DNA of 64,000 nt. Origin: Ruegeria aquimaris. GTDB lineage: Bacteria; Pseudomonadota; Alphaproteobacteria; Rhodobacterales; Rhodobacteraceae. Made by a program: the position numbers and the translations under genes. Positions 1 to 64,000 of the stretch are shown in pieces. Location of the stretch: the NCBI RefSeq assembly GCF_025751555.1, contig NZ_JAOWLB010000001.1:248001-312000 (forward strand). The letters are read 5' to 3'. The notes below the pieces were generated by a model. It did no database searches and was not told the DNA's origin. It saw only the letters and a program-made list of their open reading frames with translations. The first letter of the stretch is position 1; each line of letters opens with the position of its first letter.

Positions 1-125
1 GAGCGGGTCGCGCCAACATGATGCGACCCCAGCAGGATCGAAACCTGGTCAGGACCGGCAACCGCAAAGTTGGATGAAACTGCGAAAGCCATTGAAAGCA
101 TGGCTGTTTTGGCACTCTTTTGCAT
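1..125 (-). CDS. Secreted or outer-membrane protein, N-terminal fragment (runs off left edge)
   Basis: An open frame starts at the ATG at 125 and leaves the window after 41 residues. It begins with a signal peptide: a short basic start (MQKSAK), a hydrophobic stretch, then an AVAG cleavage region around residue 24. The mature start reads DQVSILLGSHHVGATR. That beta-strand-like, glycine-rich pattern suggests an outer-membrane beta-barrel, possibly a PagL-like or acyloxyacyl hydrolase-like protein, but too little is visible to be sure. A weak AAAGGA lies about 14 nt upstream of the ATG. It has the same orientation as the next secreted protein (181-624). Confidence 0.6.
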   Translation of the reverse strand, partial: MQKSAKTAMLSMAFAVSSNFAVAGPDQVSILLGSHHVGATR

Positions 126-180
126 AGATTTGAATTCTGTCCTTTTGCGGAAATGTGTCAGGCGCGATGCGCCGAAGCGG

Positions 181-624
181 TTATTTGAGCGGTATGGTCA
201 GACCAAAGTTCAACCTGGTCTCGGCATCCAGCGCCTCACTTGGCACGGCCCGCAGATAGGCGTTGCGATAGCGCGCCTCCAGCGCCGCCACCGGGGCCAC
301 GGCGCCAAGGGAATACCGCGATTTCTGCGCCAGATCGGCATCCCAGGCCAGCGCGCCGACGAAGGAAAACCGTATGCCTCGGGTGTCGACAAATGGAACC
401 GCGGCGCTCAGGGCAAAGGGTCCTGCTTTGCTGCCGTTCGGCAAGGCGCCCGCGCTCAGATCGACACGGTTGCCCAAGGCCGTTTCCGCCCAGATCAGGG
501 GATCGAACCGCTTTGTGGTGGAGGTTTGGCCGGATTTGACAGGCTGGGTTTCGTCCGCCAATGCGGCGCCGGAAAGCCCCAACCCGGCAGAAAGCGCAAA
601 GATCAGAACCGTCACACGCATCAT
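181..624 (-). CDS. Small secreted protein of unknown function
   Basis: The product is about 147 residues. It starts with a clear signal peptide (MMRVTVLIFALSAGLGLSG, cleavage near ALA-DE). The mature part has alternating polar and hydrophobic segments, as in a small beta-rich periplasmic or outer-membrane protein, and no enzyme motif. The longest frame opens at a TTG (639). I prefer the ATG at 624 because GGAGAGGGA sits just upstream and the signal peptide then starts at residue 1. I do not recognise the family. Confidence 0.6.
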   Translation of the reverse strand: MMRVTVLIFALSAGLGLSGAALADETQPVKSGQTSTTKRFDPLIWAETALGNRVDLSAGALPNGSKAGPFALSAAVPFVDTRGIRFSFVGALAWDADLAQKSRYSLGAVAPVAALEARYRNAYLRAVPSEALDAETRLNFGLTIPLK

Positions 625-755
625 GCCGTCCCTCTCCAATCTTGTTGGATTGTACCCGAAATTGACCGTTTTGCTCAGGGCCTCAGCCCCGTTTGTTCCG
701 TTTTGTACAGGGTCGCACCGAAATTGGACAAGATTGTGGCAAGCCCGGAAACAGT

Positions 756-1673
756 TCAGATCTTGCGGATCCAGAAGGATTGCGCCCGCCCCTGCCCCAG
801 GAACGGCAGCGCCGCCACAGCATCAGGTCGCGCGCGTTGCAGGTAGTAACCGGGCCAGAGGATGTCATACCCGCCCGATTGGATCAGCGCATGCAGGACA
901 TACTGTTCCGCCCAGGAGGGGCAGTCATAAAAGAACCGCTTGGGGTATTCATAGGGCAGGAACACGTCATGCACATGGATCACCACGCCCGGTGCCAGCG
1001 CCGGGATGATCCGGCAGAAGAGATGCGCGACATCGTTGCTCATCCGCACCTGGTGGCTTGAATCGATGAACAGGATGTCGCCTGCACCCAGTGCGGCGAA
1101 CAGGGCCGGATCGACCTCTTCCAGACGTTTCTGCTCGAACTGGTCGACCACATGCGCGATGTCGGCGCGCGGCCAGGGGTCTATGGCGGTAATCGTGGTG
1201 GCCAGCCCGCCGTCCAGAATGGCCTGACGGGTGATCCGGGTCGAGTTGCCGCAGCCAACCTCGATCACCTGGCGCGGCTGATAGCGGCGGACCATCAGAT
1301 AGAGCGCCTCGGCATCCGGCGTGTCATAATAGCCGTTATTGTTGCGATAGCCGGTCTGGTTCCGCTCTGGGTCGTGCAGCGCGGCAAGGGCATCGGCATG
1401 GGTCTGGTATTCTCCGGCCAGTTGGCCGATATCGAACCCGTCCATCCCCGGGCTGAGCGCATAGGCGATATCGTCAAGGCCGCCGCACGCTTCGAAGTCG
1501 CGCAGCCGCTGTTGCTCGGCAAGCCCTTCGCGGGCATCGACAAGCGCCATCCCCCACCGGGACAGCAACGCGTTGGCCTTTGGAAACTTCCGCTTTTTCA
1601 CCGCTTTCACCTGTTGTCCGTCCTCTGGTTCAGCCCGTTGCATAACCGGCCCGCGCCCGCGATCCAATGGCAT
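756..1673 (-). CDS. Class I SAM-dependent methyltransferase
   Basis: Up to 305 residues. The S-adenosylmethionine-binding motif I ([11 protein letters not shown], about residues 140-150) is followed by an acidic strand end ([11 protein letters not shown]). The later motif [11 protein letters not shown] and [13 protein letters not shown] are typical of Methyltransf_24-like enzymes that act on small or sugar-linked substrates. No partner gene fixes the substrate. The start is uncertain: the ATG at 1673 has no well-spaced ribosome site, and another in-frame ATG lies at 1643. The N-terminal 40 residues are basic and may be partly untranslated. Confidence 0.75.
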
Positions 1674-1736
1674 TCCTGCTTGAGAAACGGGTCCGATGCC
1701 TGTTCACTGGTCCAACACGGCCAAACGGGAGGCACC

Positions 1737-2852
1737 ATGCAGACGGAATACACGCTTGGGATCGAAGAGGAATACCTGCTGGTTGACCGCGACAGCCTGC
1801 AACTGGCCGAGGCGCCCGCCGCTTTGATGGAGGCTTGTCAGGCCGATTTCGAAGGCCAGGTCAGCCCCGAGTTCCTGCAATGCCAGATCGAGGTGGGCAC
1901 CCGCCCGCATACCACCATCGCCGCCGCCCGCGAGGATCTGAAACGTCTGCGCGCCTGTGTGTCGAAACGGGCGGGAGAGCATAATCTGGCGCCGATTGCT
2001 GTCTCGTGCCACCCATTCGCCAACTGGAAGGACCAGCACCACACCCGCAAGGAGCGTTACGACGCGCTGCAACATGCGCTGGGTGGGGTGGCGCGGCGGA
2101 TGCTGATCTGTGGCATGCATGTGCATATCGGGGTCGAAGACAAGGCGCTGCGCGCCGATCTGATGCCACAGCTGAGTTACTTCCTGCCGCATCTTCTGGC
2201 GCTGTCGGCCTCCTCGCCCTTCTGGAATGGCGAGGATACCGGCCTGTCGTCCTATCGGCTGACCATCTTCGACAACCTGCCGCGCACCGGCCTGCCGCCC
2301 ACATTTGCGAGCTGGGCAGAGTATGAGCGCACCACCGGCATTCTGGTGGAACTGGGCGTGATCGAGGACACCACCAAGATCTGGTGGGATCTGCGCCCCT
2401 CGCACCGCTTCCCGACGCTGGAAACCCGGATCATGGATGTGCAGCCGCGGCTGGAACATGCGCTGTCGCTGGCCGCGATGAACCAGGCGCTGATGCGGAT
2501 GCTGTGCCGGTTGAAAGCGCGCAACCTGCGCTGGCGCCATTATGACCGGTTCCTGATCGGCGAGAACCGCTGGCGCGCGCAGCGCTATGGCGTGGGCGAA
2601 GGGCTGATCGATTTTGGCGATCGCTCGGTCAAGCCGATGACGGTGCTGATGGACGAGCTGATGGGGATGCTGTCCGAGGATGCCGAGGCGCTGGGTACCC
2701 TGCCCGAACTGGCGCGCCTGCGCCAGATCGCCGAACATGGCAACTCGGCCACCCGGCAGCGAAGGGTCCATGCCGAGGCACTGGCACGGGGCGAGGATGC
2801 GGGACAGGCCGTGGTGCGCCACCTGATCGAGGAGTTCCACGCCGATCTGTAG
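1737..2852 (+). CDS. ybdK: Carboxylate-amine ligase, YbdK / GCS2 family
   Basis: The 371-residue product matches the length of E. coli YbdK, a weak glutamate-cysteine ligase of unknown physiological substrate. Family features are [11 protein letters not shown] at residues 7-17, the EVGTRPH segment near 52-58, and [10 protein letters not shown] near 125, carrying the acidic and histidine residues of the GCS2 ATP/metal site. The open frame extends much further upstream, but GGGAGG sits directly before the ATG at 1737 and homology starts there. It stands alone, divergent from the methyltransferase gene, and is followed by a hairpin repeat. Confidence 0.9.
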
Positions 2853-2902
2853 CCGGGGGCGCTGCCCCTCTTGGCCTGCGGCCAATTCACCCCGGAGTAT
2901 TT
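2853..2902. repeat. Intergenic double-hairpin repeat, copy 1
   Basis: A 38-bp block (2865-2902) recurs exactly at 6122-6159. It contains a perfect hairpin, TTGGCC-TGC-GGCCAA, preceded by a GC-rich imperfect hairpin (GGGGGCGCTGCCCCT) and followed by CACCCCGGAGTATTT. Both copies directly follow a stop codon, here that of ybdK. It looks like a dispersed 3'-end element, either terminator-like or a REP-type repeat. Confidence 0.85.
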
Positions 2903-3046
2903 AGGGCAAAGTGAAAGGGCTTGGGGCGGTGCGCTTTGCATTTCTGCATGGGGTATTTGCGGCATTGGTGCTTGATCGGATACCGGCGCGGCGGTAAGAA
3001 ATAAACAACTGTTCAATTCTGCTGTCCTGCCGATGGAGGAAACGTC

Positions 3047-4189
3047 ATGGATTTTGCACTGACCGAGGAACAGACCGCGATCTTCGACATGGCCCATGCA
3101 TTCGGCCAGGACAATATCGCGCCTTTTGCCCGGCAATGGGAGGCCGAGGGCACCATTCCCAAGGACCTGTGGCCGCAGGTGGGCGAACTGGGTTTTGGCG
3201 GGCTTTACGTGTCCGAGGAGGCCGGCGGCGCGGGCCTCACCCGGCTGGATGCGACACTGGTGTTCGAGGCGCTGAGCATGGCCTGCCCTTCGGTCGCGGC
3301 CTTCCTGTCGATCCACAACATGTGCGCCAAGATGCTGGACAATTTCGCCAGTGACGAGTTGAAGGCGCGGGTGATGCCGGATGTGCTGTCGCTCAACACC
3401 GTGCTGAGCTATTGCCTGACCGAACCGGGATCGGGCTCGGACGCGGCGGCGCTGAAGACGCGGGCGGAGAAGACCAACGAGGGCTATACGCTCAACGGCA
3501 CCAAGGCGTTCATCTCGGGCGGCGGCTATTCCGATGCCTATGTCTGCATGGTGCGTACCGGCGAGGACGGGCCCAAGGGCATTTCGACCGTCTATGTCGA
3601 GGATGGCACGCCCGGCCTGAGCTTTGGCGCGCTGGAGCAGAAGATGGGCTGGAAGAGCCAGCCCACGGCCCAGGTGCAGTTCGACGATTGCAAGGTGCCC
3701 GCGGGCAACCTGGTCGGCGTCGAGGGCGACGGGTTCAAATACGCGATGATGGGGCTGGATGGCGGTCGGCTGAATATCGCCTCGTGCAGCCTGGGCGCGG
3801 CACAGACGGCGTTGAACATGACCCTGCAATACATGGGCGAGCGCAAGGCGTTCGGCAAATCCATCGACCAGTTCCAGGCGCTGCAATTCCGGCTGGCGGA
3901 TATGGAGATCGAGTTGCAGGCGGCGCGCACCTTCCTGCGGCAGGCGGCGTGGAAGCTGGACAACAAGACACCCGATGCCACCAAGTTCTGCGCCATGGCC
4001 AAGAAATTCGTCACCGAGACCGGCTCGAAAGTGGTGGATCAGTGCCTGCAACTGCATGGCGGATACGGCTATCTTGCCGATTACGGGATAGAGAAGCTGG
4101 TGCGTGACCTGCGGGTGCACCAGATCCTGGAAGGCACCAACGAGATCATGCGGGTGATCGTTGCCCGCCACATGCTGGCCAACCGCTGA
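3047..4189 (+). CDS. Acyl-CoA dehydrogenase, probably isobutyryl-CoA dehydrogenase
   Basis: This is a 380-residue FAD enzyme that oxidises a short branched acyl-CoA to the 2-enoyl-CoA. Seen: the FAD/substrate signature YCLTEPGSGSDAAALKT (about 122-138), the second family signature around QCLQLHGGYGYLADY, and the catalytic-base context LEGTNEIM with Glu362, the position used by short-chain and isobutyryl-CoA enzymes. It is followed by 3-hydroxyisobutyryl-CoA hydrolase (7 bp gap) and mmsB, so the substrate is inferred to be isobutyryl-CoA in valine breakdown. GATGGAGGAAAC gives a strong ribosome site before the ATG. Confidence 0.93.
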   Translation: MDFALTEEQTAIFDMAHAFGQDNIAPFARQWEAEGTIPKDLWPQVGELGFGGLYVSEEAGGAGLTRLDATLVFEALSMACPSVAAFLSIHNMCAKMLDNFASDELKARVMPDVLSLNTVLSYCLTEPGSGSDAAALKTRAEKTNEGYTLNGTKAFISGGGYSDAYVCMVRTGEDGPKGISTVYVEDGTPGLSFGALEQKMGWKSQPTAQVQFDDCKVPAGNLVGVEGDGFKYAMMGLDGGRLNIASCSLGAAQTALNMTLQYMGERKAFGKSIDQFQALQFRLADMEIELQAARTFLRQAAWKLDNKTPDATKFCAMAKKFVTETGSKVVDQCLQLHGGYGYLADYGIEKLVRDLRVHQILEGTNEIMRVIVARHMLANR

Positions 4190-4196
4190 GGATCAG

Positions 4197-5237
4197 ATGG
4201 CAGATATCGACATTCGGGTCACGGGACGCGCCGGGCGGATCACGCTGACCCGCCCGCAGGCGCTGAACGCGATGAGCTATGACATGTGCATGGCGATCGA
4301 CGCAGCGCTCAGGAACTGGCGCGAGGATGACGAGGTCGCGCTGGTGATCCTTGATGCCGAGGGCGACAAGGCGTTTTGCGCCGGGGGCGATATTGCCGAG
4401 CTCTATGATACCGGCACCCGAGGTGACTATGGGTACGGGCGCACCTTCTGGCGCGACGAATATCGCATGAATGCGATGATCTTCGAGTATCCCAAGCCGG
4501 TGGTCAGCTTCATGCAGGGCTTCACCATGGGCGGCGGTGTCGGCATCGGCTGTCACGGCTCGCACCGGGTGGTGGGCGAAAGCAGCAAGATCGCCATGCC
4601 GGAATGCGGTATCGGGCTGGTTCCGGACGTGGGCGGCACGCTGATGCTGGCGCTGGCGCCGGGGCGGCTGGGCGAATACCTGGGCACCACCGCCGGGCGG
4701 ATGGGGCCGGATGACGCGATTTTTGCGGGCTTTGCCGATCTCTACATTCCGCAAGGTGACTGGGAGGGGCTGATCGAGATGCTCGAGGCCTCGGGCGATC
4801 CGGCGGCTCTCGCCACTCATGCGCAGACCCCGCCCCCGGGCGAGTTGCGCGCCATGCAGGGTGAGATCGATCGGCATTTCGGCGGCGAAACGCTGGGGGA
4901 TATCCTGACGTCATTGCGGGCCGATGCCGGAGAGTTTTCGGAGAAAACGCGCGCCAGCCTGGGACGGAACTCACCGCTGTCGATGGCCTGCACGGTTGAG
5001 ATGCTGCACCGGCTGCGCGGTGCGACATTGACAATCCGCAAGGCGCTGGAGCTGGAATACCGCTTCACCTATCGTGCGATGGAAAAGGGCGATTTCCTGG
5101 AGGGGATCCGCGCCCAGATCATCGACAAGGATCGCAATCCGCGCTGGCAATATGCCGATCTGACGGTGCCTGCGGTGGCGGTATCGGCCATGTTGCAGCC
5201 TTTGGGCGCCGAGGCGCTGACATTCGAGGAGGAATAG
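4197..5237 (+). CDS. 3-hydroxyisobutyryl-CoA hydrolase (enoyl-CoA hydratase superfamily)
   Basis: 346 residues of the ECH_2 type. The oxyanion-hole segments FCAGGDIAELYD (60-71) and MGGGVGIGCHGSHR (111-124) are present. PECGIGLVPDVGG carries Glu136 and Asp144, the acidic pair expected in 3-hydroxyisobutyryl-CoA hydrolases. It hydrolyses the CoA thioester of the valine intermediate so that MmsB can oxidise the free acid. TGAGGATCAG precedes the ATG at 4197; a longer reading frame from 4161 overlaps the upstream gene and is not needed. It lies between the acyl-CoA dehydrogenase and mmsB in one operon. Confidence 0.9.
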   Translation: MADIDIRVTGRAGRITLTRPQALNAMSYDMCMAIDAALRNWREDDEVALVILDAEGDKAFCAGGDIAELYDTGTRGDYGYGRTFWRDEYRMNAMIFEYPKPVVSFMQGFTMGGGVGIGCHGSHRVVGESSKIAMPECGIGLVPDVGGTLMLALAPGRLGEYLGTTAGRMGPDDAIFAGFADLYIPQGDWEGLIEMLEASGDPAALATHAQTPPPGELRAMQGEIDRHFGGETLGDILTSLRADAGEFSEKTRASLGRNSPLSMACTVEMLHRLRGATLTIRKALELEYRFTYRAMEKGDFLEGIRAQIIDKDRNPRWQYADLTVPAVAVSAMLQPLGAEALTFEEE

Positions 5238-5239
5238 GC

Positions 5240-6112
5240 ATGAAAATCGGGTTCATCGGTCTGGGCAATATGGGGGCGCCGATGGCGGCCAACCTGGCCA
5301 AGGCCGGTCACGAGGTGACCGGCTTCGACATGGCGCCGGTCGAGGTGGCGGGTGTGACCCGCGCGGCCAGCGCGGCCGAGGCCGCGCGGGGCGCCGATGT
5401 GGTGGTGACCATGTTGCCCAACGGCCAGATCCTGCGCGCCGTTGCCGCCGAGGTGATCCCGGCGATGACGGCGGGCGCTGCGCTGGTCGATTGCTCGACC
5501 GTCGACGTGGACAGCGCCCGCGCGGTGGCGGCAGATGCCGAGGCGGCCGGGCTGCTGGCCGTCGACGCGCCGGTCTCGGGCGGCATCGGGGGCGCGGCGG
5601 CGGGCACGCTGACCTTCATGGCCGGTGGTTCGGAAGCGGCGTTCGACAAGGCCAAGCCTCTGTTCGACATCATGGGACAGAAGGCCGTGCATTGCGGTGA
5701 TGCAGGCGCCGGACAGGCCGCCAAGATCTGCAACAACATGATCCTGGGCGTCACCATGATCGCCACTTGCGAAGCCTTTGCGCTGGCCGACAAGCTGGGA
5801 CTGGACCGGCAGAAGATGTTCGACGTGGTCTCGACCTCGTCGGGCTATAGCTGGACGATGAACGCCTATTGCCCGGCGCCCGGGGTGGGGCCGCAATCGC
5901 CCGCCGACAACGGCTACAAACCTGGGTTCGCGGCCGAGCTTATGCTGAAGGATCTGCGGCTGAGCCAGCAGGCCGCTGGCAGCGCCGATGCCGATACGCC
6001 GATGGGCCAGTTGGCCGAAGCGCTTTATGCCCAATTCGTCGAGAACGAGGACGGAAAGGGCATGGATTTCAGCGCCATGCTGCCCCGGTTCGAAAAACGC
6101 GGACGCAGCTGA
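5240..6112 (+). CDS. mmsB: 3-hydroxyisobutyrate dehydrogenase
   Basis: 290 residues. The dinucleotide-binding motif GFIGLGNMGAPMA lies at residues 4-16 and Asp30 ends the second strand, suggesting NAD use. The substrate-binding signature PVSGGIGGA (111-119) and the catalytic Lys162 in GQAAKICNN are intact. It oxidises 3-hydroxyisobutyrate to methylmalonate semialdehyde. It starts two bases after the preceding stop codon and has GAGGAGGAA just upstream, so it is the last gene of a three-gene valine operon. Methylmalonate-semialdehyde dehydrogenase (mmsA) is not in the window. Confidence 0.95.
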   Translation: MKIGFIGLGNMGAPMAANLAKAGHEVTGFDMAPVEVAGVTRAASAAEAARGADVVVTMLPNGQILRAVAAEVIPAMTAGAALVDCSTVDVDSARAVAADAEAAGLLAVDAPVSGGIGGAAAGTLTFMAGGSEAAFDKAKPLFDIMGQKAVHCGDAGAGQAAKICNNMILGVTMIATCEAFALADKLGLDRQKMFDVVSTSSGYSWTMNAYCPAPGVGPQSPADNGYKPGFAAELMLKDLRLSQQAAGSADADTPMGQLAEALYAQFVENEDGKGMDFSAMLPRFEKRGRS

Positions 6113-6159
6113 GGGGCGCCACCCCTCTTGGCCTGCGGCCAATTCACCCCGGAGTATTT
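6113..6159. repeat. Intergenic double-hairpin repeat, copy 2
   Basis: This is an exact 38-bp copy (6122-6159) of the block at 2865-2902, again directly after a stop codon (mmsB). The leading hairpin differs in sequence but keeps the fold (GAGGGGCGCCACCCCTC). The two copies bracket the valine operon: one lies before it, the other after it. Confidence 0.85.
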
Positions 6160-6178
6160 CCAACCAGAAAGAAGCCAG

Positions 6179-6206
6179 CCGCCGGTGTGTTCGCCGGCGG
6201 TTTCTT
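6179..6206 (+). terminator. Intrinsic terminator after mmsB
   Basis: The stem CCGCCGG / CCGGCGG (7 bp) encloses an 8-nt loop and is followed by TTTCTT. It lies 67 bp after the mmsB stop, just beyond repeat copy 2. Confidence 0.6.
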
Positions 6207-6290
6207 GCGCAGAGGTTTGCAGTTGCGCCGCGCATGCCCCATCTGATGAGAGAGAGCCCGGAGTCCCGGTCGCAAGATGGAGTTGATGAC

Positions 6291-6671
6291 ATGAAACGGA
6301 TGATCTCTGCTTCGCTGGTGCTGAGCCTGGCCCTTGCTGCTGCCCCTGCCCTGGCGGGAAATGGCAAGGCCCCCCATAAGGTTGAAAAAACGGTCAAGGT
6401 CACCCGCCCGGCCAATACGACCGTCTCGGTGCATTGCCCGCCGGGACTGGCCAAGAAGGCCGTTCCCTGCGTGCCGCCCGGACAGGTAAAGGCGCGCTAT
6501 GGCATCGGCGACTATATCCCGCGTGACTATTTCCGCATCGACGACCCTTATCGCTATGGCCTGAAGCGGGACGGCTATTACGTGCGGGCGGGCGACTATG
6601 TCTACCAGATTGACCGCGACACCCATAAGGTGCTGAACCTGATCGGCGCGGTGGCCGACATCCTGAACTGA
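6291..6671 (+). CDS. Small secreted protein with RcnB-like C-terminus
   Basis: 126 residues. A signal peptide (MKRMISASLVLSLALAAAP, cleavage near ALA-GN) leads into a basic linker and a short region with CPPG and PCVPPG. The C-terminal half, with repeated Tyr/Asp (IPRDYFRIDD, DYVYQIDRDTHKVLNLI), resembles the RcnB family of periplasmic proteins. RcnB itself modulates nickel/cobalt efflux in E. coli, but no metal transporter is adjacent, so the role is open. GGAG lies 8 nt before the ATG at 6291; the longer upstream frame reads through mmsB and is not used. Confidence 0.75.
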   Translation: MKRMISASLVLSLALAAAPALAGNGKAPHKVEKTVKVTRPANTTVSVHCPPGLAKKAVPCVPPGQVKARYGIGDYIPRDYFRIDDPYRYGLKRDGYYVRAGDYVYQIDRDTHKVLNLIGAVADILN

Positions 6672-6674
6672 GAC

Positions 6675-7259
6675 TCAGCGCCAGGGGTTCCTGGGCGCGC
6701 GATCCTCGGACAGGCTGTCTTGCCGGGCGGTGACAAGCTCTTCGATCGCATCCGCCAGGTGGATGCGGTCGATATTGTAGTCACCGCGCGCCACCCGAAT
6801 GCGATGGGCGCGCAGCAGCACATCGGCATGGGTGCAGCCCACCGGCGGCTCGAACCGGTAGCTGGCCAGTTCGATCAACAGGCCCAGCGGATCCTTGAAA
6901 TAGATCGAATCCATGAAACCCCGGTCGCGCGGACCGGAATGGTCGATGCCGCGTTCGTCCAGCCGCTCGACCGCCTGCCAGAATGTGGCCTGTGACACGT
7001 TGAAGGCGATGTGATGCACGCAGCCCGGATCGGTCGGCGTGCGGTCGGGCGTGCCCTTGCGCGCCTCGTTGGTGAACACGGTGATCAAGCGCCCGTCGCC
7101 CGGGTCGAAATAGACATGGCCTTCGTCCGGGTTGTCGAGATTGGGCTGATCGAACACGAAGGGCATGCCCAGCACCCCCTCCCAGAAGTCGATGGTGCTC
7201 TGCCGGTCGGCACCGGTCAGGGTGATGTGATGCACGCCCTGGGTCTGTAGCTTGCGCAT
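6675..7259 (-). CDS. VOC family (glyoxalase/dioxygenase-like) enzyme
   Basis: 194 residues. Two vicinal-oxygen-chelate beta-alpha modules are visible: GVHHITLTGADRQSTIDFWE near the start and GCVHHIAFNVSQATFWQAVE in the middle. The metal-ligand histidines fall in the two HHI motifs and the Glu in GLLIELASY. Such proteins include ring-cleaving dioxygenases and glyoxalases; the substrate cannot be read from the sequence. A strong AGGAGGACG precedes the ATG at 7259, so the 16 residues upstream in the longest frame are rejected. It lies convergent to the RcnB-like gene, 3 bp apart. Confidence 0.85.
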   Translation of the reverse strand: MRKLQTQGVHHITLTGADRQSTIDFWEGVLGMPFVFDQPNLDNPDEGHVYFDPGDGRLITVFTNEARKGTPDRTPTDPGCVHHIAFNVSQATFWQAVERLDERGIDHSGPRDRGFMDSIYFKDPLGLLIELASYRFEPPVGCTHADVLLRAHRIRVARGDYNIDRIHLADAIEELVTARQDSLSEDRAPRNPWR

Positions 7260-7310
7260 GGTCGTCCTCCTCTGGTCCCCGCTCAGAGCATAGCGCAATG
7301 GCGCCATGTC

Positions 7311-8093
7311 TCAATCTCCGGGAGTCGCATTCCCCCAGAGCACCTGTACCGTCTGCCGGGTGGTGTCATCGGCGGGAAAGAACATCTCGATCCTGAGTTC
7401 GGACATGGCGATGTCGCCGCTGGCGCCGAACTGGGTGATGGTGGTGAAGAAGGAAAGCACCGCCTCGCCCAGCCGGTAGCGGGCGGGGATCACGGCGGGC
7501 ATCGGAGCATCGACGGTGCCTGGCTGTTGCGCGACACGTTCCGCCAGCCTGGCCACCGCCGGTTCCAGCACCGGGTCATGGCCAAAATGCGCAAGCTCGG
7601 TGCGCAGGCGCGTCAGGCTCAGCCGCTCGACCTCGGCCCGGTTTTCCAGCGCCGCCGCAAGGGCGGGATTGTCCAGCAACGCGTCGATCAGGCTGTCACC
7701 CGCCCCGAGCCCGGTTGCGGCAAACATCGCCTGGGCGGGGCGGTTCATCGCCTTGAGGCACCAGTGCCGGTCTACCGCCATCGCCGGATAGGGCGCATGA
7801 CGGCTGAGCATCCAGTCGACTGCCTGTGTCAGTGGCGCCATTTCGGGCGCGTCGCCTGCCCGGCTGTGATAGGTGGGCGCCAGCCCCGCCGAGGTGAGCC
7901 AGCGGTTGCGGGCGCTGCCCGGCACCTCCAACTCGTCACAGAGCCGCAGCACCATGCCCCGGCTGGGCCGGGCACGTCCGCTTTCCAGAAACGAGATATG
8001 GCGCGGTGAAACCCCGGCAGAGAGGCCAAGTGTCATCTGGCTCATCCGGCGCAGCTGGCGCCATTCCCGCAGCACATCTCCGAACCTGTCCAT
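7311..8093 (-). CDS. XRE-family regulator with MmyB-like ligand domain
   Basis: 260 residues. A helix-turn-helix covers about residues 5-60 (LREWRQLRRMSQMTLGLSAG, then SPRHISFLESGRARPS). A C-terminal MmyB-like PAS-type domain follows (residues about 95-250, including LRIEMFFPADDTTRQTVQVLWG). Regulators of this type often control the adjacent divergent gene; here that is the small membrane protein at 8219. GGAGGGCAGCGACG before the ATG at 8093 fixes the start. It is 51 bp upstream of the VOC gene, so the two may be co-transcribed. Confidence 0.88.
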   Translation of the reverse strand: MDRFGDVLREWRQLRRMSQMTLGLSAGVSPRHISFLESGRARPSRGMVLRLCDELEVPGSARNRWLTSAGLAPTYHSRAGDAPEMAPLTQAVDWMLSRHAPYPAMAVDRHWCLKAMNRPAQAMFAATGLGAGDSLIDALLDNPALAAALENRAEVERLSLTRLRTELAHFGHDPVLEPAVARLAERVAQQPGTVDAPMPAVIPARYRLGEAVLSFFTTITQFGASGDIAMSELRIEMFFPADDTTRQTVQVLWGNATPGD

Positions 8094-8218
8094 CGTCGCT
8101 GCCCTCCGCTTATTCCAGTATAGGGCATCAGGCGCGGGTTTCACTTACCCCAGAGGTAATTGTTTTGCCGCGCTTTGCGGTGGCAGGCTGGCCCCAGCAT
8201 CAGAAATGGAGAGTTGAG

Positions 8219-8653
8219 ATGACCCAAGACCGCGCCACCCGCCTGCTGTCGTTTGCCGCTGTTGTCAGCTCGCTGTTCGGGCTGGCCATGTTCGCCACTA
8301 TCGCGCTGGACCGCCACGCGCCCTTGGAGTTCTTTCTGGACCTTGCGATCCTGCCGCTGGACGCGGCGGACCGGTTGGACAGCGCCGCCGTGCAGCTGAT
8401 GACCGCGATCAGCGGCGGCTTGCTGGTCGGACTGGGGGTGATGATCTGGCAGGTGGTGCGCGACGTCTATGCCCGCGACGCCGAGACGGGCGGGCGCATC
8501 ATCCTGCGCGGGGTGCTCGCCTGGTTCGTGATCGACAGCGCCGGATCGGTGCTGGCCGGGGCCGCGTTCAACGTGGTGATGAACAGCGGGTTTCTGGCGC
8601 TGTTTCTGATGCCGCTGCTGCTGGCGCGGCAGGCGCGGGCGCATCCTGCCTGA
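8219..8653 (+). CDS. Small integral membrane protein of unknown function
   Basis: 144 residues with about four hydrophobic spans: residues 10-28, 58-78, 93-112 and 116-135. No catalytic motif is present. GGAGAGTTGAG precedes the ATG at 8219. It is divergent from the XRE/MmyB regulator with a 125-bp shared promoter region, so regulation by that protein is plausible. Its end lies 20 bp from the convergent uvrA stop. Confidence 0.7.
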   Translation: MTQDRATRLLSFAAVVSSLFGLAMFATIALDRHAPLEFFLDLAILPLDAADRLDSAAVQLMTAISGGLLVGLGVMIWQVVRDVYARDAETGGRIILRGVLAWFVIDSAGSVLAGAAFNVVMNSGFLALFLMPLLLARQARAHPA

Positions 8654-8673
8654 GTGCACCCGGGGTAGCGGCG

Positions 8674-11532
8674 TTATTCTGCCGCCACCCGTTCAGGGTT
8701 GAGCATCGGTTTCAGGTAACGCCCGGTATGGCTGCGTTCGGCATTGGCCACGTCCTCGGGCGTGCCCTCGGCCACGATCATGCCGCCGCCATCGCCACCC
8801 TCGGGGCCGATGTCGATGATCCAGTCGGCGGTTTTCACCACGTCCAGATTGTGTTCGATCACCACCACCGTGTTGCCCTGTTCGACCAGTTCATGCAGCA
8901 CTTCGAGCAGTTTGCGCACGTCCTCGAAATGCAGACCGGTGGTCGGCTCGTCGAGGATGTAGAGCGTGCGGCCGGTGGAGCGGCGGCTGAGTTCCTTGCT
9001 GAGTTTCACCCGCTGCGCCTCGCCGCCCGACAGCGTCGTCGCCTGCTGGCCAACCTTGATATAGCCCAGGCCAACACGCGAGAGCGCATCCATCTTCTCG
9101 CGGATCGACGGCACCGCCTTGAAGAACTCCTGCGCATCTTCCACAGTCATATCAAGCACATCGGCGATGCTCTTGCCCTTGAACTTCACCTCCAGCGTCT
9201 CGCGGTTATAGCGCGCGCCCTTGCAGGTTTCGCAGGTGACATAGACGTCGGGCAGGAAATGCATCTCGATCTTGATGACACCGTCGCCCTGGCAGGCCTC
9301 ACACCGGCCACCCTTGACGTTGAAGCTGAACCGCCCCGGCTTGTAGCCACGCGCCTTGGCCTCGGGCAGGCCCGCGAACCAGTCTCGGATCGGCGTGAAG
9401 GCACCGGTATAGGTAGCGGGATTCGAGCGCGGGGTGCGCCCGATGGGGCGCTGGTCGATGTCGATCACCTTGTCGAGATGCTCCAGCCCCTTGATGGTTT
9501 CGCAGGGCGCGGGCGTCTGCCGGGCGCCGTTCAGGCGCATACTGGCGGTCTTGAACAGGGTCTCGATGGTCAGCGTGGATTTGCCCCCGCCCGATACGCC
9601 GGTGACGCAGACAAACTTGCCCAGCGGGAAATCGGCGGTGACCTCGCGCAGGTTGTTGCCGGTGGCCTTGACCACCGTCAGTTTCTTGCCATTGCCGGGG
9701 CGGCGCTCGGCCGGGACCGATATTTCGCGACTGCCCGACAGGTATTGCCCGGTGACCGAGGCCGCATCGGCGGCGATCTGCGCCGGCGTGCCGTGGCTGA
9801 CCACCTGCCCGCCATGCACACCCGCACCGGGGCCGATGTCGAACACATAATCGGCCTCGCGGATCGCTTCCTCGTCATGTTCGACTACGATCACCGTATT
9901 GCCCTGATCCCTCAAGTTCTTGAGCGTGGTCAGCAGCCGGTCATTGTCGCGCTGGTGCAAGCCGATCGAGGGTTCATCGAGCACGTAGAGCACGCCGGTC
10001 AGGCCTGAGCCGATCTGGCTGGCCAGGCGGATGCGCTGGCTTTCGCCACCCGACAGCGTACCACTTGAACGCGACAGCGTAAGATATTCCAATCCCACGT
10101 TATTCAGGAACCCGAGCCGCTCGCGGATTTCCTTGAGGATGGCGCGTGCGATCTCGTTTTTCTGGGCGCTCAGCGCGGCCGGCGCGGTGTCGATCCAGGC
10201 ATAGGCCTCCTTGATCGACATCTGCACCACCTCGCCCACATGCAGGCCCGCGATCTTGACCGCCAGTGCCTCGGGCTTCAGCCGGTAACCGCCACAAGTG
10301 CCGCAGGGGCGGTTGTTTTGATATTGCTCGAACTCTTCGCGGATCCAGGCGCTGTCGGTCTCACGATAGCGGCGCTCCATGTTGGGGATGACGCCTTCGA
10401 AACTGCGGGTGACCTGATAGACGCGGCCGCCCTCGTCATAGCGGAACTGGATTTCCTCGTCGCCGGAGCCGCGCAGAAACACATGCTGTACCTTTTCCGG
10501 CAGATCCTTCCAGGGCGTGTTCTTGTCGAACTGGTAATGACGGGCGATGGCCTCGATGGTTTGCAGGAAATAGGGCGACTTGCCCTTGCGCCAGGGCGCC
10601 AGCGCGCCGTCATAGACCTTGAGGCTCTGGTCGGGGACGACGAGGCGTTCGTCAAAGAACAGCTCGACCCCCAGACCATCGCATTTCGGGCAGGCACCAT
10701 AAGGCGCGTTGAACGAGAACAGGCGGGGTTCGATCTCGGGTATGGTAAAGCCCGAGACAGGGCAGGCGAAATTCTCGGAAAAAGTGATGCGCTCGGGCTC
10801 GCCCTCGCTGGGCGCAGTTTCAAGGATGGCTATCCCAGAGGCGAGGTCGAGCGCGGTGCGCAGGCTGTCGGCCAGCCGGGTCTCCAGCCCCTCGCGCACC
10901 ACGATCCGGTCCACCACGACGTCGATATCATGGCGGAACTTCTTGTCGAGCGTCGGCGGCTCGTCCAGCTCGTAGAACTGACCATCCACCTTGACCCGCT
11001 GAAAGCCCTGCTTGCGCAGTTCCAGAAACTCCTTGCGGTATTCACCCTTGCGGTCGCGCACGATGGGGGCCAGCAGATAGCCGCGCGTGCCCTCCTCCAT
11101 CGCCATGATCCGGTCGACCATGTCCTGCACCTGCTGCGCCTCGATTGGCAGGCCGGTGGCGGGGCTATAGGGCGTGCCTGCGCGCGCGAACAACAGCCGC
11201 ATATAGTCATAGATCTCGGTCACCGTGCCGACGGTCGAGCGCGGGTTCTTGCTGGTGGTCTTCTGCTCGATGGAAATCGCCGGGGACAGACCGCTGATAT
11301 GGTCCACATCCGGCTTTTCCATCATGTCGAGGAACTGACGCGCATAGGCGGACAGCGATTCCACATAGCGCCGCTGCCCTTCGGCATAGATCGTGTCAAA
11401 GGCCAGGCTGGACTTGCCCGAGCCGGAAAGACCGGTGATCACCACCAGTTGGTCGCGGGGAATATCGACGTCGATCCCCTTGAGATTATGCTCGCGCGCG
11501 CCGCGTACCTCGATGAACTTCTGCTCAGCCAT
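8674..11532 (-). CDS. uvrA: Excinuclease ABC subunit A
   Basis: 952 residues, close to the usual 940-960. This is the damage-recognition ATPase of nucleotide excision repair. Seen: the first Walker [10 protein letters not shown] (about 34-42), CxxC zinc-module pairs including CPKC, the ABC signature [16 protein letters not shown], a second Walker [10 protein letters not shown], the second zinc module (CEACQGDG then CETC), and the second signature [15 protein letters not shown]. The start is set at the ATG at 11532, where conserved sequence ([20 protein letters not shown]) begins; GAGGG lies upstream. A LexA-type box lies 67 bp upstream, so SOS control is expected. Confidence 0.98.
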
Positions 11533-11598
11533 GAACTGCCCTCGGACCCAATGCGCAACAGATAGGCGATCCGCCGCGAGTCTCCAACCCAATTAACA

Positions 11599-11613
11599 GA
11601 ACGTAAAGGGAAC
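11599..11613. promoter_or_regulatory. LexA (SOS) box of uvrA
   Basis: GAAC-GTAAAGG-GAAC is the direct-repeat form GTTC-N7-GTTC that LexA recognises in alphaproteobacteria. It sits 67-81 bp upstream of the uvrA start codon, in the gap shared with the divergent rhodanese gene. Confidence 0.8.
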
Positions 11614-11714
11614 AAATCACAAGCGCAAGATTTACCCATTGCATTCACATTTATGAATGTTAAATTCAGGGCATCTCTTCCGGGCGGATTTGCCCATATC
11701 CTCAGGCAGGCGAC

Positions 11715-12074
11715 ATGTTCTTTTTCAAGAAACCCTCTCCCGTTGGTCTATCCGTGGCCGATGCCGTGCAACAGGCCGCCAGCGGCGATCTTTTGCTGAT
11801 CGACGTGCGCGAGCATGGTGAGGTGCAATCCACCGGCAAGGCACAGGGCGCGCTGCATATCCCGCTGATGTGTTTGCGCGACATGGCGGACCGACGGCAT
11901 CCGGATTTCCACCCGCTGCTGGCAGATGCCGGACCGATCGCGGTCTATTGCGCGTCGGGCGGCCGGTCTGCGCATGCCGAATCCATCCTGCGCGGGCTGG
12001 GCTTTGATCCGGTGCACAATATCGGTGGGCTGGGCCACTGGGTTCAGGCGGGCGGCGCGCTGGAACGCGACTGA
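11715..12074 (+). CDS. Rhodanese-domain protein
   Basis: 119 residues, a single rhodanese domain. The loop CASGGRS starts with the catalytic Cys79, which would carry a persulfide. The N-terminal LLLIDVREHGEVQSTGKAQG is the usual DVRE motif. It has no signal peptide, so it is cytoplasmic. It is divergent from uvrA and 5 bp from the convergent methyltransferase stop. The sulfur donor and acceptor are unknown. Confidence 0.88.
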   Translation: MFFFKKPSPVGLSVADAVQQAASGDLLLIDVREHGEVQSTGKAQGALHIPLMCLRDMADRRHPDFHPLLADAGPIAVYCASGGRSAHAESILRGLGFDPVHNIGGLGHWVQAGGALERD

Positions 12075-12079
12075 GCGCG

Positions 12080-12640
12080 TCAGGTCTTGCGCGCCAGCGC
12101 CCAGGCGCAGATCGGGAAATCGGGGTCGTTGTCGAGCGGATCTGTCTCGGGGTGATATTCCGGCGGCCAGGGCGTTTCGAGATTGCGCAGCGCCGCGTGA
12201 CGGTTGCCCCATTGCTCGGCCCGGATTTCATCCTCGTCGAACCCGCATTCGGTGAGAAAGTTTCGGAGCCCGCGTGCCGACCAGCGTGAATTGTCCATGG
12301 GGGCCGCGTGAAACGGGATGAAGAACGGCACGGCAAGCCAGAAATGGCCGCCGGGCCGCAGCATTTCCAGCACGTTCAGGGTCGCCTCATAGGGACGGTC
12401 GAGGTGCTCCCAGACCTGGTTGGCCATGATCAGGTCAAAGAACAGGATCTCGCCCGCCTCATCCCGATAGGGTCCGGCGCAGATATCGTATTCGGGATAG
12501 ATGAAGCGGCGATAGCTGCGAAAGCTGAACTGCTGGCCCCATTTGCCCGAGACCTCGGCGGCATCCAGCCGGTCGGGGCCGAGATCCCTTATCAGCTTGC
12601 GGCTCGACCGCGCCATGACAATCCGGTTCAAACTGGTCAC
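12080..12640 (-). CDS. Methyltransferase-like protein (Methyltransf_11 type)
   Basis: About 186 residues. FDLIMANQVWEHLDRP and LNVLEMLRPGGHFWLAVPF are the motif IV and post-motif segments of class I methyltransferases that update a list of substrates by a BVWEHL-type loop. The first SAM-binding glycine motif is weak (IRDLGPDRLDAAEVSG), so SAM binding is inferred. The start is a GTG at 12640 with GGAGGCAACA directly upstream; the ATG at 12709 has no ribosome site. Neighbours give no substrate. Confidence 0.7.
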   Translation of the reverse strand: MTSLNRIVMARSSRKLIRDLGPDRLDAAEVSGKWGQQFSFRSYRRFIYPEYDICAGPYRDEAGEILFFDLIMANQVWEHLDRPYEATLNVLEMLRPGGHFWLAVPFFIPFHAAPMDNSRWSARGLRNFLTECGFDEDEIRAEQWGNRHAALRNLETPWPPEYHPETDPLDNDPDFPICAWALARKT

Positions 12641-12828
12641 TGTTGCCTCCGTGCTCTTGGCGGCAGGAAAGCAGCCCTTGCGCGGTGCGTCCAGTCGCCC
12701 GGCATGCATTTGCGCGCAAATGTGCCAAACAGCGACATTTTCCCCCTTTTCGCGTTTTCCCGACCTCGTAATGTCTGACCATGCCGCGGGATTGCGCGGC
12801 GGATTTCGCTTTGAATACGGGGTATTGA

Positions 12829-14523
12829 ATGAAACGGATTGGTTGGGCCGCGCTGGCCTGTTGTCTTCCCTTGAGCCTTGCCGCGCAAGAGCGGCCTTCG
12901 GCCATTCTGGTGCTGGACGCGTCGGGCTCGATGTGGGGCCAGATCGAGGGCGAGGCGAAAATCGAGATTGCCCGCCGGGTGGTGGGCGACCTGCTGGCCA
13001 CCCTGCCCACAGACCAGCCGCTGGGGCTGACGGTTTACGGGCACCGGCGCAAGGGCGATTGCGGCGATATCGAAACGCTGACCCTGCCTGCGGCGGGCAA
13101 TCGCGCGGCGATCGCCGAGGCGGTGGCCGGGCTGAAACCCAAGGGCAAGACGCCGATGCTGGACGCGGTGCGGCAGGCGGCCGAGGCGCTGCGCTATACC
13201 GAGGAGAAGGCCACCGTGATCCTGGTCTCGGACGGGGTCGAGACCTGTGACGCCGATCCCTGCGCCACCGCCGCCGCGCTGGAGGCGGCGGGCGTCGATT
13301 TCACCGCCCATGTGGTGGGCTTCGATATCGACGACCCGCAGGCGCTGGCGCAGATGCAATGCCTGGCGGACCAGACCGGCGGGACATTCCGCAGCGCTGC
13401 CAATGCCGAGGAACTGGGCGCGGCGCTGACCGCTGCCGCCACGGTGAAGCCCGACCCGGCGCCCGGTCCCGCCCGGCTGATCTATTCCGCGACCGAGGCC
13501 TATGGCAGCACATTCCGTGAGGTCGAGGTAGTCTGGGAGGTGTACACCGAGGATGGCGCGCAGGCCATGGATGCGACCCAGGGGATTAGCGGCGAGGCCG
13601 AACTGCCGCCCGGCACCTATCTGGTCCGTGCCCTGCGCCTGTCGGATGAGACGGTGGAGGAGCGTAGGGTCACCCTGAAACCCGGCGGCAGCGAGGGGGT
13701 CGAGATCGTCTTTGCCGAAGCTCTGCCCCTCGCCACCCTCTCGGCGCCGGCCAGTGGCACCGCGGGTGGCATGGTCGAGGTCACCTGGACCGGCCCGGAC
13801 GGCGATGGCGATTATCTGACTGCCGGTCCGATTGGCGCCAACGACGCCAGCTACCTGACCTTTGAATATACCGCCAAGGGCAACCCGCTGCCGCTGCGCC
13901 TGCCGGTGGAGCCGGGCGCGTATGAGATCCGCTATGTGCTGGCGGACGGGATCCAAACGCTGGCCCGCCTGCCGATCACCGTAACTGAGCGCGGCTTTGA
14001 CCTGAGCGCGCCGGACAGCGCACCGGTGGGCAGTCTGGTGGAGGTCGCATGGTCCGGCGGCGGCTTTGACGAGGATTTCCTGACCGTGGCGCGTCTGGAT
14101 GCGGGTGACGGTAATGACTACGTGACCTATGCCTATGTACGCGACGGCAACCCGGTGGGGTTGCGGATGCCGCTGGAACCGGGCCAATACCAGCTACGTT
14201 ATGTGGTGGGTCAGGACAGTTCGGTTGCGGTGAGCCAACCGATCACGGTGACCGACCTGAGCGTGACGCTAGCGGCGCCCGACCGGGTGGCGGCGGGCAG
14301 CATGGTGGCGGTGAGCCATACCGGCCCGGCCTATGAGGGCGACTATATCACCTTTGTCACCCCGGATGCGGGTGTGCTGGACTATCTCGGCTATGCCTAT
14401 ACCAGCGATGGCGCGACGGTGCAGGTGCAGGCCCCTGACACGCCTGGGCGTTACGAGCTGCGCTATGTCTCGACCGTCGCGGGCGAGCGTATCCTGGCCC
14501 GCCGCGCGGTGGTGGTGGAGTAA
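12829..14523 (+). CDS. Secreted VWA-domain protein with three tandem C-terminal repeats
   Basis: 564 residues with a short signal peptide ending near SLAAQ. A von Willebrand factor A domain follows, with a MIDAS motif DASGSMWG at about 30-37, a TPMLDAV segment and VILVSDGVETC. Residues 225-300 form a linker beta domain. From about 302 to the end there are three diverged repeats of about 85 residues. Each opens L(S/A)AP then G-x-(M/L)VEV, has a (D/E)DYLT/FLT core, and closes (Y/Q)(E/L)(I/L)RYV then an ITVT-type strand. It is probably a periplasmic adhesion or assembly protein. Confidence 0.8.
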   Translation: MKRIGWAALACCLPLSLAAQERPSAILVLDASGSMWGQIEGEAKIEIARRVVGDLLATLPTDQPLGLTVYGHRRKGDCGDIETLTLPAAGNRAAIAEAVAGLKPKGKTPMLDAVRQAAEALRYTEEKATVILVSDGVETCDADPCATAAALEAAGVDFTAHVVGFDIDDPQALAQMQCLADQTGGTFRSAANAEELGAALTAAATVKPDPAPGPARLIYSATEAYGSTFREVEVVWEVYTEDGAQAMDATQGISGEAELPPGTYLVRALRLSDETVEERRVTLKPGGSEGVEIVFAEALPLATLSAPASGTAGGMVEVTWTGPDGDGDYLTAGPIGANDASYLTFEYTAKGNPLPLRLPVEPGAYEIRYVLADGIQTLARLPITVTERGFDLSAPDSAPVGSLVEVAWSGGGFDEDFLTVARLDAGDGNDYVTYAYVRDGNPVGLRMPLEPGQYQLRYVVGQDSSVAVSQPITVTDLSVTLAAPDRVAAGSMVAVSHTGPAYEGDYITFVTPDAGVLDYLGYAYTSDGATVQVQAPDTPGRYELRYVSTVAGERILARRAVVVE

Positions 14524-14524
14524 G

Positions 14525-14556
14525 AAAAACCCTCGCCCGGCATGGCCGGGCGAGGG
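14525..14556 (-). terminator. Terminator of lpdA (possibly bidirectional)
   Basis: A perfect 11-bp stem CCCTCGCCCGG / CCGGGCGAGGG with a 5-nt loop. Read on the minus strand it is followed by TTTTTC, so it mainly terminates lpdA; the VWA gene converges on it from the other side. Confidence 0.85.
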
Positions 14557-14583
14557 TAAACTTTACCGCAAAAGCGGATGATC

Positions 14584-15978
14584 TTACATGTGAATGACGC
14601 GGCCGTAAGCGTCGAGAACGCTTTCGTGCATCATCTCGCTCAGCGTCGGGTGCGGGAAGACCGTGTGCATCAGATCCTCTTCGGTGGTCTCCAGCTGGCG
14701 GCCCACAACATAGCCCTGAATCATCTCGGTCACCTCGGCCCCGACCATATGCGCGCCCAGCAGCTCGCCGGTCTTGGCATCGAAGATGGTCTTGACCATG
14801 CCTTCGGCCTCGCCCAATGCAATCGCCTTGCCATTGCCGATGAAGGGGAAGCGGCCGACCTTGATGTCGTATCCCAGTTCCTTGGCCTTGGCCTCGGTAT
14901 AGCCGACCGATGCCACTTGTGGATGGCAATAGGTGCAGCCCGCGATGCTTTCGGGTTTGACCGGGTGGGCGTGCTTGCCCGCGATCAGTTCGGCCACCAT
15001 CACGCCCTCGTGGGACGCCTTGTGCGCCAGCCAGGGGGCGCCGGCGATGTCGCCGATGGCATAAAGCCCCTCGACCCCGGTCCGGCAATAGGCGTCGGTT
15101 ACCACATGGGTGCGGTCGATCTTGACCCCCAGCGCCTCGAGCCCGAGGTTTTCGACGTTGCCGACGATGCCCACGGCAGAGATCACGGTGTCGAATTCCA
15201 GTTTCTCGACCTTGCCGCCGGTCTCGATATGGGCGGTCACCTTTCCCTTGGCGCGGTCGAGCTGCTTGACCATGGATTTCTCCATGATCTTCATGCCTTG
15301 CTTGACAAAGCTCTTCTTGGCGAAGGCGCTGATTTCGGCGTCTTCGACCGGCAGGACGCGGTCCATCACCTCGACCACGGTCGTGTCGGCGCCCAGCGTG
15401 TTGTAGAAGCTGGCGAATTCGATGCCGATGGCGCCCGATCCGATCACCAGCAGTTTCTTGGGCATCCGCACCGGTTGCAGCGCGTGTTTGTAGGTCCAGA
15501 CCAGATCGCCATCCGCCTCCAGCCCGGGCAATTCGCGCGCGCGCGCGCCGGTGGCCAGAACGATATTCTTGGCGGTCAGATCCTGTGTGCCCTTGTCGGT
15601 CTTGACCGAAACCTTGCCCTTGGCCGGGATCGTCGCGGCGCCCATCACCACGTCGATCTTGTTCTTCTTCATCAGGTGGCCGATGCCGCTGGAGAGCTGT
15701 TTCGCCACCCCGCGCGAGCGTTTCACCACCGCGTCGAGGTCATAGCCGATATTGTCGGCCTTCAGCCCGAATTCCTTGGCGCGCTCCATCAGGTGGAACA
15801 CTTCGGACGAGCGCAGCAGCGCCTTGGTCGGGATGCAGCCCCAGTTCAGGCAGATGCCGCCCAGATGCTCGCGCTCGACCACACAGGTCTTGAGCCCCAG
15901 TTGCGCCGCACGGATGGCGGCCACATAGCCCCCCGGCCCGGCACCGATTACGATCACGTCATAGGATTGTGCAGCCAT
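14584..15978 (-). CDS. lpdA: Dihydrolipoyl dehydrogenase (E3)
   Basis: 464 residues. FAD motif GAGPGG (12-17), redox disulfide GGICLNWGC with Cys43 and Cys48, NAD-binding GSGAIGIEFAS, and the C-terminal catalytic His443/Glu448 in HPTLSEMMHES are all intact. It reoxidises dihydrolipoamide for 2-oxo acid dehydrogenase complexes. It is not in the pdhABC operon 16 kb away, but the palindrome at 16011-16028 in front of it is identical in both arms to one in front of pdhA. That suggests it is the E3 partner of that complex. Confidence 0.97.
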   Translation of the reverse strand: MAAQSYDVIVIGAGPGGYVAAIRAAQLGLKTCVVEREHLGGICLNWGCIPTKALLRSSEVFHLMERAKEFGLKADNIGYDLDAVVKRSRGVAKQLSSGIGHLMKKNKIDVVMGAATIPAKGKVSVKTDKGTQDLTAKNIVLATGARARELPGLEADGDLVWTYKHALQPVRMPKKLLVIGSGAIGIEFASFYNTLGADTTVVEVMDRVLPVEDAEISAFAKKSFVKQGMKIMEKSMVKQLDRAKGKVTAHIETGGKVEKLEFDTVISAVGIVGNVENLGLEALGVKIDRTHVVTDAYCRTGVEGLYAIGDIAGAPWLAHKASHEGVMVAELIAGKHAHPVKPESIAGCTYCHPQVASVGYTEAKAKELGYDIKVGRFPFIGNGKAIALGEAEGMVKTIFDAKTGELLGAHMVGAEVTEMIQGYVVGRQLETTEEDLMHTVFPHPTLSEMMHESVLDAYGRVIHM

Positions 15979-16010
15979 GTTCTTCCCTCGGCCAGACCTG
16001 TTTCAAAAAC

Positions 16011-16028
16011 TAGTTTACCATTAAACTA
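16011..16028. promoter_or_regulatory. Palindromic operator upstream of lpdA (TAGTTTA-N4-TAAACTA)
   Basis: Perfect 7-bp arms around CCAT, 33-50 bp upstream of the lpdA start codon. The same arms and spacing occur at 32061-32078, 25-42 bp upstream of pdhA. Identical placement before two functionally linked genes points to a shared regulator, whose identity is not known. Confidence 0.75.
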
Positions 16029-16181
16029 ATTTTCAAACGACTTCAATGACAGCGTTCCGCGACAAATTTGACGCAGGGGCACCCAGTGAACCCGTCATGG
16101 TCGAGCCTATACGCTTGGGTCCGGTTTCGCTAGAACTGCATGGTAAGGAACGCGTTCCATCCCCAAGCCGAGGTTTTGACA

Positions 16182-16589
16182 ATGAAGACGCTGAAAGACC
16201 TGGTCCTTGCCCTGATCAACGCGACGCTGATCCTGGTGGCGCTGTGTCTGTTCCTGGGCTGGCAACTGATGTCCACGGTCGACGGCATCACCGACCGCCT
16301 GTCCGAGAGCATCCAGAGCTTCGCGCCGGTGCGCGACGAGGTCGCGGGCCTGCGGGCCGAACTCTCCGGCTTGCGCGCCGACATCGCGGCTGCGGGTACG
16401 CAAGGGGTGCCGGTGACCCGCGTCGAGGCCCGGCTGGATGCGATCGGGACGCGGCTGGATGAGATGCAGACCCGGATGGAGCAACTGACCGCCCTGCCCG
16501 ACCGGCTGATCGACACGGCGATGGAAACGGCCGCAGACAAGTTCGCCCGCGGCCTGTCCGAGATCAGAGGCTGCGAAACCGCCTCCTGA
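16182..16589 (+). CDS. Single-pass membrane protein with coiled coil
   Basis: 135 residues from the ATG at 16182 (GAGG 9 nt upstream; a further in-frame ATG at 16140 lacks a site). A transmembrane span covers about residues 6-28 (LVLALINATLILVALCLFLG). A long heptad-patterned region follows (AELSGLRADI to RLDEMQTRMEQL), typical of a coiled coil. No known domain. It is convergent with the DUF924 gene, 5 bp away. Confidence 0.65.
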   Translation: MKTLKDLVLALINATLILVALCLFLGWQLMSTVDGITDRLSESIQSFAPVRDEVAGLRAELSGLRADIAAAGTQGVPVTRVEARLDAIGTRLDEMQTRMEQLTALPDRLIDTAMETAADKFARGLSEIRGCETAS

Positions 16590-16594
16590 CCCTA

Positions 16595-17176
16595 TCAGCC
16601 AGCGGCGGCCTGCAACCGGCGCACAGTCGCACCATAGCCGCCATTGTCGACATAGGCGTTTTCCTGATCCGTGCTGTGCCGTTTAAGGGCATGGTTGCGA
16701 TAGGGGAAGCGGCCGAACTGGCGGATCACCTCGCGATGCGCGCGGGCGTGCAGCAGGTTGGAAGGTCCGGACGCCGGCATCCGCTCGCACATCAGACGCA
16801 CACAGCGTTCCTGGTCGCACAGGTTCTCGGAATGCATCATCGGCAGGTAGAAGAACTGCCTTGCGGGCTCGTCGATCTTCATGTCCCAGCCCTTGTCCAC
16901 CGCGCATTTGGCCGCCATCAGCGCCGCGCGATCGGTCTCGAAGGCCCGACCCGAGCCGCGGAACATGTTGCGGGGAAATTGATCCGTGAGGATGATGTAA
17001 GCCAGAACACCGCTGGGATAGGTCAGCCACAGCGAGAAGCGGCCTTCGGCGGCGGCCTCCCACGTGGGCAGGAACCTTGCCCGGATACGGGCGTCCAGCT
17101 CTTCGTCCTGGATATACCACCCGTCCGGACCGGTTTCGTCCAGCCAGAACTTCAGAATGTCTTCGGGGCCGACCAT
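16595..17176 (-). CDS. DUF924 family protein
   Basis: 193 residues. Family hallmarks seen are FWLDETGPDGWY near the N-terminus, LTDQFPRNMFRG at about 65-76, and FYLPMMHSENL followed by FGRFPYRNHALKR. The fold is an all-helical TPR-like domain of unknown function. GGAGAGAGACCT precedes the ATG at 17176; the seven extra residues of the longest frame are unlikely. No operon partner. Confidence 0.85.
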   Translation of the reverse strand: MVGPEDILKFWLDETGPDGWYIQDEELDARIRARFLPTWEAAAEGRFSLWLTYPSGVLAYIILTDQFPRNMFRGSGRAFETDRAALMAAKCAVDKGWDMKIDEPARQFFYLPMMHSENLCDQERCVRLMCERMPASGPSNLLHARAHREVIRQFGRFPYRNHALKRHSTDQENAYVDNGGYGATVRRLQAAAG

Positions 17177-17294
17177 AGGTCTCTCTCCACCCTCCATTTT
17201 TATCCCCAGCTACTTGGGGATTAAACGATATTTTACAGTTTTGTTACAGTAAAGTTTTGCAACATAGCGACATGAAACAAGGGGAAAATGCCGA

Positions 17295-18557
17295 TTATTG
17301 CGACTCTGATCCGGTTTGACTGGCCTCGTGTGCCGCTTCCTGCGCCAATTCCACCGCCACCGGCGAGGCGGTTGGATACATGTATGCGACGCTACCGGTT
17401 GCCTCGATCGGGGTCGAGGCGCGCTGTGTTGCCCGATAGGCGGCATAGGCGGCCGTTGCGAACATCAGCGCTGCGATGAAGATGAAGAAACCCGGAGGTC
17501 CAAACACCCCATCCGACATCAGCCAGCCAGTGGTGACCGGCCCGGCGATGGCGCCCAGACCGTTGATGAACACCAGCCCGCCCGAGGCGGCGGGCATGTC
17601 GTCATAGTCGAGATAATCGTTGGTATAGGCGATGAGCAGCGAATAGAGCGGATTGGACAGGCCGCCGATGATCAGCGCCGCCACCAGCAGCAACTCGAAC
17701 CGCTCGCCCATGATCGCGCCCAGCATCGCGCCACCGCCACCGATCAGAGCCACGAACAGGATCAGCACCCGCCGGTCCATCCGGTCGGACAGCCAGCCCA
17801 GAGGGTACTGGAGGAACAGCGCGCCGACGTAAAACGTGGCGATGAAGATCGACAGTTGCGTCAGGGTCAGCCCCACCTTGGCGGCATAGACCGCGCTCAT
17901 CCCGAATTGGGCCGAGAACACGCCTCCAAGAAGCAGCATGCCGACGCAACCCAGCGGCGAGGTCTTCATCAGCGCCCTGAGGCTCATCGGCTTGGTGCTG
18001 TCAAAGGCGGGGGTCGGCGAGATCGACAAGAGGATCGGGCCGAAGGAGATCGACACCAGGATCGAGGCGATGATGAACGCCTCGTACCCGCCGGGGTCAC
18101 CCACCTGGATCAGGCCCTGCGCCACGATGATGCCGGTCACCTGCACGATCATGTAGAGCGACAGCGCCTTGCCCCGGTTGGAGTTGTCGGCGGCGTTGTT
18201 CAGCCAGCTTTCGGCGGTGACGTAGACGCCGGAGAAACAAAAGCCGATGATGACGCGCCCCAGCATCCAGGCATAGGTGTCGGGCAGTACGGGATACATG
18301 ATCATCACCGCCGAGATGAACGAGGCCAGCGCCGCGAAGACGCGCACATGGCCCACCCGGCGGATCATCTCGGGCGCCATGCGGGACCCGCCGAGAAAGC
18401 CCACGAAATAGGCCGACATGACAAGCGACATCTCGAAGGTCGAAAACCCCTCGATCTCGCCACGCACGCCGAGCAACGTGCCTTGCAGCCCGTTGCCGAC
18501 CATCAAGAGGCCGATCCCCAGAAGCAGCGCCCATGCGCTGGAAAGAACCTGAAGCAT
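17295..18557 (-). CDS. MFS transporter (YcaD-like)
   Basis: 420 residues with about 12 hydrophobic spans. It starts with MLQVLSSAWALLLGIGLLMV and has the GSRMAPEMIRRVGHVRVFA loop after helix 2 and the QYPLGWLSDRMDRR loop between helices 8 and 9, the two repeats of the MFS loop motif. The C-terminal 40 residues are hydrophilic. Substrate unknown. The start is placed at the ATG at 18557; the longer frame runs through the intergenic gap and into queA antisense. Confidence 0.85.
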   Translation of the reverse strand: MLQVLSSAWALLLGIGLLMVGNGLQGTLLGVRGEIEGFSTFEMSLVMSAYFVGFLGGSRMAPEMIRRVGHVRVFAALASFISAVMIMYPVLPDTYAWMLGRVIIGFCFSGVYVTAESWLNNAADNSNRGKALSLYMIVQVTGIIVAQGLIQVGDPGGYEAFIIASILVSISFGPILLSISPTPAFDSTKPMSLRALMKTSPLGCVGMLLLGGVFSAQFGMSAVYAAKVGLTLTQLSIFIATFYVGALFLQYPLGWLSDRMDRRVLILFVALIGGGGAMLGAIMGERFELLLVAALIIGGLSNPLYSLLIAYTNDYLDYDDMPAASGGLVFINGLGAIAGPVTTGWLMSDGVFGPPGFFIFIAALMFATAAYAAYRATQRASTPIEATGSVAYMYPTASPVAVELAQEAAHEASQTGSESQ

Positions 18558-18661
18558 TCGTCGTGACCTTCGATGGAGCAGGGCGGAGCCTGTGTGAGAA
18601 AATGGCGGCAGCGGGCCGGGTCTGTCCACGCCAAAAGCGGCGGGGCTGCAACCGTTAGCGT

Positions 18662-19711
18662 CTAGCCGGGCAACAACAGGGACGCGTCCCCGTAGGAAAA
18701 GAAGCGGTACCTGTGCTCGACCGCATGGGCATAGATGCGGCGGATGCGCTCCTGCCCCATCAGCGCCGAGACCAGCATCAGAAGCGTCGATTTGGGCAGG
18801 TGAAAGTTGGTCATCAGCCCGTCGGTGACCCGGAACCGGAACCCGGGATAGATGAAGATATCGGTCTCGCCTTCCCAAGGCGCGATGTCGCCGCCGCGCG
18901 CGGCGCTTTCGATCAGGCGCAGCGCGGTGGTGCCGACCGGGATCACCCGGCCGCCAGCGGCTTTGGTGGCGGCGATCTCGGCTGCGGCCTCGGGGCTGAC
19001 GCGGCCCCATTCGGCATGCATCCTGTGGGTGGTCACGTCCTCGACCTTGACCGGCAGGAAGGTGCCCGCGCCCACATGCAGGGTGACATGGGTGAAGGTC
19101 ACGCCATGAGCGGCCAGAGCCGCCAGCAGCGGTTCGTCGAAATGCAGGGACGCGGTCGGGGCGGCAACAGCGCCGGAATGGCGGGCCCAGACCGTCTGGT
19201 AATCGGTCTTGTCCTGGGCGTCAGCGGGGCGTTTGGCGGCTATGTAGGGCGGCAGCGGCATGGCGCCTGCCTCGGCCAGCGCGGCGTCGAAATCCTGACC
19301 CGTGAGGTTGAAGCGCAGATAGGCCTGGCCTTCGGCGATACGTTCGGCGGTGGCGGACAGGTCGGTCGAAAAGGTGATCGTTTCCCCGACGTTCAGCTTG
19401 CGCAGCGGTTTGACCAGCGCGGCCCAGGCGCCGTCGGCCTGGGGTTCCAGCAGCGTGACCTCGATCCGGGCCGAGACCTCTCCCTGCGCGCTCTGCCGGG
19501 TGCGGCTGCCGCTGAGGCGTGCGGGAATCACCCTTGTATCGTTCAGCACCAGCCGGTCACCGGGGCGGAGCCACTCGGTCAGATCGGACACGACGGAATC
19601 GGTGATCCTGTCGCCCTCGGCCACCAGCAGCCGCGCGGAGGATCGCGGCCGGGCCGGCCGCGTCGCGATCAGCCCGTCGGGCAGGTCGAAATCGAAATCG
19701 CTCAGTTTCAT
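18662..19711 (-). CDS. queA: tRNA preQ1(34) S-adenosylmethionine ribosyltransferase-isomerase
   Basis: 349 residues, the normal length. It transfers and isomerises the ribosyl group of SAM onto 7-aminomethyl-7-deazaguanine in tRNA to form epoxyqueuosine. Family segments seen: [56 protein letters not shown], and the C-terminal [17 protein letters not shown]. It stands alone between the MFS gene and the AsmA-like gene, on the same strand as both. Confidence 0.96.
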
Positions 19712-19760
19712 GGCCCGCGCCTATAGAGCGCGCCCGCGGCTTTGACCACAGGCAAAGTGA

Positions 19761-22700
19761 TCAGCGGTCGCCGCCCGGCCGGGATGGGCGTGGTTTCGCC
19801 TCTGCCGGTGGCGCCGGGGGCTCGCCGGGCGCGACCGGCACCTGCGGTGCCGGTGCCCGGATCACGTCACGCAGAAAGCCCGGCGCCAGGCCCGACAGCG
19901 GGTTCACATAGACCTGCGGGTTCGCCATCGAACCGGTCAGGGTGTAGTTGAAGCCGATCAGCCCCTCGCCCTTGCGCGTCAGCACGCTGCCGATCCCGTT
20001 GACCAGATAGATCGGAGAGATCGCGCCGCGCAGGTCCAGCGTGTCGCGTTCGGTATCGACGACCCCGTTCATCGACAGGCCGATCGACGGGCCAACGGCG
20101 CTGCTTTCCAGCACCGTGATGGCGGAGGGGCTGAGCCGCATCCGCCCCTCGATCTCGCCAAACAGGATGCCCTGCCCGGACATTTCATCCAGCAGGCCGA
20201 CAAGGCTCATCGCGTTCAACAGCGCCGCCATGGCGGGCGCGTCCTTGATCCGGGTGTTGCGCACACGAAGCTGACCATCGTAGTGCCCCGCGTCGCCGAC
20301 CGGATCGAGCGACAACTGGAAGCTGCCGCCATGGGCCTGGGTTATGATACCGGCGGCGCGGAACACCTGGCCCGCGTCGGCGGAGCTGAGAACCATGCCG
20401 CTGCGGGCGCCACGGGCGATCATCTGGCCTTCGATATCGGCGGATCCGTTCAGCTTGCCGGTGAAGCGGCCCGCCAGACCTCCGGTTGTCGTGAAGGTGC
20501 CGCGCATTCCGGTCAGCGCCAGGGTTTCGCTGATCTGCAACCGGTCCAGCGACACAGCGAGCGCCGGGCCCGGCCCGGCCCCGCCCTGCCCCCCACCGGT
20601 CGAGCCAAAGGTCGCGCTGCGCAGGTCCATGCGCCCGCCCAGAACCGCGATGTCGGGCGCCCGCCCGGCCCGCCCGATCAGGTCGACCGGCACCGCAAGC
20701 CAGTCGGCCAGTTCAAAGGTGGTGAACTGCGCCTTGTCAAAGCTGCGGTCCTCGCGAAAGCTGACCGTGCCACGTGCCCGCAGGCGGGCGGCGTCGATCT
20801 CCAGCCGGTCGACCCTGCCCCCCGCCCCCAGCGTTGCGCCGACAGCCAACCGGCCGGTTTCGGCTTCGGGCTTGACCCAGCCCAATTCGGGAAGTGCCAA
20901 ACGCACGCCCTCAAGATCCGACTGCGCCTCAAGCCGCAGCGGCTGACCGCCACCGATGCCAAGCGTGAACTGCGCCGTCCCGGCACCGGTCACCATGCCG
21001 TCCGGCAGACCCAGACGCTGTTCGCGCACCAGTGCAGGCGACAGTTCGATGCTGCCCGTCACCTCGCTGCGGGCGGCCTCGTCCTGGGCCAGGGGCTGGC
21101 GCCAGCGGACCTGGGTCGGCACCGACCCGAAGAGCCCCTCGCCCCGGAGCGCGATCTGCGTCTGATTGCCGGTCACTTCAAGCCGCCTGGCCGAGACCAC
21201 CGTCCCCGGCACCAGATCGGCGCTGCGCACCTCGTCGATGGTTCCGGCAAGGTGGAACTCCATATCGCCGAGCTTGACCCCGTCGCGCAGCGGCAGGGCC
21301 AGCGTGCCGGCAAGGTTGGCCCGTCCCTCGGCGATGGTCACCGGCAGATTGGCCTTGTCCATGATGCTGAGCGGTGCGCGGTTCAGCAAGGACAGCGCCG
21401 CTGTCACGGACCCGCGTGCTGCGATCCGGGCGATGCCCGGCGCCGCCTTGCGGATACCGATATCGGGAATGATGAAGGAGGTGCCGCTTGCATCGACCGC
21501 GCCACCCTCGTCGGGCAGGATTTGGCCCGCGTCGGCGGTCACCGCAAAACGCCCGCCCAACAGGCTGGCCTGTCCGCGCGCGTTCACCAATGGCGGCAAG
21601 GTCTTGGCAAAGCGGATCTCGGCATCGGCGAAATCGAAATCGGCATAGAGGTCGGGCGGTGCGCCGGGCCTGAGCCTGAGGGCAAGGTCGAGATCGCTCA
21701 ACTCGGCTGTCCGCAGGTTCTCGACCACCCATTCGCGCGGCTTGGGGGCCGCCCGTTCCGGCCAGTAACCCAGCACCTGTGCGGGCGTGATGGCGTCGAG
21801 CTGGGCGTCCAGCGCAAGCTGCCAGCCATCGGGCGCGGCGGTCAGATCACTGCGCAGCAGCAAGGTGCGACCGTCGTCGATGACGTTCATCCGCCCCACT
21901 TGCACCCGAAACGGATTGAGCCGCATCTGAAAGTCGATCTCGGCCCGATCCAGTTCCAGCGGCGCGTCAAAGACATTTGCCGGGTTCACCCGCAGGCCGG
22001 TCAGGCGGAACTGCGCAACCAGACGGTCCAACCGCCCCTGATCGAGGCCGTCGAGATAGGCGTCGCCCTCGGCCTGGGCCGCGCCCCAGGCGCTGTCGAC
22101 CGAGATCTCGGCGAAGCTCAGTTTCTGCTCTGTCGGGAGGTAAGAGAAATAGGTACGCGCCCCGGTAAAGGGGATCGGGCGTGTCTTGGGGTTCGGCTGA
22201 ACCGCACCGGCGCCAATGTGCAATGTCGCCGAAATCGGTGTCAGCGCACCGTCCTCGCCGATGCCGCCGCGCACAGAACCCGAAATCGGCGCATCCAGGA
22301 CCTGAAGCCAGGCCAGCGCCGGCGCCTGCGCGGCGATGTCGGAGGCCGCCACATCGGTGACCGAAATGCCGAAACTTGCGCTTGGCTTGCCCAGGGTCGA
22401 GCTGTAGTTGGCCTCGACCCGGCTGGCGTAATCGCGGCCGCTGAGCACCGAGAATTCGGTCGCCATGCGCATCGCGTCGCTTGTGCGTGTGACCAGCACC
22501 TGGCCGCCATCCAGGGTCCAGGCCCGCCCCTGTTGCAGGTCCTCGTATTCCATCGCCAGCGAACTCACCTCGATCGAGGTGAGGGCCTGAAGCGCGGGGT
22601 TGAGGAAGACATCGTCGAGTTTTTCCAGCACCTGCACCAGCGTCGGCGCCTGCTCAACCGCCGCCTGGCCACCACCCAGCGACAGGGTGAACCGCCCGTC

Positions 22701-23132
22701 GGCGTCGCGGCGCAGGTTGGCATAGGCGCCGCTGAGCGAAATCCGCTTCGGCTGCACCTGACCGCGCAGCAGCGGGCGCATGGCAAGGCTCGCCTCGGCA
22801 TCGCCGAGCCGGGCGATGACGCGCCCCTCGGTGTCGGATAGTTCGACATCGCGCAGGTGCAGGCGCGGCCGCCACCCCTTGTTGATGACAAAGGACACAT
22901 CGCCGAACCGGACCTGCTTGTCACCGAGCAGCGTGTTCAGCCGGGCCTCGACCCGCGCCTTGACCCAGGGCGGCGGCTGCAAGGTCTGGCCTGGGACCAT
23001 AAGCGCCGAAAACGCGGCCAGAAACACCAGCAGAAGCGTGCCGCGCATCGCCCAGACAAGCGTGACCCGCCGCTTGCTGCGGCGCGGTTTCTCCGGTGTT
23101 TTCCGGCCTGATTTGGGTTCGGTGTCTTTCAA
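19761..23132 (-). CDS. AsmA / YhdP-like inner-membrane-anchored protein
   Basis: 1123 residues. A basic N-terminus (KPRRSKRR) precedes one membrane span at about 28-48, then a very long beta-rich periplasmic region with no cysteine clusters, ending in a proline-rich tail. The layout and a C-terminal AsmA-like segment (SLVGLLDEMSGQGILFGEIE, then IYLVNGIGSVL) fit the YhdP/AsmA family. In enterobacteria those proteins bridge the envelope and move phospholipids to the outer membrane. The family assignment is firm; the transport role is inferred. Confidence 0.82.
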   Translation of the reverse strand: MKDTEPKSGRKTPEKPRRSKRRVTLVWAMRGTLLLVFLAAFSALMVPGQTLQPPPWVKARVEARLNTLLGDKQVRFGDVSFVINKGWRPRLHLRDVELSDTEGRVIARLGDAEASLAMRPLLRGQVQPKRISLSGAYANLRRDADGRFTLSLGGGQAAVEQAPTLVQVLEKLDDVFLNPALQALTSIEVSSLAMEYEDLQQGRAWTLDGGQVLVTRTSDAMRMATEFSVLSGRDYASRVEANYSSTLGKPSASFGISVTDVAASDIAAQAPALAWLQVLDAPISGSVRGGIGEDGALTPISATLHIGAGAVQPNPKTRPIPFTGARTYFSYLPTEQKLSFAEISVDSAWGAAQAEGDAYLDGLDQGRLDRLVAQFRLTGLRVNPANVFDAPLELDRAEIDFQMRLNPFRVQVGRMNVIDDGRTLLLRSDLTAAPDGWQLALDAQLDAITPAQVLGYWPERAAPKPREWVVENLRTAELSDLDLALRLRPGAPPDLYADFDFADAEIRFAKTLPPLVNARGQASLLGGRFAVTADAGQILPDEGGAVDASGTSFIIPDIGIRKAAPGIARIAARGSVTAALSLLNRAPLSIMDKANLPVTIAEGRANLAGTLALPLRDGVKLGDMEFHLAGTIDEVRSADLVPGTVVSARRLEVTGNQTQIALRGEGLFGSVPTQVRWRQPLAQDEAARSEVTGSIELSPALVREQRLGLPDGMVTGAGTAQFTLGIGGGQPLRLEAQSDLEGVRLALPELGWVKPEAETGRLAVGATLGAGGRVDRLEIDAARLRARGTVSFREDRSFDKAQFTTFELADWLAVPVDLIGRAGRAPDIAVLGGRMDLRSATFGSTGGGQGGAGPGPALAVSLDRLQISETLALTGMRGTFTTTGGLAGRFTGKLNGSADIEGQMIARGARSGMVLSSADAGQVFRAAGIITQAHGGSFQLSLDPVGDAGHYDGQLRVRNTRIKDAPAMAALLNAMSLVGLLDEMSGQGILFGEIEGRMRLSPSAITVLESSAVGPSIGLSMNGVVDTERDTLDLRGAISPIYLVNGIGSVLTRKGEGLIGFNYTLTGSMANPQVYVNPLSGLAPGFLRDVIRAPAPQVPVAPGEPPAPPAEAKPRPSRPGGDR

Positions 23133-23194
23133 CTTCCCTGCCGCGACCTATTATGCGCGCAACATATCCATGAAACCCTTAGCGGAGTTTTCCT

Positions 23195-23656
23195 ATGCCC
23201 GACATTTCCGATATCGCCCCCGATTTCACGCTGCCCCGGGATGGCGGCGGCGAGATCAGCCTGTCCGGCCTGCGCGGTGGCGCGGTTGTAGTGTTCTTCT
23301 ATCCCCGTGACGATACCCCGGGATGCACCAAGGAATCCATCGGCTTTTCCGACCATCTGCAAGCCTTTGCCGATGCCGGGGCGACGGTGCTGGGCGTGTC
23401 CAAGGACACGGTTGCAAAACATGACAAGTTCGTGGCCAAGCACGGGCTGACCACCGCGATGCTGTCGGATGCCGACAGCGATACCTGCGAGCGCTATGGC
23501 GTCTGGGTGGAAAAGAACATGTATGGCAAGAAATCCATGGGGATCGAACGGTCGACCTTTCTGATCGACGCCGAGGGGCGCATTGCCCGGATCTGGCGCA
23601 AGGTCAAAGTCGACGGCCATGTGGCCGAGGTTCTGGACGCGGTCAAAGCGCTGTGA
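23195..23656 (+). CDS. bcp: Thiol peroxidase of the Bcp/PrxQ family
   Basis: 153 residues. The peroxidatic Cys44 sits in DDTPGCTKES, after FFYPRD. The usual Bcp resolving cysteine five residues later is absent (KESIG), and the only other cysteine is in DTCERYG, so it may work as a 1-Cys enzyme or with another partner. It reduces hydroperoxides with thiol reductant. It shares a 62-bp divergent promoter gap with the AsmA-like gene and overlaps the next gene by 4 bp. Confidence 0.93.
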   Translation: MPDISDIAPDFTLPRDGGGEISLSGLRGGAVVVFFYPRDDTPGCTKESIGFSDHLQAFADAGATVLGVSKDTVAKHDKFVAKHGLTTAMLSDADSDTCERYGVWVEKNMYGKKSMGIERSTFLIDAEGRIARIWRKVKVDGHVAEVLDAVKAL

Positions 23657-24489
23657 GCCTGACGTTGACCGAAATGGCGGTGGAGGTGCTCTCTACCGCC
23701 GACGGGCGTGCCAAGACCGCGTTGTCGCGCCGCCATGCCAGCGCGTGGTTCGCTGCGCGCCGCGGTGAGAGTGAACCGATTGCGGTGGGCACGGCTACCC
23801 CCCCCCTGCATCCCGCCCGGCCCGAGCGGCCCGAATTGCTCAGCCCCCGGGACGTGCCGCGCCGACGCCCGGGGTCTGAGGCTGGGCGCATCGCGCTGTT
23901 GCATGCGGTGGCGCATATCGAGCTGAACGCGGTCGATCTGCATTGGGATATCGTGGCGCGGTTCGGCCATGTACCGATGCCCATCGGGTTTTATGACGAC
24001 TGGGTGAAATGCGCCGACGAGGAATCCAAGCATTTCAACATGGTCTGCGATGTTCTTGAGAGTATCGGCAGCCATTATGGCGCGCTGCCCGCCCATGCCG
24101 GCATGTGGCGCGCGGCCGAGGATACGGCCGAGGACCTGATGGGGCGGCTCGCGGTGGTGCCCATGGTGCTGGAGGCGCGTGGGCTGGATGTGACACCGGG
24201 CATGATCGGGATCTTTCGCAAGGCCGGGCTGTCCCAGGCCGTGGCGGCGCTGGAGGTGATCTATGCCGAGGAGGTGGGCCATGTGGCCTATGGCTCGAAA
24301 TGGTTCCATTTCCTCTGCGGACGCGAGAATGTAGACCCTAAGGATGTGTTCCACGCACTTGTCCGGCGCTATTTCCATGGCGCCCTGAAGCCCCCGTTCA
24401 ACGAAGAGAAACGTGCCGAAGCGGGCCTGCCGCCCGACTTCTACTGGCCGCTGGCCGAAGAGACGCCGACACGGGATCGCCCGGTCTGA
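23653..24489 (+). CDS. DUF455 ferritin-like protein
   Basis: 278 residues. The start is a GTG overlapping the bcp stop (GTGA), so translation is coupled. Ferritin-like helices carry metal-ligand Glu/His patterns: HAVAHIELNAVDLHWD, DDWVKCADEESKHFN, and EVIYAEEVGHVAYG. This is a DUF455 protein, a di-iron-carboxylate-type family of unknown reaction related to MiaE-like enzymes. The fused arrangement with a peroxidase suggests a role in oxidative or iron stress, which is inference. Confidence 0.85.
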   Translation: MSLTLTEMAVEVLSTADGRAKTALSRRHASAWFAARRGESEPIAVGTATPPLHPARPERPELLSPRDVPRRRPGSEAGRIALLHAVAHIELNAVDLHWDIVARFGHVPMPIGFYDDWVKCADEESKHFNMVCDVLESIGSHYGALPAHAGMWRAAEDTAEDLMGRLAVVPMVLEARGLDVTPGMIGIFRKAGLSQAVAALEVIYAEEVGHVAYGSKWFHFLCGRENVDPKDVFHALVRRYFHGALKPPFNEEKRAEAGLPPDFYWPLAEETPTRDRPV

Positions 24490-24667
24490 GCCGGGCGCGC
24501 ATTCCAATCGGCGGATTTTTGCCAAAAAATCAAGCAGCCCCGTGCCGTTTTCGCCCAACCGGTAAACAAACTTGCCCGATCCGTCTTAACCGCTTATGCA
24601 CTCGGGCCAAGGCCCGGCGCCACTCAGCCGGACGGGTCTTGCCGAGGGGACAACAAGGGATGGGCGG

Positions 24668-25996
24668 GTGCGGACACGTCTGGCGATCAAGATACACGCG
24701 TTTCTGGAGCAGCGGTTTCCGGAACGCCGGGTTTTTCTGAAATCCGACAGTGACACACGGTTCATCCGGCTCAAATCGGAAACCCAGATCGTCGCCTTTG
24801 CCGGGGCGACACTGTTTGTCGCCTGGACCATCGTGGCCACCGCGATCCTGCTGATGGACAGCATAGGGTCGGGCAATTTCCGCGAACAGGCGAAACGGGA
24901 CCAGGCCACGTATCAGGAACGGCTGAACGCGATCTCGGCCGAGCGGGACGCCCGCGCCGAAGAGGCGGTGGCGGCACAGCGCCGGTTCAACGCCGCCCTG
25001 GCGCAGATCTCGGTGATGCAGTCGGAACTGCTGGAATCCGAAACCCGGCGGCGCGAGCTGGAAACCGGGATCGAGGTGATTCAGACCACCCTTCGCGCCA
25101 CCATGAAACAGCGCGAGACCGCGCGCGAAGCACTGGCCGCCCTGAAGGAAGAGACCGGAGAGAACGGCGCCGTGCACCTGGCCGCGAGCGAGTTGCCAGC
25201 GCAGATGACTTTCATGGCCCAGGCGCTGGAGCGCACCGCCCAGCAACGGGATCAAATCCATTCCAACGCGCAATCAGCGCTGGCGGCGCGGGCGGAGCTG
25301 GAGCTGGAAATCAAGCTGATGCAAGAGCGCAACGACCAGATTTTCCGCCAGCTGGAAGAGGCGATGACGGTTTCGGTCGAACCGCTGGACAAGATGTTCC
25401 GCGCGGCTGGCATGCCCACCGACAGCATCCTGGAACAGGTGCGGCGCGGCTATAGCGGTCAGGGCGGGCCGCTCACCCCTTTGTCCTTTTCCACCCGGGG
25501 TGAAGAACCCTCGGCGGACGAGATTCGGGCCAATAACCTGTTGCAGCAGATGGATCAGCTGAACCTCTATCGGATTGCGGCGGAGCGCGCGCCCTTTGCC
25601 AACCCGGTCCGGGCCGCCGTGCGATTCACCAGCGGCTACGGCTATCGGCGCGATCCCAAGACCGGCGGCAAGCGCATGCACAACGGGTCGGATTTCGCGG
25701 GCAGGCATGGCACCGATATTTATGCCACGGCCGATGGCGTGGTCGTGCATGCGGGGTGGGAATCAGGCTTTGGCAAACTGGTCAGGATCCAGCACGATTT
25801 TGGAATCGAGACGCTTTACGCCCATAATTCACAGATCCGCGTGAAGGTCGGTCAAAGGGTCTCGCGCGGGGATCATATTGCTGATATGGGTAGCACCGGA
25901 CGGTCCACCGGTACCCACCTTCATTACGAGGTGCATGTCAACGGACGACCTGTTAACCCCATGACTTACATCAAGGCTGCACGCAATGTTTTCTAA
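24668..25996 (+). CDS. Membrane-anchored M23 (LytM-type) peptidoglycan endopeptidase
   Basis: About 442 residues from a GTG at 24668; an ATG at 24596 is a possible but weaker start. One transmembrane span lies at about 42-62, then a coiled coil to about residue 200, then the M23 domain at about 330-425. Zinc ligands are seen as HNGSDFAG (His near 338, Asp near 342) and GTHLHYEVH. It would cut peptide cross-links in the periplasm. Its end overlaps the bactofilin gene by 11 bp. M23 enzyme/bactofilin pairs set cell shape in other alphaproteobacteria. Confidence 0.9.
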   Translation: MRTRLAIKIHAFLEQRFPERRVFLKSDSDTRFIRLKSETQIVAFAGATLFVAWTIVATAILLMDSIGSGNFREQAKRDQATYQERLNAISAERDARAEEAVAAQRRFNAALAQISVMQSELLESETRRRELETGIEVIQTTLRATMKQRETAREALAALKEETGENGAVHLAASELPAQMTFMAQALERTAQQRDQIHSNAQSALAARAELELEIKLMQERNDQIFRQLEEAMTVSVEPLDKMFRAAGMPTDSILEQVRRGYSGQGGPLTPLSFSTRGEEPSADEIRANNLLQQMDQLNLYRIAAERAPFANPVRAAVRFTSGYGYRRDPKTGGKRMHNGSDFAGRHGTDIYATADGVVVHAGWESGFGKLVRIQHDFGIETLYAHNSQIRVKVGQRVSRGDHIADMGSTGRSTGTHLHYEVHVNGRPVNPMTYIKAARNVF

Positions 25997-26504
25997 GAGC
26001 AAAATCAACGAGCCCGCCCCCAAGGCACCCGAGGCGGCAAAACCCGCCACTTCCACGGCCCCCGCTGCGCCCGCTCCGAGCGATTTCAAGCCAGCCGCGC
26101 CCAAGCCAAAGCCGCCGGCATCGGTGCTGTCCTCGGACCTGCACATCACCGGCAACATCAAGACCAGCGGCGATATCCAGGTCGAAGGCTCGGTCGAGGG
26201 CGACATCCGCGCCCATCTGCTGACCATCGGCGAAACCGCGACCATCAAGGGCGAAGTGACCGCCGACGACGTGGTGATCAATGGCCGTATCGTGGGCCGC
26301 GTCCGGGGTCTCAAGGTGCGCCTGACATCGACCGCACGGGTCGAGGGCGACATCATCCACAAGACCATCGCCATCGAGAGCGGTGCCCATTTCGAGGGGT
26401 CGGTACAGCGTCAGGACGACCCGCTGAACCCGGGCCGCGCGGCCAAGCCTGCTGCCAACCCGGCAGCCGCTGCCGCCCCTGCAACCAAACCCGAAGGCGC
26501 CTGA
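25986..26504 (+). CDS. Bactofilin
   Basis: 172 residues. A disordered Ala/Pro/Lys-rich N-terminus (1-45) precedes the polymer-forming beta-helix (about 47-135), with repeats such as GNIKTSGDIQVEGSVEGDI, and an Ala-rich tail follows. Bactofilins self-assemble into cytoskeletal filaments that recruit cell-wall enzymes. The 11-bp overlap with the M23 gene upstream makes that enzyme its likely client. Confidence 0.95.
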   Translation: MFSKSKINEPAPKAPEAAKPATSTAPAAPAPSDFKPAAPKPKPPASVLSSDLHITGNIKTSGDIQVEGSVEGDIRAHLLTIGETATIKGEVTADDVVINGRIVGRVRGLKVRLTSTARVEGDIIHKTIAIESGAHFEGSVQRQDDPLNPGRAAKPAANPAAAAAPATKPEGA

Positions 26505-26542
26505 AGCCGAAAACGGCCAGCCGGTCTGACAGGGACAGTGAG

Positions 26543-26574
26543 GCGTCGCGGAAGACATTCCGCGGCGCTTTTTT
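26543..26574 (+). terminator. Intrinsic terminator after bactofilin
   Basis: Stem GCGTCGCGGAA / TTCCGCGGCGC (one G-T pair), 4-nt loop, then six T. It ends the bcp - DUF455 - M23 - bactofilin strand. Confidence 0.9.
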
Positions 26575-26588
26575 GTGCGAGGTATGTC

Positions 26589-27551
26589 TTACCGGCCGAG
26601 CATCCATGTTCCTTGCGGCCACAGGGCGTGAAACGCAAAAGCGAACATCACGTCATGGGGCAGATCCCGGCCTTGGGCGTCCTGTACCCGGACCGACCCG
26701 ATATCCCGCCCCATGCCGATCTCTTCGGTATCCAGCGCCGAGGCCACTCCCTGTTCCCAGCTCAGCGTGACCTCTGCCTCGGTCAGGCGCCTGGCCCTTG
26801 CCAGCCGCTCCAGCGGCCAGGCCCGGTCCGCGACCCGCACGACCCGCGCCAGCGGCGCGATGCCGTGAGGTGGCGGCTCTCCTGAATAGAGGAACGGACG
26901 GCTGGCCGTGTCATACCCCCGATAGGGATTGCGCCCGTAGGGCCGGGCGTGGTCCGGTTCGGCCATGACCAGGCCATCTGGATTGCGGCTACGGAAAGCG
27001 TCCAGGCTCTCCATCCAGCCCGGCAGAGCCGCCAGCCGCATGCCGGTCAGCGCGCCAACGATGGCGCGGCCTTCGGCCTGCTGCCACCAGCTTTCGGTCT
27101 CGCGGTCATACATCACCATATCCGAATTGCGCAGCTTGCCGGTGACACCGAAGGTGAGGATGCCGTGGTCGGTGCGCCGGTCAAAGATCAGGGCCGAATT
27201 GCACAACGGACAGAAGGTGACGGCATAAGCAAGATCGCCGAGCCGATCGTTCACGATCTCGTGCCAGATCAGGTAGCGGATCGGATAGGCACGCGGCACC
27301 TCGTCAGCCAGTTCAAGCGTGATGACCGGTTCCCGCCCGTTGATGCCGGAAACGGCGGCAACCGGAAGGAAATCCGGGTTGGAAAGCGCCGGTATCCCAT
27401 CCTTCGGCGGCCCTCCGGACAGGATTTCGCCCCAGTTTTCGACAGAGGAACGAGAGAAATCCGTTCGCGGCCATTCGTGGCGCCAGAATTCGGGATCGGC
27501 CGAGGCCGGTACGGTCAGCAGCCAGACAAACAGAGAAACGATCAAGCGCAT
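26589..27551 (-). CDS. DUF3179 domain-containing secreted protein
   Basis: 320 residues. A signal peptide (MRLIVSLFVWLLTVPASA) is followed by the DUF3179 signature RYLIWHEIVND, then VTFCPLCNSALIFDRR with the CPLC motif, and YDRETESWWQQAEGRAI. The family is periplasmic or extracellular and of unknown function; the CPLC pair suggests metal or redox chemistry. It converges on the bactofilin terminator. Confidence 0.88.
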   Translation of the reverse strand: MRLIVSLFVWLLTVPASADPEFWRHEWPRTDFSRSSVENWGEILSGGPPKDGIPALSNPDFLPVAAVSGINGREPVITLELADEVPRAYPIRYLIWHEIVNDRLGDLAYAVTFCPLCNSALIFDRRTDHGILTFGVTGKLRNSDMVMYDRETESWWQQAEGRAIVGALTGMRLAALPGWMESLDAFRSRNPDGLVMAEPDHARPYGRNPYRGYDTASRPFLYSGEPPPHGIAPLARVVRVADRAWPLERLARARRLTEAEVTLSWEQGVASALDTEEIGMGRDIGSVRVQDAQGRDLPHDVMFAFAFHALWPQGTWMLGR

Positions 27552-27637
27552 CGGAGCCTCGGTCAGGACAGGACAAGACCATGATCCCCGGCCAGTGCCG
27601 CTGGTGCCAGTGTCTACACGCGATCGTGAAGACGGAG

Positions 27638-27662
27638 CCCGGGGCCGGAAACCGGCGCCGGG
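27638..27662 (-). terminator. Strong GC hairpin after the secreted cyclophilin
   Basis: CCCGGGGCCGG-AAA-CCGGCGCCGGG, an 11-bp stem with one mismatch and a 3-nt loop, 8 bp past the stop codon. There is no T-run, so termination is possible but unproven. Confidence 0.45.
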
Positions 27663-27669
27663 CAGGAGG

Positions 27670-28215
27670 TCACTTTGTCACCGTGACCGTTTTCATCAGG
27701 TCCGGCTGGCCGATCACCGACCCGTTCGGGCCAGCGCCGCGCTTGATCGCGTCGACCACATCCATGCCTTCGGAGACCTTGCCGACAACGGTGTACTGGC
27801 CATCCAGAAACGGACCGGGGGCGAACATGATGAAGAACTGCGAATTGGCGCTGTTGGGGTCCTGCGCCCGCGCCATTCCCACAACGCCCCGTTCGTAAGT
27901 GATGTTCGAAAACTCGGCCGGCAGATCGGGGCGGTCGGAGCCGCCGCGCCCGGCCAGCCGCATGTCGCCACCGAGACGTCCGTACTGGACATCGCCGGTC
28001 TGGGCCATGAACCCGTCGATCACGCGGTGAAACACGACGCCGTCGTATTTGCCTTCGGCAGCAAGCGCGGTGATCTGCTCCACATGCTTGGGCGCGACAT
28101 CTTCGAAGAGATCGATGGTGACGGTACCATTGGCCTCGCCCGTCACCTCGATCTTGAGGCCAGTGGCTCCGGCCGGGACGGCCATCAGTGCCAGAAGGGC
28201 GGCGAGTTTATACAT
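27670..28215 (-). CDS. Peptidyl-prolyl cis-trans isomerase, cyclophilin type, secreted
   Basis: 181 residues with a signal peptide (MYKLAALLALMAVPAGATG). The cyclophilin core contains VVFHRVIDGFMAQTGD (active-site FHR), NSQFFIMF and the C-terminal VVDAI segment, all intact. It catalyses proline isomerisation in the periplasm. Its start overlaps the end of the cytoplasmic paralogue by 8 bp, giving a two-gene operon of related isomerases for two compartments. Confidence 0.93.
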   Translation of the reverse strand: MYKLAALLALMAVPAGATGLKIEVTGEANGTVTIDLFEDVAPKHVEQITALAAEGKYDGVVFHRVIDGFMAQTGDVQYGRLGGDMRLAGRGGSDRPDLPAEFSNITYERGVVGMARAQDPNSANSQFFIMFAPGPFLDGQYTVVGKVSEGMDVVDAIKRGAGPNGSVIGQPDLMKTVTVTK

Positions 28216-28714
28216 CTGCTGCTACCTTGACACTGATCATGCGATCAGGGTTCGCGGGCGGCTCGCCGCGGGTGATCGCATCGACATGTTCCATGCCGGA
28301 AATCACCCGGCCATAGACGGTGTATTGGCCATTCAGGAAATGGTTGTCCTTGAAGTTGATGAAGAACTGGCTGTTGGCCGAGTTCGGGTTGGCCGAACGT
28401 GCAGCCCCCAGCGTGCCCCGGTCATGCGGCAGTTTCGAGAATTCGGCCGGCAGGTTCGGCAGCGACGATCCACCGGTCCCCGCCATGCGGATGTTGAACC
28501 CGTCTTCCATGTCGCCATTGGCCACATCGCCGGTCTGGGCCATGAAGCCGTCGATCACCCGGTGAAAGCAGACATTGTCATACTCGCCAGCGCGCGCCAG
28601 CTCCTTCATCCGTTCGGAATGCTTGGGCGCCACGTCGGGCAGCAGTTCGATCACCACATTGCCGTCCTTCAGCTCGACGATGATGGTGTTTTCGGGATCC
28701 TTGATTTCGGCCAT
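28208..28714 (-). CDS. Peptidyl-prolyl cis-trans isomerase, cyclophilin type, cytoplasmic
   Basis: 168 residues without a signal peptide. It has the same core as its neighbour: VCFHRVIDGFMAQTGD, SANSQFFINF and VDAITRGEPP. It is PpiB-like. AGGAGGGCCCG before the ATG at 28714 is a strong ribosome site. Divergent from pgk. Confidence 0.94.
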   Translation of the reverse strand: MAEIKDPENTIIVELKDGNVVIELLPDVAPKHSERMKELARAGEYDNVCFHRVIDGFMAQTGDVANGDMEDGFNIRMAGTGGSSLPNLPAEFSKLPHDRGTLGAARSANPNSANSQFFINFKDNHFLNGQYTVYGRVISGMEHVDAITRGEPPANPDRMISVKVAADV

Positions 28715-28844
28715 CGGGCCCTCCTGTCACGTTGATTGCCGGGAACCTAACCATCGCGCGCGCAATCGACAAGGCACGCCATTGACGGGCGCGCGCATTC
28801 GGGTAGAGAAACGCCCTAGCATTTGATCAGGGAGATTGCGGGAT

Positions 28845-30041
28845 ATGGGCTGGAAGACACTCGACGACATGGACCTGAACGGCAAGCGCGTGCTGGTGCG
28901 TGTCGATATCAACGTGCCGATCGTGGAGGGCGTGGTCACCGACTCGACCCGGATCCGCCGTTTGATGCCCACCGTGCGCGACATCATCGCCGCAGGCGGC
29001 CGCCCCATCCTGCTGGCGCATTTTGGCCGCCCGGGCGGCGAGCGGCGCAAGAACCTGTCGCTGAACCAGCTGGTCCCGACGCTGGAGCGCGCCTTTGGCA
29101 CCAAGGTTCTGTTCGTCGACGATTGCGTTGGCCCCGCAGCCGAGGAAGCCGCCGAAGCACTGCACCCGGGCGAGGTGCTGCTGCTGGAAAACACCCGGTT
29201 CCATGCCGAGGAGACCAAGAACGACCCCGCGCTGGCCGCCGGAATGGCACGGCTGGGCGAGGTGTACTGCAACGACGCGTTTTCCGCCGCCCATCGCGCG
29301 CACAGCTCGACCGAGGCGATTGCGCGCCTTTTGCCCTCCTGCGCCGGACGGCTGATGCAGGCCGAGCTGGAAGCGCTGGAAAAGGCATTGGGCAAGCCGC
29401 AACGTCCGGTGACCGCAGTCGTGGGCGGCGCCAAGGTCTCGACCAAGCTGGAGCTGTTGGGCAACCTGATCGAAAAGGTGGATTACCTGGTGATCGGCGG
29501 CGGCATGGCCAATACCTTTCTGGTGGCCAAGGGCCATTCGGTCGGCAAGTCGCTGGCCGAGCGGATCATGAAGGACACCGCAGCCGAGATCATGGCCAAG
29601 GCCGAAGCCGCGGGCTGCACCATCGTCCTGCCGAGCGATGTGGTGGTGGCCAAGAAATTCGAAAGCCACGCCCCGCACGAAGTGTTGCCGGCGGACCGCT
29701 GCCCCGAAGACGGGATGATCCTGGATGCGGGCCCCGAAAGCCTGACCGCGATCAAGGCCATTTTCGAGAAGAGCCGCACCGTGATCTGGAACGGTCCGCT
29801 GGGCGCGTTTGAACTGGAGCCGTTCGACGCCGCAACAAACGCCGCCGCGCTGAAGGCGGCGGCGCTGACGCGGGCAGGCAAACTGGTATCGGTTGCCGGC
29901 GGTGGCGATACGGTTGCCGCGCTCAACGCCAGTGGCGCGGCGGGGGACTTTACCTATATCTCCACCGCCGGGGGTGCCTTCCTGGAGTGGATGGAAGGCA
30001 AGACCCTGCCCGGCGTCGCCGCCCTGATGCGGAACGGCTGA
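28845..30041 (+). CDS. pgk: Phosphoglycerate kinase
   Basis: 398 residues, the standard length. Seen: the substrate loop VRVDINVPI, the nucleotide-binding [27 protein letters not shown], and the C-terminal GGGDTVAA and [18 protein letters not shown]. It interconverts 1,3-bisphosphoglycerate and 3-phosphoglycerate with ADP/ATP. Start placed at ATG 28845 ([10 protein letters not shown]), three codons inside the longest frame, which opens at a TTG. It stands alone. Confidence 0.97.
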
Positions 30042-30052
30042 GTCTTCCGGGT

Positions 30053-30202
30053 TTACGCCCCGCCCGCCGGGACCTTTTCGGGTCGGATTCCACCGCCATC
30101 CGGCCCGTCGTCGTCCTCGGGCACGAGGGCGCGCCGCATGTCGCCCAGATCCGGGCTGTGCAGCCAGCGCAGGCCCGTCGTCATGAAGAGAAGACGAAAC
30201 AT
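30053..30202 (-). CDS. Possible 49-residue protein coupled to the DUF465 gene
   Basis: A short frame starts at an ATG that overlaps the stop of the upstream DUF465-like gene (TGATG). It reads MFRLLFMTTGLRWLHSPDLG then an acidic, glycine-rich tail. The exact stop/start overlap suggests translational coupling; there is no recognisable domain. It could be spurious. Confidence 0.35.
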   Translation of the reverse strand: MFRLLFMTTGLRWLHSPDLGDMRRALVPEDDDGPDGGGIRPEKVPAGGA

Positions 30203-30450
30203 CACACCCTCCCCAGCTGCTGTTCCGGCTGCGGCCGCATCGCTTCGAGCGTGCGCAGCAGCCCTTCGTGGCGCGCCAGTTCGTCTTTCAGCGTCAGCTT
30301 GCGCCGCTTGAGCATGCGCAGCGTCTGGGCGCAGGGCGCAGGGCGCTTGAGTTCGGTCAGGATGCGCTGTTTCAACTCTGCCCTGCGCTCTTTCAGGACC
30401 GCCATCCTCAGCTTCAGCGAGAAGGCGCGAGCTCTGCTTTTGGCACTCAT
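30202..30450 (-). CDS. DUF465 / YdcH-like small protein
   Basis: 82 residues, basic and helical, with the RRKLTLKDELARHEGLL stretch that resembles the DUF465 (YdcH) family. The function of that family is unknown. ATG at 30450 has GGAGAC upstream on the minus strand. Divergent from the OxyR-like regulator. Confidence 0.6.
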   Translation of the reverse strand: MSAKSRARAFSLKLRMAVLKERRAELKQRILTELKRPAPCAQTLRMLKRRKLTLKDELARHEGLLRTLEAMRPQPEQQLGRV

Positions 30451-30551
30451 AAATGGTCTCCTCCGGTTGCTTATGTGCCGCGATCACGTTGCGGCCTGGC
30501 CCCAAGATGGGGGCGGCGGATCTGGAATGAAGCCAATATCATTATAGATAT

Positions 30552-30570
30552 AGATAGGTTTTTCCTATCT
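30552..30570. promoter_or_regulatory. Palindrome upstream of the OxyR-like gene
   Basis: AGATAGG-TTTTT-CCTATCT: perfect 7-bp arms, 13 bp before the start of the LysR-family gene at 30583. The spacing and AT-rich core fit a LysR autoregulatory site, though this is inferred from position only. Confidence 0.5.
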
Positions 30571-30582
30571 TATGATATCCGC

Positions 30583-31515
30583 ATGCCGCCCGACATCACC
30601 CTGCGCCAGCTCACCTACTTCTCTACCCTGGTCGATGCCGGACAGTATCGGCGCGCCGCCCGCAGCCTTGGCATCAGTCAACCCTCGCTCAGCCTGCAAA
30701 TCGCGGCGCTGGAAAAGGCGGTGGGGGCGCGGTTGCTGGAGCGGCGGCGGAGCGGGCTTATCCTGACCCCCGAGGGCCGCGACGTGTCCGAGATGGTGAC
30801 GCGCATTCTGCGCGAGGTCGAGGCGCTGACGCTCTATGCCAGCCCGATGCGGGACAACATGACCGGCACGCTGCGGCTGGGGTCAACCCCAACCATCGGC
30901 CCCTATCTGCTGCCACGGGTGTTGCGTCGGCTGCACGACCGTTTCCCAGGTCTGAAACTGGCGATCAGGGACGGCGCGCCGCGCGAACTGGTCGAAGATC
31001 TGGCGGCAGGCCGCTATGATCTGATCCTGACCCAACTCCCGGTTGGCCGTGACGACATCCGGGTGGCGCCGCTGTTTCGCGAACCGCTGCACGTGGCGCT
31101 GGACCCGGCGCACCGGCTGGCAGGAGTGACGCAGGTCCGGCAGGCGGACCTGGCAGGTGAAGTCATGCTGAGCCTCAGCTCCGGCTATGCGCTGCACCGG
31201 CAGGTCCAGGCCCTTTGCGACTCCGCCGGTGCGCGGCTGAGCACCGAGTTCGAGGGAACCAGCCTGGACGCCCTGCGCCAGATGGTGTCGCTGGGCATGG
31301 GGATCACGTTGCTGCCGGCGCTCTATGTCGCGTCAGAGGTGCGCGCGACCGGGGCCGATGTCGTCACCCGGCCACTGCGTCCGGCGATGCATCGGAACGT
31401 CGGCCTGGCGTGGCGCGAGGCCAGCGGCACGCCTCTCGCAATAGACCGGTTCGCCGATCTGACCCGGCAGGTGGTCCGCGACGAGATGGGCGGCATCCTG
31501 CACCCCTCAACCTGA
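30583..31515 (+). CDS. LysR-family regulator, OxyR-like but lacking the peroxidatic cysteine
   Basis: 310 residues. The N-terminal winged helix (RQLTYFSTLVDAGQYRRAAR, then SLGISQPSLSLQIAALE) and the substrate-binding domain align with OxyR. In OxyR the sensing pair lies in GHCLRDQALGFC. The corresponding segment here is GYALHRQVQALC: Ala203 replaces Cys199, while Cys212 keeps the position of Cys208. It therefore cannot form the OxyR disulfide and probably senses something else or is unregulated. Start by position of the ATG; no strong ribosome site. A palindrome lies just upstream. No catalase or peroxiredoxin is adjacent. Confidence 0.85.
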   Translation: MPPDITLRQLTYFSTLVDAGQYRRAARSLGISQPSLSLQIAALEKAVGARLLERRRSGLILTPEGRDVSEMVTRILREVEALTLYASPMRDNMTGTLRLGSTPTIGPYLLPRVLRRLHDRFPGLKLAIRDGAPRELVEDLAAGRYDLILTQLPVGRDDIRVAPLFREPLHVALDPAHRLAGVTQVRQADLAGEVMLSLSSGYALHRQVQALCDSAGARLSTEFEGTSLDALRQMVSLGMGITLLPALYVASEVRATGADVVTRPLRPAMHRNVGLAWREASGTPLAIDRFADLTRQVVRDEMGGILHPST

Positions 31516-31635
31516 GGGCCGGTGGTGAGAGGGCTTGGAAAATGAGGGATTCACAAGGCGATTCGGCTGTGCCATACTGCAGCAGCGCATCCGTCAGAGA
31601 TGCGGCCAGAGGCAATAAGACAGCAGGTACCTCGA

Positions 31636-31935
31636 GTGTCCCGTTCCACCAGACCCAGCTTTGGCGCGATGATCTTCTTCGCGGTCTCTTTTGCGCTGGG
31701 GACGTATTTCACCTTCGCGGCGGTGCAGGGCGATTTTGGCCTGTTCCGGCGCGTCGAGATTGCGGCGGAACGGGACATGCTGTCACGCAAGCTGACAGAA
31801 CTTCAGAGCCAGATTGCCCGGATGGAAAATCTCACGCAACGCCTGTCTGACGACTACCTCGACCTTGACCTGCTCGACGAACAGGCCCGCTCGGTTCTGG
31901 GCCTGCTGCGTTCGGACGAAATCGTCATCCGCTGA
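31636..31935 (+). CDS. ftsB: Septum formation initiator FtsB/DivIC family protein
   Basis: About 99 residues. One transmembrane span (GAMIFFAVSFALGTYFTFAA), then a periplasmic coiled coil (RDMLSRKLTELQSQIARMENL) and a conserved end (DEQARSVLGLLRSDEIVI). FtsB links FtsQ and FtsL in the divisome. The start is a GTG at 31636 by length and homology; the frame opens further upstream at 31600. It precedes pdhA, as often in alphaproteobacteria. Confidence 0.82.
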   Translation: MSRSTRPSFGAMIFFAVSFALGTYFTFAAVQGDFGLFRRVEIAAERDMLSRKLTELQSQIARMENLTQRLSDDYLDLDLLDEQARSVLGLLRSDEIVIR

Positions 31936-31945
31936 GGCCGGACTC

Positions 31946-31991
31946 AGGATTTCCACGAAATCCTGTCGCAAAATCTTTGGTAAAGATTTTG
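31946..31991. terminator. Tandem hairpins between ftsB and pdhA
   Basis: Hairpin 1 (31946-31964): AGGATTT-CCACG-AAATCCT, 7-bp perfect. Hairpin 2 (31969-31991): CAAAATCTTT-GGT-AAAGATTTTG, 10-bp perfect with a triloop. The first begins 10 bp after the ftsB stop. They may end the ftsB transcript, or act as an RNA stability element; there is no long T-run after the second. Confidence 0.55.
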
Positions 31992-32060
31992 GCCGCGCAG
32001 CGGCTGACTTCCCCCGCGTCATATTATCCCTCGCCATGGGCACTCAAATGCTCTATTTAA

Positions 32061-32078
32061 TAGTTTAATGCTAAACTA
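32061..32078. promoter_or_regulatory. Palindromic operator upstream of pdhA (TAGTTTA-N4-TAAACTA)
   Basis: Perfect 7-bp arms around ATGC, 25-42 bp before the pdhA start codon. The arms equal those of the site before lpdA at 16011-16028; only the four central bases differ. Confidence 0.75.
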
Positions 32079-32102
32079 TCTTGCCGCAAGGGGGAGACCG
32101 CA

Positions 32103-33095
32103 GTGACGACCGCCAAAAAGACGCCAAGAAAATCAAATACTTCGGCTGACGAGCTGAAACACTATTACCGAGAAATGCTACTGATCCGCCGATTCGAGGA
32201 AAAGGCCGGCCAATTGTATGGCATGGGGCTGATCGGCGGTTTCTGCCACCTCTACATCGGTCAGGAGGCCGTTGTGGTCGGGCTGGAGGCCGCAACCGAA
32301 GAGGGCGACAAACGCATCACCTCCTACCGCGATCACGGCCATATGCTGGCTTGCGGCATGGAACCCGGCGGCGTGATGGCCGAACTGACCGGCCGCATCG
32401 GCGGGCTCAGCAAGGGTAAGGGCGGCTCGATGCACATGTTCTCGAAAGAGAAGCACTTCTATGGCGGCCATGGCATCGTCGGCGCGCAGGTTCCGCTTGG
32501 CGCCGGTCTGGCCTTTGCCGACAAGTATCTGAACAATGGCCGCGTCACCTTCGCCTATTTCGGCGATGGCGCCGCCAACCAGGGCCAGGTCTATGAGACC
32601 TTCAACATGGCGGCCCTGTGGAAGCTGCCAGTGATCTTCGTGATCGAGAACAACCAATACGCCATGGGCACCGCCCAGAAACGCTCGACCTCCTCGCCCG
32701 ACATCTACACCCGCGGCGAGGCCTTCGGCATTCCCGGCGAGACCGTCGACGGCATGAACGTGCTCTCGGTGAAAGAGGCCGGAGAGAAGGCCGTTGCCCA
32801 CTGCCGCGCGGGCAAGGGCCCCTATATCCTCGAGGTCAAGACCTATCGCTATCGCGGCCACTCGATGTCGGACCCGGCCAAGTATCGGACCCGCGAAGAG
32901 GTGCAGAAAGTGCGCGAACAGAGCGACCCGATCGAGATGGTGCGCGAGATGCTGCTGAGCGGCAAACACGCCACCGAGGATGACCTGAAGGCGATCGACA
33001 AGGAGATCAAGGAGATCGTCAACCAGGCCGCCGAATTCTCGAAAGAAAGCCCCGAGCCGTCCGTGGACGAGCTCTGGACAGATATCTACGCCTGA
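32103..33095 (+). CDS. pdhA: Pyruvate dehydrogenase E1 component, alpha subunit
   Basis: 330 residues. The thiamine diphosphate motif is intact: GDG at 154-156 in [12 protein letters not shown] and the paired Asn-Asn at 183-184 in [16 protein letters not shown] and the phosphorylation-loop segment [11 protein letters not shown] are also seen. It decarboxylates pyruvate with PdhB and transfers acetyl to the lipoyl domains. A GTG-like frame extends upstream; GGGGGAGACC gives the ribosome site. Confidence 0.97.
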
Positions 33096-33109
33096 GAGGA
33101 CATCACGAC

Positions 33110-34480
33110 ATGGCAACCGAAATTCTGATGCCCGCCCTCTCTCCGACCATGGAGGAAGGCACCCTGGCCAAATGGCTGGTCAAGGAAGGCGACACCGTCT
33201 CCTCGGGCGATATCCTGGCCGAGATCGAAACCGACAAGGCGACGATGGAGTTCGAGGCGGTCGACGAAGGGATCGTCGGCAAGATCCTGATCGCCGAAGG
33301 CACCGAAGGGGTCAAGGTCAACACCCCGATCGCCATCCTGGTGGAAGAAGGCGAAAGCGTCGACGCCGCACCGGCGGCTGCCGCGGGCAACGAGGCGGCC
33401 CCCGCAGGGGGCTCCGAGGCGCCCGCATCCCCTGCCCCGGTCACAGCCCCCGCCGCCCCCAAGGTGGACCTGTCGCCCGACTGGCCCGCTGACGCGCCGA
33501 TGAAAACCCAGACCGTGCGCGAAGCGCTGCGCGACGCCATGGCCGAAGAGATGCGCGCCGATGAGAGTGTCTATCTGATGGGTGAGGAGGTTGCCGAATA
33601 CCAGGGCGCCTACAAGATCAGCCAGGGAATGCTGGACGAGTTCGGCTCCAAGCGGGTCATCGACACGCCGATCACCGAACACGGCTTTGCCGGGATCGCG
33701 GTCGGCTCCGCCTTTGGCGGCCTCAAGCCCATCGTAGAATTCATGACCTTCAACTTCGCCATGCAGGCGATCGACCATATCATCAACTCGGCTGCCAAGA
33801 CGCTCTACATGTCCGGCGGCCAGATGGGCTGTCCGATCGTGTTCCGCGGCCCCAACGGCGCCGCCGCCCGCGTGGCCGCCCAGCACAGCCAGGACTATGC
33901 CGCCTGGTACATGCAGATCCCCGGCCTCAAGGTGGCGATGCCCTACTCGGCCGCCGATTACAAAGGCCTGATGAAATCGGCGATCCGCGATCCGAACCCG
34001 GTGATCTTCCTGGAAAACGAGATCCTCTATGGCCGCAGCTTCGAGGTGCCGCAGGTCGATGACCTGGTGGTGCCCTTCGGCAAGGCGCGGATCTGGCGCG
34101 AGGGCACCGATGTGACCATCGTCAGCTTCGGCATCGGCATGCAATACGCGCTTGAAGCCGCCGAACGGCTGGCCGCAGATGGCATCAGCGCCGAGGTGAT
34201 CGACCTGCGCACCCTGCGCCCGATGGACCTGCCCACCGTGATCAACTCGGTGATGAAGACCAACCGTCTGGTCACCGTGGAGGAAGGCTGGCCGCAGGGC
34301 TCCGTCGGCAGCTATATCGCGTCGGAGGTGATGCAGCAGGCCTTCGACTATCTCGACGCGCCGATCATCACCTGCACCGGCAAGGATGTGCCGATGCCCT
34401 ATGCCGCGAACCTGGAAAAACTGGCGCTGATCACCACTGATGAAGTGGTCGCAGCTGTCAAACAAGTGACCTATCGGTAA
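33110..34480 (+). CDS. pdhB: Pyruvate dehydrogenase E1 component, beta subunit with N-terminal lipoyl domain
   Basis: 456 residues. Residues 1-80 form a lipoyl domain with Lys43 in [12 protein letters not shown]; an Ala/Pro linker follows to about 125, then the E1-beta fold ([30 protein letters not shown]). A lipoyl-fused E1-beta is established for alphaproteobacteria. The lipoyl domain is nearly identical to that of PdhC. It starts 14 bp after pdhA with GAGAGG upstream. Confidence 0.97.
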
Positions 34481-34492
34481 GGAGCGACAGAG

Positions 34493-35812
34493 ATGCCCAC
34501 CGAAATCCTGATGCCCGCCCTGTCTCCGACCATGGAGGAAGGCACGCTCGCCAAATGGCTGGTCAAGGAAGGCGATACCGTCTCCTCGGGCGACCTGCTG
34601 GCCGAGATCGAAACCGACAAGGCGACCATGGAGTTCGAAGCCGTCGACGAAGGCATCGTCGGCAAGATCCTGGTGCCCGAGGGCGCCGAAGGGGTCAAGG
34701 TGAACACCCCCATCGCGGTCCTGCTGGACGAGGGCGAAAGCGCGGGCGATATCGCCAGCACGCCCAAGGCGGCCCCGGCGGCCGCCGCGGGCAACGAGGC
34801 CGCCCCTGCGGCGTCCGAGGCGCCCGCAGCTGCGCCCACCCCCGCCCCGGCCGCGCCCAAGGGTGCCGATGGCGGCCGAGTCTTTGCCTCGCCGCTGGCG
34901 CGCCGGATCGCTGCTGACAAGGGGCTCGATCTGACACAGGTGGCAGGCTCCGGCCCGCATGGCCGGATCGTCAAGGCGGATGTGATTGGCGCCACTGCCC
35001 CGGCAGCGGCGCCTGCCCCCGCAGCTGCGGCCCCTGCCCCCGCAGCCGCAGCTGCCGCTCCTGCCGCAGCAGCCCCCAGCGGACCCAGCGCCGATATGGT
35101 TGCCCGCATGTACGAGGGTCGCGAGTACGAAGAGGTCAAGCTCGACGGCATGCGCAAGACCATCGCTGCGCGGCTGTCCGAGGCCAAGCAGACGATCCCG
35201 CATTTCTACCTGCGCCGCGATATCAAGCTGGATGCGCTGATGAAGTTCCGCGCCCAGCTGAACAAGCAGCTCGAAGGGCGCGGTGTCAAGCTGAGCGTCA
35301 ACGACTTCATCATCAAGGCGGTCGCCAATGCGCTGCAACAGGTGCCCGACTGCAACGCAGTCTGGGCCGGTGACCGGGTGCTGAAGCTGAAGCCTTCGGA
35401 CGTGGCCGTTGCCGTCGCCATCGAGGGCGGGTTGTTCACTCCGGTGCTGAAAGACGCCGACATGAAGTCGCTCTCGGCGCTGTCGACCGAGATGAAGGAC
35501 CTGGCCGCCCGGGCCCGCGACCGCAAGCTGGCACCGCAGGAATACCAGGGCGGCAGCTTTGCCATCTCGAACCTGGGCATGTTCGGCATCGACAATTTCG
35601 ACGCCATCGTGAACCCGCCGCATGCAGGCATCCTGGCGGTGGGCACCGGGGTCAAGAAACCGGTTGTCGGCGCCGATGGCGAGTTGACCGTGGCCACCGT
35701 GATGTCGGTGACCATGTCAGTCGATCACCGGGTGATCGACGGCGCTCTTGGCGCGCAGTTGTTGCAGGCGATCGTCGACAATCTGGAAAACCCGATGGTG
35801 ATGCTGGCCTGA
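34493..35812 (+). CDS. pdhC: Dihydrolipoamide acetyltransferase (E2) of pyruvate dehydrogenase
   Basis: 439 residues. Lipoyl domain (1-80, Lys43), Ala/Pro linker, subunit-binding domain (about 138-172: [20 protein letters not shown], then [13 protein letters not shown]), second Ala/Pro linker, and catalytic domain ending [18 protein letters not shown] with the HxxxDG active site. It transfers acetyl to CoA. It is the last gene of pdhABC and is followed by a strong terminator. Confidence 0.97.
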
Positions 35813-35835
35813 CGGGCCGCAACCGCGAAACACAC

Positions 35836-35872
35836 AAAGCCCCGGTCCGAGCACCGGGGCTTTGATTTTTTG
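35836..35872 (+). terminator. Intrinsic terminator of pdhABC
   Basis: AAAGCCCCGGT / ACCGGGGCTTT, an 11-bp stem with a 6-nt loop, followed by GATTTTTT. It lies 24 bp after the pdhC stop. Confidence 0.95.
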
Positions 35873-36073
35873 ATACAACCGCTGTTCTCTTATGCACGCA
35901 AAGAGCCCAATCGGGCCGAACGGAAATCACAGCGTTTGCTCCTGTAGCAGGCCGGTCGCAAAGTCCAATCAACGCCCGTCGCTGTCCCGCAGCGATGAAC
36001 GCGGTCGCTCGCATTTGTCGCGGCACACATTGCTAGCCATCCATCCACCTCCAAATGGAGACCGCTCATCGAC
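35873..36073. other. Non-coding or decayed DNA between pdhC and the DUF302 remnant
   Basis: Short open frames exist on both strands, but none has a plausible domain, codon pattern or ribosome site. This marks the left side of the accessory region. Confidence 0.4.
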
Positions 36074-36488
36074 CTATTGGGCAACGCCGACTTCACGCTG
36101 GCGCTCCTGGCGCAGCCTTGGCGCAACACGCTGGAGGCGACTACCGTCATCAGTCGCAAGATCCGATATCTCCGATGTCTTGGCCAGATCTCCCATATCC
36201 ATCGATTGACCGGCATCCACGATTCTGACGATTGACCCGGCCTCGACTTCTTCAACCGTAACATTGCAGGGCAAGAGCAAACCCACATCTGGCCTGGCGT
36301 TCACTGCCCGGAATGCAAGTTCAGGTTGCTTGCTCCAAGAAATGAGTAGCTGTGAAAGCCTCCCCGAGCTTCTCCACAAAAAGCCTTGTCGAGGTCGGTG
36401 CGCGAAATGATCCCAAGTCTTTCTTCCGCAAGCTCGGCAATTACATCCTCGACCGCGCCATGAACGAACGGTCGGGCGTTACCGTCAT
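36074..36488 (-). pseudogene. Frameshifted DUF302 protein remnant
   Basis: On the minus strand consecutive frames spell a DUF302 domain: AVEDVIAELAEERLGIISRT, then DLDKAF, then FHSYSFLGASN, then after a one-base loss PELAFRAVNARPDVG and GLLLPCNVTVEE. The segment between DLDKAF and FHSYS reads as family-like VEKLGEA only in another frame, so two compensating indels are also present, and the N-terminal MTVTPDRSF needs a further shift. It starts 18 bp after the DUF3604 stop on the same strand, so it was probably its operon partner. Now non-functional. Confidence 0.75.
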
Positions 36489-36506
36489 CGCAAATTCCAC
36501 TATCCG

Positions 36507-38462
36507 TCAGCTTGCCGGCGCGTACCAGATGGGAGACGTGTAGGCACGCTCCTGCTGCGATGTCGGTGCGCCTTCGGGGATCTCGATCCCGTAGCGATAG
36601 GCATCGTAGACATACCAGGGCGGCGTAGGGATCTCCAAAACTCGGACGTAGTAGAAGGCAGGGCGTGCCGGATCGAAGTCCGGGTCGGTCCAGACGGTCG
36701 CAAGCTCGGATGCGCCGATCGAGTTTGCCCAGCTTGCCGTTGCCACATCCACCGTATCGCCTACCGCAGGCAGCTTACCATCCGCACCGGGGACACGCCC
36801 GTCGGACCATGCGACGTCGTAGACGGCTTCGCCGGTCGTGCCGTCCTCATTGAGCCAGCCCTTCACGACCTGGATGCGGTCAAGGTTGGCGCCAATCGGA
36901 TCCCTTAGCGCGGCCACCATGAAAGTCGGCGCCTCGGCGCCATCGGGCGCAGCCGACAGGTCAGCGCCCATGGGCACGCCTTTCGAATAGCCTACGGTTG
37001 ACGGAATACGAGAATCCAGGTCGGCCTTGTCAAAGTTCCAACCGCCGAAGAATCGAACTGCCATCCTGGGGCCGGTGGTGGCATAGACTTCCTTGCGCGC
37101 CATGGCGTCGAAGATGCTTTCGCGGGTATTCTCCTCTGCCCAGACTGCCGTGAGACCGGCGGCAACCATTTGCCAAGCGAAAAGCTCACCGTTTTCGTTC
37201 TTCATGAAAGGGTGCTGCATCCGCTCTGCGGACGGCTCGTAGCCGGTGTGCTTGCCAAAGAAATTCTCTTCTTCGGCGGTCACAAGACCGGTATGACTGT
37301 CGGTCGCCCCGCTGAAGCCAAACTTGTAGGGATTTGTCCCGAACTCGGTTTCCAGAGCGAGCCCGCTTTTCAGCGCTTCGCGGGCATATTCTCGTGCCAG
37401 CATGTCGTCGGTCTTGGCTTCGGACAGGTCGAGGTTCCCGATATCCCAGTTGTAATAGTCGGCAAACTCGTCGTTCGGGCTCAGAAATGGGTGTGCCTCG
37501 CCGTCTCCCTTGATCTGCGTAATTTCATACAGCGGTTCCCATTTGGCCCGGGCTTCCACATATTCCTGCGTGACGGGAGAGCCATCGAACCGGATGTCGA
37601 TCGGAAACATTACCCCGTTGGACAGGTTGCCGTTGTGTGCAAGCGCCAGCACCGCGCCATTGGTTTTTTTCTCGTAGGCCTCGAGATAGGCATAAAGATC
37701 CATCGGATCGGGGCTGCCCCACGGTGGTGTCATCACCATCGGCACGATCTGTCCAACGCGATCCGGTCCATCGCGGAAGATCACGTTGCGATGCATGTTG
37801 TTTCCCGCCACGAGCGAAGTCCATTCGAACCCGAGCATAGGGGTAAAAATGCCGGGCTCGTAGAACCGCTCAGCTGTCTTGAGGTTATCCGACCACAGCG
37901 TGGAGAACCGGCGCGACCCGGGCATGTAGTTGTTGAAAAGCGCTTCGTCGATGGTGCCCTGCGAGACGTTTGCGATCAGGTCAAGTGCGGTATCCACGGC
38001 GGTCTGCCCACCCGCGCGGAACCCGTCGGACCAGCGCTTGCCCTGTTCATAGCGGGTTACCGACGGGTTTGCCGCAAGCGCGTCGAAGATCATGCCCATG
38101 CCGTCCGAGTGATCCGCGATAACCAGCCAGTCTAGCGGACGCGATAGGCGAACGGGCTGGCCAGAGGACGCGATGATCTCTTCCCCGCGCGCAAAACGAT
38201 AAGCATCCTCATGGTCGAGGCGCGCACCGAAACCTCCGGCGTCCATGGATTGTCCCGTATGAAGATGCGTCTCTCCCCACAGCGGCCGTTCCGGGAAGGT
38301 CCGACCAGCATATGGTGAATAGGCGGGCGCTGGATAGGTATTCGCGAGCTGTTCCGAAGTCGGGGTCCATTCCTGCGCATGGGCTGGCATTGCCGAAGCG
38401 AAGACAGTCGTTGCGAGCAAGGCAATCCCGTTTGTTACGGCGGCGTGTCTCTGCTGTTTCAA
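36507..38462 (-). CDS. Secreted DUF3604 (PHP-like metallohydrolase) protein
   Basis: 651 residues from a TTG at 38462, chosen because GGAGGAGAAGGC lies directly upstream and the signal peptide (ending PAHA-QE) then starts correctly. Metal-site motifs of a PHP-like fold are seen: GETHLHTGQ (His66, His68), IADHSDGMG (about 116-122), [10 protein letters not shown] and GATDSHTGL. The family is DUF3604, reaction unknown; a phosphoesterase-like periplasmic hydrolase is the best guess. It sits back-to-back with a PPIase and HupE pair. The GC and codon use are lower than in the flanking pdh genes. Confidence 0.88.
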
Positions 38463-38791
38463 GCCTTCTCCTCCCAACGCTTCCAATTTTGCATTAAACC
38501 ACATTTTAGCGGTTTGGTCGAACAGTACCCATGACCGAGATCAAACGGACGCCGTGTTGGTATGAAGATTTGGCGCGGGCAATCTGGCCTGATTTAGGGA
38601 GTCCGTTTGGTGTCAAAGTTTTCGTGCCATGATACCCTTACGCATCGTAGAATGCATGGAATCCGGGTTAAGTGTCGCGAGGTTAGCAATTGTATATGTG
38701 CGAAGATCAATTTGGTTATTTGCGATAGCTTGCAATTGCATCGTCTAACGCAGAGCCTACCACTTAGTGACAATTGATACCCGAAGGTCTG
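38463..38791. promoter_or_regulatory. Divergent promoter region of the DUF3604 / PPIase module
   Basis: This 329-bp gap contains no gene that I can support. It is AT-richer than its surroundings and contains an inverted repeat: CAAACGGAC (38542-38550) and GTCCGTTTG (38601-38609), separated by 50 bp. It must contain the promoters of both divergent units. Confidence 0.5.
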
Positions 38792-39625
38792 ATGATACGC
38801 TTGCGCACGCTTCTCCTTTCTCCGCTTGTCCATTTCTTCGCGCTTGGTGCCCTGATCTTCGCCGCATACGCGGCGGTCGAGGATGAAACAGTTGCGCTCA
38901 ACCCCGATAAGATCAGCTTGAGCGAGAGCGAGGCAAACCGTCTGGTGCAGAACTTCATTGCCACCTGGAACCGCCCCCCGACGATCCGGGAGTTGGAGAA
39001 CCTGATGCAGTCATGGGCGCTGGAAGAGGCCCATGTCCGCGAGGCGCTGATCCTCGGACTTGATCAGGGCGACGTGGTCATCCGCCAGCGATTGAACCAG
39101 AAGATGAAGTTTCTGGCAGAATCGGGCGCCGCGATGCTGAAACCCGATGAGGTCATGCTTCAGACGTATCTGGACCAAAACCCGGAACGGTTCACTCAAC
39201 CCGCTCGAATGGCTCTGGAACAGGTCGTTGTACCCAGAGATCGGGATACCTCCAAGCTTCTGGCGCTGCTGGAGAACGGTGCCGACCCGGCGACGCTGGG
39301 GTCCGCCAGCCTACTGCCACGATCCTTTCCGATGACGCCTGCACCGGTGATCGACCGCACCTTCGGCGATGGGTTCCATGAGGCACTGGCCACCCTGCCG
39401 GTCGGACAATGGCAAGGCCCGGTCGAGAGCGGCTATGGCCTGCATCTCGTTCGGGTAATCGAGAGAATGGATGCCATGCTGCCGCCGCTGTCCGAAATTC
39501 GCGACCGGGTAGAGGCCGAATGGCTCGCGGCTGAGACAAAGAAGTTGCGCGAAAGCTTTGGTCAGGCGCTGCTGGATCGCTACACCGTTACCTTGCCCAA
39601 CGCCGAAGAAGTGCTGAACAGATGA
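38792..39625 (+). CDS. Membrane-anchored parvulin-type peptidyl-prolyl isomerase
   Basis: 277 residues from the ATG at 38792 (GAAGG upstream). One N-terminal membrane span (LVHFFALGALIFAAYAAV), a SurA/PpiC-like helical chaperone part (about 40-120), then a parvulin-like domain (about 130-255) with LPVGQWQGPVESGYGLHLVR. It would help fold secreted or membrane proteins. It overlaps the HupE gene by 4 bp (ATGA) and is divergent from DUF3604, so the three are probably one module. Confidence 0.85.
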   Translation: MIRLRTLLLSPLVHFFALGALIFAAYAAVEDETVALNPDKISLSESEANRLVQNFIATWNRPPTIRELENLMQSWALEEAHVREALILGLDQGDVVIRQRLNQKMKFLAESGAAMLKPDEVMLQTYLDQNPERFTQPARMALEQVVVPRDRDTSKLLALLENGADPATLGSASLLPRSFPMTPAPVIDRTFGDGFHEALATLPVGQWQGPVESGYGLHLVRVIERMDAMLPPLSEIRDRVEAEWLAAETKKLRESFGQALLDRYTVTLPNAEEVLNR

Positions 39626-40620
39626 AACGGCTGCTGTTACTTCTGCTCGTCATTTTCACCACCTGTCTGCCGGGATACGCGCCGGCCCATGCACTTGATC
39701 CGGGGTATCTCGATCTGTCGTCCATCGGGCAGGAGCGCTGGCGCGTGATCTGGCGTGCACCTGACGTGAACGGTCGAAAAATGCCCATAGAGGCGCGCCT
39801 TCCTGGGAACTGTTCACAGGAGCCGTCTCCGCCACCGTCCTTCGACGGACGTGCCTGGACAACCGCATGGGTCGCCAGCTGTCCAGGAGGCCTTGAGGGC
39901 GGTGTGATCGAGATCGTCGGGCTGGAGCAGACCAGGACGGAAACCCTGGTGCGGTACGAATTGGAACCCGGGCAGACGCAGGTGCATCGCCTGACGTCGA
40001 CCGAAACCGCCTTCACTGTACCCGAGGATCCCGGTGTTCTTGACATCCTTTCGAGCTACGTTGCGCTCGGAGCGACGCACATCCTCGAAGGCCTCGATCA
40101 CCTGCTTTTCGTCTTCGCGCTTGTGCTGCTGGTACGCGATCGTAATCGGTTGTTCTGGGCGATCACGGCGTTCACTGTGGCGCACAGCATCACGTTGGCT
40201 TCGGCCACTCTCGGCTGGCTGAACATTCCTCCTCCGCCCGTCGAGGCAGTCATCGCGCTCTCAATCGTGTTCCTTGCCTATGAGCTATCGCTTTTGCCGG
40301 AGAACCGTGACCCCTTGGCCGTGCGTTTCCCCTGGATCGTCGCTTTCGCTTTCGGCTTGATACATGGCTTGGGATTCGCCGGGGCACTGAGAGAGATCGG
40401 CTTGCCTGATGGAGATATTCCATTGGCGCTGTTTGCCTTCAACATCGGGGTGGAGTTTGGTCAGATCCTGTTTGTCGTTGTGGTACTGGCCATCGGGTTC
40501 GCGGCCCGGCTTGTCTATCCGGCAATCAAGGATCGAGCCGTTCAACTTGAACGCGTGACAAGTTACGGCATTGGTAGTCTCGCCGCCTTTTGGGTGATTG
40601 AACGGATTGCTGGGTTTTGA
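39622..40620 (+). CDS. HupE/UreJ family membrane protein with periplasmic N-terminal domain
   Basis: 332 residues. Signal peptide (to about 24), a soluble periplasmic domain (about 25-135) with three cysteines, then six or seven membrane spans. Conserved HupE/UreJ_2 motifs: GATHILEGLDHLLF (150-163), TAFTVAHSITL (182-192), FGLIHGLGFAG (244-254) and FNIGVEFGQ (273-281). HupE/UreJ proteins are linked to nickel/cobalt entry for hydrogenase and urease; no such enzyme is here. ATG overlaps the PPIase stop. Confidence 0.87.
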   Translation: MKRLLLLLLVIFTTCLPGYAPAHALDPGYLDLSSIGQERWRVIWRAPDVNGRKMPIEARLPGNCSQEPSPPPSFDGRAWTTAWVASCPGGLEGGVIEIVGLEQTRTETLVRYELEPGQTQVHRLTSTETAFTVPEDPGVLDILSSYVALGATHILEGLDHLLFVFALVLLVRDRNRLFWAITAFTVAHSITLASATLGWLNIPPPPVEAVIALSIVFLAYELSLLPENRDPLAVRFPWIVAFAFGLIHGLGFAGALREIGLPDGDIPLALFAFNIGVEFGQILFVVVVLAIGFAARLVYPAIKDRAVQLERVTSYGIGSLAAFWVIERIAGF

Positions 40621-40939
40621 GCGAAGTTCGAATGCATCGACCAACGTAATCACTGATGCGCTCTGAATGACCGCTCTTGGGAATAGCAGTTGCAGTGCGG
40701 CGAGGACTCCTTAGATCGTGCCTCATCGGATGTTCCAGTTTCGCTGCATCCGCAACACTCGGCTCCGTCCGCATCTTTCCAGTTCAGGCGCGACGCAGCG
40801 ACGGGTCCAATATCCTATCAATTCGAGCTAAATCCTTACCGCCCTATTCTGCACTCAGCTAGATTCGCCCCCTTGTGGTGCATGCGCCACGCCGATCTTG
40901 AACTTAGTCGGGCAAGAGCTTGTTGCGCACATCTACGCG
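40621..40939. other. Gap without a recognisable gene
   Basis: About 320 bp between the HupE stop and the IS end. Open frames on both strands are short and lack ribosome sites or domains. It may be debris from the deletion that removed the MFS C-terminus and most of the IS. Confidence 0.4.
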
Positions 40940-41913
40940 GCTCTGTTGCACAAATTGGTTGACGACCGAGGTTTCCCTTTCCCCGGGCGGACATATGCAG
41001 CGGCTTTCGTGACGGGTATGCCGAGGGCGGCATAGCCGTTCAAGACGGCGATGCGGACCTGGAGCTTGGCGACCTGGCGTTCGAAGTCCCGCGCCATCAG
41101 CCGCTGACCCAGCGGTATCACGCAATACGGCACCCGCAGGTATGCCGTCGCGCTCGGTACCGGCGGAAACCCGCAGAAAGAGGCAAAGGGCAAAAGATGC
41201 GTCTCAATGACACCTGTGGTCGTGAAACCGCAGATCAGAAAGCTCCAGAACAGGATGTGAAAGGTGGGCTGTCGGACGATGGCGACGAAATCCGCCGACA
41301 TCGAATCCTGGGCGTTCCCGTTACCATCTTCGATGCTAACCGCACGAGGTCGAAGGCTCGCCCGGATGCACGGGATCATGGCCAAGCTCATCATCGACAA
41401 GACGCCGAAGCTCCAGCGCCAACTCGCGAATGCGAGAAGCGCTGCGATCAACGGCACGACGATGAATTGCCCACCGGTCGCACCGGAAGTGGCTATGCCT
41501 GTGGCCAGGCCAGCATTCCTGTCAAATGATCTTGTGACCGCCGTCGCCACCACATGGGTGGCGACGATGCCAAAGCCGACAGCCCCGAAACCGGCAAACC
41601 CGATGATGAACATCCACTTTGCGGACATCGCCGCGACGATTGCACAGCCGATCCCAAGCAGCCCCATCCCCAGGTTCAGCGCGAAACCCGGTCCCTTGGT
41701 ATCGACCATGCGTCCGGCGAATGGCGCCACAGCGGCCATGACGATCAGCGCCGTCGCGCCGACACCGGAGATGTAGCTGGTCGACCACCCAAACTCCGCC
41801 TGCCAGACCGGCATCATGAGGCCAAGCGCCGCGCGTGCCGAAAACGCCAGCGAAAGCGCAAGGAACCCGACGAAGACGATCGTCCAGTTCTTGTTTGTCA
41901 CAGCCGCGCGCAT
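40933..41913 (-). pseudogene. MFS transporter truncated and fused to IS sequence
   Basis: A normal start at ATG 41913 (GGAGACAATC upstream) begins MRAAVTNKNWTIVFVGFLAL and runs through about seven spans of an MFS carrier of the monocarboxylate/oxalate type. After about 258 residues (PPVPSATAY) the reading frame enters the C-terminal coding end of a transposase (PLGQRLMARDFERQ, RIAVLNGYAALGIPVT) and stops at 40933. The second half of the transporter is missing, so transport is almost certainly lost. Its divergent LysR regulator is also broken. Confidence 0.88.
40940..41135 (-). mobile_element. IS remnant (IS5-family-like right end)
   Basis: The left boundary GGCTCTGTTGCACAAA matches terminal inverted repeats of IS5-group elements (IS903 type). 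The enclosed minus-strand sequence encodes the last 60-65 residues of a transposase common in Rhodobacteraceae. The other end and the catalytic domain are absent; the junction with the MFS gene lies near 41124-41140. Confidence 0.75.
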
Positions 41914-42005
41914 GATTGTCTCCTTTTTCGGACAATCTGCTGGATTCCAGAGGTTCGGGAAAACGAAAAGCTGGCCGTTTTGCTTTAGCTCAGCTAAAGC
42001 ATGGC

Positions 42006-42899
42006 ATGCCGCTGCCCATTCGCGATCTCTACACATTCTTTGTCGTTGCCAGAACCGGCGCGATGCAGTCTGCGGCGCAGGAATTGGGCGTGACGCCGGG
42101 GGCGATCAGCCAGCGCATCAGATCGATCTAAGTCCGTTATGGCAAACGCCTGTTTGTTCGGAGTCGCGACGGCGTTTCGCTTACGGCATCCGGCAAGGCA
42201 CTGTGGAAAGAGGTAAAAAGTGCCTTTTCCCAGATCGAAACGTCGCACAACCGACACTTCGGCAAGGATGGAAAAGCGACCCTGCGGATCAGTGCCGCGC
42301 CGACCTTCGCGCATTCCTTCCTGGTCTCGAATCTGGCGTCATTCAACAGGGAGCACCCGGGAGTCAGGTTCAGTATCGAAACAGATGATCGACTGGTGGA
42401 CTTGCGATCCGAGCCAATAGACCTCGCGATCCGGCACGGGTTGGGTGACTATGCCGGTCTCAGGTCGGAGTGGCTATGTTCGCCTGAGCTGATCCTTGTC
42501 GGCAGCCCGACGTTGTTGGAAACCCAACAACCGGTCAAAGAACCGAAGGACTGCCTTCGCTTCACGCTCCTGCCCGATGAGACCGGACTTGATTGGGCGC
42601 TCTGGTTCGAAGCTCATGGCGTGAACGGGGCTGCTCCGTCATACGGCACCGCGTTCAAGGACGGGTTCCTGACAGTAAAGGCCGCCATACGCGGGCAAGG
42701 TCTCGCTCTCATCAGCGATATCTATGTTCGTGAAGAGCTGGAAGATGGGCGGCTTGTCCGGCTTCTGCCTGGAAGCTGGCCGACGAAATTCGCCTACTAC
42801 GCGGTCGCGTTGCCCGAAACATTCGAACGACCCGCGGTGAGGGCTTTCGTGAAGTGGATCAGCGCCGAGTGCGCTGTCGAGCAGAGCCATCAAGAGTAA
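42006..42899 (+). pseudogene. LysR-family regulator (GcvA-like) with in-frame stop
   Basis: The frame from ATG 42006 reads MPLPIRDLYTFFVVARTGAM and a normal HTH (AAQELGVTPGAISQRIRSI), then TAA at 42129-42131 where the family has Glu, and continues in the same frame (VRYGKRLFVRSRDGVSLTAS) to a proper end at 42899. A single G-to-T change would explain the stop. Everything else is intact over 298 codons, so the loss looks recent. It is divergent from the truncated MFS gene it presumably controlled. Confidence 0.88.
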
Positions 42900-43118
42900 G
42901 CTACCAGCCTTTGAAAGCATTTCACCAAGAGCGGAGGTTTACCTATCAAAGTCGAACGGCAGCTTCGTCTACGCTAAATGGACACTGAGGCAAGCCAGCT
43001 AAAGCACTACTGAGAGCACCACTGGAACTCCAAGCGGGAGCGTGCGCCTTTCTTCCTACTCGAGATACATACATGCACCACAACCGCCGCCAGCACCAAA
43101 CCAGCGGCGGCGCGCCGA

Positions 43119-44183
43119 TCAGTATTGATAGCCGGGGGTCGAGGCGGACAGGGCCTGCTCGGCCTCGTTCATCTCAGCCGCAATATCCTCGAACAGCGGT
43201 GTCGACAGGTAGCGCTCGCCGGTATCGGGCAGCATCGCCAGCAGGACCGAGCCTTCGGGCGCGGCCTCGGCCACCTTCATCGCCGCCGCCAGGCTGGCGC
43301 CGCCAGAAATACCGGTCAGGATACCTTCCTCGGCCGCCAGCCGTTTGGACCAGGCGATGCTTTCCGGGCCGCTCACCGGCTCCAGACCATCGAAGTACCC
43401 CTTGTCCAGCGCCTCTTGCAGTACCAGCGGGATGAAATCCGGGGTCCAGCCCTGGATCGGATGTGGGTTGAAGGCGGGATGGGTCGCGGCCGGTTCGCCC
43501 TCGGCATTGCGCTGTTGCGCCTCACCCGACTGCACCAGCGCGGCATTGGCGGGCTCGCTCAGGGTGATCTTCAGATCGGGCCGCGCGCCTTTGAGGACCC
43601 GGCCCAAACCGGTGACGGTGCCGCCGGTGCCATAGCCCAGCACCACGTGATCCAGCCGCTCACCGTCGAAATCCCCCAGGATCTCCTGCGCGGTGGTGGC
43701 CTCGTGGATGTCGGCGTTGTCCTTGGTCTCGAACTGATGCGCCAGGAACCAGCCGTTTGCCTCGGCCAGTTCCTTGGCTTTCACCACCATGCCGACCGCC
43801 TTGTCCTCCTTGCGGGTCAGCACCACCTTGGCGCCCAGCATCCGCATCAGGCGGCGACGCTCGACCGAGAAGCCGTCATGCATGGTGATGACCAGCGGAT
43901 AGCCCTTGGCGGCACAGACCATGGCCAGCCCGATGCCGGTATTGCCGCTGGTCGCCTCGACCACGGTCTGGCCCGGCTGCAACCGGCCCTCGCGTTCGGC
44001 GGCCTCGATGATGTTCAGCGCCAGCCGGTCCTTGACCGATCCCGCCGGGTTGAACGCCTCGAATTTCACATACATGGTGACATGAGCGGGAGCGATCCTG
44101 TTCAGCCGGATCACGGGCGTATTGCCCACCGTTTCCAGGATCGATCCATAAAGCCGCCCGCGGCCCTCGGTGCTGAAGATCAT
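43119..44183 (-). CDS. cysK: Cysteine synthase / O-acetylserine sulfhydrylase
   Basis: 354 residues from ATG 44183 (AGGGGG upstream). PLP Lys51 lies in FNPAGSVKDRLA, the substrate loop is TSGNTG (78-83), and the phosphate-binding GYGTGGTVTG and C-terminal GISGGAS are intact. It makes cysteine from O-acetylserine and sulfide. The cysE gene lies upstream on the same strand, so the two supply substrate in order. The longest frame begins 25 codons earlier without a ribosome site. Confidence 0.96.
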   Translation of the reverse strand: MIFSTEGRGRLYGSILETVGNTPVIRLNRIAPAHVTMYVKFEAFNPAGSVKDRLALNIIEAAEREGRLQPGQTVVEATSGNTGIGLAMVCAAKGYPLVITMHDGFSVERRRLMRMLGAKVVLTRKEDKAVGMVVKAKELAEANGWFLAHQFETKDNADIHEATTAQEILGDFDGERLDHVVLGYGTGGTVTGLGRVLKGARPDLKITLSEPANAALVQSGEAQQRNAEGEPAATHPAFNPHPIQGWTPDFIPLVLQEALDKGYFDGLEPVSGPESIAWSKRLAAEEGILTGISGGASLAAAMKVAEAAPEGSVLLAMLPDTGERYLSTPLFEDIAAEMNEAEQALSASTPGYQY

Positions 44184-44401
44184 CGCATGCCCCCTAGTCA
44201 AATGGCAGAGAATTTTGTTGTTCCACAGAACAATGCGTCCGCCGGGGCCACAGTTCAAGACAGCCCATACGCAATAGGACCGACCTTTGCCGGTTGCATT
44301 GATATGAAGAACTTTCGGCCGACATGGACCGGCGCTTGGGGTAAATGGTCGCCGTCAAGCTTATCCGACAGAACAGTTTCCTGCGATGGGGGAAACAGGA
44401 A

Positions 44402-44420
44402 CGGGGCGCAATGCGCCCCG
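44402..44420 (-). terminator. Perfect hairpin between cysE and cysK
   Basis: CGGGGCGC-AAT-GCGCCCCG: 8-bp perfect stem and triloop, about 42 bp after the cysE stop. There is no T-run, so it may only slow or process the transcript. It lies in the cysE - cysK gap. Confidence 0.4.
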
Positions 44421-44462
44421 CCCCTCTCAGAGAATGCTTAGATCCCCGCTCCGGCCCGGATC

Positions 44463-45275
44463 CTAATCGGAGCCGTTCGGGAACCGCTGATCCATGTTGA
44501 TCGAGGGTTGGTCGCACCCCGCCTCGCCCACGATCTTGGCCGGGATGCCCGCGACGGTCTTGCAGGGCGGCACCTCGCTCAGCACAACCGAACCGGCCGC
44601 GATGCGGCTGCAATGGCCGATCCTGATATTGCCCAGCACCTTGGCGCCCGCCCCGATCAGCACTCCATCGCCGATCTTGGGGTGGCGGTCCTCTTCTTCC
44701 TTGCCGGTACCGCCCAATGTCACCGAATGCAGCATCGACACATTGTCGCCGACTACTGCCGTTTCGCCGATGACGATGGAATGGGCATGGTCGATCATGA
44801 TCCCCTTGCCGATCCGGGCCGCCGGGTGAATGTCGACACCAAAGATCTCGGACACGCGCATCTGGAAGAAATACGCCAGATCGTGGCGTTTGCGCGTCCA
44901 CAGCCAATGCGCGACACGATAGGCCTGCATCGCCTGGTAGCCCTTGAAATACAGGATCGGCTGCAACAAGCGGTGGCAAGCCGGATCGCGTTCGTAGACG
45001 GCCATCAGATCGGCACGCGCGGCCTCGACCAGTTCGGGCGCGCTTTCATAGGCCTCGTCGACAATCTCGCGCAGGACCATCATCGACATCTCGTTCGAGC
45101 AGAGCTTGGCCGCGATACGGTACGAGAGCGCCTTTTCCAGGTTCCTGTGGTGCAGGATACAGGCGTGGACCAGCCCGCCCATCAACGGTTCCTTGTCCAC
45201 GGCCTCCAGTGCTTCGGCGGTGATCCGGTCCCAGACCGGGTCGACGGGGGCGAGTTTGGTGCGTGTTTCCATCAT
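44463..45275 (-). CDS. cysE: Serine O-acetyltransferase
   Basis: 270 residues. The N-terminal helical domain (about 1-150) is followed by a left-handed beta-helix of hexapeptide repeats (VDIHPAARIGKGIMIDHAHS, then GETAVVGDNVSMLHSVTLGG). Catalytic Asp-His pair in IDHAHS and His in SVTLGGTG context. It acetylates serine for CysK, and its C-terminus normally binds CysK. Divergent from the DksA-like gene. Confidence 0.96.
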   Translation of the reverse strand: MMETRTKLAPVDPVWDRITAEALEAVDKEPLMGGLVHACILHHRNLEKALSYRIAAKLCSNEMSMMVLREIVDEAYESAPELVEAARADLMAVYERDPACHRLLQPILYFKGYQAMQAYRVAHWLWTRKRHDLAYFFQMRVSEIFGVDIHPAARIGKGIMIDHAHSIVIGETAVVGDNVSMLHSVTLGGTGKEEEDRHPKIGDGVLIGAGAKVLGNIRIGHCSRIAAGSVVLSEVPPCKTVAGIPAKIVGEAGCDQPSINMDQRFPNGSD

Positions 45276-45359
45276 GGCCTGTCATCCTTTGCTGCGCCTA
45301 ATCTAGCGAGATAGGTTGGATTTGACCAACCGCAATGCGTGATCGAAGGAACAACAAAA

Positions 45360-45698
45360 ATGAATAGTCAGGATCTGTCTTCCCTTCGCGATCTCATTGC
45401 CCGGCGCCTCGCTGAGCTGGACGCGGGCTCGGATGCGGGCCGCGACGCCCGGTCCATCGTGGAACTGGACCAGCAGGCGGTGGGCAGGCTCAGCCGGATG
45501 GACGCCTTGCAGAACCAGGCAATGGCCAAGGCCCAGCAGACCCGCCGGGATATCGAAAAACGCCGCCTGCACCTGGCCTTGCAACGGATGGACGAGGGCG
45601 AATACGGCTATTGCGACACCTGTGGCGAGGATCTGCCATTGGGGCGGCTGCACATTGATCCCGCCGCCACATCATGTGTCAGTTGTTCACGCGGGTAG
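45360..45698 (+). CDS. DksA/TraR-type C4 zinc-finger protein
   Basis: 112 residues. A helical coiled-coil N-terminus (about 1-80) and a zinc finger with Cys85, Cys88, Cys106 and Cys109 (CDTCGE ... CVSC). The family binds RNA polymerase or acts as a small regulator. AAGGA lies upstream of the ATG. Its last 20 bp overlap the convergent gene at 45679, tail to tail. Confidence 0.85.
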   Translation: MNSQDLSSLRDLIARRLAELDAGSDAGRDARSIVELDQQAVGRLSRMDALQNQAMAKAQQTRRDIEKRRLHLALQRMDEGEYGYCDTCGEDLPLGRLHIDPAATSCVSCSRG

Positions 45699-45975
45699 AC
45701 GCGCGGGCGATCAGCGCCCGCAGGACCGTTTCGAAACACAGGCAATAGTCACGGTTGTCAAACCCGGGCTCGTCGGCCAGCACCCGTTTGCGCGCGGCCG
45801 ACATAAGCGACCCGTTGCCAAACAGCGGGTGTATCCGCCCGGTTCTTTGAACATGCCTGTCGGCAATCTCCGCTTCGGCGATCATACGTCGGCAGAGCAC
45901 CTCGCGGCCAGGGGCGGGCGCGTTCAGCAGAACGCGCGCCGCCGCCGAGACATCGCCATGCAGGACTGGCCGCAT
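45679..45975 (-). CDS. Conserved small protein at the end of the GTA operon
   Basis: 98 residues, start 3 bp after the g15 stop (TGA TCC ATG), so probably translated with the GTA cluster. The protein is helical and has no catalytic motif: RPVLHGDVSAAARVLLNAP and FGNGSLMSAARKRVLADEPG. Function unknown; a GTA accessory or host gene are both possible. Confidence 0.65.
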   Translation of the reverse strand: MRPVLHGDVSAAARVLLNAPAPGREVLCRRMIAEAEIADRHVQRTGRIHPLFGNGSLMSAARKRVLADEPGFDNRDYCLCFETVLRALIARASTRVNN

Positions 45976-45978
45976 GGA

Positions 45979-48900
45979 TCAGGCCACCGTGATAGTCCGG
46001 AACGCGCCCGGTCCGAACCTTGCCGAGATCTGGGCCACCGAAACCTCGAAGGGCCGCACCGCGCCATCCGCGCTCTGCTGCGCCGCCGGATAGGTCCATT
46101 CCGGCTGGGCGACCATTTGTTCGCGCAATACCGTGCCATCCTTGCTGGCCCTTACCAGGTAGGATTCGCTTTCCTCACCCAGCGGAACGTCGGTCAATGT
46201 CCAATCGTCTCCGTCAATGCGGCTGCGGCGTATCCACCGCGCCGTCAGGCTGCCCGCGGTCTCGGCCACGCGCAGATGCGCCGGGGCATAGGGCCGCAGA
46301 CCTATCCCGTCAAAGGCTTCGACCAGATGCGTGTAAGACGGATCGTCATATCCGCGCCGCGCTGGCCCTATCCGGTAATGGCGGGCAACCCTGCGTTGCG
46401 AACTGCTCAGCCCGATCTGCACCACCCGTGGGTCGATCAGCACGAAAAGCGACCCCGCAGGCCAGACATCGGGCATGATCCCATCCGTTCCAGCCTGTCC
46501 GCGCAACCGGTTGCGCAACAGATAGGTATCCGGCGCAATCAATTCGGCATCGGTGAACTGGAACACCTCCCAATTGCCTGAGGATCCGTCGCCGATCGCC
46601 GCAAGGTTCTTGCCGTTCAGGATCGCCTCAAGCGGGCGCGTTTCCAAGGCTCCGGCGACCAGCTTTACCTGCACCGCCGGGCCGCGATCCCACAACCCGA
46701 CAGCCGCCCGTTGCAGCGGCGATTCCGTCATCCCGATCACCGCGCGAGAGGCCAGGATCTCGTCCAGCTCATAGCCCTCGTCGGAATCCGAGGAATAGAG
46801 CGCCACGGTGCCCGGCCAGGGTTGCGCCGTCACCGCGATATGGGGCGCGTGCGGCACCTCGTCCCCGCTCAACAGCGGCAGGTCCAGAAACACCGGCAAG
46901 ACCGGCACCGGTGGCACAAACTCCTGCGATACGGGGCGGTCTTCGGCCATATCTGACGGCAGATACACGTTCGGCTCGATCCGCACCGCCTCGACCAGCT
47001 GCAACTCGGCCTGTTCGATCCGGTCCAACCGGAACAGGCTGGAGGTTTCGCCATCGGCGGCGGGCAGGCTCACGATATCGCCCGCGCCCAGCGCCATGTG
47101 CGACGGCGGCAAAGCGAAACGAACCGCCTCCCGCGCCACCCGCGCCTCTGCCAGCCAGCGTTCCACCGTCTGCCGCCCCTCGGCCCGGGTCATCGCCAGC
47201 GGCATCTCGCTCGACGAGACCGCATGCGTCGCCGCATCGGGGAGCACCGCCTCTTCCGAGACCACATCGTGGTTGGCATCCGCCTGCACGAACCGGAGCC
47301 GCACCCGGCCATTCATCTCGACTTCGGCATCGCGCCGATAGGCGCGGTCACCCTCGATCTCGTCATGCACCGCCAGCAGTTCGGGATCCAATACCACCGG
47401 CTCCAGCCCGTCGCGCAGGCGGAACACCAGGGCCCCGTCCCGCTCGATGGCATCGAACCCATACCGCAGCATCAGCGGTTGCAGCGCCGCCCGCGCGTCG
47501 CTGACCTGATCCACCACATAACCGCGCACGATTCCCCACAACCGGCTGACATCGATCTCCGTCAACCCGGCACGTCCGCAGATCTCGCGCACCACCGCCG
47601 CCAGCGTCCGGTTGCCGCTGCGCCCGTTCAGCCAGTGACCCCGGGCATAGTTCGCCCCGTCGGACCACAGGTCGCGATTGTTCGGAAAGGCCGGAAACGG
47701 CCGCGCATCCCAGGCCCAGACATAAGCATTGTCCAGGTCGATCATCGGGCCGCCATACTCTTCGGACACCGGATTGGCCGCCGGATCGCCCCAATAGCCC
47801 AGCACCGCCCGCAGATACTGCACCTGTATCAGGTCGTCGCGCGCGCCATTCGAATGCTTCGGCAGGCTCGATTCCGAGGATTTCGGATCGAGAAACTTGT
47901 TGGGCTGATTGGTTCCCTTGTCCACCGCGGCACAACCCAGTTCGGTGAACCAGACCGGTTTCGACTGCGGCACCCAATCGGTGGGCAACGCCTGCCGGAC
48001 ACCGCCGATCCGCTCGTGATGGCTGTTCAGCCACCAGTTGCGAATATCCTTGTACCGCCAGATCCAGGCCTCGTCATGCGCCTGGTCGGTGATTGGCGTG
48101 CGGATCTGCGCCGCCTCCGCCTCGGGCGAGTGATAGTACCAATCGTAGCCTTCCCCGCCTTCGACATTGCTGCGCAGATAACTCTGCTCATAGATCGCCG
48201 CAGCCCCGGCCAACGCGTCGGCATGACCGGGCGCATCGCGCCAGTCGGACAGCGGCATGTAATTGTCGATCCCGACAAAGTCGATGTTGGCATCCGCCCA
48301 TAGCGGGTCCAGGTGGAAATACCGGTCGCCGCTGCCATCCTGCGGCTGATATCCGAAATACTCGCTCCAGTCAGCAGCATAGCCAATCTTGGTCTCTGGT
48401 CCCAGGATAGATCGCACCTCGGCCGCAAGCGCCCGCAATTCCGCAACCGCCGGAAAGCCAGCCAAGCCTCTGATTTGGGTCAGCCCGCGCATCTCGGAGC
48501 CGATGCAAAAGGACGCAACCCCGCCCGCCGCCGCACAGAGCGCGGCATAATGCAGAATGAACCGCCGCATTCCCCAGTCCCCCGATGGACCGGTATAGGT
48601 CACCACCCCGTCGGCGACGGTGAAATCGGTCGCACTCGCCGCGCCGAAAAACGCCGCCACCTCCGCATCGGCAGCGGCACTCTGGTCCGGCGAGCCCGGC
48701 TGACCCGGCGCCACGCTCAACGTGATCCGCCCGCGCCACGGCAGATGCGCCTGCCCCTCACCCCCGGTCCAGGGGTCGGGCAAGGCATTGCCCTCGAGCT
48801 GATCCATCAGGATGAACGGGTAAAACATCACCCGATGACCGCTGTCATTCATGTGCCGGATCGCTTCGACCACTGCCGCATCCGCGGGTGTGCCGCCATA

Positions 48901-49905
48901 GATCGGCCTGTCCGCCTCCCGCGCGATCTCCTCCGCAGTTGCGCGTGTCATGCCGGATACCCGCCAGGGCATGTTGGCCCCGTCGATCTCCTTACGCTCG
49001 ACCTTGGGCTTGATCTCGCATGAAGCACACCGCAGGTCGCCACCAAACCACGACACCACCAGCGACGTTGCTCCAGTTCCCGGCAACTCGTCCCGCAAGC
49101 CCTCCATCGAGGTGACGAAATCGGTCTGGCCCGAGGGCGAGTTCGAATTGGCCGCCCAATAGCTGCCCGGTCCGTTGGAATAGTTCACCTGCGTCGTGGC
49201 CAGCGAATACTCCCCCGTTCCCGGGATCACCGCCACCGCCCGGACCAGTTGCGCCAGGCTCTCGGAATAGTCCGAACTACCCGGCTGCTCGACCCGCACC
49301 ACCTCAAAGGAAAACTGCGGTACCCGGTTGCCGAACCGGTCCAGCGCCAGATTCTCGAACACCACATAGGCGGTGCCGCGATAGGCGGGCACCATATCCG
49401 CCCCCTCGATCGCCTCCAGCAACGGGTCGGGCAACTGGTCCCCGGTGCCGCGATAGACGCGCATGTCCAACTCGGCGGGCGCGATCTCCTCGCCATCCGC
49501 CCAGATCCGCCGTACGCCCGCGATCTCGCCCTCGCACAGCGCCACCGCCAGCGAGACCGAGTAACTGTAGGTCGTCGTCTTGGGCTGCGACCGCCCCCCC
49601 TTGCCGCCACCGCTAACGGTGGTGGTCTCGACAAAATCCGAGGCCCAGATCACCTGACCGCCGACACGCATTCGGCCATGAACCAGGGCAACCGGGTTGC
49701 CCTCGCCGGAATTGGTCAGGCGGAACCGGTCCACCTTGCCGGTCTCTACCGCCGATGCCCCGGATCCCAGCAGTCGCTGGTCGATCACCCGGCCCAGCGT
49801 GGCCCCCACCGCCCGCCCCAGAACAACCGAGGACAGGCCCGCGACCGTTCCTCCAATCGAGCCGCCGATGGCCGCACCCGCAGCAGAAAGAAGTATCGTC
49901 GCCAT
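45979..49905 (-). CDS. GTA g15: large tail-tip/host-specificity protein
   Basis: 1308 residues from the ATG at 49905 (GGAGGTGTGCTG upstream). The N-terminus has a glycine-rich hydrophobic stretch (SAAGAAIGGSIGGTVAGLSS). The middle contains a TIM-barrel-like region with motifs of the GTA g15 family (FHLDPLWADANIDFVGIDNY and KPVWFTELGCAAVDKG), and a C-terminal phage tail fibre part. In RcGTA this protein forms the central baseplate "megatron" that contacts the cell surface. Confidence 0.93.
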   Translation of the reverse strand: MATILLSAAGAAIGGSIGGTVAGLSSVVLGRAVGATLGRVIDQRLLGSGASAVETGKVDRFRLTNSGEGNPVALVHGRMRVGGQVIWASDFVETTTVSGGGKGGRSQPKTTTYSYSVSLAVALCEGEIAGVRRIWADGEEIAPAELDMRVYRGTGDQLPDPLLEAIEGADMVPAYRGTAYVVFENLALDRFGNRVPQFSFEVVRVEQPGSSDYSESLAQLVRAVAVIPGTGEYSLATTQVNYSNGPGSYWAANSNSPSGQTDFVTSMEGLRDELPGTGATSLVVSWFGGDLRCASCEIKPKVERKEIDGANMPWRVSGMTRATAEEIAREADRPIYGGTPADAAVVEAIRHMNDSGHRVMFYPFILMDQLEGNALPDPWTGGEGQAHLPWRGRITLSVAPGQPGSPDQSAAADAEVAAFFGAASATDFTVADGVVTYTGPSGDWGMRRFILHYAALCAAAGGVASFCIGSEMRGLTQIRGLAGFPAVAELRALAAEVRSILGPETKIGYAADWSEYFGYQPQDGSGDRYFHLDPLWADANIDFVGIDNYMPLSDWRDAPGHADALAGAAAIYEQSYLRSNVEGGEGYDWYYHSPEAEAAQIRTPITDQAHDEAWIWRYKDIRNWWLNSHHERIGGVRQALPTDWVPQSKPVWFTELGCAAVDKGTNQPNKFLDPKSSESSLPKHSNGARDDLIQVQYLRAVLGYWGDPAANPVSEEYGGPMIDLDNAYVWAWDARPFPAFPNNRDLWSDGANYARGHWLNGRSGNRTLAAVVREICGRAGLTEIDVSRLWGIVRGYVVDQVSDARAALQPLMLRYGFDAIERDGALVFRLRDGLEPVVLDPELLAVHDEIEGDRAYRRDAEVEMNGRVRLRFVQADANHDVVSEEAVLPDAATHAVSSSEMPLAMTRAEGRQTVERWLAEARVAREAVRFALPPSHMALGAGDIVSLPAADGETSSLFRLDRIEQAELQLVEAVRIEPNVYLPSDMAEDRPVSQEFVPPVPVLPVFLDLPLLSGDEVPHAPHIAVTAQPWPGTVALYSSDSDEGYELDEILASRAVIGMTESPLQRAAVGLWDRGPAVQVKLVAGALETRPLEAILNGKNLAAIGDGSSGNWEVFQFTDAELIAPDTYLLRNRLRGQAGTDGIMPDVWPAGSLFVLIDPRVVQIGLSSSQRRVARHYRIGPARRGYDDPSYTHLVEAFDGIGLRPYAPAHLRVAETAGSLTARWIRRSRIDGDDWTLTDVPLGEESESYLVRASKDGTVLREQMVAQPEWTYPAAQQSADGAVRPFEVSVAQISARFGPGAFRTITVA

Positions 49906-50351
49906 CAGCACACCTCCATGGGAAATTCGAACCGGGCCACCACGCGCCGCATCCACGGCGCGCTGAGCGGGCTTTCCACCACACCATGCCCGCTATAGGC
50001 GTGGATGAACCGGGGACAGGTCCCCGTCGCCGAGACGATGCCCAGATGTTTTGCCACGCTGCCCGCCCGCATCCGGAACAGCAGCACCTCGCCCAGGGCC
50101 ATGTCAGCCCCCGCAACCTCGCGCAGATGCCGTCGCGCCGCCGCCCACAGGCGCTCTTCGCCCTGCGGCTCGGACCAGTCCATGGAGTAGGCCGGCACCG
50201 CCTCGGGCTCGCCCCCGTTCAGCTCGCGCCAGACGCCCCGGATCAGGCCCAGGCAATCGCTGCCCGCGCCTCGGACCGAGCATTGATGACGGTAAGGCGT
50301 GCCCAACCAGTGCCGGGCCACGCCCACGATCCTGTCGCTATGAGTCCTCAT
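49905..50351 (-). CDS. GTA g14: NlpC/P60-type peptidase
   Basis: 148 residues from ATG 50351 (GGGAG upstream). Catalytic Cys in AGSDCLGLIRGVW and His in VAKHLGIVSATG fit the NlpC/P60 fold. It probably cuts peptidoglycan during GTA delivery. It overlaps g13 by 4 bp and shares a TGATG with g15. Confidence 0.92.
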   Translation of the reverse strand: MRTHSDRIVGVARHWLGTPYRHQCSVRGAGSDCLGLIRGVWRELNGGEPEAVPAYSMDWSEPQGEERLWAAARRHLREVAGADMALGEVLLFRMRAGSVAKHLGIVSATGTCPRFIHAYSGHGVVESPLSAPWMRRVVARFEFPMEVC

Positions 50352-51235
50352 CGCAGGCTCCCGCCGGTATTGGCGCCGGTCCGTTTCGGCGTCGCGATCA
50401 CCCAATCCTCGCGTGGGAGATCGGGAAACCCCTGAAAGTTCAACAGATTGTTGAACTTCAACCGGCAGGTCTCCATCCGCTTGTCACAGCCCGCGCCCAG
50501 GCGCACCGCGTCGCCCGCCCGGATGCCGCCCCGCATCGGCTCCCACAGCTCGATCTCGCGCTGCCCGTCGACGATCCGGTCGCTTTTGATCAGCGCCCAG
50601 AGACCCTTTGCCGACCCGTCCAGAACGTCGATCCGCCCGCGCTGAAACCAGCCCGGCTCGAACCCGTCAAGCGAGGGCCAGCGAAACAGGCGCGCCTCTT
50701 CCATCTCGCCCACCACCAGATCGGTGGCGTAACCCGGCGTGGCCATTTCGAACCGACACCGGGCATCGCCCAGCACAGCGGTGCAGGGTTTCTGATAGAC
50801 CCGCCCCAGAGGCTGGTTCAGCACATCCGTCAACCCGCGCAGCTCGGCATGGAACGCCCCGCCGCCCCGGCGCAGTTCTCCGATAGAGCCGCGAAACTGC
50901 AACCAGCGCTGCTCGGGTTCCGCCCAGTTCACCAGCCAGGACAGCACCTCGGCGCCATCGAACCGGCCCGCCTCGATATCCTCCTCGCGCACCGCCGCAT
51001 CGCTGAGCGCGCCCAGCGCCTCGGAATTGTCCACCGACAGGCCGGTACTCTGCTCCAGCGCCGCCGCCGACAACCCGCTGTCGGCCTTGAAACTGACGCC
51101 CTCAAAACTCAGCGCCCGATCATGGTCGGTAAACCCGAATGTCTCGCCATCCTTGCGCCGAATGGCCCAGCACCGGCACAGAGTGGTCACCCCGCGCGCC
51201 AGATGGGCCTGCAAGGCCTCGCTTACTCCGCCCAT
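50348..51235 (-). CDS. GTA g13: DUF2163 baseplate hub protein
   Basis: 295 residues. Family segments MGGVSEALQAHLARGVTTLC, AIRRKDGETFGFTDHDR, and CTAVLGDARCRFE followed by GAGCDKRMETC with conserved cysteines. In RcGTA the homologue is part of the baseplate hub. Overlaps g12 by 1 bp (ATG/TGA) and g14 by 4 bp. Confidence 0.92.
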   Translation of the reverse strand: MGGVSEALQAHLARGVTTLCRCWAIRRKDGETFGFTDHDRALSFEGVSFKADSGLSAAALEQSTGLSVDNSEALGALSDAAVREEDIEAGRFDGAEVLSWLVNWAEPEQRWLQFRGSIGELRRGGGAFHAELRGLTDVLNQPLGRVYQKPCTAVLGDARCRFEMATPGYATDLVVGEMEEARLFRWPSLDGFEPGWFQRGRIDVLDGSAKGLWALIKSDRIVDGQREIELWEPMRGGIRAGDAVRLGAGCDKRMETCRLKFNNLLNFQGFPDLPREDWVIATPKRTGANTGGSLR

Positions 51236-51867
51236 CAGACCCGCACCTCGACCACAGGCACATTGGGCACGTCGCCCGCCCGGAAGCTGGCGACACTGGT
51301 CTGGATCCGGTCGGTGTCGAACCGCACCGGCACGTCGAACTCGAACCCGGCGCGGATCACCGACCCTTCGGTCGGCGGCGTCACAAAACTCACCAGCCCG
51401 GTGGTCGTATCCACCTCGTAATCGACGCCCTCCTTCATCTCGTCCTGGTCGATGCCCACCCGCACGCTGCCCAGCACCGGCTTGGCAATCGGCCGCGCAT
51501 AGCTGAACTGTCCCGAGCGATAGGTCTTGATCAGCGGAAACCGGGTCTCGACACCATCGCCGCTGGCAATCACCTGATCGTCGAACTTGACCTCCACCGA
51601 GGCCAGGCTCGACTTGTAGTCCGACCAGTCCTTCCAGCGAAACCCGTACATCTGCCCCTGCCGCGCCTCGAAAAACGCGATCAGCGTCTCGACATCGTCC
51701 AGGGACCGCATGCCCACGCCCGCGTCATAGCGGCGCCGCGAATGCGCCCAGGGCGTGTTGCGCTCCTCATACCCGTTGACCAGCGTCACGATATCGGTGC
51801 GCCGCTCCGGCCCGCCGACCGAGCCAAAGCTCAGGTTGGCGGGAAATCTGACCTCGTGGAAATTCAT
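51235..51867 (-). CDS. GTA g12: DUF2460 distal tail protein
   Basis: 210 residues from ATG 51867 (AAGGGAGCGCG upstream). Typical sequence: FHEVRFPANLSFGSVGGPER, FRWKDWSDYKS and SVIRAGFEFDVPVRFDTD. Forms the distal tail ring in RcGTA. Separated from g11 by 15 bp. Confidence 0.92.
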   Translation of the reverse strand: MNFHEVRFPANLSFGSVGGPERRTDIVTLVNGYEERNTPWAHSRRRYDAGVGMRSLDDVETLIAFFEARQGQMYGFRWKDWSDYKSSLASVEVKFDDQVIASGDGVETRFPLIKTYRSGQFSYARPIAKPVLGSVRVGIDQDEMKEGVDYEVDTTTGLVSFVTPPTEGSVIRAGFEFDVPVRFDTDRIQTSVASFRAGDVPNVPVVEVRV

Positions 51868-51882
51868 CACGCGCTCCCTTCC

Positions 51883-52545
51883 TCAGCGATTGCGGTTGCC
51901 ACGCCCCAGGGCGCGGCCCATCTGGGCCGCGATCTGGCCCTGGCTGCGGCGGAACCCCTGCACATCGGGGGTGGTGATGTTCATCACCAGGTTCACCGCC
52001 CGGCCGCCGCCACTGTTGCGCACGCCCAGCTTGCCATCGGCGCCGCGTGCCAGCGGCATGATCGCCTCCGGCCCCGCCTCGCCCATCAGCCCCATGCCGC
52101 CGCGCATGGGAAAGGCCACCGGCCCGCTGACCACGCCTCCGCTGGCAAAGGGCATCACCCGCCCTTGGCTGAACGACCCGCCATTGGCAAAGGGCAACAG
52201 CCCCTGAACCAGCGACCCGACCCCATCCGCGATCAGCCCGCCGAAATGATCGGTCACCGGCTTGATCGCCGCGGAATAGGTGGTCTGGATCATCGACCGC
52301 GCGATGGTGTCCAGCGCATCCGACAGCTTCATGCCGTCCAGCACCACACCGTCGAACGCCCGCCTGAGCCCCTTGGACAGACCCCGCTCCAGCGTCAGCA
52401 CATCCTGTCCGGTCTCGCCCAGCGATGTCCGCACCCGGCGCAGTTCGGCATCAAACCCCGCCGCCATCACGGCGGCATCGCCCAGCGTATCCCCCAGGCT
52501 CTCGCCGGTGGCCTGCAATTCGGAAAACCCGTCAGTCTCCGCCAT
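51883..52545 (-). CDS. GTA g11: tape measure protein
   Basis: 220 residues. Hydrophobic helix followed by a glycine-rich region with repeats (PFANGGSFSQGRVMPFASGG) and VSGPVAFPMRGGMGLMGEAG, as in short GTA tape-measure proteins. GGAGAGGATC before the ATG. It overlaps g10.1 by 14 bp. Confidence 0.9.
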   Translation of the reverse strand: MAETDGFSELQATGESLGDTLGDAAVMAAGFDAELRRVRTSLGETGQDVLTLERGLSKGLRRAFDGVVLDGMKLSDALDTIARSMIQTTYSAAIKPVTDHFGGLIADGVGSLVQGLLPFANGGSFSQGRVMPFASGGVVSGPVAFPMRGGMGLMGEAGPEAIMPLARGADGKLGVRNSGGGRAVNLVMNITTPDVQGFRRSQGQIAAQMGRALGRGNRNR

Positions 52546-52741
52546 GATCCTCTCCTTTACTCTTGTCCGGCCAGGCCGCCAGCAAGGCGTCCAGCCCGGC
52601 CCGGTTCATCGGCGCGGCGCCCGCGCCCTGCCCCAGCATCAGCCGCAGCTCGGCCGGGGTCAGGCGCCAGAACGCCTCGGGCGTCAGCCGCAGCCCCAGC
52701 ATCCCGGCCCGCATCAGCGCGGGCCAGTCGAACCCGCTCAT
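52532..52741 (-). CDS. GTA g10.1: tail assembly chaperone-like small protein
   Basis: 69 residues, starting at ATG 52741 inside a longer frame. MSGFDWPALMRAGMLGLRL then PEAFWRLTPAELRLMLG is characteristic of the small phage-tail chaperone seen between g10 and g11 in GTAs. ATGA overlap with g10. Confidence 0.85.
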   Translation of the reverse strand: MSGFDWPALMRAGMLGLRLTPEAFWRLTPAELRLMLGQGAGAAPMNRAGLDALLAAWPDKSKGEDHGGD

Positions 52742-53058
52742 GTCTCGCCCGGCAGCATGAAGGCGCGCGCCAGCAGCTCTGCCGCCGCCCGCGCCGCCGC
52801 CATTGGACCGCCCGCGATCTCGGCGCGCAGCAGGCTCGCCTGCGTCACCTCGGCCCCGCCACCGCGCAGCCCCGCAACGACCAGCGCCAGCACATCGCGG
52901 CTGGAAAACGCGCCGCCCTCGAACCGCTGCACCAGTTCCACCAGCGAGCCGCTCTCCAGCTCGGCCTCCAACTCGGCCAACGCACCCAGCGTCAGCTTCA
53001 GCACCCGCCGCTGCCCGTCGATGACCAGGGCCACCTCTCCCGTCCACGGATTGGCCAT
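52738..53058 (-). CDS. GTA g10: tail assembly protein
   Basis: 106 residues. ANPWTGEVALVIDGQRRVLK and LGALAELEAELESGSLVELV match the GTA g10 family. Helical. ATGA overlap with g10.1 downstream; 2 bp gap to g9 upstream. Confidence 0.88.
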   Translation of the reverse strand: MANPWTGEVALVIDGQRRVLKLTLGALAELEAELESGSLVELVQRFEGGAFSSRDVLALVVAGLRGGGAEVTQASLLRAEIAGGPMAAARAAAELLARAFMLPGET

Positions 53059-53060
53059 GA

Positions 53061-53474
53061 TCAGATCGCGGTAAAGGCGAGCGCACCGGCACTGGCCAGG
53101 CTCACCTCATAGGTCGCCTCGCCATTATGGCTGCCCGCATAGTCGATGCCGGTCACCTGGAACGGCCCCTCGACAATGCCGAAATCGGGGATGATCACCT
53201 GGAAATCCGGCGTCTCGCCGTCAAAGAACAGCTGCCGCGCCCGCTCGTCGGTGCCCGCATCCTTGAACACGCCCGAGCCCGAGATCGAGGCCGACTTGAC
53301 CCCCGCCCCCGACAGCAGCTCGCGCCAGCCGCCCTGGCTTTCCAGACTGGTGATATCCACGCTCTCGGCGTTAAAGCTCACGCGGGTCGCACGCAGCCCC
53401 GCGATGGTTTCGAACTGGCGCGTGCCGTTCATGTCCACTTTGACCAGCAGGTCCTTACCGTTCTGGGCACCCAT
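53061..53474 (-). CDS. GTA g9: major tail tube protein
   Basis: 137 residues. The TP901-1/phi13-type tail tube fold is seen as DLLVKVDMNGTRQFETIAGL, GLRATRVSFNAESVDITSL, SGSGVFKDAG and FQVTGIDYAGSHNGEATYEV. GGAGTAACATC precedes the ATG. Confidence 0.93.
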   Translation of the reverse strand: MGAQNGKDLLVKVDMNGTRQFETIAGLRATRVSFNAESVDITSLESQGGWRELLSGAGVKSASISGSGVFKDAGTDERARQLFFDGETPDFQVIIPDFGIVEGPFQVTGIDYAGSHNGEATYEVSLASAGALAFTAI

Positions 53475-53498
53475 GATGTTACTCCACGTTCAGGTTGA

Positions 53499-53912
53499 TC
53501 AATTGTCTTCGACGCGGGCGCGGAACCGCAGATCGATCTGCCGCACCGCGCCCCCCGTTCCGGTCCGCCGGGCCGAGGCCCGGTCGAACCACAGCCCCAC
53601 CAGACGCCCGCGCGCCAGGCTCAGCGCCGCATCGTCCAGCACATCGCTTATCGCGCCCGCCAGCGTCTTGGCCCCAGCGAACCCTGCCGCCTCCGAGATC
53701 ACCGAGACGGTGAACCTGTGCTCGGCCCCCTCGCCGCTCTGATCCGAGGCGTCGCGCACCTCTTCCGGACCCAGCAGCACATAGGTCTGCGGCAGCGTGC
53801 CCGAGGGCAGCGCATCGTAAATGTCCGTCCCCACCAGGGCCGCCACCCCGGCATCCGCCAGCAGGTGCTGATACACCGCCGCCTGCAACGCCGCCGCCAC
53901 GCCATAGCTCAT
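53499..53912 (-). CDS. GTA g8: DUF3168 tail terminator protein
   Basis: 137 residues. MSYGVAAALQAAVYQHLLAD, then IYDALPSGTLPQTYVLLG and FTVSVISEAAGFAGAK fit DUF3168. Caps the tail end that joins the head. Overlaps g7 by 4 bp. Confidence 0.9.
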   Translation of the reverse strand: MSYGVAAALQAAVYQHLLADAGVAALVGTDIYDALPSGTLPQTYVLLGPEEVRDASDQSGEGAEHRFTVSVISEAAGFAGAKTLAGAISDVLDDAALSLARGRLVGLWFDRASARRTGTGGAVRQIDLRFRARVEDN

Positions 53913-54247
53913 GCCGCTACCTCCTCATCCGCAAAACAGGTCAGAAACCGGCCATCCGGGTCATGATCGGACACCGCGCGGATGACAAAGACCCGCGCGC
54001 CATCGGTCAGCCGCTGCTCGGGCGCGGGCCGCATGCTCGACCCCTGCGGCGCCGCGCGCACCGTGATCCGGTAGGCCACGCGCGAGCGGGACGCCCCGGC
54101 CTCGAACCGCTCGGCGCCGCTGCGCGCGCTCACCTCGGCCCAGAGCGTGCCCAGCACATTCCAGCTTTCGGTGAAGCCGCCCGCGCCATCGGCCGCCCGC
54201 GCGGGCGCCTCCAGCACCAGACGCCGGTTCAGATGCGGCGCCTTCAT
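53909..54247 (-). CDS. GTA g7: head-tail joining protein
   Basis: 112 residues. LNRRLVLEAPARAADGAGGF then WNVLGTLWAEVSARSGAE and RFLTCFADEE match phage head-closure proteins. Overlaps g8 and g6 by 4 bp each. Confidence 0.9.
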   Translation of the reverse strand: MKAPHLNRRLVLEAPARAADGAGGFTESWNVLGTLWAEVSARSGAERFEAGASRSRVAYRITVRAAPQGSSMRPAPEQRLTDGARVFVIRAVSDHDPDGRFLTCFADEEVAA

Positions 54248-54843
54248 TGCACCACTCCCGAGCCGAACCGCACCGTCCGATAGCGCTGGATCAGGCTGGT
54301 CACCCCAAACGGCATGCAGCCATCGCTCAGCGCGGTCTCGTGCCGGTATTCATAGTAATGCGCGGCGAGCAGCAGCACCGCCTGCCCCAGGTCCGCGGGC
54401 AACCCGCCCCAGTCGGGCGCCATGCCCGCCAGCAGAACGATCTCCGCCGCGCCCCCCGTGGGCACCGTCGGCAACAGCGCGCCCGCCGGGCGCAGCCGGG
54501 GCCGCTGGCTGTCACGCTCCAGCCGATAGGCGGCGCCAGCCAGCACCGTCTCGCCGCCGCCCGCATCGCGCAACGTCACCGAGACCACCGACTGCACCGG
54601 TGCCACCGGCAGAACCTCGCCCGTCTGGTCGCGCCAGCCATAGACCGTCCACGAGAACTGACGGGAGATCAGTACCTTGCCCGTCCGCGCCTCGATTGCT
54701 GCAATCGCCGCCCGCAGAAACCCGTTCAGCACCCCGTCCTGAACGTCATCCTCGGCAAACCCGGTGCCCAGCCGCAAATGCGCCTTGAACTCGGCCACCG
54801 GCAGCGCGGCGTCGGGAACGGCTGTCTCTTCGATCAACATCAT
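54244..54843 (-). CDS. GTA g6: head-tail connector (adaptor) protein
   Basis: 199 residues from ATG 54843 with GGAGTGAATTG upstream; earlier codons of the longest frame lie in the gap after g5 and are unlikely. AEFKAHLRLGTGFAEDDVQD, FLRAAIAAIEARTGKVLISR and LGQAVLLLAAHYYEYRHE are typical. It binds the portal ring. The 166-bp gap to g5 is the longest in the operon. Confidence 0.9.
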   Translation of the reverse strand: MMLIEETAVPDAALPVAEFKAHLRLGTGFAEDDVQDGVLNGFLRAAIAAIEARTGKVLISRQFSWTVYGWRDQTGEVLPVAPVQSVVSVTLRDAGGGETVLAGAAYRLERDSQRPRLRPAGALLPTVPTGGAAEIVLLAGMAPDWGGLPADLGQAVLLLAAHYYEYRHETALSDGCMPFGVTSLIQRYRTVRFGSGVVQ

Positions 54844-55009
54844 CAATTCACTCCGCAAGCTCGGGCCCCTCCGGGCCATTCGTCTCTGGTCATGCGGGCC
54901 CGCGCCGCCTCGCGTTGCTCGGACGGAGGGGGAGCAGCTAGACAACGCCAGGAAAACCGGCGCGCGCCCGCATCCGGGGCCGGTTACCCGGCCCCGGACC
55001 CGGCTACGC

Positions 55010-56194
55010 TCAGGCGACGCCGAATTTCAGCAGCTTGATCGCGGCAAAGTCGCTCACATCGCCGCCCACGCGCTTGGTCGCATAGAACAGCACATGCGGC
55101 TTGGCGCTGAACGGGTCGCGCAGCACCCGCAGGTCGGGGCGCTCGGCCACGGTATAACCGGCACCAAAATCGCCAAACGCGATGGAATAGCTGTCGGTCG
55201 CCGGATCCGGCATGTCCTCGGCAATCACCACCGGGTAGCCCATCAGCCGCGCGGGCTCTCCTGCGGCCAGACCGTCCGACCACAGGAAGCGGCCATCGGC
55301 ATCCTTCAGCTTTCGGATCACACCGGCGGTCTTCGAGTTCATCACAAACGCGCCGTTGGCCCGGTACTGCGCGCCCAGCGCATAGACCAGGTCGACCACA
55401 TCGTCGGCATCGACACCTCCGGCCACGCCCGAGGCGACATAGCCCAGATTGCCCCAGGCCCAGCTGTCATTCTCGACCGCCGGATGATCCAGGAAACCGC
55501 GCGGCTTGTTCACCCCGTCGCCATTGATGAAACTGTCCGCCTCGGCGCGCGCGAACTTGTCGGCGATCCGGTTCGCCAGCCAACCCTCGATATCGAACGC
55601 GCTGTCGTCCAGCAGACGCTGGCTCGCCTTGGGCAACGCGCTCAGCTCGTGCAGCGGGATCGAGATGCGGTCGATCGACGGCGTCCCGGTCTCGGTGGCC
55701 GCCGCGGTCTCGTCCGCCCAACCCGCGCCGATATCGGTATGGTCGATCAGCACGTCGAACGAGTTCGCCTGCACATTCACCACCGACGCGATCGACCGGA
55801 TCGAGGCGGTCGAATGCAGCACCGACTTTATGCGCTCGGCGGTCTGCGGATCGACCAGGAAGCCACCGTCGCTGTTGATCGCGGTGGACATGGCCTTGCC
55901 TTCCAGAACCAGCCCGCGCAGCGCGTCGTCGTCGCCCGAACGCAGGTAGGCGTCGAACGCCTTCTGATGCGGCGCACCCTCGTCATGAGAGGCGGCCAGA
56001 TGCGGACGCGCCGCAAGTTGAGATTTACGATCCAGCATGGTCAGTCGCTCTTCCGTCTGTTGCAGTTTGGTTTCAAGTTCGGTCTGAAACCCCTTGAATT
56101 CACTCACGAAGCCAGCCATCGCCCGCTTCACCTCCTGAACCAGGGGCACACCCTCTCCGGCCAAGGCCGGGACATCGGTCTTGCTCATCGGCAC
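55010..56194 (-). CDS. GTA g5: HK97-type major capsid protein
   Basis: 394 residues. An N-terminal scaffold part (about 1-90) with a coiled coil (ELETKLQQTEERLTMLDRK) precedes the HK97 fold: GGFLVDPQTAERIKSVLHST, ALPKASQRLLDDSAFDIEGW, NGDGVNKPRGFL and FGDFGAGYTVAERPDLRVLR. The scaffold is removed by the g4 protease. GGACGTG lies upstream of the ATG at 56194. Confidence 0.96.
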   Translation of the reverse strand: MPMSKTDVPALAGEGVPLVQEVKRAMAGFVSEFKGFQTELETKLQQTEERLTMLDRKSQLAARPHLAASHDEGAPHQKAFDAYLRSGDDDALRGLVLEGKAMSTAINSDGGFLVDPQTAERIKSVLHSTASIRSIASVVNVQANSFDVLIDHTDIGAGWADETAAATETGTPSIDRISIPLHELSALPKASQRLLDDSAFDIEGWLANRIADKFARAEADSFINGDGVNKPRGFLDHPAVENDSWAWGNLGYVASGVAGGVDADDVVDLVYALGAQYRANGAFVMNSKTAGVIRKLKDADGRFLWSDGLAAGEPARLMGYPVVIAEDMPDPATDSYSIAFGDFGAGYTVAERPDLRVLRDPFSAKPHVLFYATKRVGGDVSDFAAIKLLKFGVA

Positions 56195-56221
56195 GTCCTT
56201 TCTGGGTGGGTTGCGGCGCGC

Positions 56222-56779
56222 TTACCTTCGCGCCAGTTCCTGCCGGGCGCTGTCGAACAGCTCGGCAATGCTGCGCCAGGTCCATTCTGCCTCGGGGGAT
56301 GTCCCCTTGGCCGCGACCCGGGCACTGGGCAGCATGGGAAAGGTCACCAGTGACACTTCCCACAGCTCCAGTTCGGTCAAGAGCCGCTGGCCCTTGTCAT
56401 TCTTCATGGCCCGCCGGGTGCGATAGCCGATCGACAGCCCGTCCAGCGCCCCGGCCCGGATCAGCGCCGCCGCCTCGCGGCCCTTCTGGGTGCTCTCCAG
56501 CAACCGGCCCTTGACCCACAGGCCGCGTGCATCCTCGCGCACCTCGTCCCAGACGCCGATCGGCTGCGCCGGGTCGTGCTGCCACAGCATCTTGACCCGC
56601 TGTCCCCCGGCCTCCAGCGCCTTAAGCGAGGCGGCATAAGCCCCCGCCTGCACATTGTCGCCGCCCTGGTCGGTCTGCCCGAACAGGCTGGCATAGCCTT
56701 CGATCACCGCATCCTCGCTGACCGTCAGACCCTCGCCAAACCGGGCGAACTTGTGCTCCAGCCCCGTATTCACATCCAT
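56222..56779 (-). CDS. GTA g4: HK97-family prohead protease
   Basis: 185 residues. Protease motifs: VIEGYASLFGQTDQGGD, the His in MLWQHDPAQPIG, and Ser in ALDGLSIGYRTRRA. It trims the capsid scaffold. 27 bp separate it from g5. Confidence 0.93.
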   Translation of the reverse strand: MDVNTGLEHKFARFGEGLTVSEDAVIEGYASLFGQTDQGGDNVQAGAYAASLKALEAGGQRVKMLWQHDPAQPIGVWDEVREDARGLWVKGRLLESTQKGREAAALIRAGALDGLSIGYRTRRAMKNDKGQRLLTELELWEVSLVTFPMLPSARVAAKGTSPEAEWTWRSIAELFDSARQELARR

Positions 56780-56807
56780 GACCTACTCCTTGTAATCCAC
56801 TGAAACC

Positions 56808-57032
56808 TCAGGGTGTAACCACCAGGAACGATTGAAAAACCTGCGCCAGGATCGCCCCCGCGACGCCGTAGACCGTCAGCCACAACCGCCGCTCCAGCCG
56901 CTCCAGCACCTCGTCCAGCTGATCCAGCCGGCGACACAGATGCTCGTGTTGCAGGGCCGAGACCCGCTCATGCGCCTCCAGCCGCAGCCCCGGCGCGCAG
57001 TCAAACGGCGCATAGCCCGGCCCCTCAGCCAT
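56808..57032 (-). CDS. GTA g3.5: small head protein
   Basis: 74 residues. PGLRLEAHERVSALQHEHLC, a coiled coil (LDQLDEVLERLERRLW) and a C-terminal hydrophobic helix. It matches the small gene found between portal and protease in Rhodobacteraceae GTAs. Overlaps the portal gene by 8 bp. Confidence 0.85.
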   Translation of the reverse strand: MAEGPGYAPFDCAPGLRLEAHERVSALQHEHLCRRLDQLDEVLERLERRLWLTVYGVAGAILAQVFQSFLVVTP

Positions 57033-58197
57033 CGGCGCCCTCCACCAGCGGCGGCAGACCCAGAATCGCCCGTTTCTCGGCGCCGGTCAGAAAATCCGCC
57101 GCCGTCACCCGCGCCCATTGCGCGTCGCGCTCGGCGGCCAGCGCCGGCACCTGGTCCAGATCGGGTTTCAGCGCCAGCGCCTCGCCCGCAAACCCCGACA
57201 GCCATTCCGACAGACCTGCCGCCACCCGCGTCACCAGCGGCAGCACGGTCAGGCGATAGAATGCCCGGTTGGCCTCCTGGTAGTTCGAATAGGTCGCGTC
57301 GCCCTGGATACCCAACAGCATCGGCGGCACGCCAAAGGCCAGCGCGATCTCGCGGGCGGCGGCTTCCTTGGTCTTCTGAAACTCCATGTCCGAGGGCGAG
57401 AAGCCCATCGGCTTCCAGTCCAGCCCGCCTTCCAGCACCATCGGCCGGCCGGCATTGCGCGCGCCCTGGAAATTCGCCTCGATCTCGTCGGACAGGCGGC
57501 GGAACTGGTCCTCGGCCATCACGCCCTGACCGTCCGACCCCTTCCACACCAGCGCGCCCGAGGGTCGCGCCGCATTGTCCAAGAGCGATTTCGACCAGCG
57601 CGAGGCGGCGTTATGCACATCCACCGCCATCGCCGCCGCCTGCATCGGCGAAAACCCGTAATGGTCGTCCTGCGGATGAAACGCCTTGATATGACAGATA
57701 GAGCCCGCATCGAACCGGTGCGTCTTGGCCCCCACGGTATAGGTATAGGCAACCGGCCAGCCATCCGCCCCCGGCACCACGCTCATCCGGTCCGAGCGCA
57801 GCACATGCAGCTCCAACGGCAGGCCGCTTTCACCCGCCACCGCCTCGACATAGGCATTGCCGGTCAGCAACAGCTGCCCGAACAGCGCCTCCATCAGCTC
57901 GGCCCGGCCCTGCGCCGCGTTCGGGCGGCGCACCAGCGACAGCATCGGATGGATCTCGTAGCGCTGGCAATGATCCTGCAACACCAGCGGCAGCGCCGCC
58001 GCCGCCTCGGCAATCAGCTTGACCGAGCGGAACCCCACCGGATTGCCCGCGAACCCCGTCCGCGTCAGCGAGGCGGTGTCGCGCGGGCTCCAGGCGACGC
58101 GCCCGGCATTGTGCCAGGCCACCACCGGTCCGGCGGCGCTCGCCTTGACCTCGGGCGCCTCCGCTCCAGCTCCGCGACGCAGAAAATCAAAGATCAT
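57025..58197 (-). CDS. GTA g3: HK97-type portal protein
   Basis: 390 residues. Portal segments: RTGFAGNPVGFRSVKLIAEA, GNAYVEAVAGESGLPLELHV, SPMQAAAMAVDVHNAAS and PPMLLGIQGDATYSNYQEAN. It forms the DNA entry ring. It is the first GTA gene in this locus; no terminase (g2) or g1 lies in the 133 bp upstream or in the following 5.8 kb. Confidence 0.95.
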   Translation of the reverse strand: MIFDFLRRGAGAEAPEVKASAAGPVVAWHNAGRVAWSPRDTASLTRTGFAGNPVGFRSVKLIAEAAAALPLVLQDHCQRYEIHPMLSLVRRPNAAQGRAELMEALFGQLLLTGNAYVEAVAGESGLPLELHVLRSDRMSVVPGADGWPVAYTYTVGAKTHRFDAGSICHIKAFHPQDDHYGFSPMQAAAMAVDVHNAASRWSKSLLDNAARPSGALVWKGSDGQGVMAEDQFRRLSDEIEANFQGARNAGRPMVLEGGLDWKPMGFSPSDMEFQKTKEAAAREIALAFGVPPMLLGIQGDATYSNYQEANRAFYRLTVLPLVTRVAAGLSEWLSGFAGEALALKPDLDQVPALAAERDAQWARVTAADFLTGAEKRAILGLPPLVEGADG

Positions 58198-58330
58198 GAC
58201 GTTTGCTCCTATCTCTGTGCCCCGGCGCCGGATGCGCTCTCGTGGCTTAGTTGACAGGAGTTATCGTCCATGACCGTTCAGGATGCGGAAACAGACCGTT
58301 CGCAGGTCGCGCAACACCCTATGGACCGCG

Positions 58331-59080
58331 TTACAGGAACTCGCCACCGTCGATGACAAAGGCCTGTCCGGTCATAAAGGCCGAGGCATCCGAGGCCAGA
58401 TAGACAACGCCCTCGGCAATCTCATCGACCGAGGCCCAGCGCCCCATCGGGATCGTCTCGCGCACATAGGATTCCAGCGCCGCCCGGCCGCCCATCTGCT
58501 TCTCGAACCCGGCGTTGAACGGCGTGTCGACAAAGCCGGGACAGAGCGCGTTGAACCGGATCGCATGGCGGGCGTAATCCGCCGCCATCTGGCGCACCAT
58601 GGCCACCGCCGCATGTTTGGTGGTGGCATAGGCGATCATGCCCCGGTCGTATTGCACGCCCGAATTCGACGCGGTCACGATGACGCTGCCGCCGCCCTGC
58701 GCCTTCATATGCGGCACCGCCGCGCGCGCGGCCACGAAATGCGACCGCACGTTCAGCGCCCAGGATGCATCCATGGCGGCCGGTTCCACCTCTTCCAGCG
58801 TGCCCGCGACCTGCAATCCCGCATGCGAATGCAGCACATCCAGCCGCCCGAACTCCCGCACCGTATCGTCCACCGCAGCGCCCAGCGCCGCGTCACAGGT
58901 CACATCCACCGCGCACGCGCGCGCCCCTCCGCCGATCTCCTCGGCCACCGCTCCGGCCAGCGCGCCATCGCGGTCGGTCACCATCACCCGCGCGCCTTCC
59001 CGCGCCATGGCAATGGCGCTTGCCCTGCCAATCCCCGACCCCGCCCCGGTCAACAGGGCGACCTTGCCTGCAAGCCGCAT
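58331..59080 (-). CDS. Short-chain dehydrogenase/reductase
   Basis: 249 residues. Cofactor motif TGAGSGIGRA (11-20), Ser138, Tyr151 and Lys155 (YATTK) intact. The usual NNAG at 84-88 reads HSHAG, a less common variant. Terminal FVIDGGEFL. It acts on an unknown alcohol or ketone. GAGGAGACAGCGAC lies before the ATG. It occupies the place where the GTA terminase would be expected, 29 bp downstream of the ABC operon, and may be part of that operon. Confidence 0.92.
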   Translation of the reverse strand: MRLAGKVALLTGAGSGIGRASAIAMAREGARVMVTDRDGALAGAVAEEIGGGARACAVDVTCDAALGAAVDDTVREFGRLDVLHSHAGLQVAGTLEEVEPAAMDASWALNVRSHFVAARAAVPHMKAQGGGSVIVTASNSGVQYDRGMIAYATTKHAAVAMVRQMAADYARHAIRFNALCPGFVDTPFNAGFEKQMGGRAALESYVRETIPMGRWASVDEIAEGVVYLASDASAFMTGQAFVIDGGEFL

Positions 59081-59109
59081 GTCGCTGTCTCCTCAGCAGT
59101 TTCCCGGTC

Positions 59110-59928
59110 TCAACCCGATTTCGCCGCGCCCCGCCGCAGCAGGATCTGCGCGATCACCAGCAGCATCAGCGAAGCCGCCATCACCATCGTGCCGATGGCG
59201 TTGATCTCGGGCGTCACCCCGCGCCGGATCGACGAAAAAATATAGATCGGCAGCGTGGTCTCGGACCCGGCGACAAAAAACGCGATGATGAAATCGTCAA
59301 ACGAAAAGGTGAAGCTCAGCAGGAATCCTGCCAGGATCGCCGGCGCGATCAGCGGCAGCGTCACCTGCCGGAACGTGCCCCAGGGCGTCGCGAACAGGTC
59401 CTGCGAGGCCTCCAGCAGCGACCGGTCCATCCCCGCGATCCGCGCCCGCACGATGATGATAACCAGCGCCATGGTGAACATCGTATGTGCCGCCACCAGC
59501 GTGCCCATGCCCATGTTCAACTGCGGCGCTGCCGCCCCCTCGGGCCAGAGCGCCGCCAGCATCGGGTTCACCCAGCCGAACACGGTGACCAGCGCAATCA
59601 GCGTGGCGATCCCGATCACGATGCCCGGGATCATCACCGCGATATAGATCAGCGCATCGAACAGCGTCCGCAGCCAGCCGCTCACCCCCTGCAAGGCAAT
59701 CGCTGCCATGGTGCCCAGGCTCGCCGCCAGACAGGCGGTCAGGAAGGCCGCGATCAGGCTGGTCTCCAACGCGTCCATGACAAAGGGATTGCTCAGCGCC
59801 TTGCCGTACCACTTGGTGGAAAACCCCATGAACTGGCTGGCATGACGACCCGCGTTGAAGCTGAAGACCGCGATCACCCCGATCGGGATATAGAGGAACA
59901 GGTAGACTGAGATCGCATAAAGACGCAT
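59110..59928 (-). CDS. ABC transporter permease (PotC-like)
   Basis: 272 residues with six membrane spans. The inner-membrane EAA loop is LLEASQDLFATPWGTFRQVT. Sequence from MRLYAISVYLFLYIPIGVIA to the end fits spermidine/putrescine-type PotC. It pairs with the PotB-like gene, 7 bp away. Confidence 0.92.
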   Translation of the reverse strand: MRLYAISVYLFLYIPIGVIAVFSFNAGRHASQFMGFSTKWYGKALSNPFVMDALETSLIAAFLTACLAASLGTMAAIALQGVSGWLRTLFDALIYIAVMIPGIVIGIATLIALVTVFGWVNPMLAALWPEGAAAPQLNMGMGTLVAAHTMFTMALVIIIVRARIAGMDRSLLEASQDLFATPWGTFRQVTLPLIAPAILAGFLLSFTFSFDDFIIAFFVAGSETTLPIYIFSSIRRGVTPEINAIGTMVMAASLMLLVIAQILLRRGAAKSG

Positions 59929-59935
59929 GCCGCCC

Positions 59936-60787
59936 TCACATCAGCGAGATATCGTCGCGCTGGCCGCCCAGCCGCGAGATGAATTTCATATAGACCGTCA
60001 CCGTCACCAGCATGATGATGACCAGCGTCATCGCCACGGCCGAGCCAAAAGCCCAGTTGCGCGATTGCAGGAACAGATCGACCAGCGCGTTGCCGACAAA
60101 GAACACCTTGCCGCCGCCCAGGATCGCCGGGATCAGGAACTCGCCCATCAGCAGGATGAAGACCAGCATGCAGCCCGTCGCCACCCCCGGCACCGACAGC
60201 GGCAGCGTCACCTGCCAGAATGTCCGGAGCGGCGTCGAGCCGAGATCCGAGGACGCCTCCAGCAGCCGCTTGTCCAGCTTGTCGAGGCTGACAAAGATCG
60301 GGAACACCATCAGCGGCAGATAGCCATAGACAATGCCCACCAGCACCGCAAAGGGCGTGTTGATCAGGCGCACATCGTCGATCCCGACCATCGCCAAGAG
60401 CGCCGGTATCCCCCGCCCGCCCAGGATGAAAATCCACGCATAAGACCGGATCAGGATCGAGGTCCAGAATGGCACGATCACCAGGATCAACAGGGTCGTA
60501 CGCCATTTCGGAGAACAGCGCACGGCCAGGTAATAGGCCAGCGGATAGGCGATCAGCAAAGCCGCCACCGTCCCCAGCGGCGCCAGGATCAGCGTGTTCT
60601 TGAACGCCGTCCAGCGCGCCGGAAGATTGGCATATTGCTCCAGCGTCAGGGCCGGAACATAGCCGCCCGCCGCCCCGCGCTCTCCGAAAGAGAAGATGAA
60701 AACCACCACCAGCGGCAGCACCAGCATGACCAACAGCCAGATCCCCGCCGGGGCCAGCAACACGCCATTTCTTCCAAGCTGCCGCAT
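59936..60787 (-). CDS. ABC transporter permease (PotB-like)
   Basis: 283 residues with six membrane spans. EAA loop LLEASSDLGSTPLRTFWQVT. The N-terminal part (GVLLAPAGIWLLVMLVLPLV) and the periplasmic loop fit PotB-type permeases. It lies between the binding-protein and PotC-like genes. Confidence 0.92.
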   Translation of the reverse strand: MRQLGRNGVLLAPAGIWLLVMLVLPLVVVFIFSFGERGAAGGYVPALTLEQYANLPARWTAFKNTLILAPLGTVAALLIAYPLAYYLAVRCSPKWRTTLLILVIVPFWTSILIRSYAWIFILGGRGIPALLAMVGIDDVRLINTPFAVLVGIVYGYLPLMVFPIFVSLDKLDKRLLEASSDLGSTPLRTFWQVTLPLSVPGVATGCMLVFILLMGEFLIPAILGGGKVFFVGNALVDLFLQSRNWAFGSAVAMTLVIIMLVTVTVYMKFISRLGGQRDDISLM

Positions 60788-60823
60788 CGGGTGCCCCTTC
60801 TCTTTCGGATTGCCTCGGGCCGG

Positions 60824-61987
60824 TCAGGCCGACTTGAACCGGGCCAGCAGTTCAGCCCGGTTCGGGTCGGTCAGGGTCGCCGCCGCACCGAATTCAAGCG
60901 CGCTGAGCAGGTCCGCCGCCGGATACAGGATCGGATCTTCCAGAAGTTCCTTGGGCAAGAGCGCATTGGTGCGCGCATCCGCCGAAGGATAACCATGCGC
61001 CAGCACTTCCTTGGCGTTCACCGCCGGATCAAGCAGGAAGTTGATCAGCGCATAGGCCGCGTCCATATGCGGCGCGCCCTTCGGGATCGCATAGTAATCC
61101 GACCACAGCTCGCCGCCTTCCTTGCCCAGGACATAAACGATCTCGGGCATGTCGACATTCATCTGCTTGCCGTCACCGGTCCAGCACATGGTCATCCAGG
61201 CATCGCCATTGCGCATCGGCGGCTGATAATCCGACGAGATCGCAAACAGGTGCGGCTTGGCATCAAGCAGCAGCTTCTCGGCATCCGCCAGTTCCTTCTC
61301 ATCCACCGAGTTGAAGGAATAACCGAAGTATTTCAGCGCATTGCCGATGGTCGTCAGCTGATAGTCATGCACCATCGTGCGACCGGAATAGGCCCCCATC
61401 GTAAGGTCCCAGAATTCCTTCCAGGTGGTCGGCGTCGGCGCCCCGTCCAGCTTGCCAGTATTGATGGCATAGCCCGTCGTGCCCCAGTTCTTGGGCACCG
61501 CGTAAAGCGTACCGTTCACGCTGCCCGCATCCGAGAACCGCTGCTCGAACGATCCCGCGTCGTAATTCGACAGTTTCGACGTATCCAGCGGGATGATCAG
61601 ATCCTCGTCCACATAGGTCGTGATGGTATAGTTGGTGGGCACGAACACGTCCCAACCCGATCCGCCCGCCTGAAGCTTGGCCAGCATCTCTTCGTTCGAG
61701 CCAAAGACATTGACCTGCACATGTGCACCGGTCGCCTCGGTAAAGGCGTCGAAATTGGCCTCGTCATGATAATTGGGCCAGGTGGCCAGGATCACCCGGT
61801 CGCCGATATCTCCGGCGGCCCAGGCCGGCCGCGGCCGCAGGCCGGGCACCGCCGCCCCCATGACCGCGCTGGCCACACCCAGCCCGGTTACACCCAGGAA
61901 ATGCCGGCGCGTCACCGAGCCTTTCTGATAGCGGCGGAATTCCTCCATGAACCGCTTCTTCGAAATCGTTCCGTCGTCTTTGGACAT
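60824..61987 (-). CDS. Periplasmic polyamine-binding protein (PotD/PotF-like), Tat signal
   Basis: 387 residues. The N-terminus has a twin-arginine signal (SVTRRHFLGVTGLGVAS), so it is exported folded. Mature sequence starts near AWAAGD and has the PotD-type substrate fold (FGSNEEMLAKLQAGGSGWDV, YTITTYVDEDLIIPLD, and AVPKNWGTTGYAINT). Substrate is inferred to be spermidine/putrescine or a related compound. It lies between the ATPase and permease genes. Confidence 0.92.
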   Translation of the reverse strand: MSKDDGTISKKRFMEEFRRYQKGSVTRRHFLGVTGLGVASAVMGAAVPGLRPRPAWAAGDIGDRVILATWPNYHDEANFDAFTEATGAHVQVNVFGSNEEMLAKLQAGGSGWDVFVPTNYTITTYVDEDLIIPLDTSKLSNYDAGSFEQRFSDAGSVNGTLYAVPKNWGTTGYAINTGKLDGAPTPTTWKEFWDLTMGAYSGRTMVHDYQLTTIGNALKYFGYSFNSVDEKELADAEKLLLDAKPHLFAISSDYQPPMRNGDAWMTMCWTGDGKQMNVDMPEIVYVLGKEGGELWSDYYAIPKGAPHMDAAYALINFLLDPAVNAKEVLAHGYPSADARTNALLPKELLEDPILYPAADLLSALEFGAAATLTDPNRAELLARFKSA

Positions 61988-62019
61988 GACAACCTCTCTG
62001 TTGCTTGGGGTGACTGTTT

Positions 62020-63132
62020 TTACTGTTCAAGGATCAGAAGCGCGGTTTCATCCCAAGAAACAAAGGCTTCCTCTCCCACATTGAACGTCCCCGCGTTCAA
62101 TTCCGATTGCCTGGGCACCAGAACCAGGATGTCTCCCAGCGATTGGCTCCGCACCAGGTATTCCGTATGTTCGCCCAGAAAGATCCGGTTCAGGATGCTC
62201 ACCGGCTCGGCTGCGCCTGCCTCGGGTGCGTCCCGCGACAACGCGATCTGCTCGGGGCGGATGCTGACACAGACCTCCTGCCCAGTCTTGACCGCAAAGC
62301 CCGGCTTGCCGCGCACCTGCTGACCTCCGGCCAGCCGTGCCGCAACATCGTCCGGCCCCGCCTCGGCCACCACCGCGTCAAAGAAATTCGACGTGCCGAC
62401 AAACCCCGCCACATAGCGGCTGCGCGGGTTGTCATACAACTCGCGCGGCGTGCCCACCTGCACGATCCGGCCGCCGTTCATGACGCAGATGCGATCCGAC
62501 ATCGACAGCGCCTCTTCCTGGTCATGCGTGACCAGCACAAAGGTGATCCCAAGCCGCCGCTGAAGGTCCTGCAACTCGATCTGCATTTCCTTGCGCAGCT
62601 TGCGGTCCAGCGCCGCCATCGGCTCGTCCAGAAGCAGGATCTTGGGCTCGTTCACAATCGCCCGCGCCAGCGCCACGCGCTGCTGCTGGCCGCCCGACAT
62701 CTCCCAGATGCGGCGCGGACCAAAGCCCTCCAGCCGCACGATCTCCAGCACCTTCTCGACCTTCTCCTTCACCGTGGCGCGGTCGGGTCGGGGCCGACGT
62801 TGCCGCAATCCATAGGCGATGTTGTCGAACACGCTCAGATGCGGGAACAGCGCATAATGCTGGAACACCATGTTCACCGGCCGGTTATGCGCCGCGACAT
62901 GGTTCACCACCTCGCCATCCAGCAGCACCTCGCCCTCGGTCGGCGCCTCGAACCCCGCCAGCATCCGCAGCGCCGTGGTCTTGCCACAGCCCGAAGGCCC
63001 CAGAAACGACAGAAACTCGCCCTCCGCAATGGAGAGGTTCAGATCGCTGGCCGCAACAACAGGCCCGAATGTCTTGGTCAGGCCCCGGAATTCCGCGATG
63101 GTTCGCACGGCTGCGCTCATGTCGAAACTCAT
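62020..63132 (-). CDS. ABC transporter ATPase (PotA-like)
   Basis: 370 residues. Walker A GPSGCGKTT (45-53), Q-loop, signature SGGQQQRVALARA, and C-terminal TOBE-type regulatory part (after about 240). It energises the PotB/C permeases. Start is ATG 63132 or the next ATG four codons later. The 136-bp gap to the divergent LuxR-type gene holds both promoters. Confidence 0.93.
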   Translation of the reverse strand: MSFDMSAAVRTIAEFRGLTKTFGPVVAASDLNLSIAEGEFLSFLGPSGCGKTTALRMLAGFEAPTEGEVLLDGEVVNHVAAHNRPVNMVFQHYALFPHLSVFDNIAYGLRQRRPRPDRATVKEKVEKVLEIVRLEGFGPRRIWEMSGGQQQRVALARAIVNEPKILLLDEPMAALDRKLRKEMQIELQDLQRRLGITFVLVTHDQEEALSMSDRICVMNGGRIVQVGTPRELYDNPRSRYVAGFVGTSNFFDAVVAEAGPDDVAARLAGGQQVRGKPGFAVKTGQEVCVSIRPEQIALSRDAPEAGAAEPVSILNRIFLGEHTEYLVRSQSLGDILVLVPRQSELNAGTFNVGEEAFVSWDETALLILEQ

Positions 63133-63268
63133 ATGCTCTTGTTTTCCCTGTACTTGTCTTTTTTGCGATTCCAGATATACCGCTTAGACAGGGATATTTT
63201 TGCAAGAAACTCGTTTTGTTGTATATACCCCATTTTGAATATGCCGATCTGAGTAGACGGGGGATGAA

Positions 63269-64000
63269 ATGTTCGAGTGGATAGGCGAAGCCGCCGAAAC
63301 CGTGCGCCGGATCGGCACGCCCGGCTTTCCCGCAGCTCTGGCCGACGCCCTGCGCACGGTGGCACCCTTCGACTACACGGTGGTCTTCGGCTATGTCGGC
63401 TCCAACCCGCCGGTGGATCTCCATGACGACTTTCCCGCCTCCAAACGGCAGGTCTTCGTCCAGGATTACCAGGCCGGGCCTTACGTGCTCGACCCGTTCT
63501 TCCTGGCCGCCACCAAGCCGGTCGCACCCGGCCTCTACCGGATGCGTGATGTCGCCCCCGACCGGTTCTACCAGGGCGAATACTTCCGCAGCTACTACGT
63601 CCAGACCGGCCTGGCCGAGGAGATCGGCTATTTCATCGCCATCCCCGGCACCGGCATGATCGTGGTCTCGCTGATGCGCTCCGACCGGACCTTCTCGGCC
63701 AAGGAATACCGGCACCTGACTGCGGTCTGGCCGATGGTCGAGGCCATGTGCCAGCGCCATTGGGCCAGTTTCGCCGACATGGCGGGCACCACAGACCCAT
63801 CACAAGGCTCGGTGCGCGGCAAGGTCGACCGCGCCTTTCACGCCTTTGGCGAGGGCCTCCTGACCCCGCGCGAACGCGAGGTTGTCGAACACACGCTCAA
63901 GGGCCATTCGGCCGATGCGGTGGGCGCCATACTGGGCATCTCGCCGGGCACCGTGCGCATCCATCGCCGCAACATCTATGCCAAGCTCCGGATCAACTCG
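63269..64000 (+). CDS. LuxR-family regulator, C-terminus cut by the window edge
   Basis: At least 244 residues; the frame is open at the right edge. N-terminal GAF/autoinducer-like domain of about 170 residues (FPAALADALRTVAPFDYTVV, DPFFLAATKPVAPGLYRMRD, YYVQTGLAEEIGYFIAIPG). C-terminal LuxR helix-turn-helix (LLTPREREVVEHTLKGHSAD, GISPGTVRIHRRNIYAKLRI). GGGGG lies just before the ATG. It is divergent from the polyamine-type ABC operon and probably controls it. Confidence 0.88.
   Translation, partial: MFEWIGEAAETVRRIGTPGFPAALADALRTVAPFDYTVVFGYVGSNPPVDLHDDFPASKRQVFVQDYQAGPYVLDPFFLAATKPVAPGLYRMRDVAPDRFYQGEYFRSYYVQTGLAEEIGYFIAIPGTGMIVVSLMRSDRTFSAKEYRHLTAVWPMVEAMCQRHWASFADMAGTTDPSQGSVRGKVDRAFHAFGEGLLTPREREVVEHTLKGHSADAVGAILGISPGTVRIHRRNIYAKLRINS

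Follow-up and report, generated by a model that had tools for sequence, protein, structure and literature searches.

The window analysed here is a 64,000-nt stretch of the Ruegeria aquimaris genome (GCF_025751555.1, contig NZ_JAOWLB010000001.1, positions 248,001-312,000, forward strand). It contains the pyruvate dehydrogenase (PDH) genes pdhA, pdhB and pdhC and, on the opposite strand, lpdA (Table 1). The initial annotation had described a palindrome, TAGTTTA-N4-TAAACTA, in front of both lpdA and pdhA, and its positions, distances and reading frames were all reproduced. Searching the window with TAGTTTANNNNTAAACTA at up to two mismatches returned these two sites only, both perfect, in agreement with the earlier statement that no further copy is present. 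Their central bases on the forward strand are CCAT before lpdA and ATGC before pdhA. One terminator-like match was located at 32038-32053, beside the pdhA operator and not on it.

Table 1. Predicted operators and PDH complex genes in the window.
Feature	Position	Strand	Location or basis
Operator before lpdA, TAGTTTA-ATGG-TAAACTA read on -	16011..16028	-	33-50 bp upstream of lpdA
Operator before pdhA, TAGTTTA-ATGC-TAAACTA	32061..32078	+	25-42 bp upstream of pdhA
lpdA, dihydrolipoyl dehydrogenase (E3), 464 aa	14584..15978	-	TIGR01350 above cut-off
pdhA, pyruvate dehydrogenase E1 alpha, 330 aa, GTG start	32103..33095	+	TIGR03182 above cut-off
pdhB, pyruvate dehydrogenase E1 beta with lipoyl domain, 456 aa	33110..34480	+	NF008854 above cut-off
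pdhC, dihydrolipoamide acetyltransferase (E2), 439 aa	34493..35812	+	TIGR01349 above cut-off

Scanning the 5.04-Mb genome at up to two mismatches, as had been proposed at the outset, identified exactly three copies of the palindrome, each before a central-carbon gene. The third copy (C55:52281-52298) lies 26 bp upstream of the malic enzyme gene, maeB. A looser pattern with one mismatch added three matches across the genome, none of them perfectly palindromic, and a reversed control pattern gave 21. In this genome the motif is thus rare and confined to central-carbon genes, and the possibility, raised beforehand, that it might be common genome-wide with no such link is not borne out. Malic enzyme had been missed as a target in the initial annotation, which also left the regulator unnamed.

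Across the family Rhodobacteraceae the palindrome was present at up to one mismatch in 149 of 198 genomes. Among 126 fetched sites, 101 precede pdhA (38), maeB (32) or lpdA (31), and the suggested check in related genomes therefore shows that the site recurs before the orthologues of all three genes. The 126 sites are those listed for the genomes displayed together with those of 12 further genomes, 11 of which carry four or five sites, so they do not constitute a random sample; all motif statistics likewise rest on sites pre-selected at up to one mismatch. Among the 25 sites first left unassigned, two precede lipA, in two relatives, and several others come from AT-rich genomes or sit at the end of a contig. 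Near one of the 25 is a short-chain dehydrogenase gene (L274), tentatively taken to be phaB. Locus L107, considered as a PDH-like gene adjoining a palindrome, was dropped when it gave no NCBIfam match, the actual gene being L037. Outside the 126, one site in Shimia litoralis precedes aceE, which encodes the homodimeric-type E1. Taken together, pdhABC, lpdA and maeB form a recurrent target set that is common in Rhodobacteraceae.

The initial judgement that an identical pair was unlikely to arise by chance agrees with these data. Only the shortness of the motif speaks for two AT-rich palindromes being identical by accident; 100 dinucleotide shuffles of the window produced no match to the pattern, and with the site recurring family-wide upstream of the same genes this explanation has a negligible probability and can be regarded as already refuted. 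The rarity of the motif and its recurrence before pdhA, lpdA and maeB orthologues support the proposal of one shared regulator for the PDH complex, which holds at the level of sequence, while the predicted scope of this regulator widens to the path from malate via pyruvate to acetyl-CoA.

The nominated regulator is a 145-aa protein of the MarR family, encoded on the minus strand of another contig (G000:C30:7170-7604; L195:1486-1923), in line with the earlier remark that the regulator is not adjacent to its targets. Its gene adjoins CN-hydrolase, glutaredoxin and comF-like genes, with a ubiG-like gene nearby, and lies away from the targets. The protein is assigned a MarR winged helix by its scores against PF12802 (39.1 bits, cut-off 27) and PF01047 (27.4 bits, cut-off 24.6), and the orthologues in genomes G090 and G172 likewise pass the curated cut-off; a search of NCBIfam with the protein gave no equivalog above cut-off.

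The presence of this gene was compared with the presence of sites in genomes of at least 90% completeness (175 of 198, or 174 if contamination is also limited). MarR orthologues were counted at E≤1e-15 (172 of 198 genomes) and at E≤1e-35 (167), the stricter cut dropping five genomes with weak hits. Near-complete genomes with the orthologue carried sites in 132 of 155 cases, compared with 1 of 20 without it (p=6e-13, a value that, like all p-values for this association, ignores descent), and at E≤1e-35 the counts were 132 of 153 and 1 of 22. The sole near-complete genome with matches and no MarR orthologue, G059, has its two matches at no target gene. One of the five weak-hit genomes, G125, encodes its MarR protein in the conserved neighbourhood, indicating a diverged orthologue. 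In genomes below 90% completeness that lack MarR at E≤1e-35, sites were found in seven of nine, and we assume that here the marR gene is missing from the sequence. Two small site-bearing genomes encode one and two MarR_2 matches, and in both the orthologue is among them. In a 56-row PdhA tree, including 11 MarR-less rows of which one (G033) is only 74% complete, the absence of MarR requires nine changes, at least six of them forced by well-supported branches. Finally, among the matches listed, nine of the 84 proteins adjoining the remaining exact palindromes of a public scan belong to the MarR family. These distributions suggest that the MarR candidate is the most likely binder of the palindrome.

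Several observations do not fit this assignment directly. At E≤1e-35, 21 near-complete genomes with the orthologue have no site at up to one mismatch. The pdhA promoters of eight of these were read; two carry a site with two mismatches, three a site with three and two a candidate with four, and in one (G101) no candidate site was found. Autoregulation of marR was considered and dropped: no palindrome was found near marR at 35 orthologue loci searched at up to two mismatches, and the best match on the gene's own contig has four. Neither adjacency nor autoregulation therefore links the MarR protein to the palindrome.

Because of this, and with MarR and LacI/CceR being the two regulator families profiled against site presence, another transcription factor whose losses coincide with those of the marR gene could be the true binder, a reading we consider rather unlikely. 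The MarR-less lineages do differ in more than one gene: PdhA is unmatched at E≤1e-60 in seven of their 20 near-complete genomes, and another three show only a distant match (39-56% identity). However, G029, G109, G048 and G167, which lack MarR but have a close PdhA (77-82% identity), occupy scattered positions in the tree, and the best matches in their pdhA promoters have 6, 5, 6 and 4 mismatches, respectively. More broadly, nine pdhA promoters were readable in MarR-less genomes, and the best match has at least five mismatches in seven of them, four in G167 and two in G195, a fragmented assembly. Also weighing against a different factor, MarR proteins are frequent beside the identical palindrome in unrelated genomes, among the matches listed.

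A LacI-type binder was first suspected from the centre of the palindrome, where a pyrimidine-purine step occurs in 125 of 133 sites. Such a centre is common in LacI operators. The specific form of this alternative is that CceR/GapR (RSP_1663) binds the palindrome, with the N8 spacing representing a variant CceR site. Network inference in Rhodobacter sphaeroides placed malic enzyme and PdhAB among the predicted targets of RSP_1663, with a motif, [AGT]GTT-N6-8-AAC[ACT], that forms two clusters by spacer, and the palindrome fits the N8 form (available part of PMC4344238). In addition, the available part of PMC11323563 reports lower MaeB in a cceR mutant of Paracoccus, and CceR therefore affects malic enzyme there, directly or indirectly. 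Conversely, pdh, lpd and maeB are absent from the list of GapR targets in the available part of PMC4052901. A search of the window for CceR-like N6 sites at up to one mismatch found none.

With CceR matched at E≤1e-40, MarR at E≤1e-35 and sites at up to one mismatch, sites were found in none of 14 near-complete genomes with CceR and without MarR, but in six of nine with MarR and without CceR. The 14 include G125, whose diverged syntenic MarR is here counted as absent (0 of 13 without it), and three genomes in which the CceR match is weak and may represent another LacI protein (G017, 1e-42; G083, 5e-62; G195, 4e-41). Within this group, G195 has a site with two mismatches. CceR is thus not present wherever the site occurs, as shown by the six near-complete CceR-less genomes with sites, nor is the site kept where CceR is kept, all 14 MarR-less genomes with CceR being siteless at this threshold. 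Moreover, G044 has no LacI-family match yet contains three exact sites, and a LacI-type binder was set aside on the basis of this genome and the CceR profile. The other LacI protein of the R. aquimaris genome (L157) is likewise absent from G044. CceR is accordingly disfavoured as owner of the palindrome, its profile contradicting that role, and binding by CceR appears very unlikely.

Returning to the MarR protein, we propose that the palindrome serves as operator for a small regulon comprising pdhABC, lpdA and maeB, and it is quite likely that its binder is this orthologous winged-helix protein, probably a dimeric repressor. Seated on its target promoters, the dimer would cover the -10 element in lpdA and maeB and the transcription start in pdhA. 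A TTG that is conserved in relatives sits 18 bp upstream of the lpdA operator and may be the -35 element. Since a scan for sigma-70 consensus promoters around the lpdA and pdhA operators found none at either, this placement is read from the conserved bases. The repressor would release DNA when a metabolite signals a need for acetyl-CoA from C4 and C3 acids. Both steps, from malate to pyruvate by malic enzyme and from pyruvate to acetyl-CoA by PDH, would then be induced jointly.

The palindrome could instead act as an RNA hairpin in a leader. Folding the three R. aquimaris copies, which sit shortly upstream of start codons, gives stems of 7-12 pairs closed by a four-base loop, with energies of -4.7 to -7.6 kcal/mol and z-scores of -4.2, -4.2 and -1.8. 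Conservation of the arms is no argument against a hairpin, because the sites were selected at up to one mismatch. However, site presence tracks the gene for a DNA-binding protein, a terminator scan did not report the two window palindromes, and if the TTG upstream of lpdA is the -35 element then the palindrome would overlap the -10 element and would not be fully transcribed. A leader structure is thus highly improbable, and a DNA operator for the MarR protein remains our preferred reading.

Marine members of Rhodobacteraceae are important consumers of organic acids. A circuit of three operons with one named candidate would make control of the malate-pyruvate-acetyl-CoA path directly testable and, if the assignment is true, a motif in a published network would be reassigned to a different likely owner. 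In the open-licence literature, outside which most subscription papers fall, we found no PDH regulator for Rhodobacteraceae except the network-inferred LacI protein.

On balance we favour the view that a dedicated MarR regulator controls acetyl-CoA entry in Rhodobacteraceae, taking PDH, E3, malic enzyme and sometimes lipoyl synthase as one unit, with an operator also at aceE in Shimia, and that the N8 half of the published CceR motif is its own. It would be an unrelated analogue of PdhR, the GntR-family protein of gamma-proteobacteria, which serves the same enzyme complex as a dedicated aceEF-lpdA regulator in several lineages (available part of PMC5343134); unlike PdhR, the proposed regulator belongs to another protein family, is not encoded adjacent to pdh and includes malic enzyme in its regulon. 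CceR/GapR is similar in having a central-carbon regulon in the same family, with malic enzyme and PdhAB among its inferred targets and an inverted repeat of the form GTT-N6-8-AAC (PMC4344238, as above), but differs in that the N8 palindrome is found without CceR and is absent, at up to one mismatch, from near-complete genomes with CceR and no MarR, and in the GapR targets of PMC4052901. In size and winged-helix domain the candidate resembles local MarR repressors of the SlyA, HpaR, FabT and OhrR type, and the identical palindrome occurs 18-62 bp before MarR genes at three loci (L056, L152 and L156). In contrast to such local repressors, the candidate lies apart from its targets, its own gene is siteless, and its proposed role is in central carbon metabolism.

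The initial annotation had reported two copies of the palindrome TAGTTTA-N4-TAAACTA, one before lpdA and one before pdhA (which is followed by pdhB and pdhC), and their positions and gene distances were confirmed. No further copy was detected in the window at up to two mismatches, and none in shuffled sequences. The genome-wide scan that the annotation proposed identified three palindromes at up to two mismatches in the 5.04-Mb genome, the third also perfect and located 26 bp before maeB, which encodes a malic enzyme of 757 aa whose C-terminal domain is phosphotransacetylase-like (Pfam domains above cut-offs, NCBIfam model PRK12861 below cut-off). A looser pattern with one mismatch added just three imperfect matches. 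Divergent from lpdA lies an ORF of 149 aa that by eye resembles a membrane segment plus a coiled coil and that had no Pfam match.

Coordinates of proposed operator copies, the candidate regulator and neighbouring or similar features
Feature	Location	Strand	Distance or size	Remark
Operator, perfect copy	window 16011-16028		33-50 bp before lpdA	lpdA is E3
Operator, perfect copy	window 32061-32078		25-42 bp before pdhA	
ORF divergent from lpdA	window 16140-16589	+	149 aa	
MarR orthologue, own copy	L195:1486-1923	-	145 aa	
Operator before lipA (lipoyl synthase)	L263:299-316, L283:1294-1311		15-23 bp upstream	relatives G139, G081
Operator before aceE (homodimeric type of E1)	L037:2867-2884		44 bp upstream	Shimia litoralis
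Palindrome before MarR-family genes	L056:2195-2212, L152:1683-1700, L156:1624-1641		18-62 bp upstream	records not titled Rhodobacteraceae
Palindrome in Pelagibacteraceae records	L040, L058, L059, L061, L094, L098, L106, L127, L131, L133, L137, L140, L148		roughly 30-50 bp upstream	before proteorhodopsin-like gene

Across the family the motif was present at up to one mismatch in 149 of 198 genomes, typically in one to three copies. The sites were also found before the orthologous genes of relatives: among 126 distinct sites in fetched whole-genome stretches, 101 precede pdhA (38), maeB (32) or lpdA (31), and two of the other 25 precede lipA, identified by TIGR00510 in L283 and by 86% identity to that protein in L263. 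In a public genome scan, 36 of 121 sites among the matches listed precede pdhA, lpdA or maeB; 35 of these 36, again among the matches listed, come by record title from Rhodobacteraceae, Paracoccaceae or genera that we take to be members, and the remaining one from an unclassified alphaproteobacterium. The site before aceE in Shimia litoralis suggests that the operator follows function.

The palindrome also occurs elsewhere. Thirteen records titled Pelagibacteraceae or Pelagibacter, among the matches listed, all carry it before a proteorhodopsin-like gene, whose product shares 70-100% identity with the L059 protein, itself a Bac_rhodopsin match. The centres are AATT in 11, TATA in L098 and ATAT in L137, with diverged flanks, and this may possibly be a conserved operator of SAR11 proteorhodopsin. 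RNA polymerase beta-subunit domains were matched by 4 of 84 proteins adjoining exact palindromes (alignment A1; among the matches listed).

We consider it probable that the palindrome is the operator of a pdhABC, lpdA and maeB regulon, most likely bound by a MarR-family orthologue acting as repressor. A loose MarR_2 search gave 43 matches in the 5 Mb of R. aquimaris (an estimated share of under 1% of genes). The small, site-bearing genomes G172 and G090 gave one and two MarR_2 matches, with the same orthologue in both. In R. aquimaris its gene adjoins CN-hydrolase, glutaredoxin and comF-like genes, with a ubiG-like methyltransferase nearby (comF and ubiG being our reading); at least one of these neighbours was kept at all 34 other orthologue loci examined, also at the low-scoring locus of G125, and none at seven other low-scoring MarR hits.

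The orthologue was detected in 172 of 198 genomes (E<=1e-15). Among the 175 genomes at least 90% complete, sites were present in 132 of 155 with MarR but in only 1 of 20 without it (Fisher p=6e-13, descent ignored), and the exception, G059, has matches at no target gene. The published candidate, the LacI-family protein CceR, was found in 178 of 198 genomes (E<=1e-40). When genomes at least 90% complete were stratified by both proteins (MarR at E<=1e-35, CceR at E<=1e-40), sites occurred in 126/144 with both, 6/9 with MarR only, 0/14 with CceR only (three of these having weak CceR matches only, and one being G125, with a diverged MarR) and 1/8 with neither. With descent ignored, MarR made a significant difference within CceR-containing genomes (p=1e-11) and a weak one within CceR-less genomes (p=0.05), while CceR made no significant difference within MarR-containing genomes (p=0.11). 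A 56-row tree of PdhA includes 11 rows without MarR (among them G033, only 74% complete); their placement requires nine changes, at least six forced by well-supported branches, with examples such as G109 beside G181, G048 beside G154 and G167 beside G140. The MarR-less label was not clearly clustered (98 of 500 shuffles as low), which fits scattered losses.

Seventeen pdhA promoters were read. In nine MarR-less genomes the best match had 5-8 mismatches in seven, four in G167 and two in G195 (assembly 93% complete, 340 contigs). MarR-containing genomes failing the one-mismatch cut had two (n=2), three (n=3) or four mismatches (n=2), or no match (G101). One four-mismatch case, G023, carries the perfect variant TGGTTCA-N4-TGAACCA, and its recognition helix reads VQRSAMTN versus VTRGAMTN; the G101 orthologue has diverged to 46% identity, with the wing RPDEKDRRRK versus RPDWDDARRK. 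Each is a single case that would be compatible with the protein and the site having changed together, without being proof of it. The orthologues of G101 (L358) and G125 (L359) are syntenic and strongly diverged with altered wing residues, and the palindrome is absent from both genomes at up to one mismatch.

When 133 sites were aligned in gene direction, the downstream arm carried 39 of the 47 arm changes; arm conservation is partly a product of choosing sites at up to one mismatch. The centre, which was free of this selection, begins with A in 124 of the 133 sites, and its middle step is pyrimidine-purine in 125. The lpdA operator (38 sites) is preceded at 18 bp by a conserved TTG, whose first T is kept at maeB (41 sites); the sequence upstream of the pdhA operator (54 sites) shows moderate conservation of a CT-GC element and of a TA pair. 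If the TTG is a -35 element, the lpdA -10 would lie within the operator, and the elements at pdhA would place the pdhA operator at the transcription start; judged from sequence, both placements would suit a repressor. A sigma-70 consensus scan around both window operators found no promoter. Because of this result and the selection of sites, the idea that the palindrome acts as an RNA hairpin gains slightly, though it is still very improbable, and the reading as an operator of a MarR repressor loses slightly.

In the proposed mechanism, a MarR dimer would sit on the promoters of pdhABC, lpdA and maeB as a repressor until a metabolite signalling acetyl-CoA shortage relative to C4/C3 acids releases it. 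As malic enzyme and PDH together make acetyl-CoA from malate, joint control would be sensible on dicarboxylates and pointless on acetate.

A regulon inference in R. sphaeroides (PMC4344238) assigned PdhAB and malic enzyme to the LacI protein RSP_1663 (CceR, also GapR). The motif given there, [AGT]GTT-N6-8-AAC[ACT], falls into two clusters that differ in spacer length, and the palindrome described here matches the N8 version. Section 11 of PMC4052901, on the GapR regulon, does not give pdh, lpd or maeB among the targets. Own-genome LacI proteins number two, one of them GntR/CceR-like (L158), and G044 (99% complete) has three exact sites without a LacI match. Less MaeB was reported for a Paracoccus cceR mutant (PMC11323563, section 8), which, given the present data, may be indirect or reflect a second input. 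No MarR regulator of PDH in Rhodobacteraceae was found in a search of mainly open-licence literature. For the remaining records of the public scan, 9 of 84 proteins adjoining an exact palindrome, among the matches listed, belong to the MarR family, and the arrangement in L056, L152 and L156, with the palindrome before the MarR gene, resembles autoregulated MarR operons.
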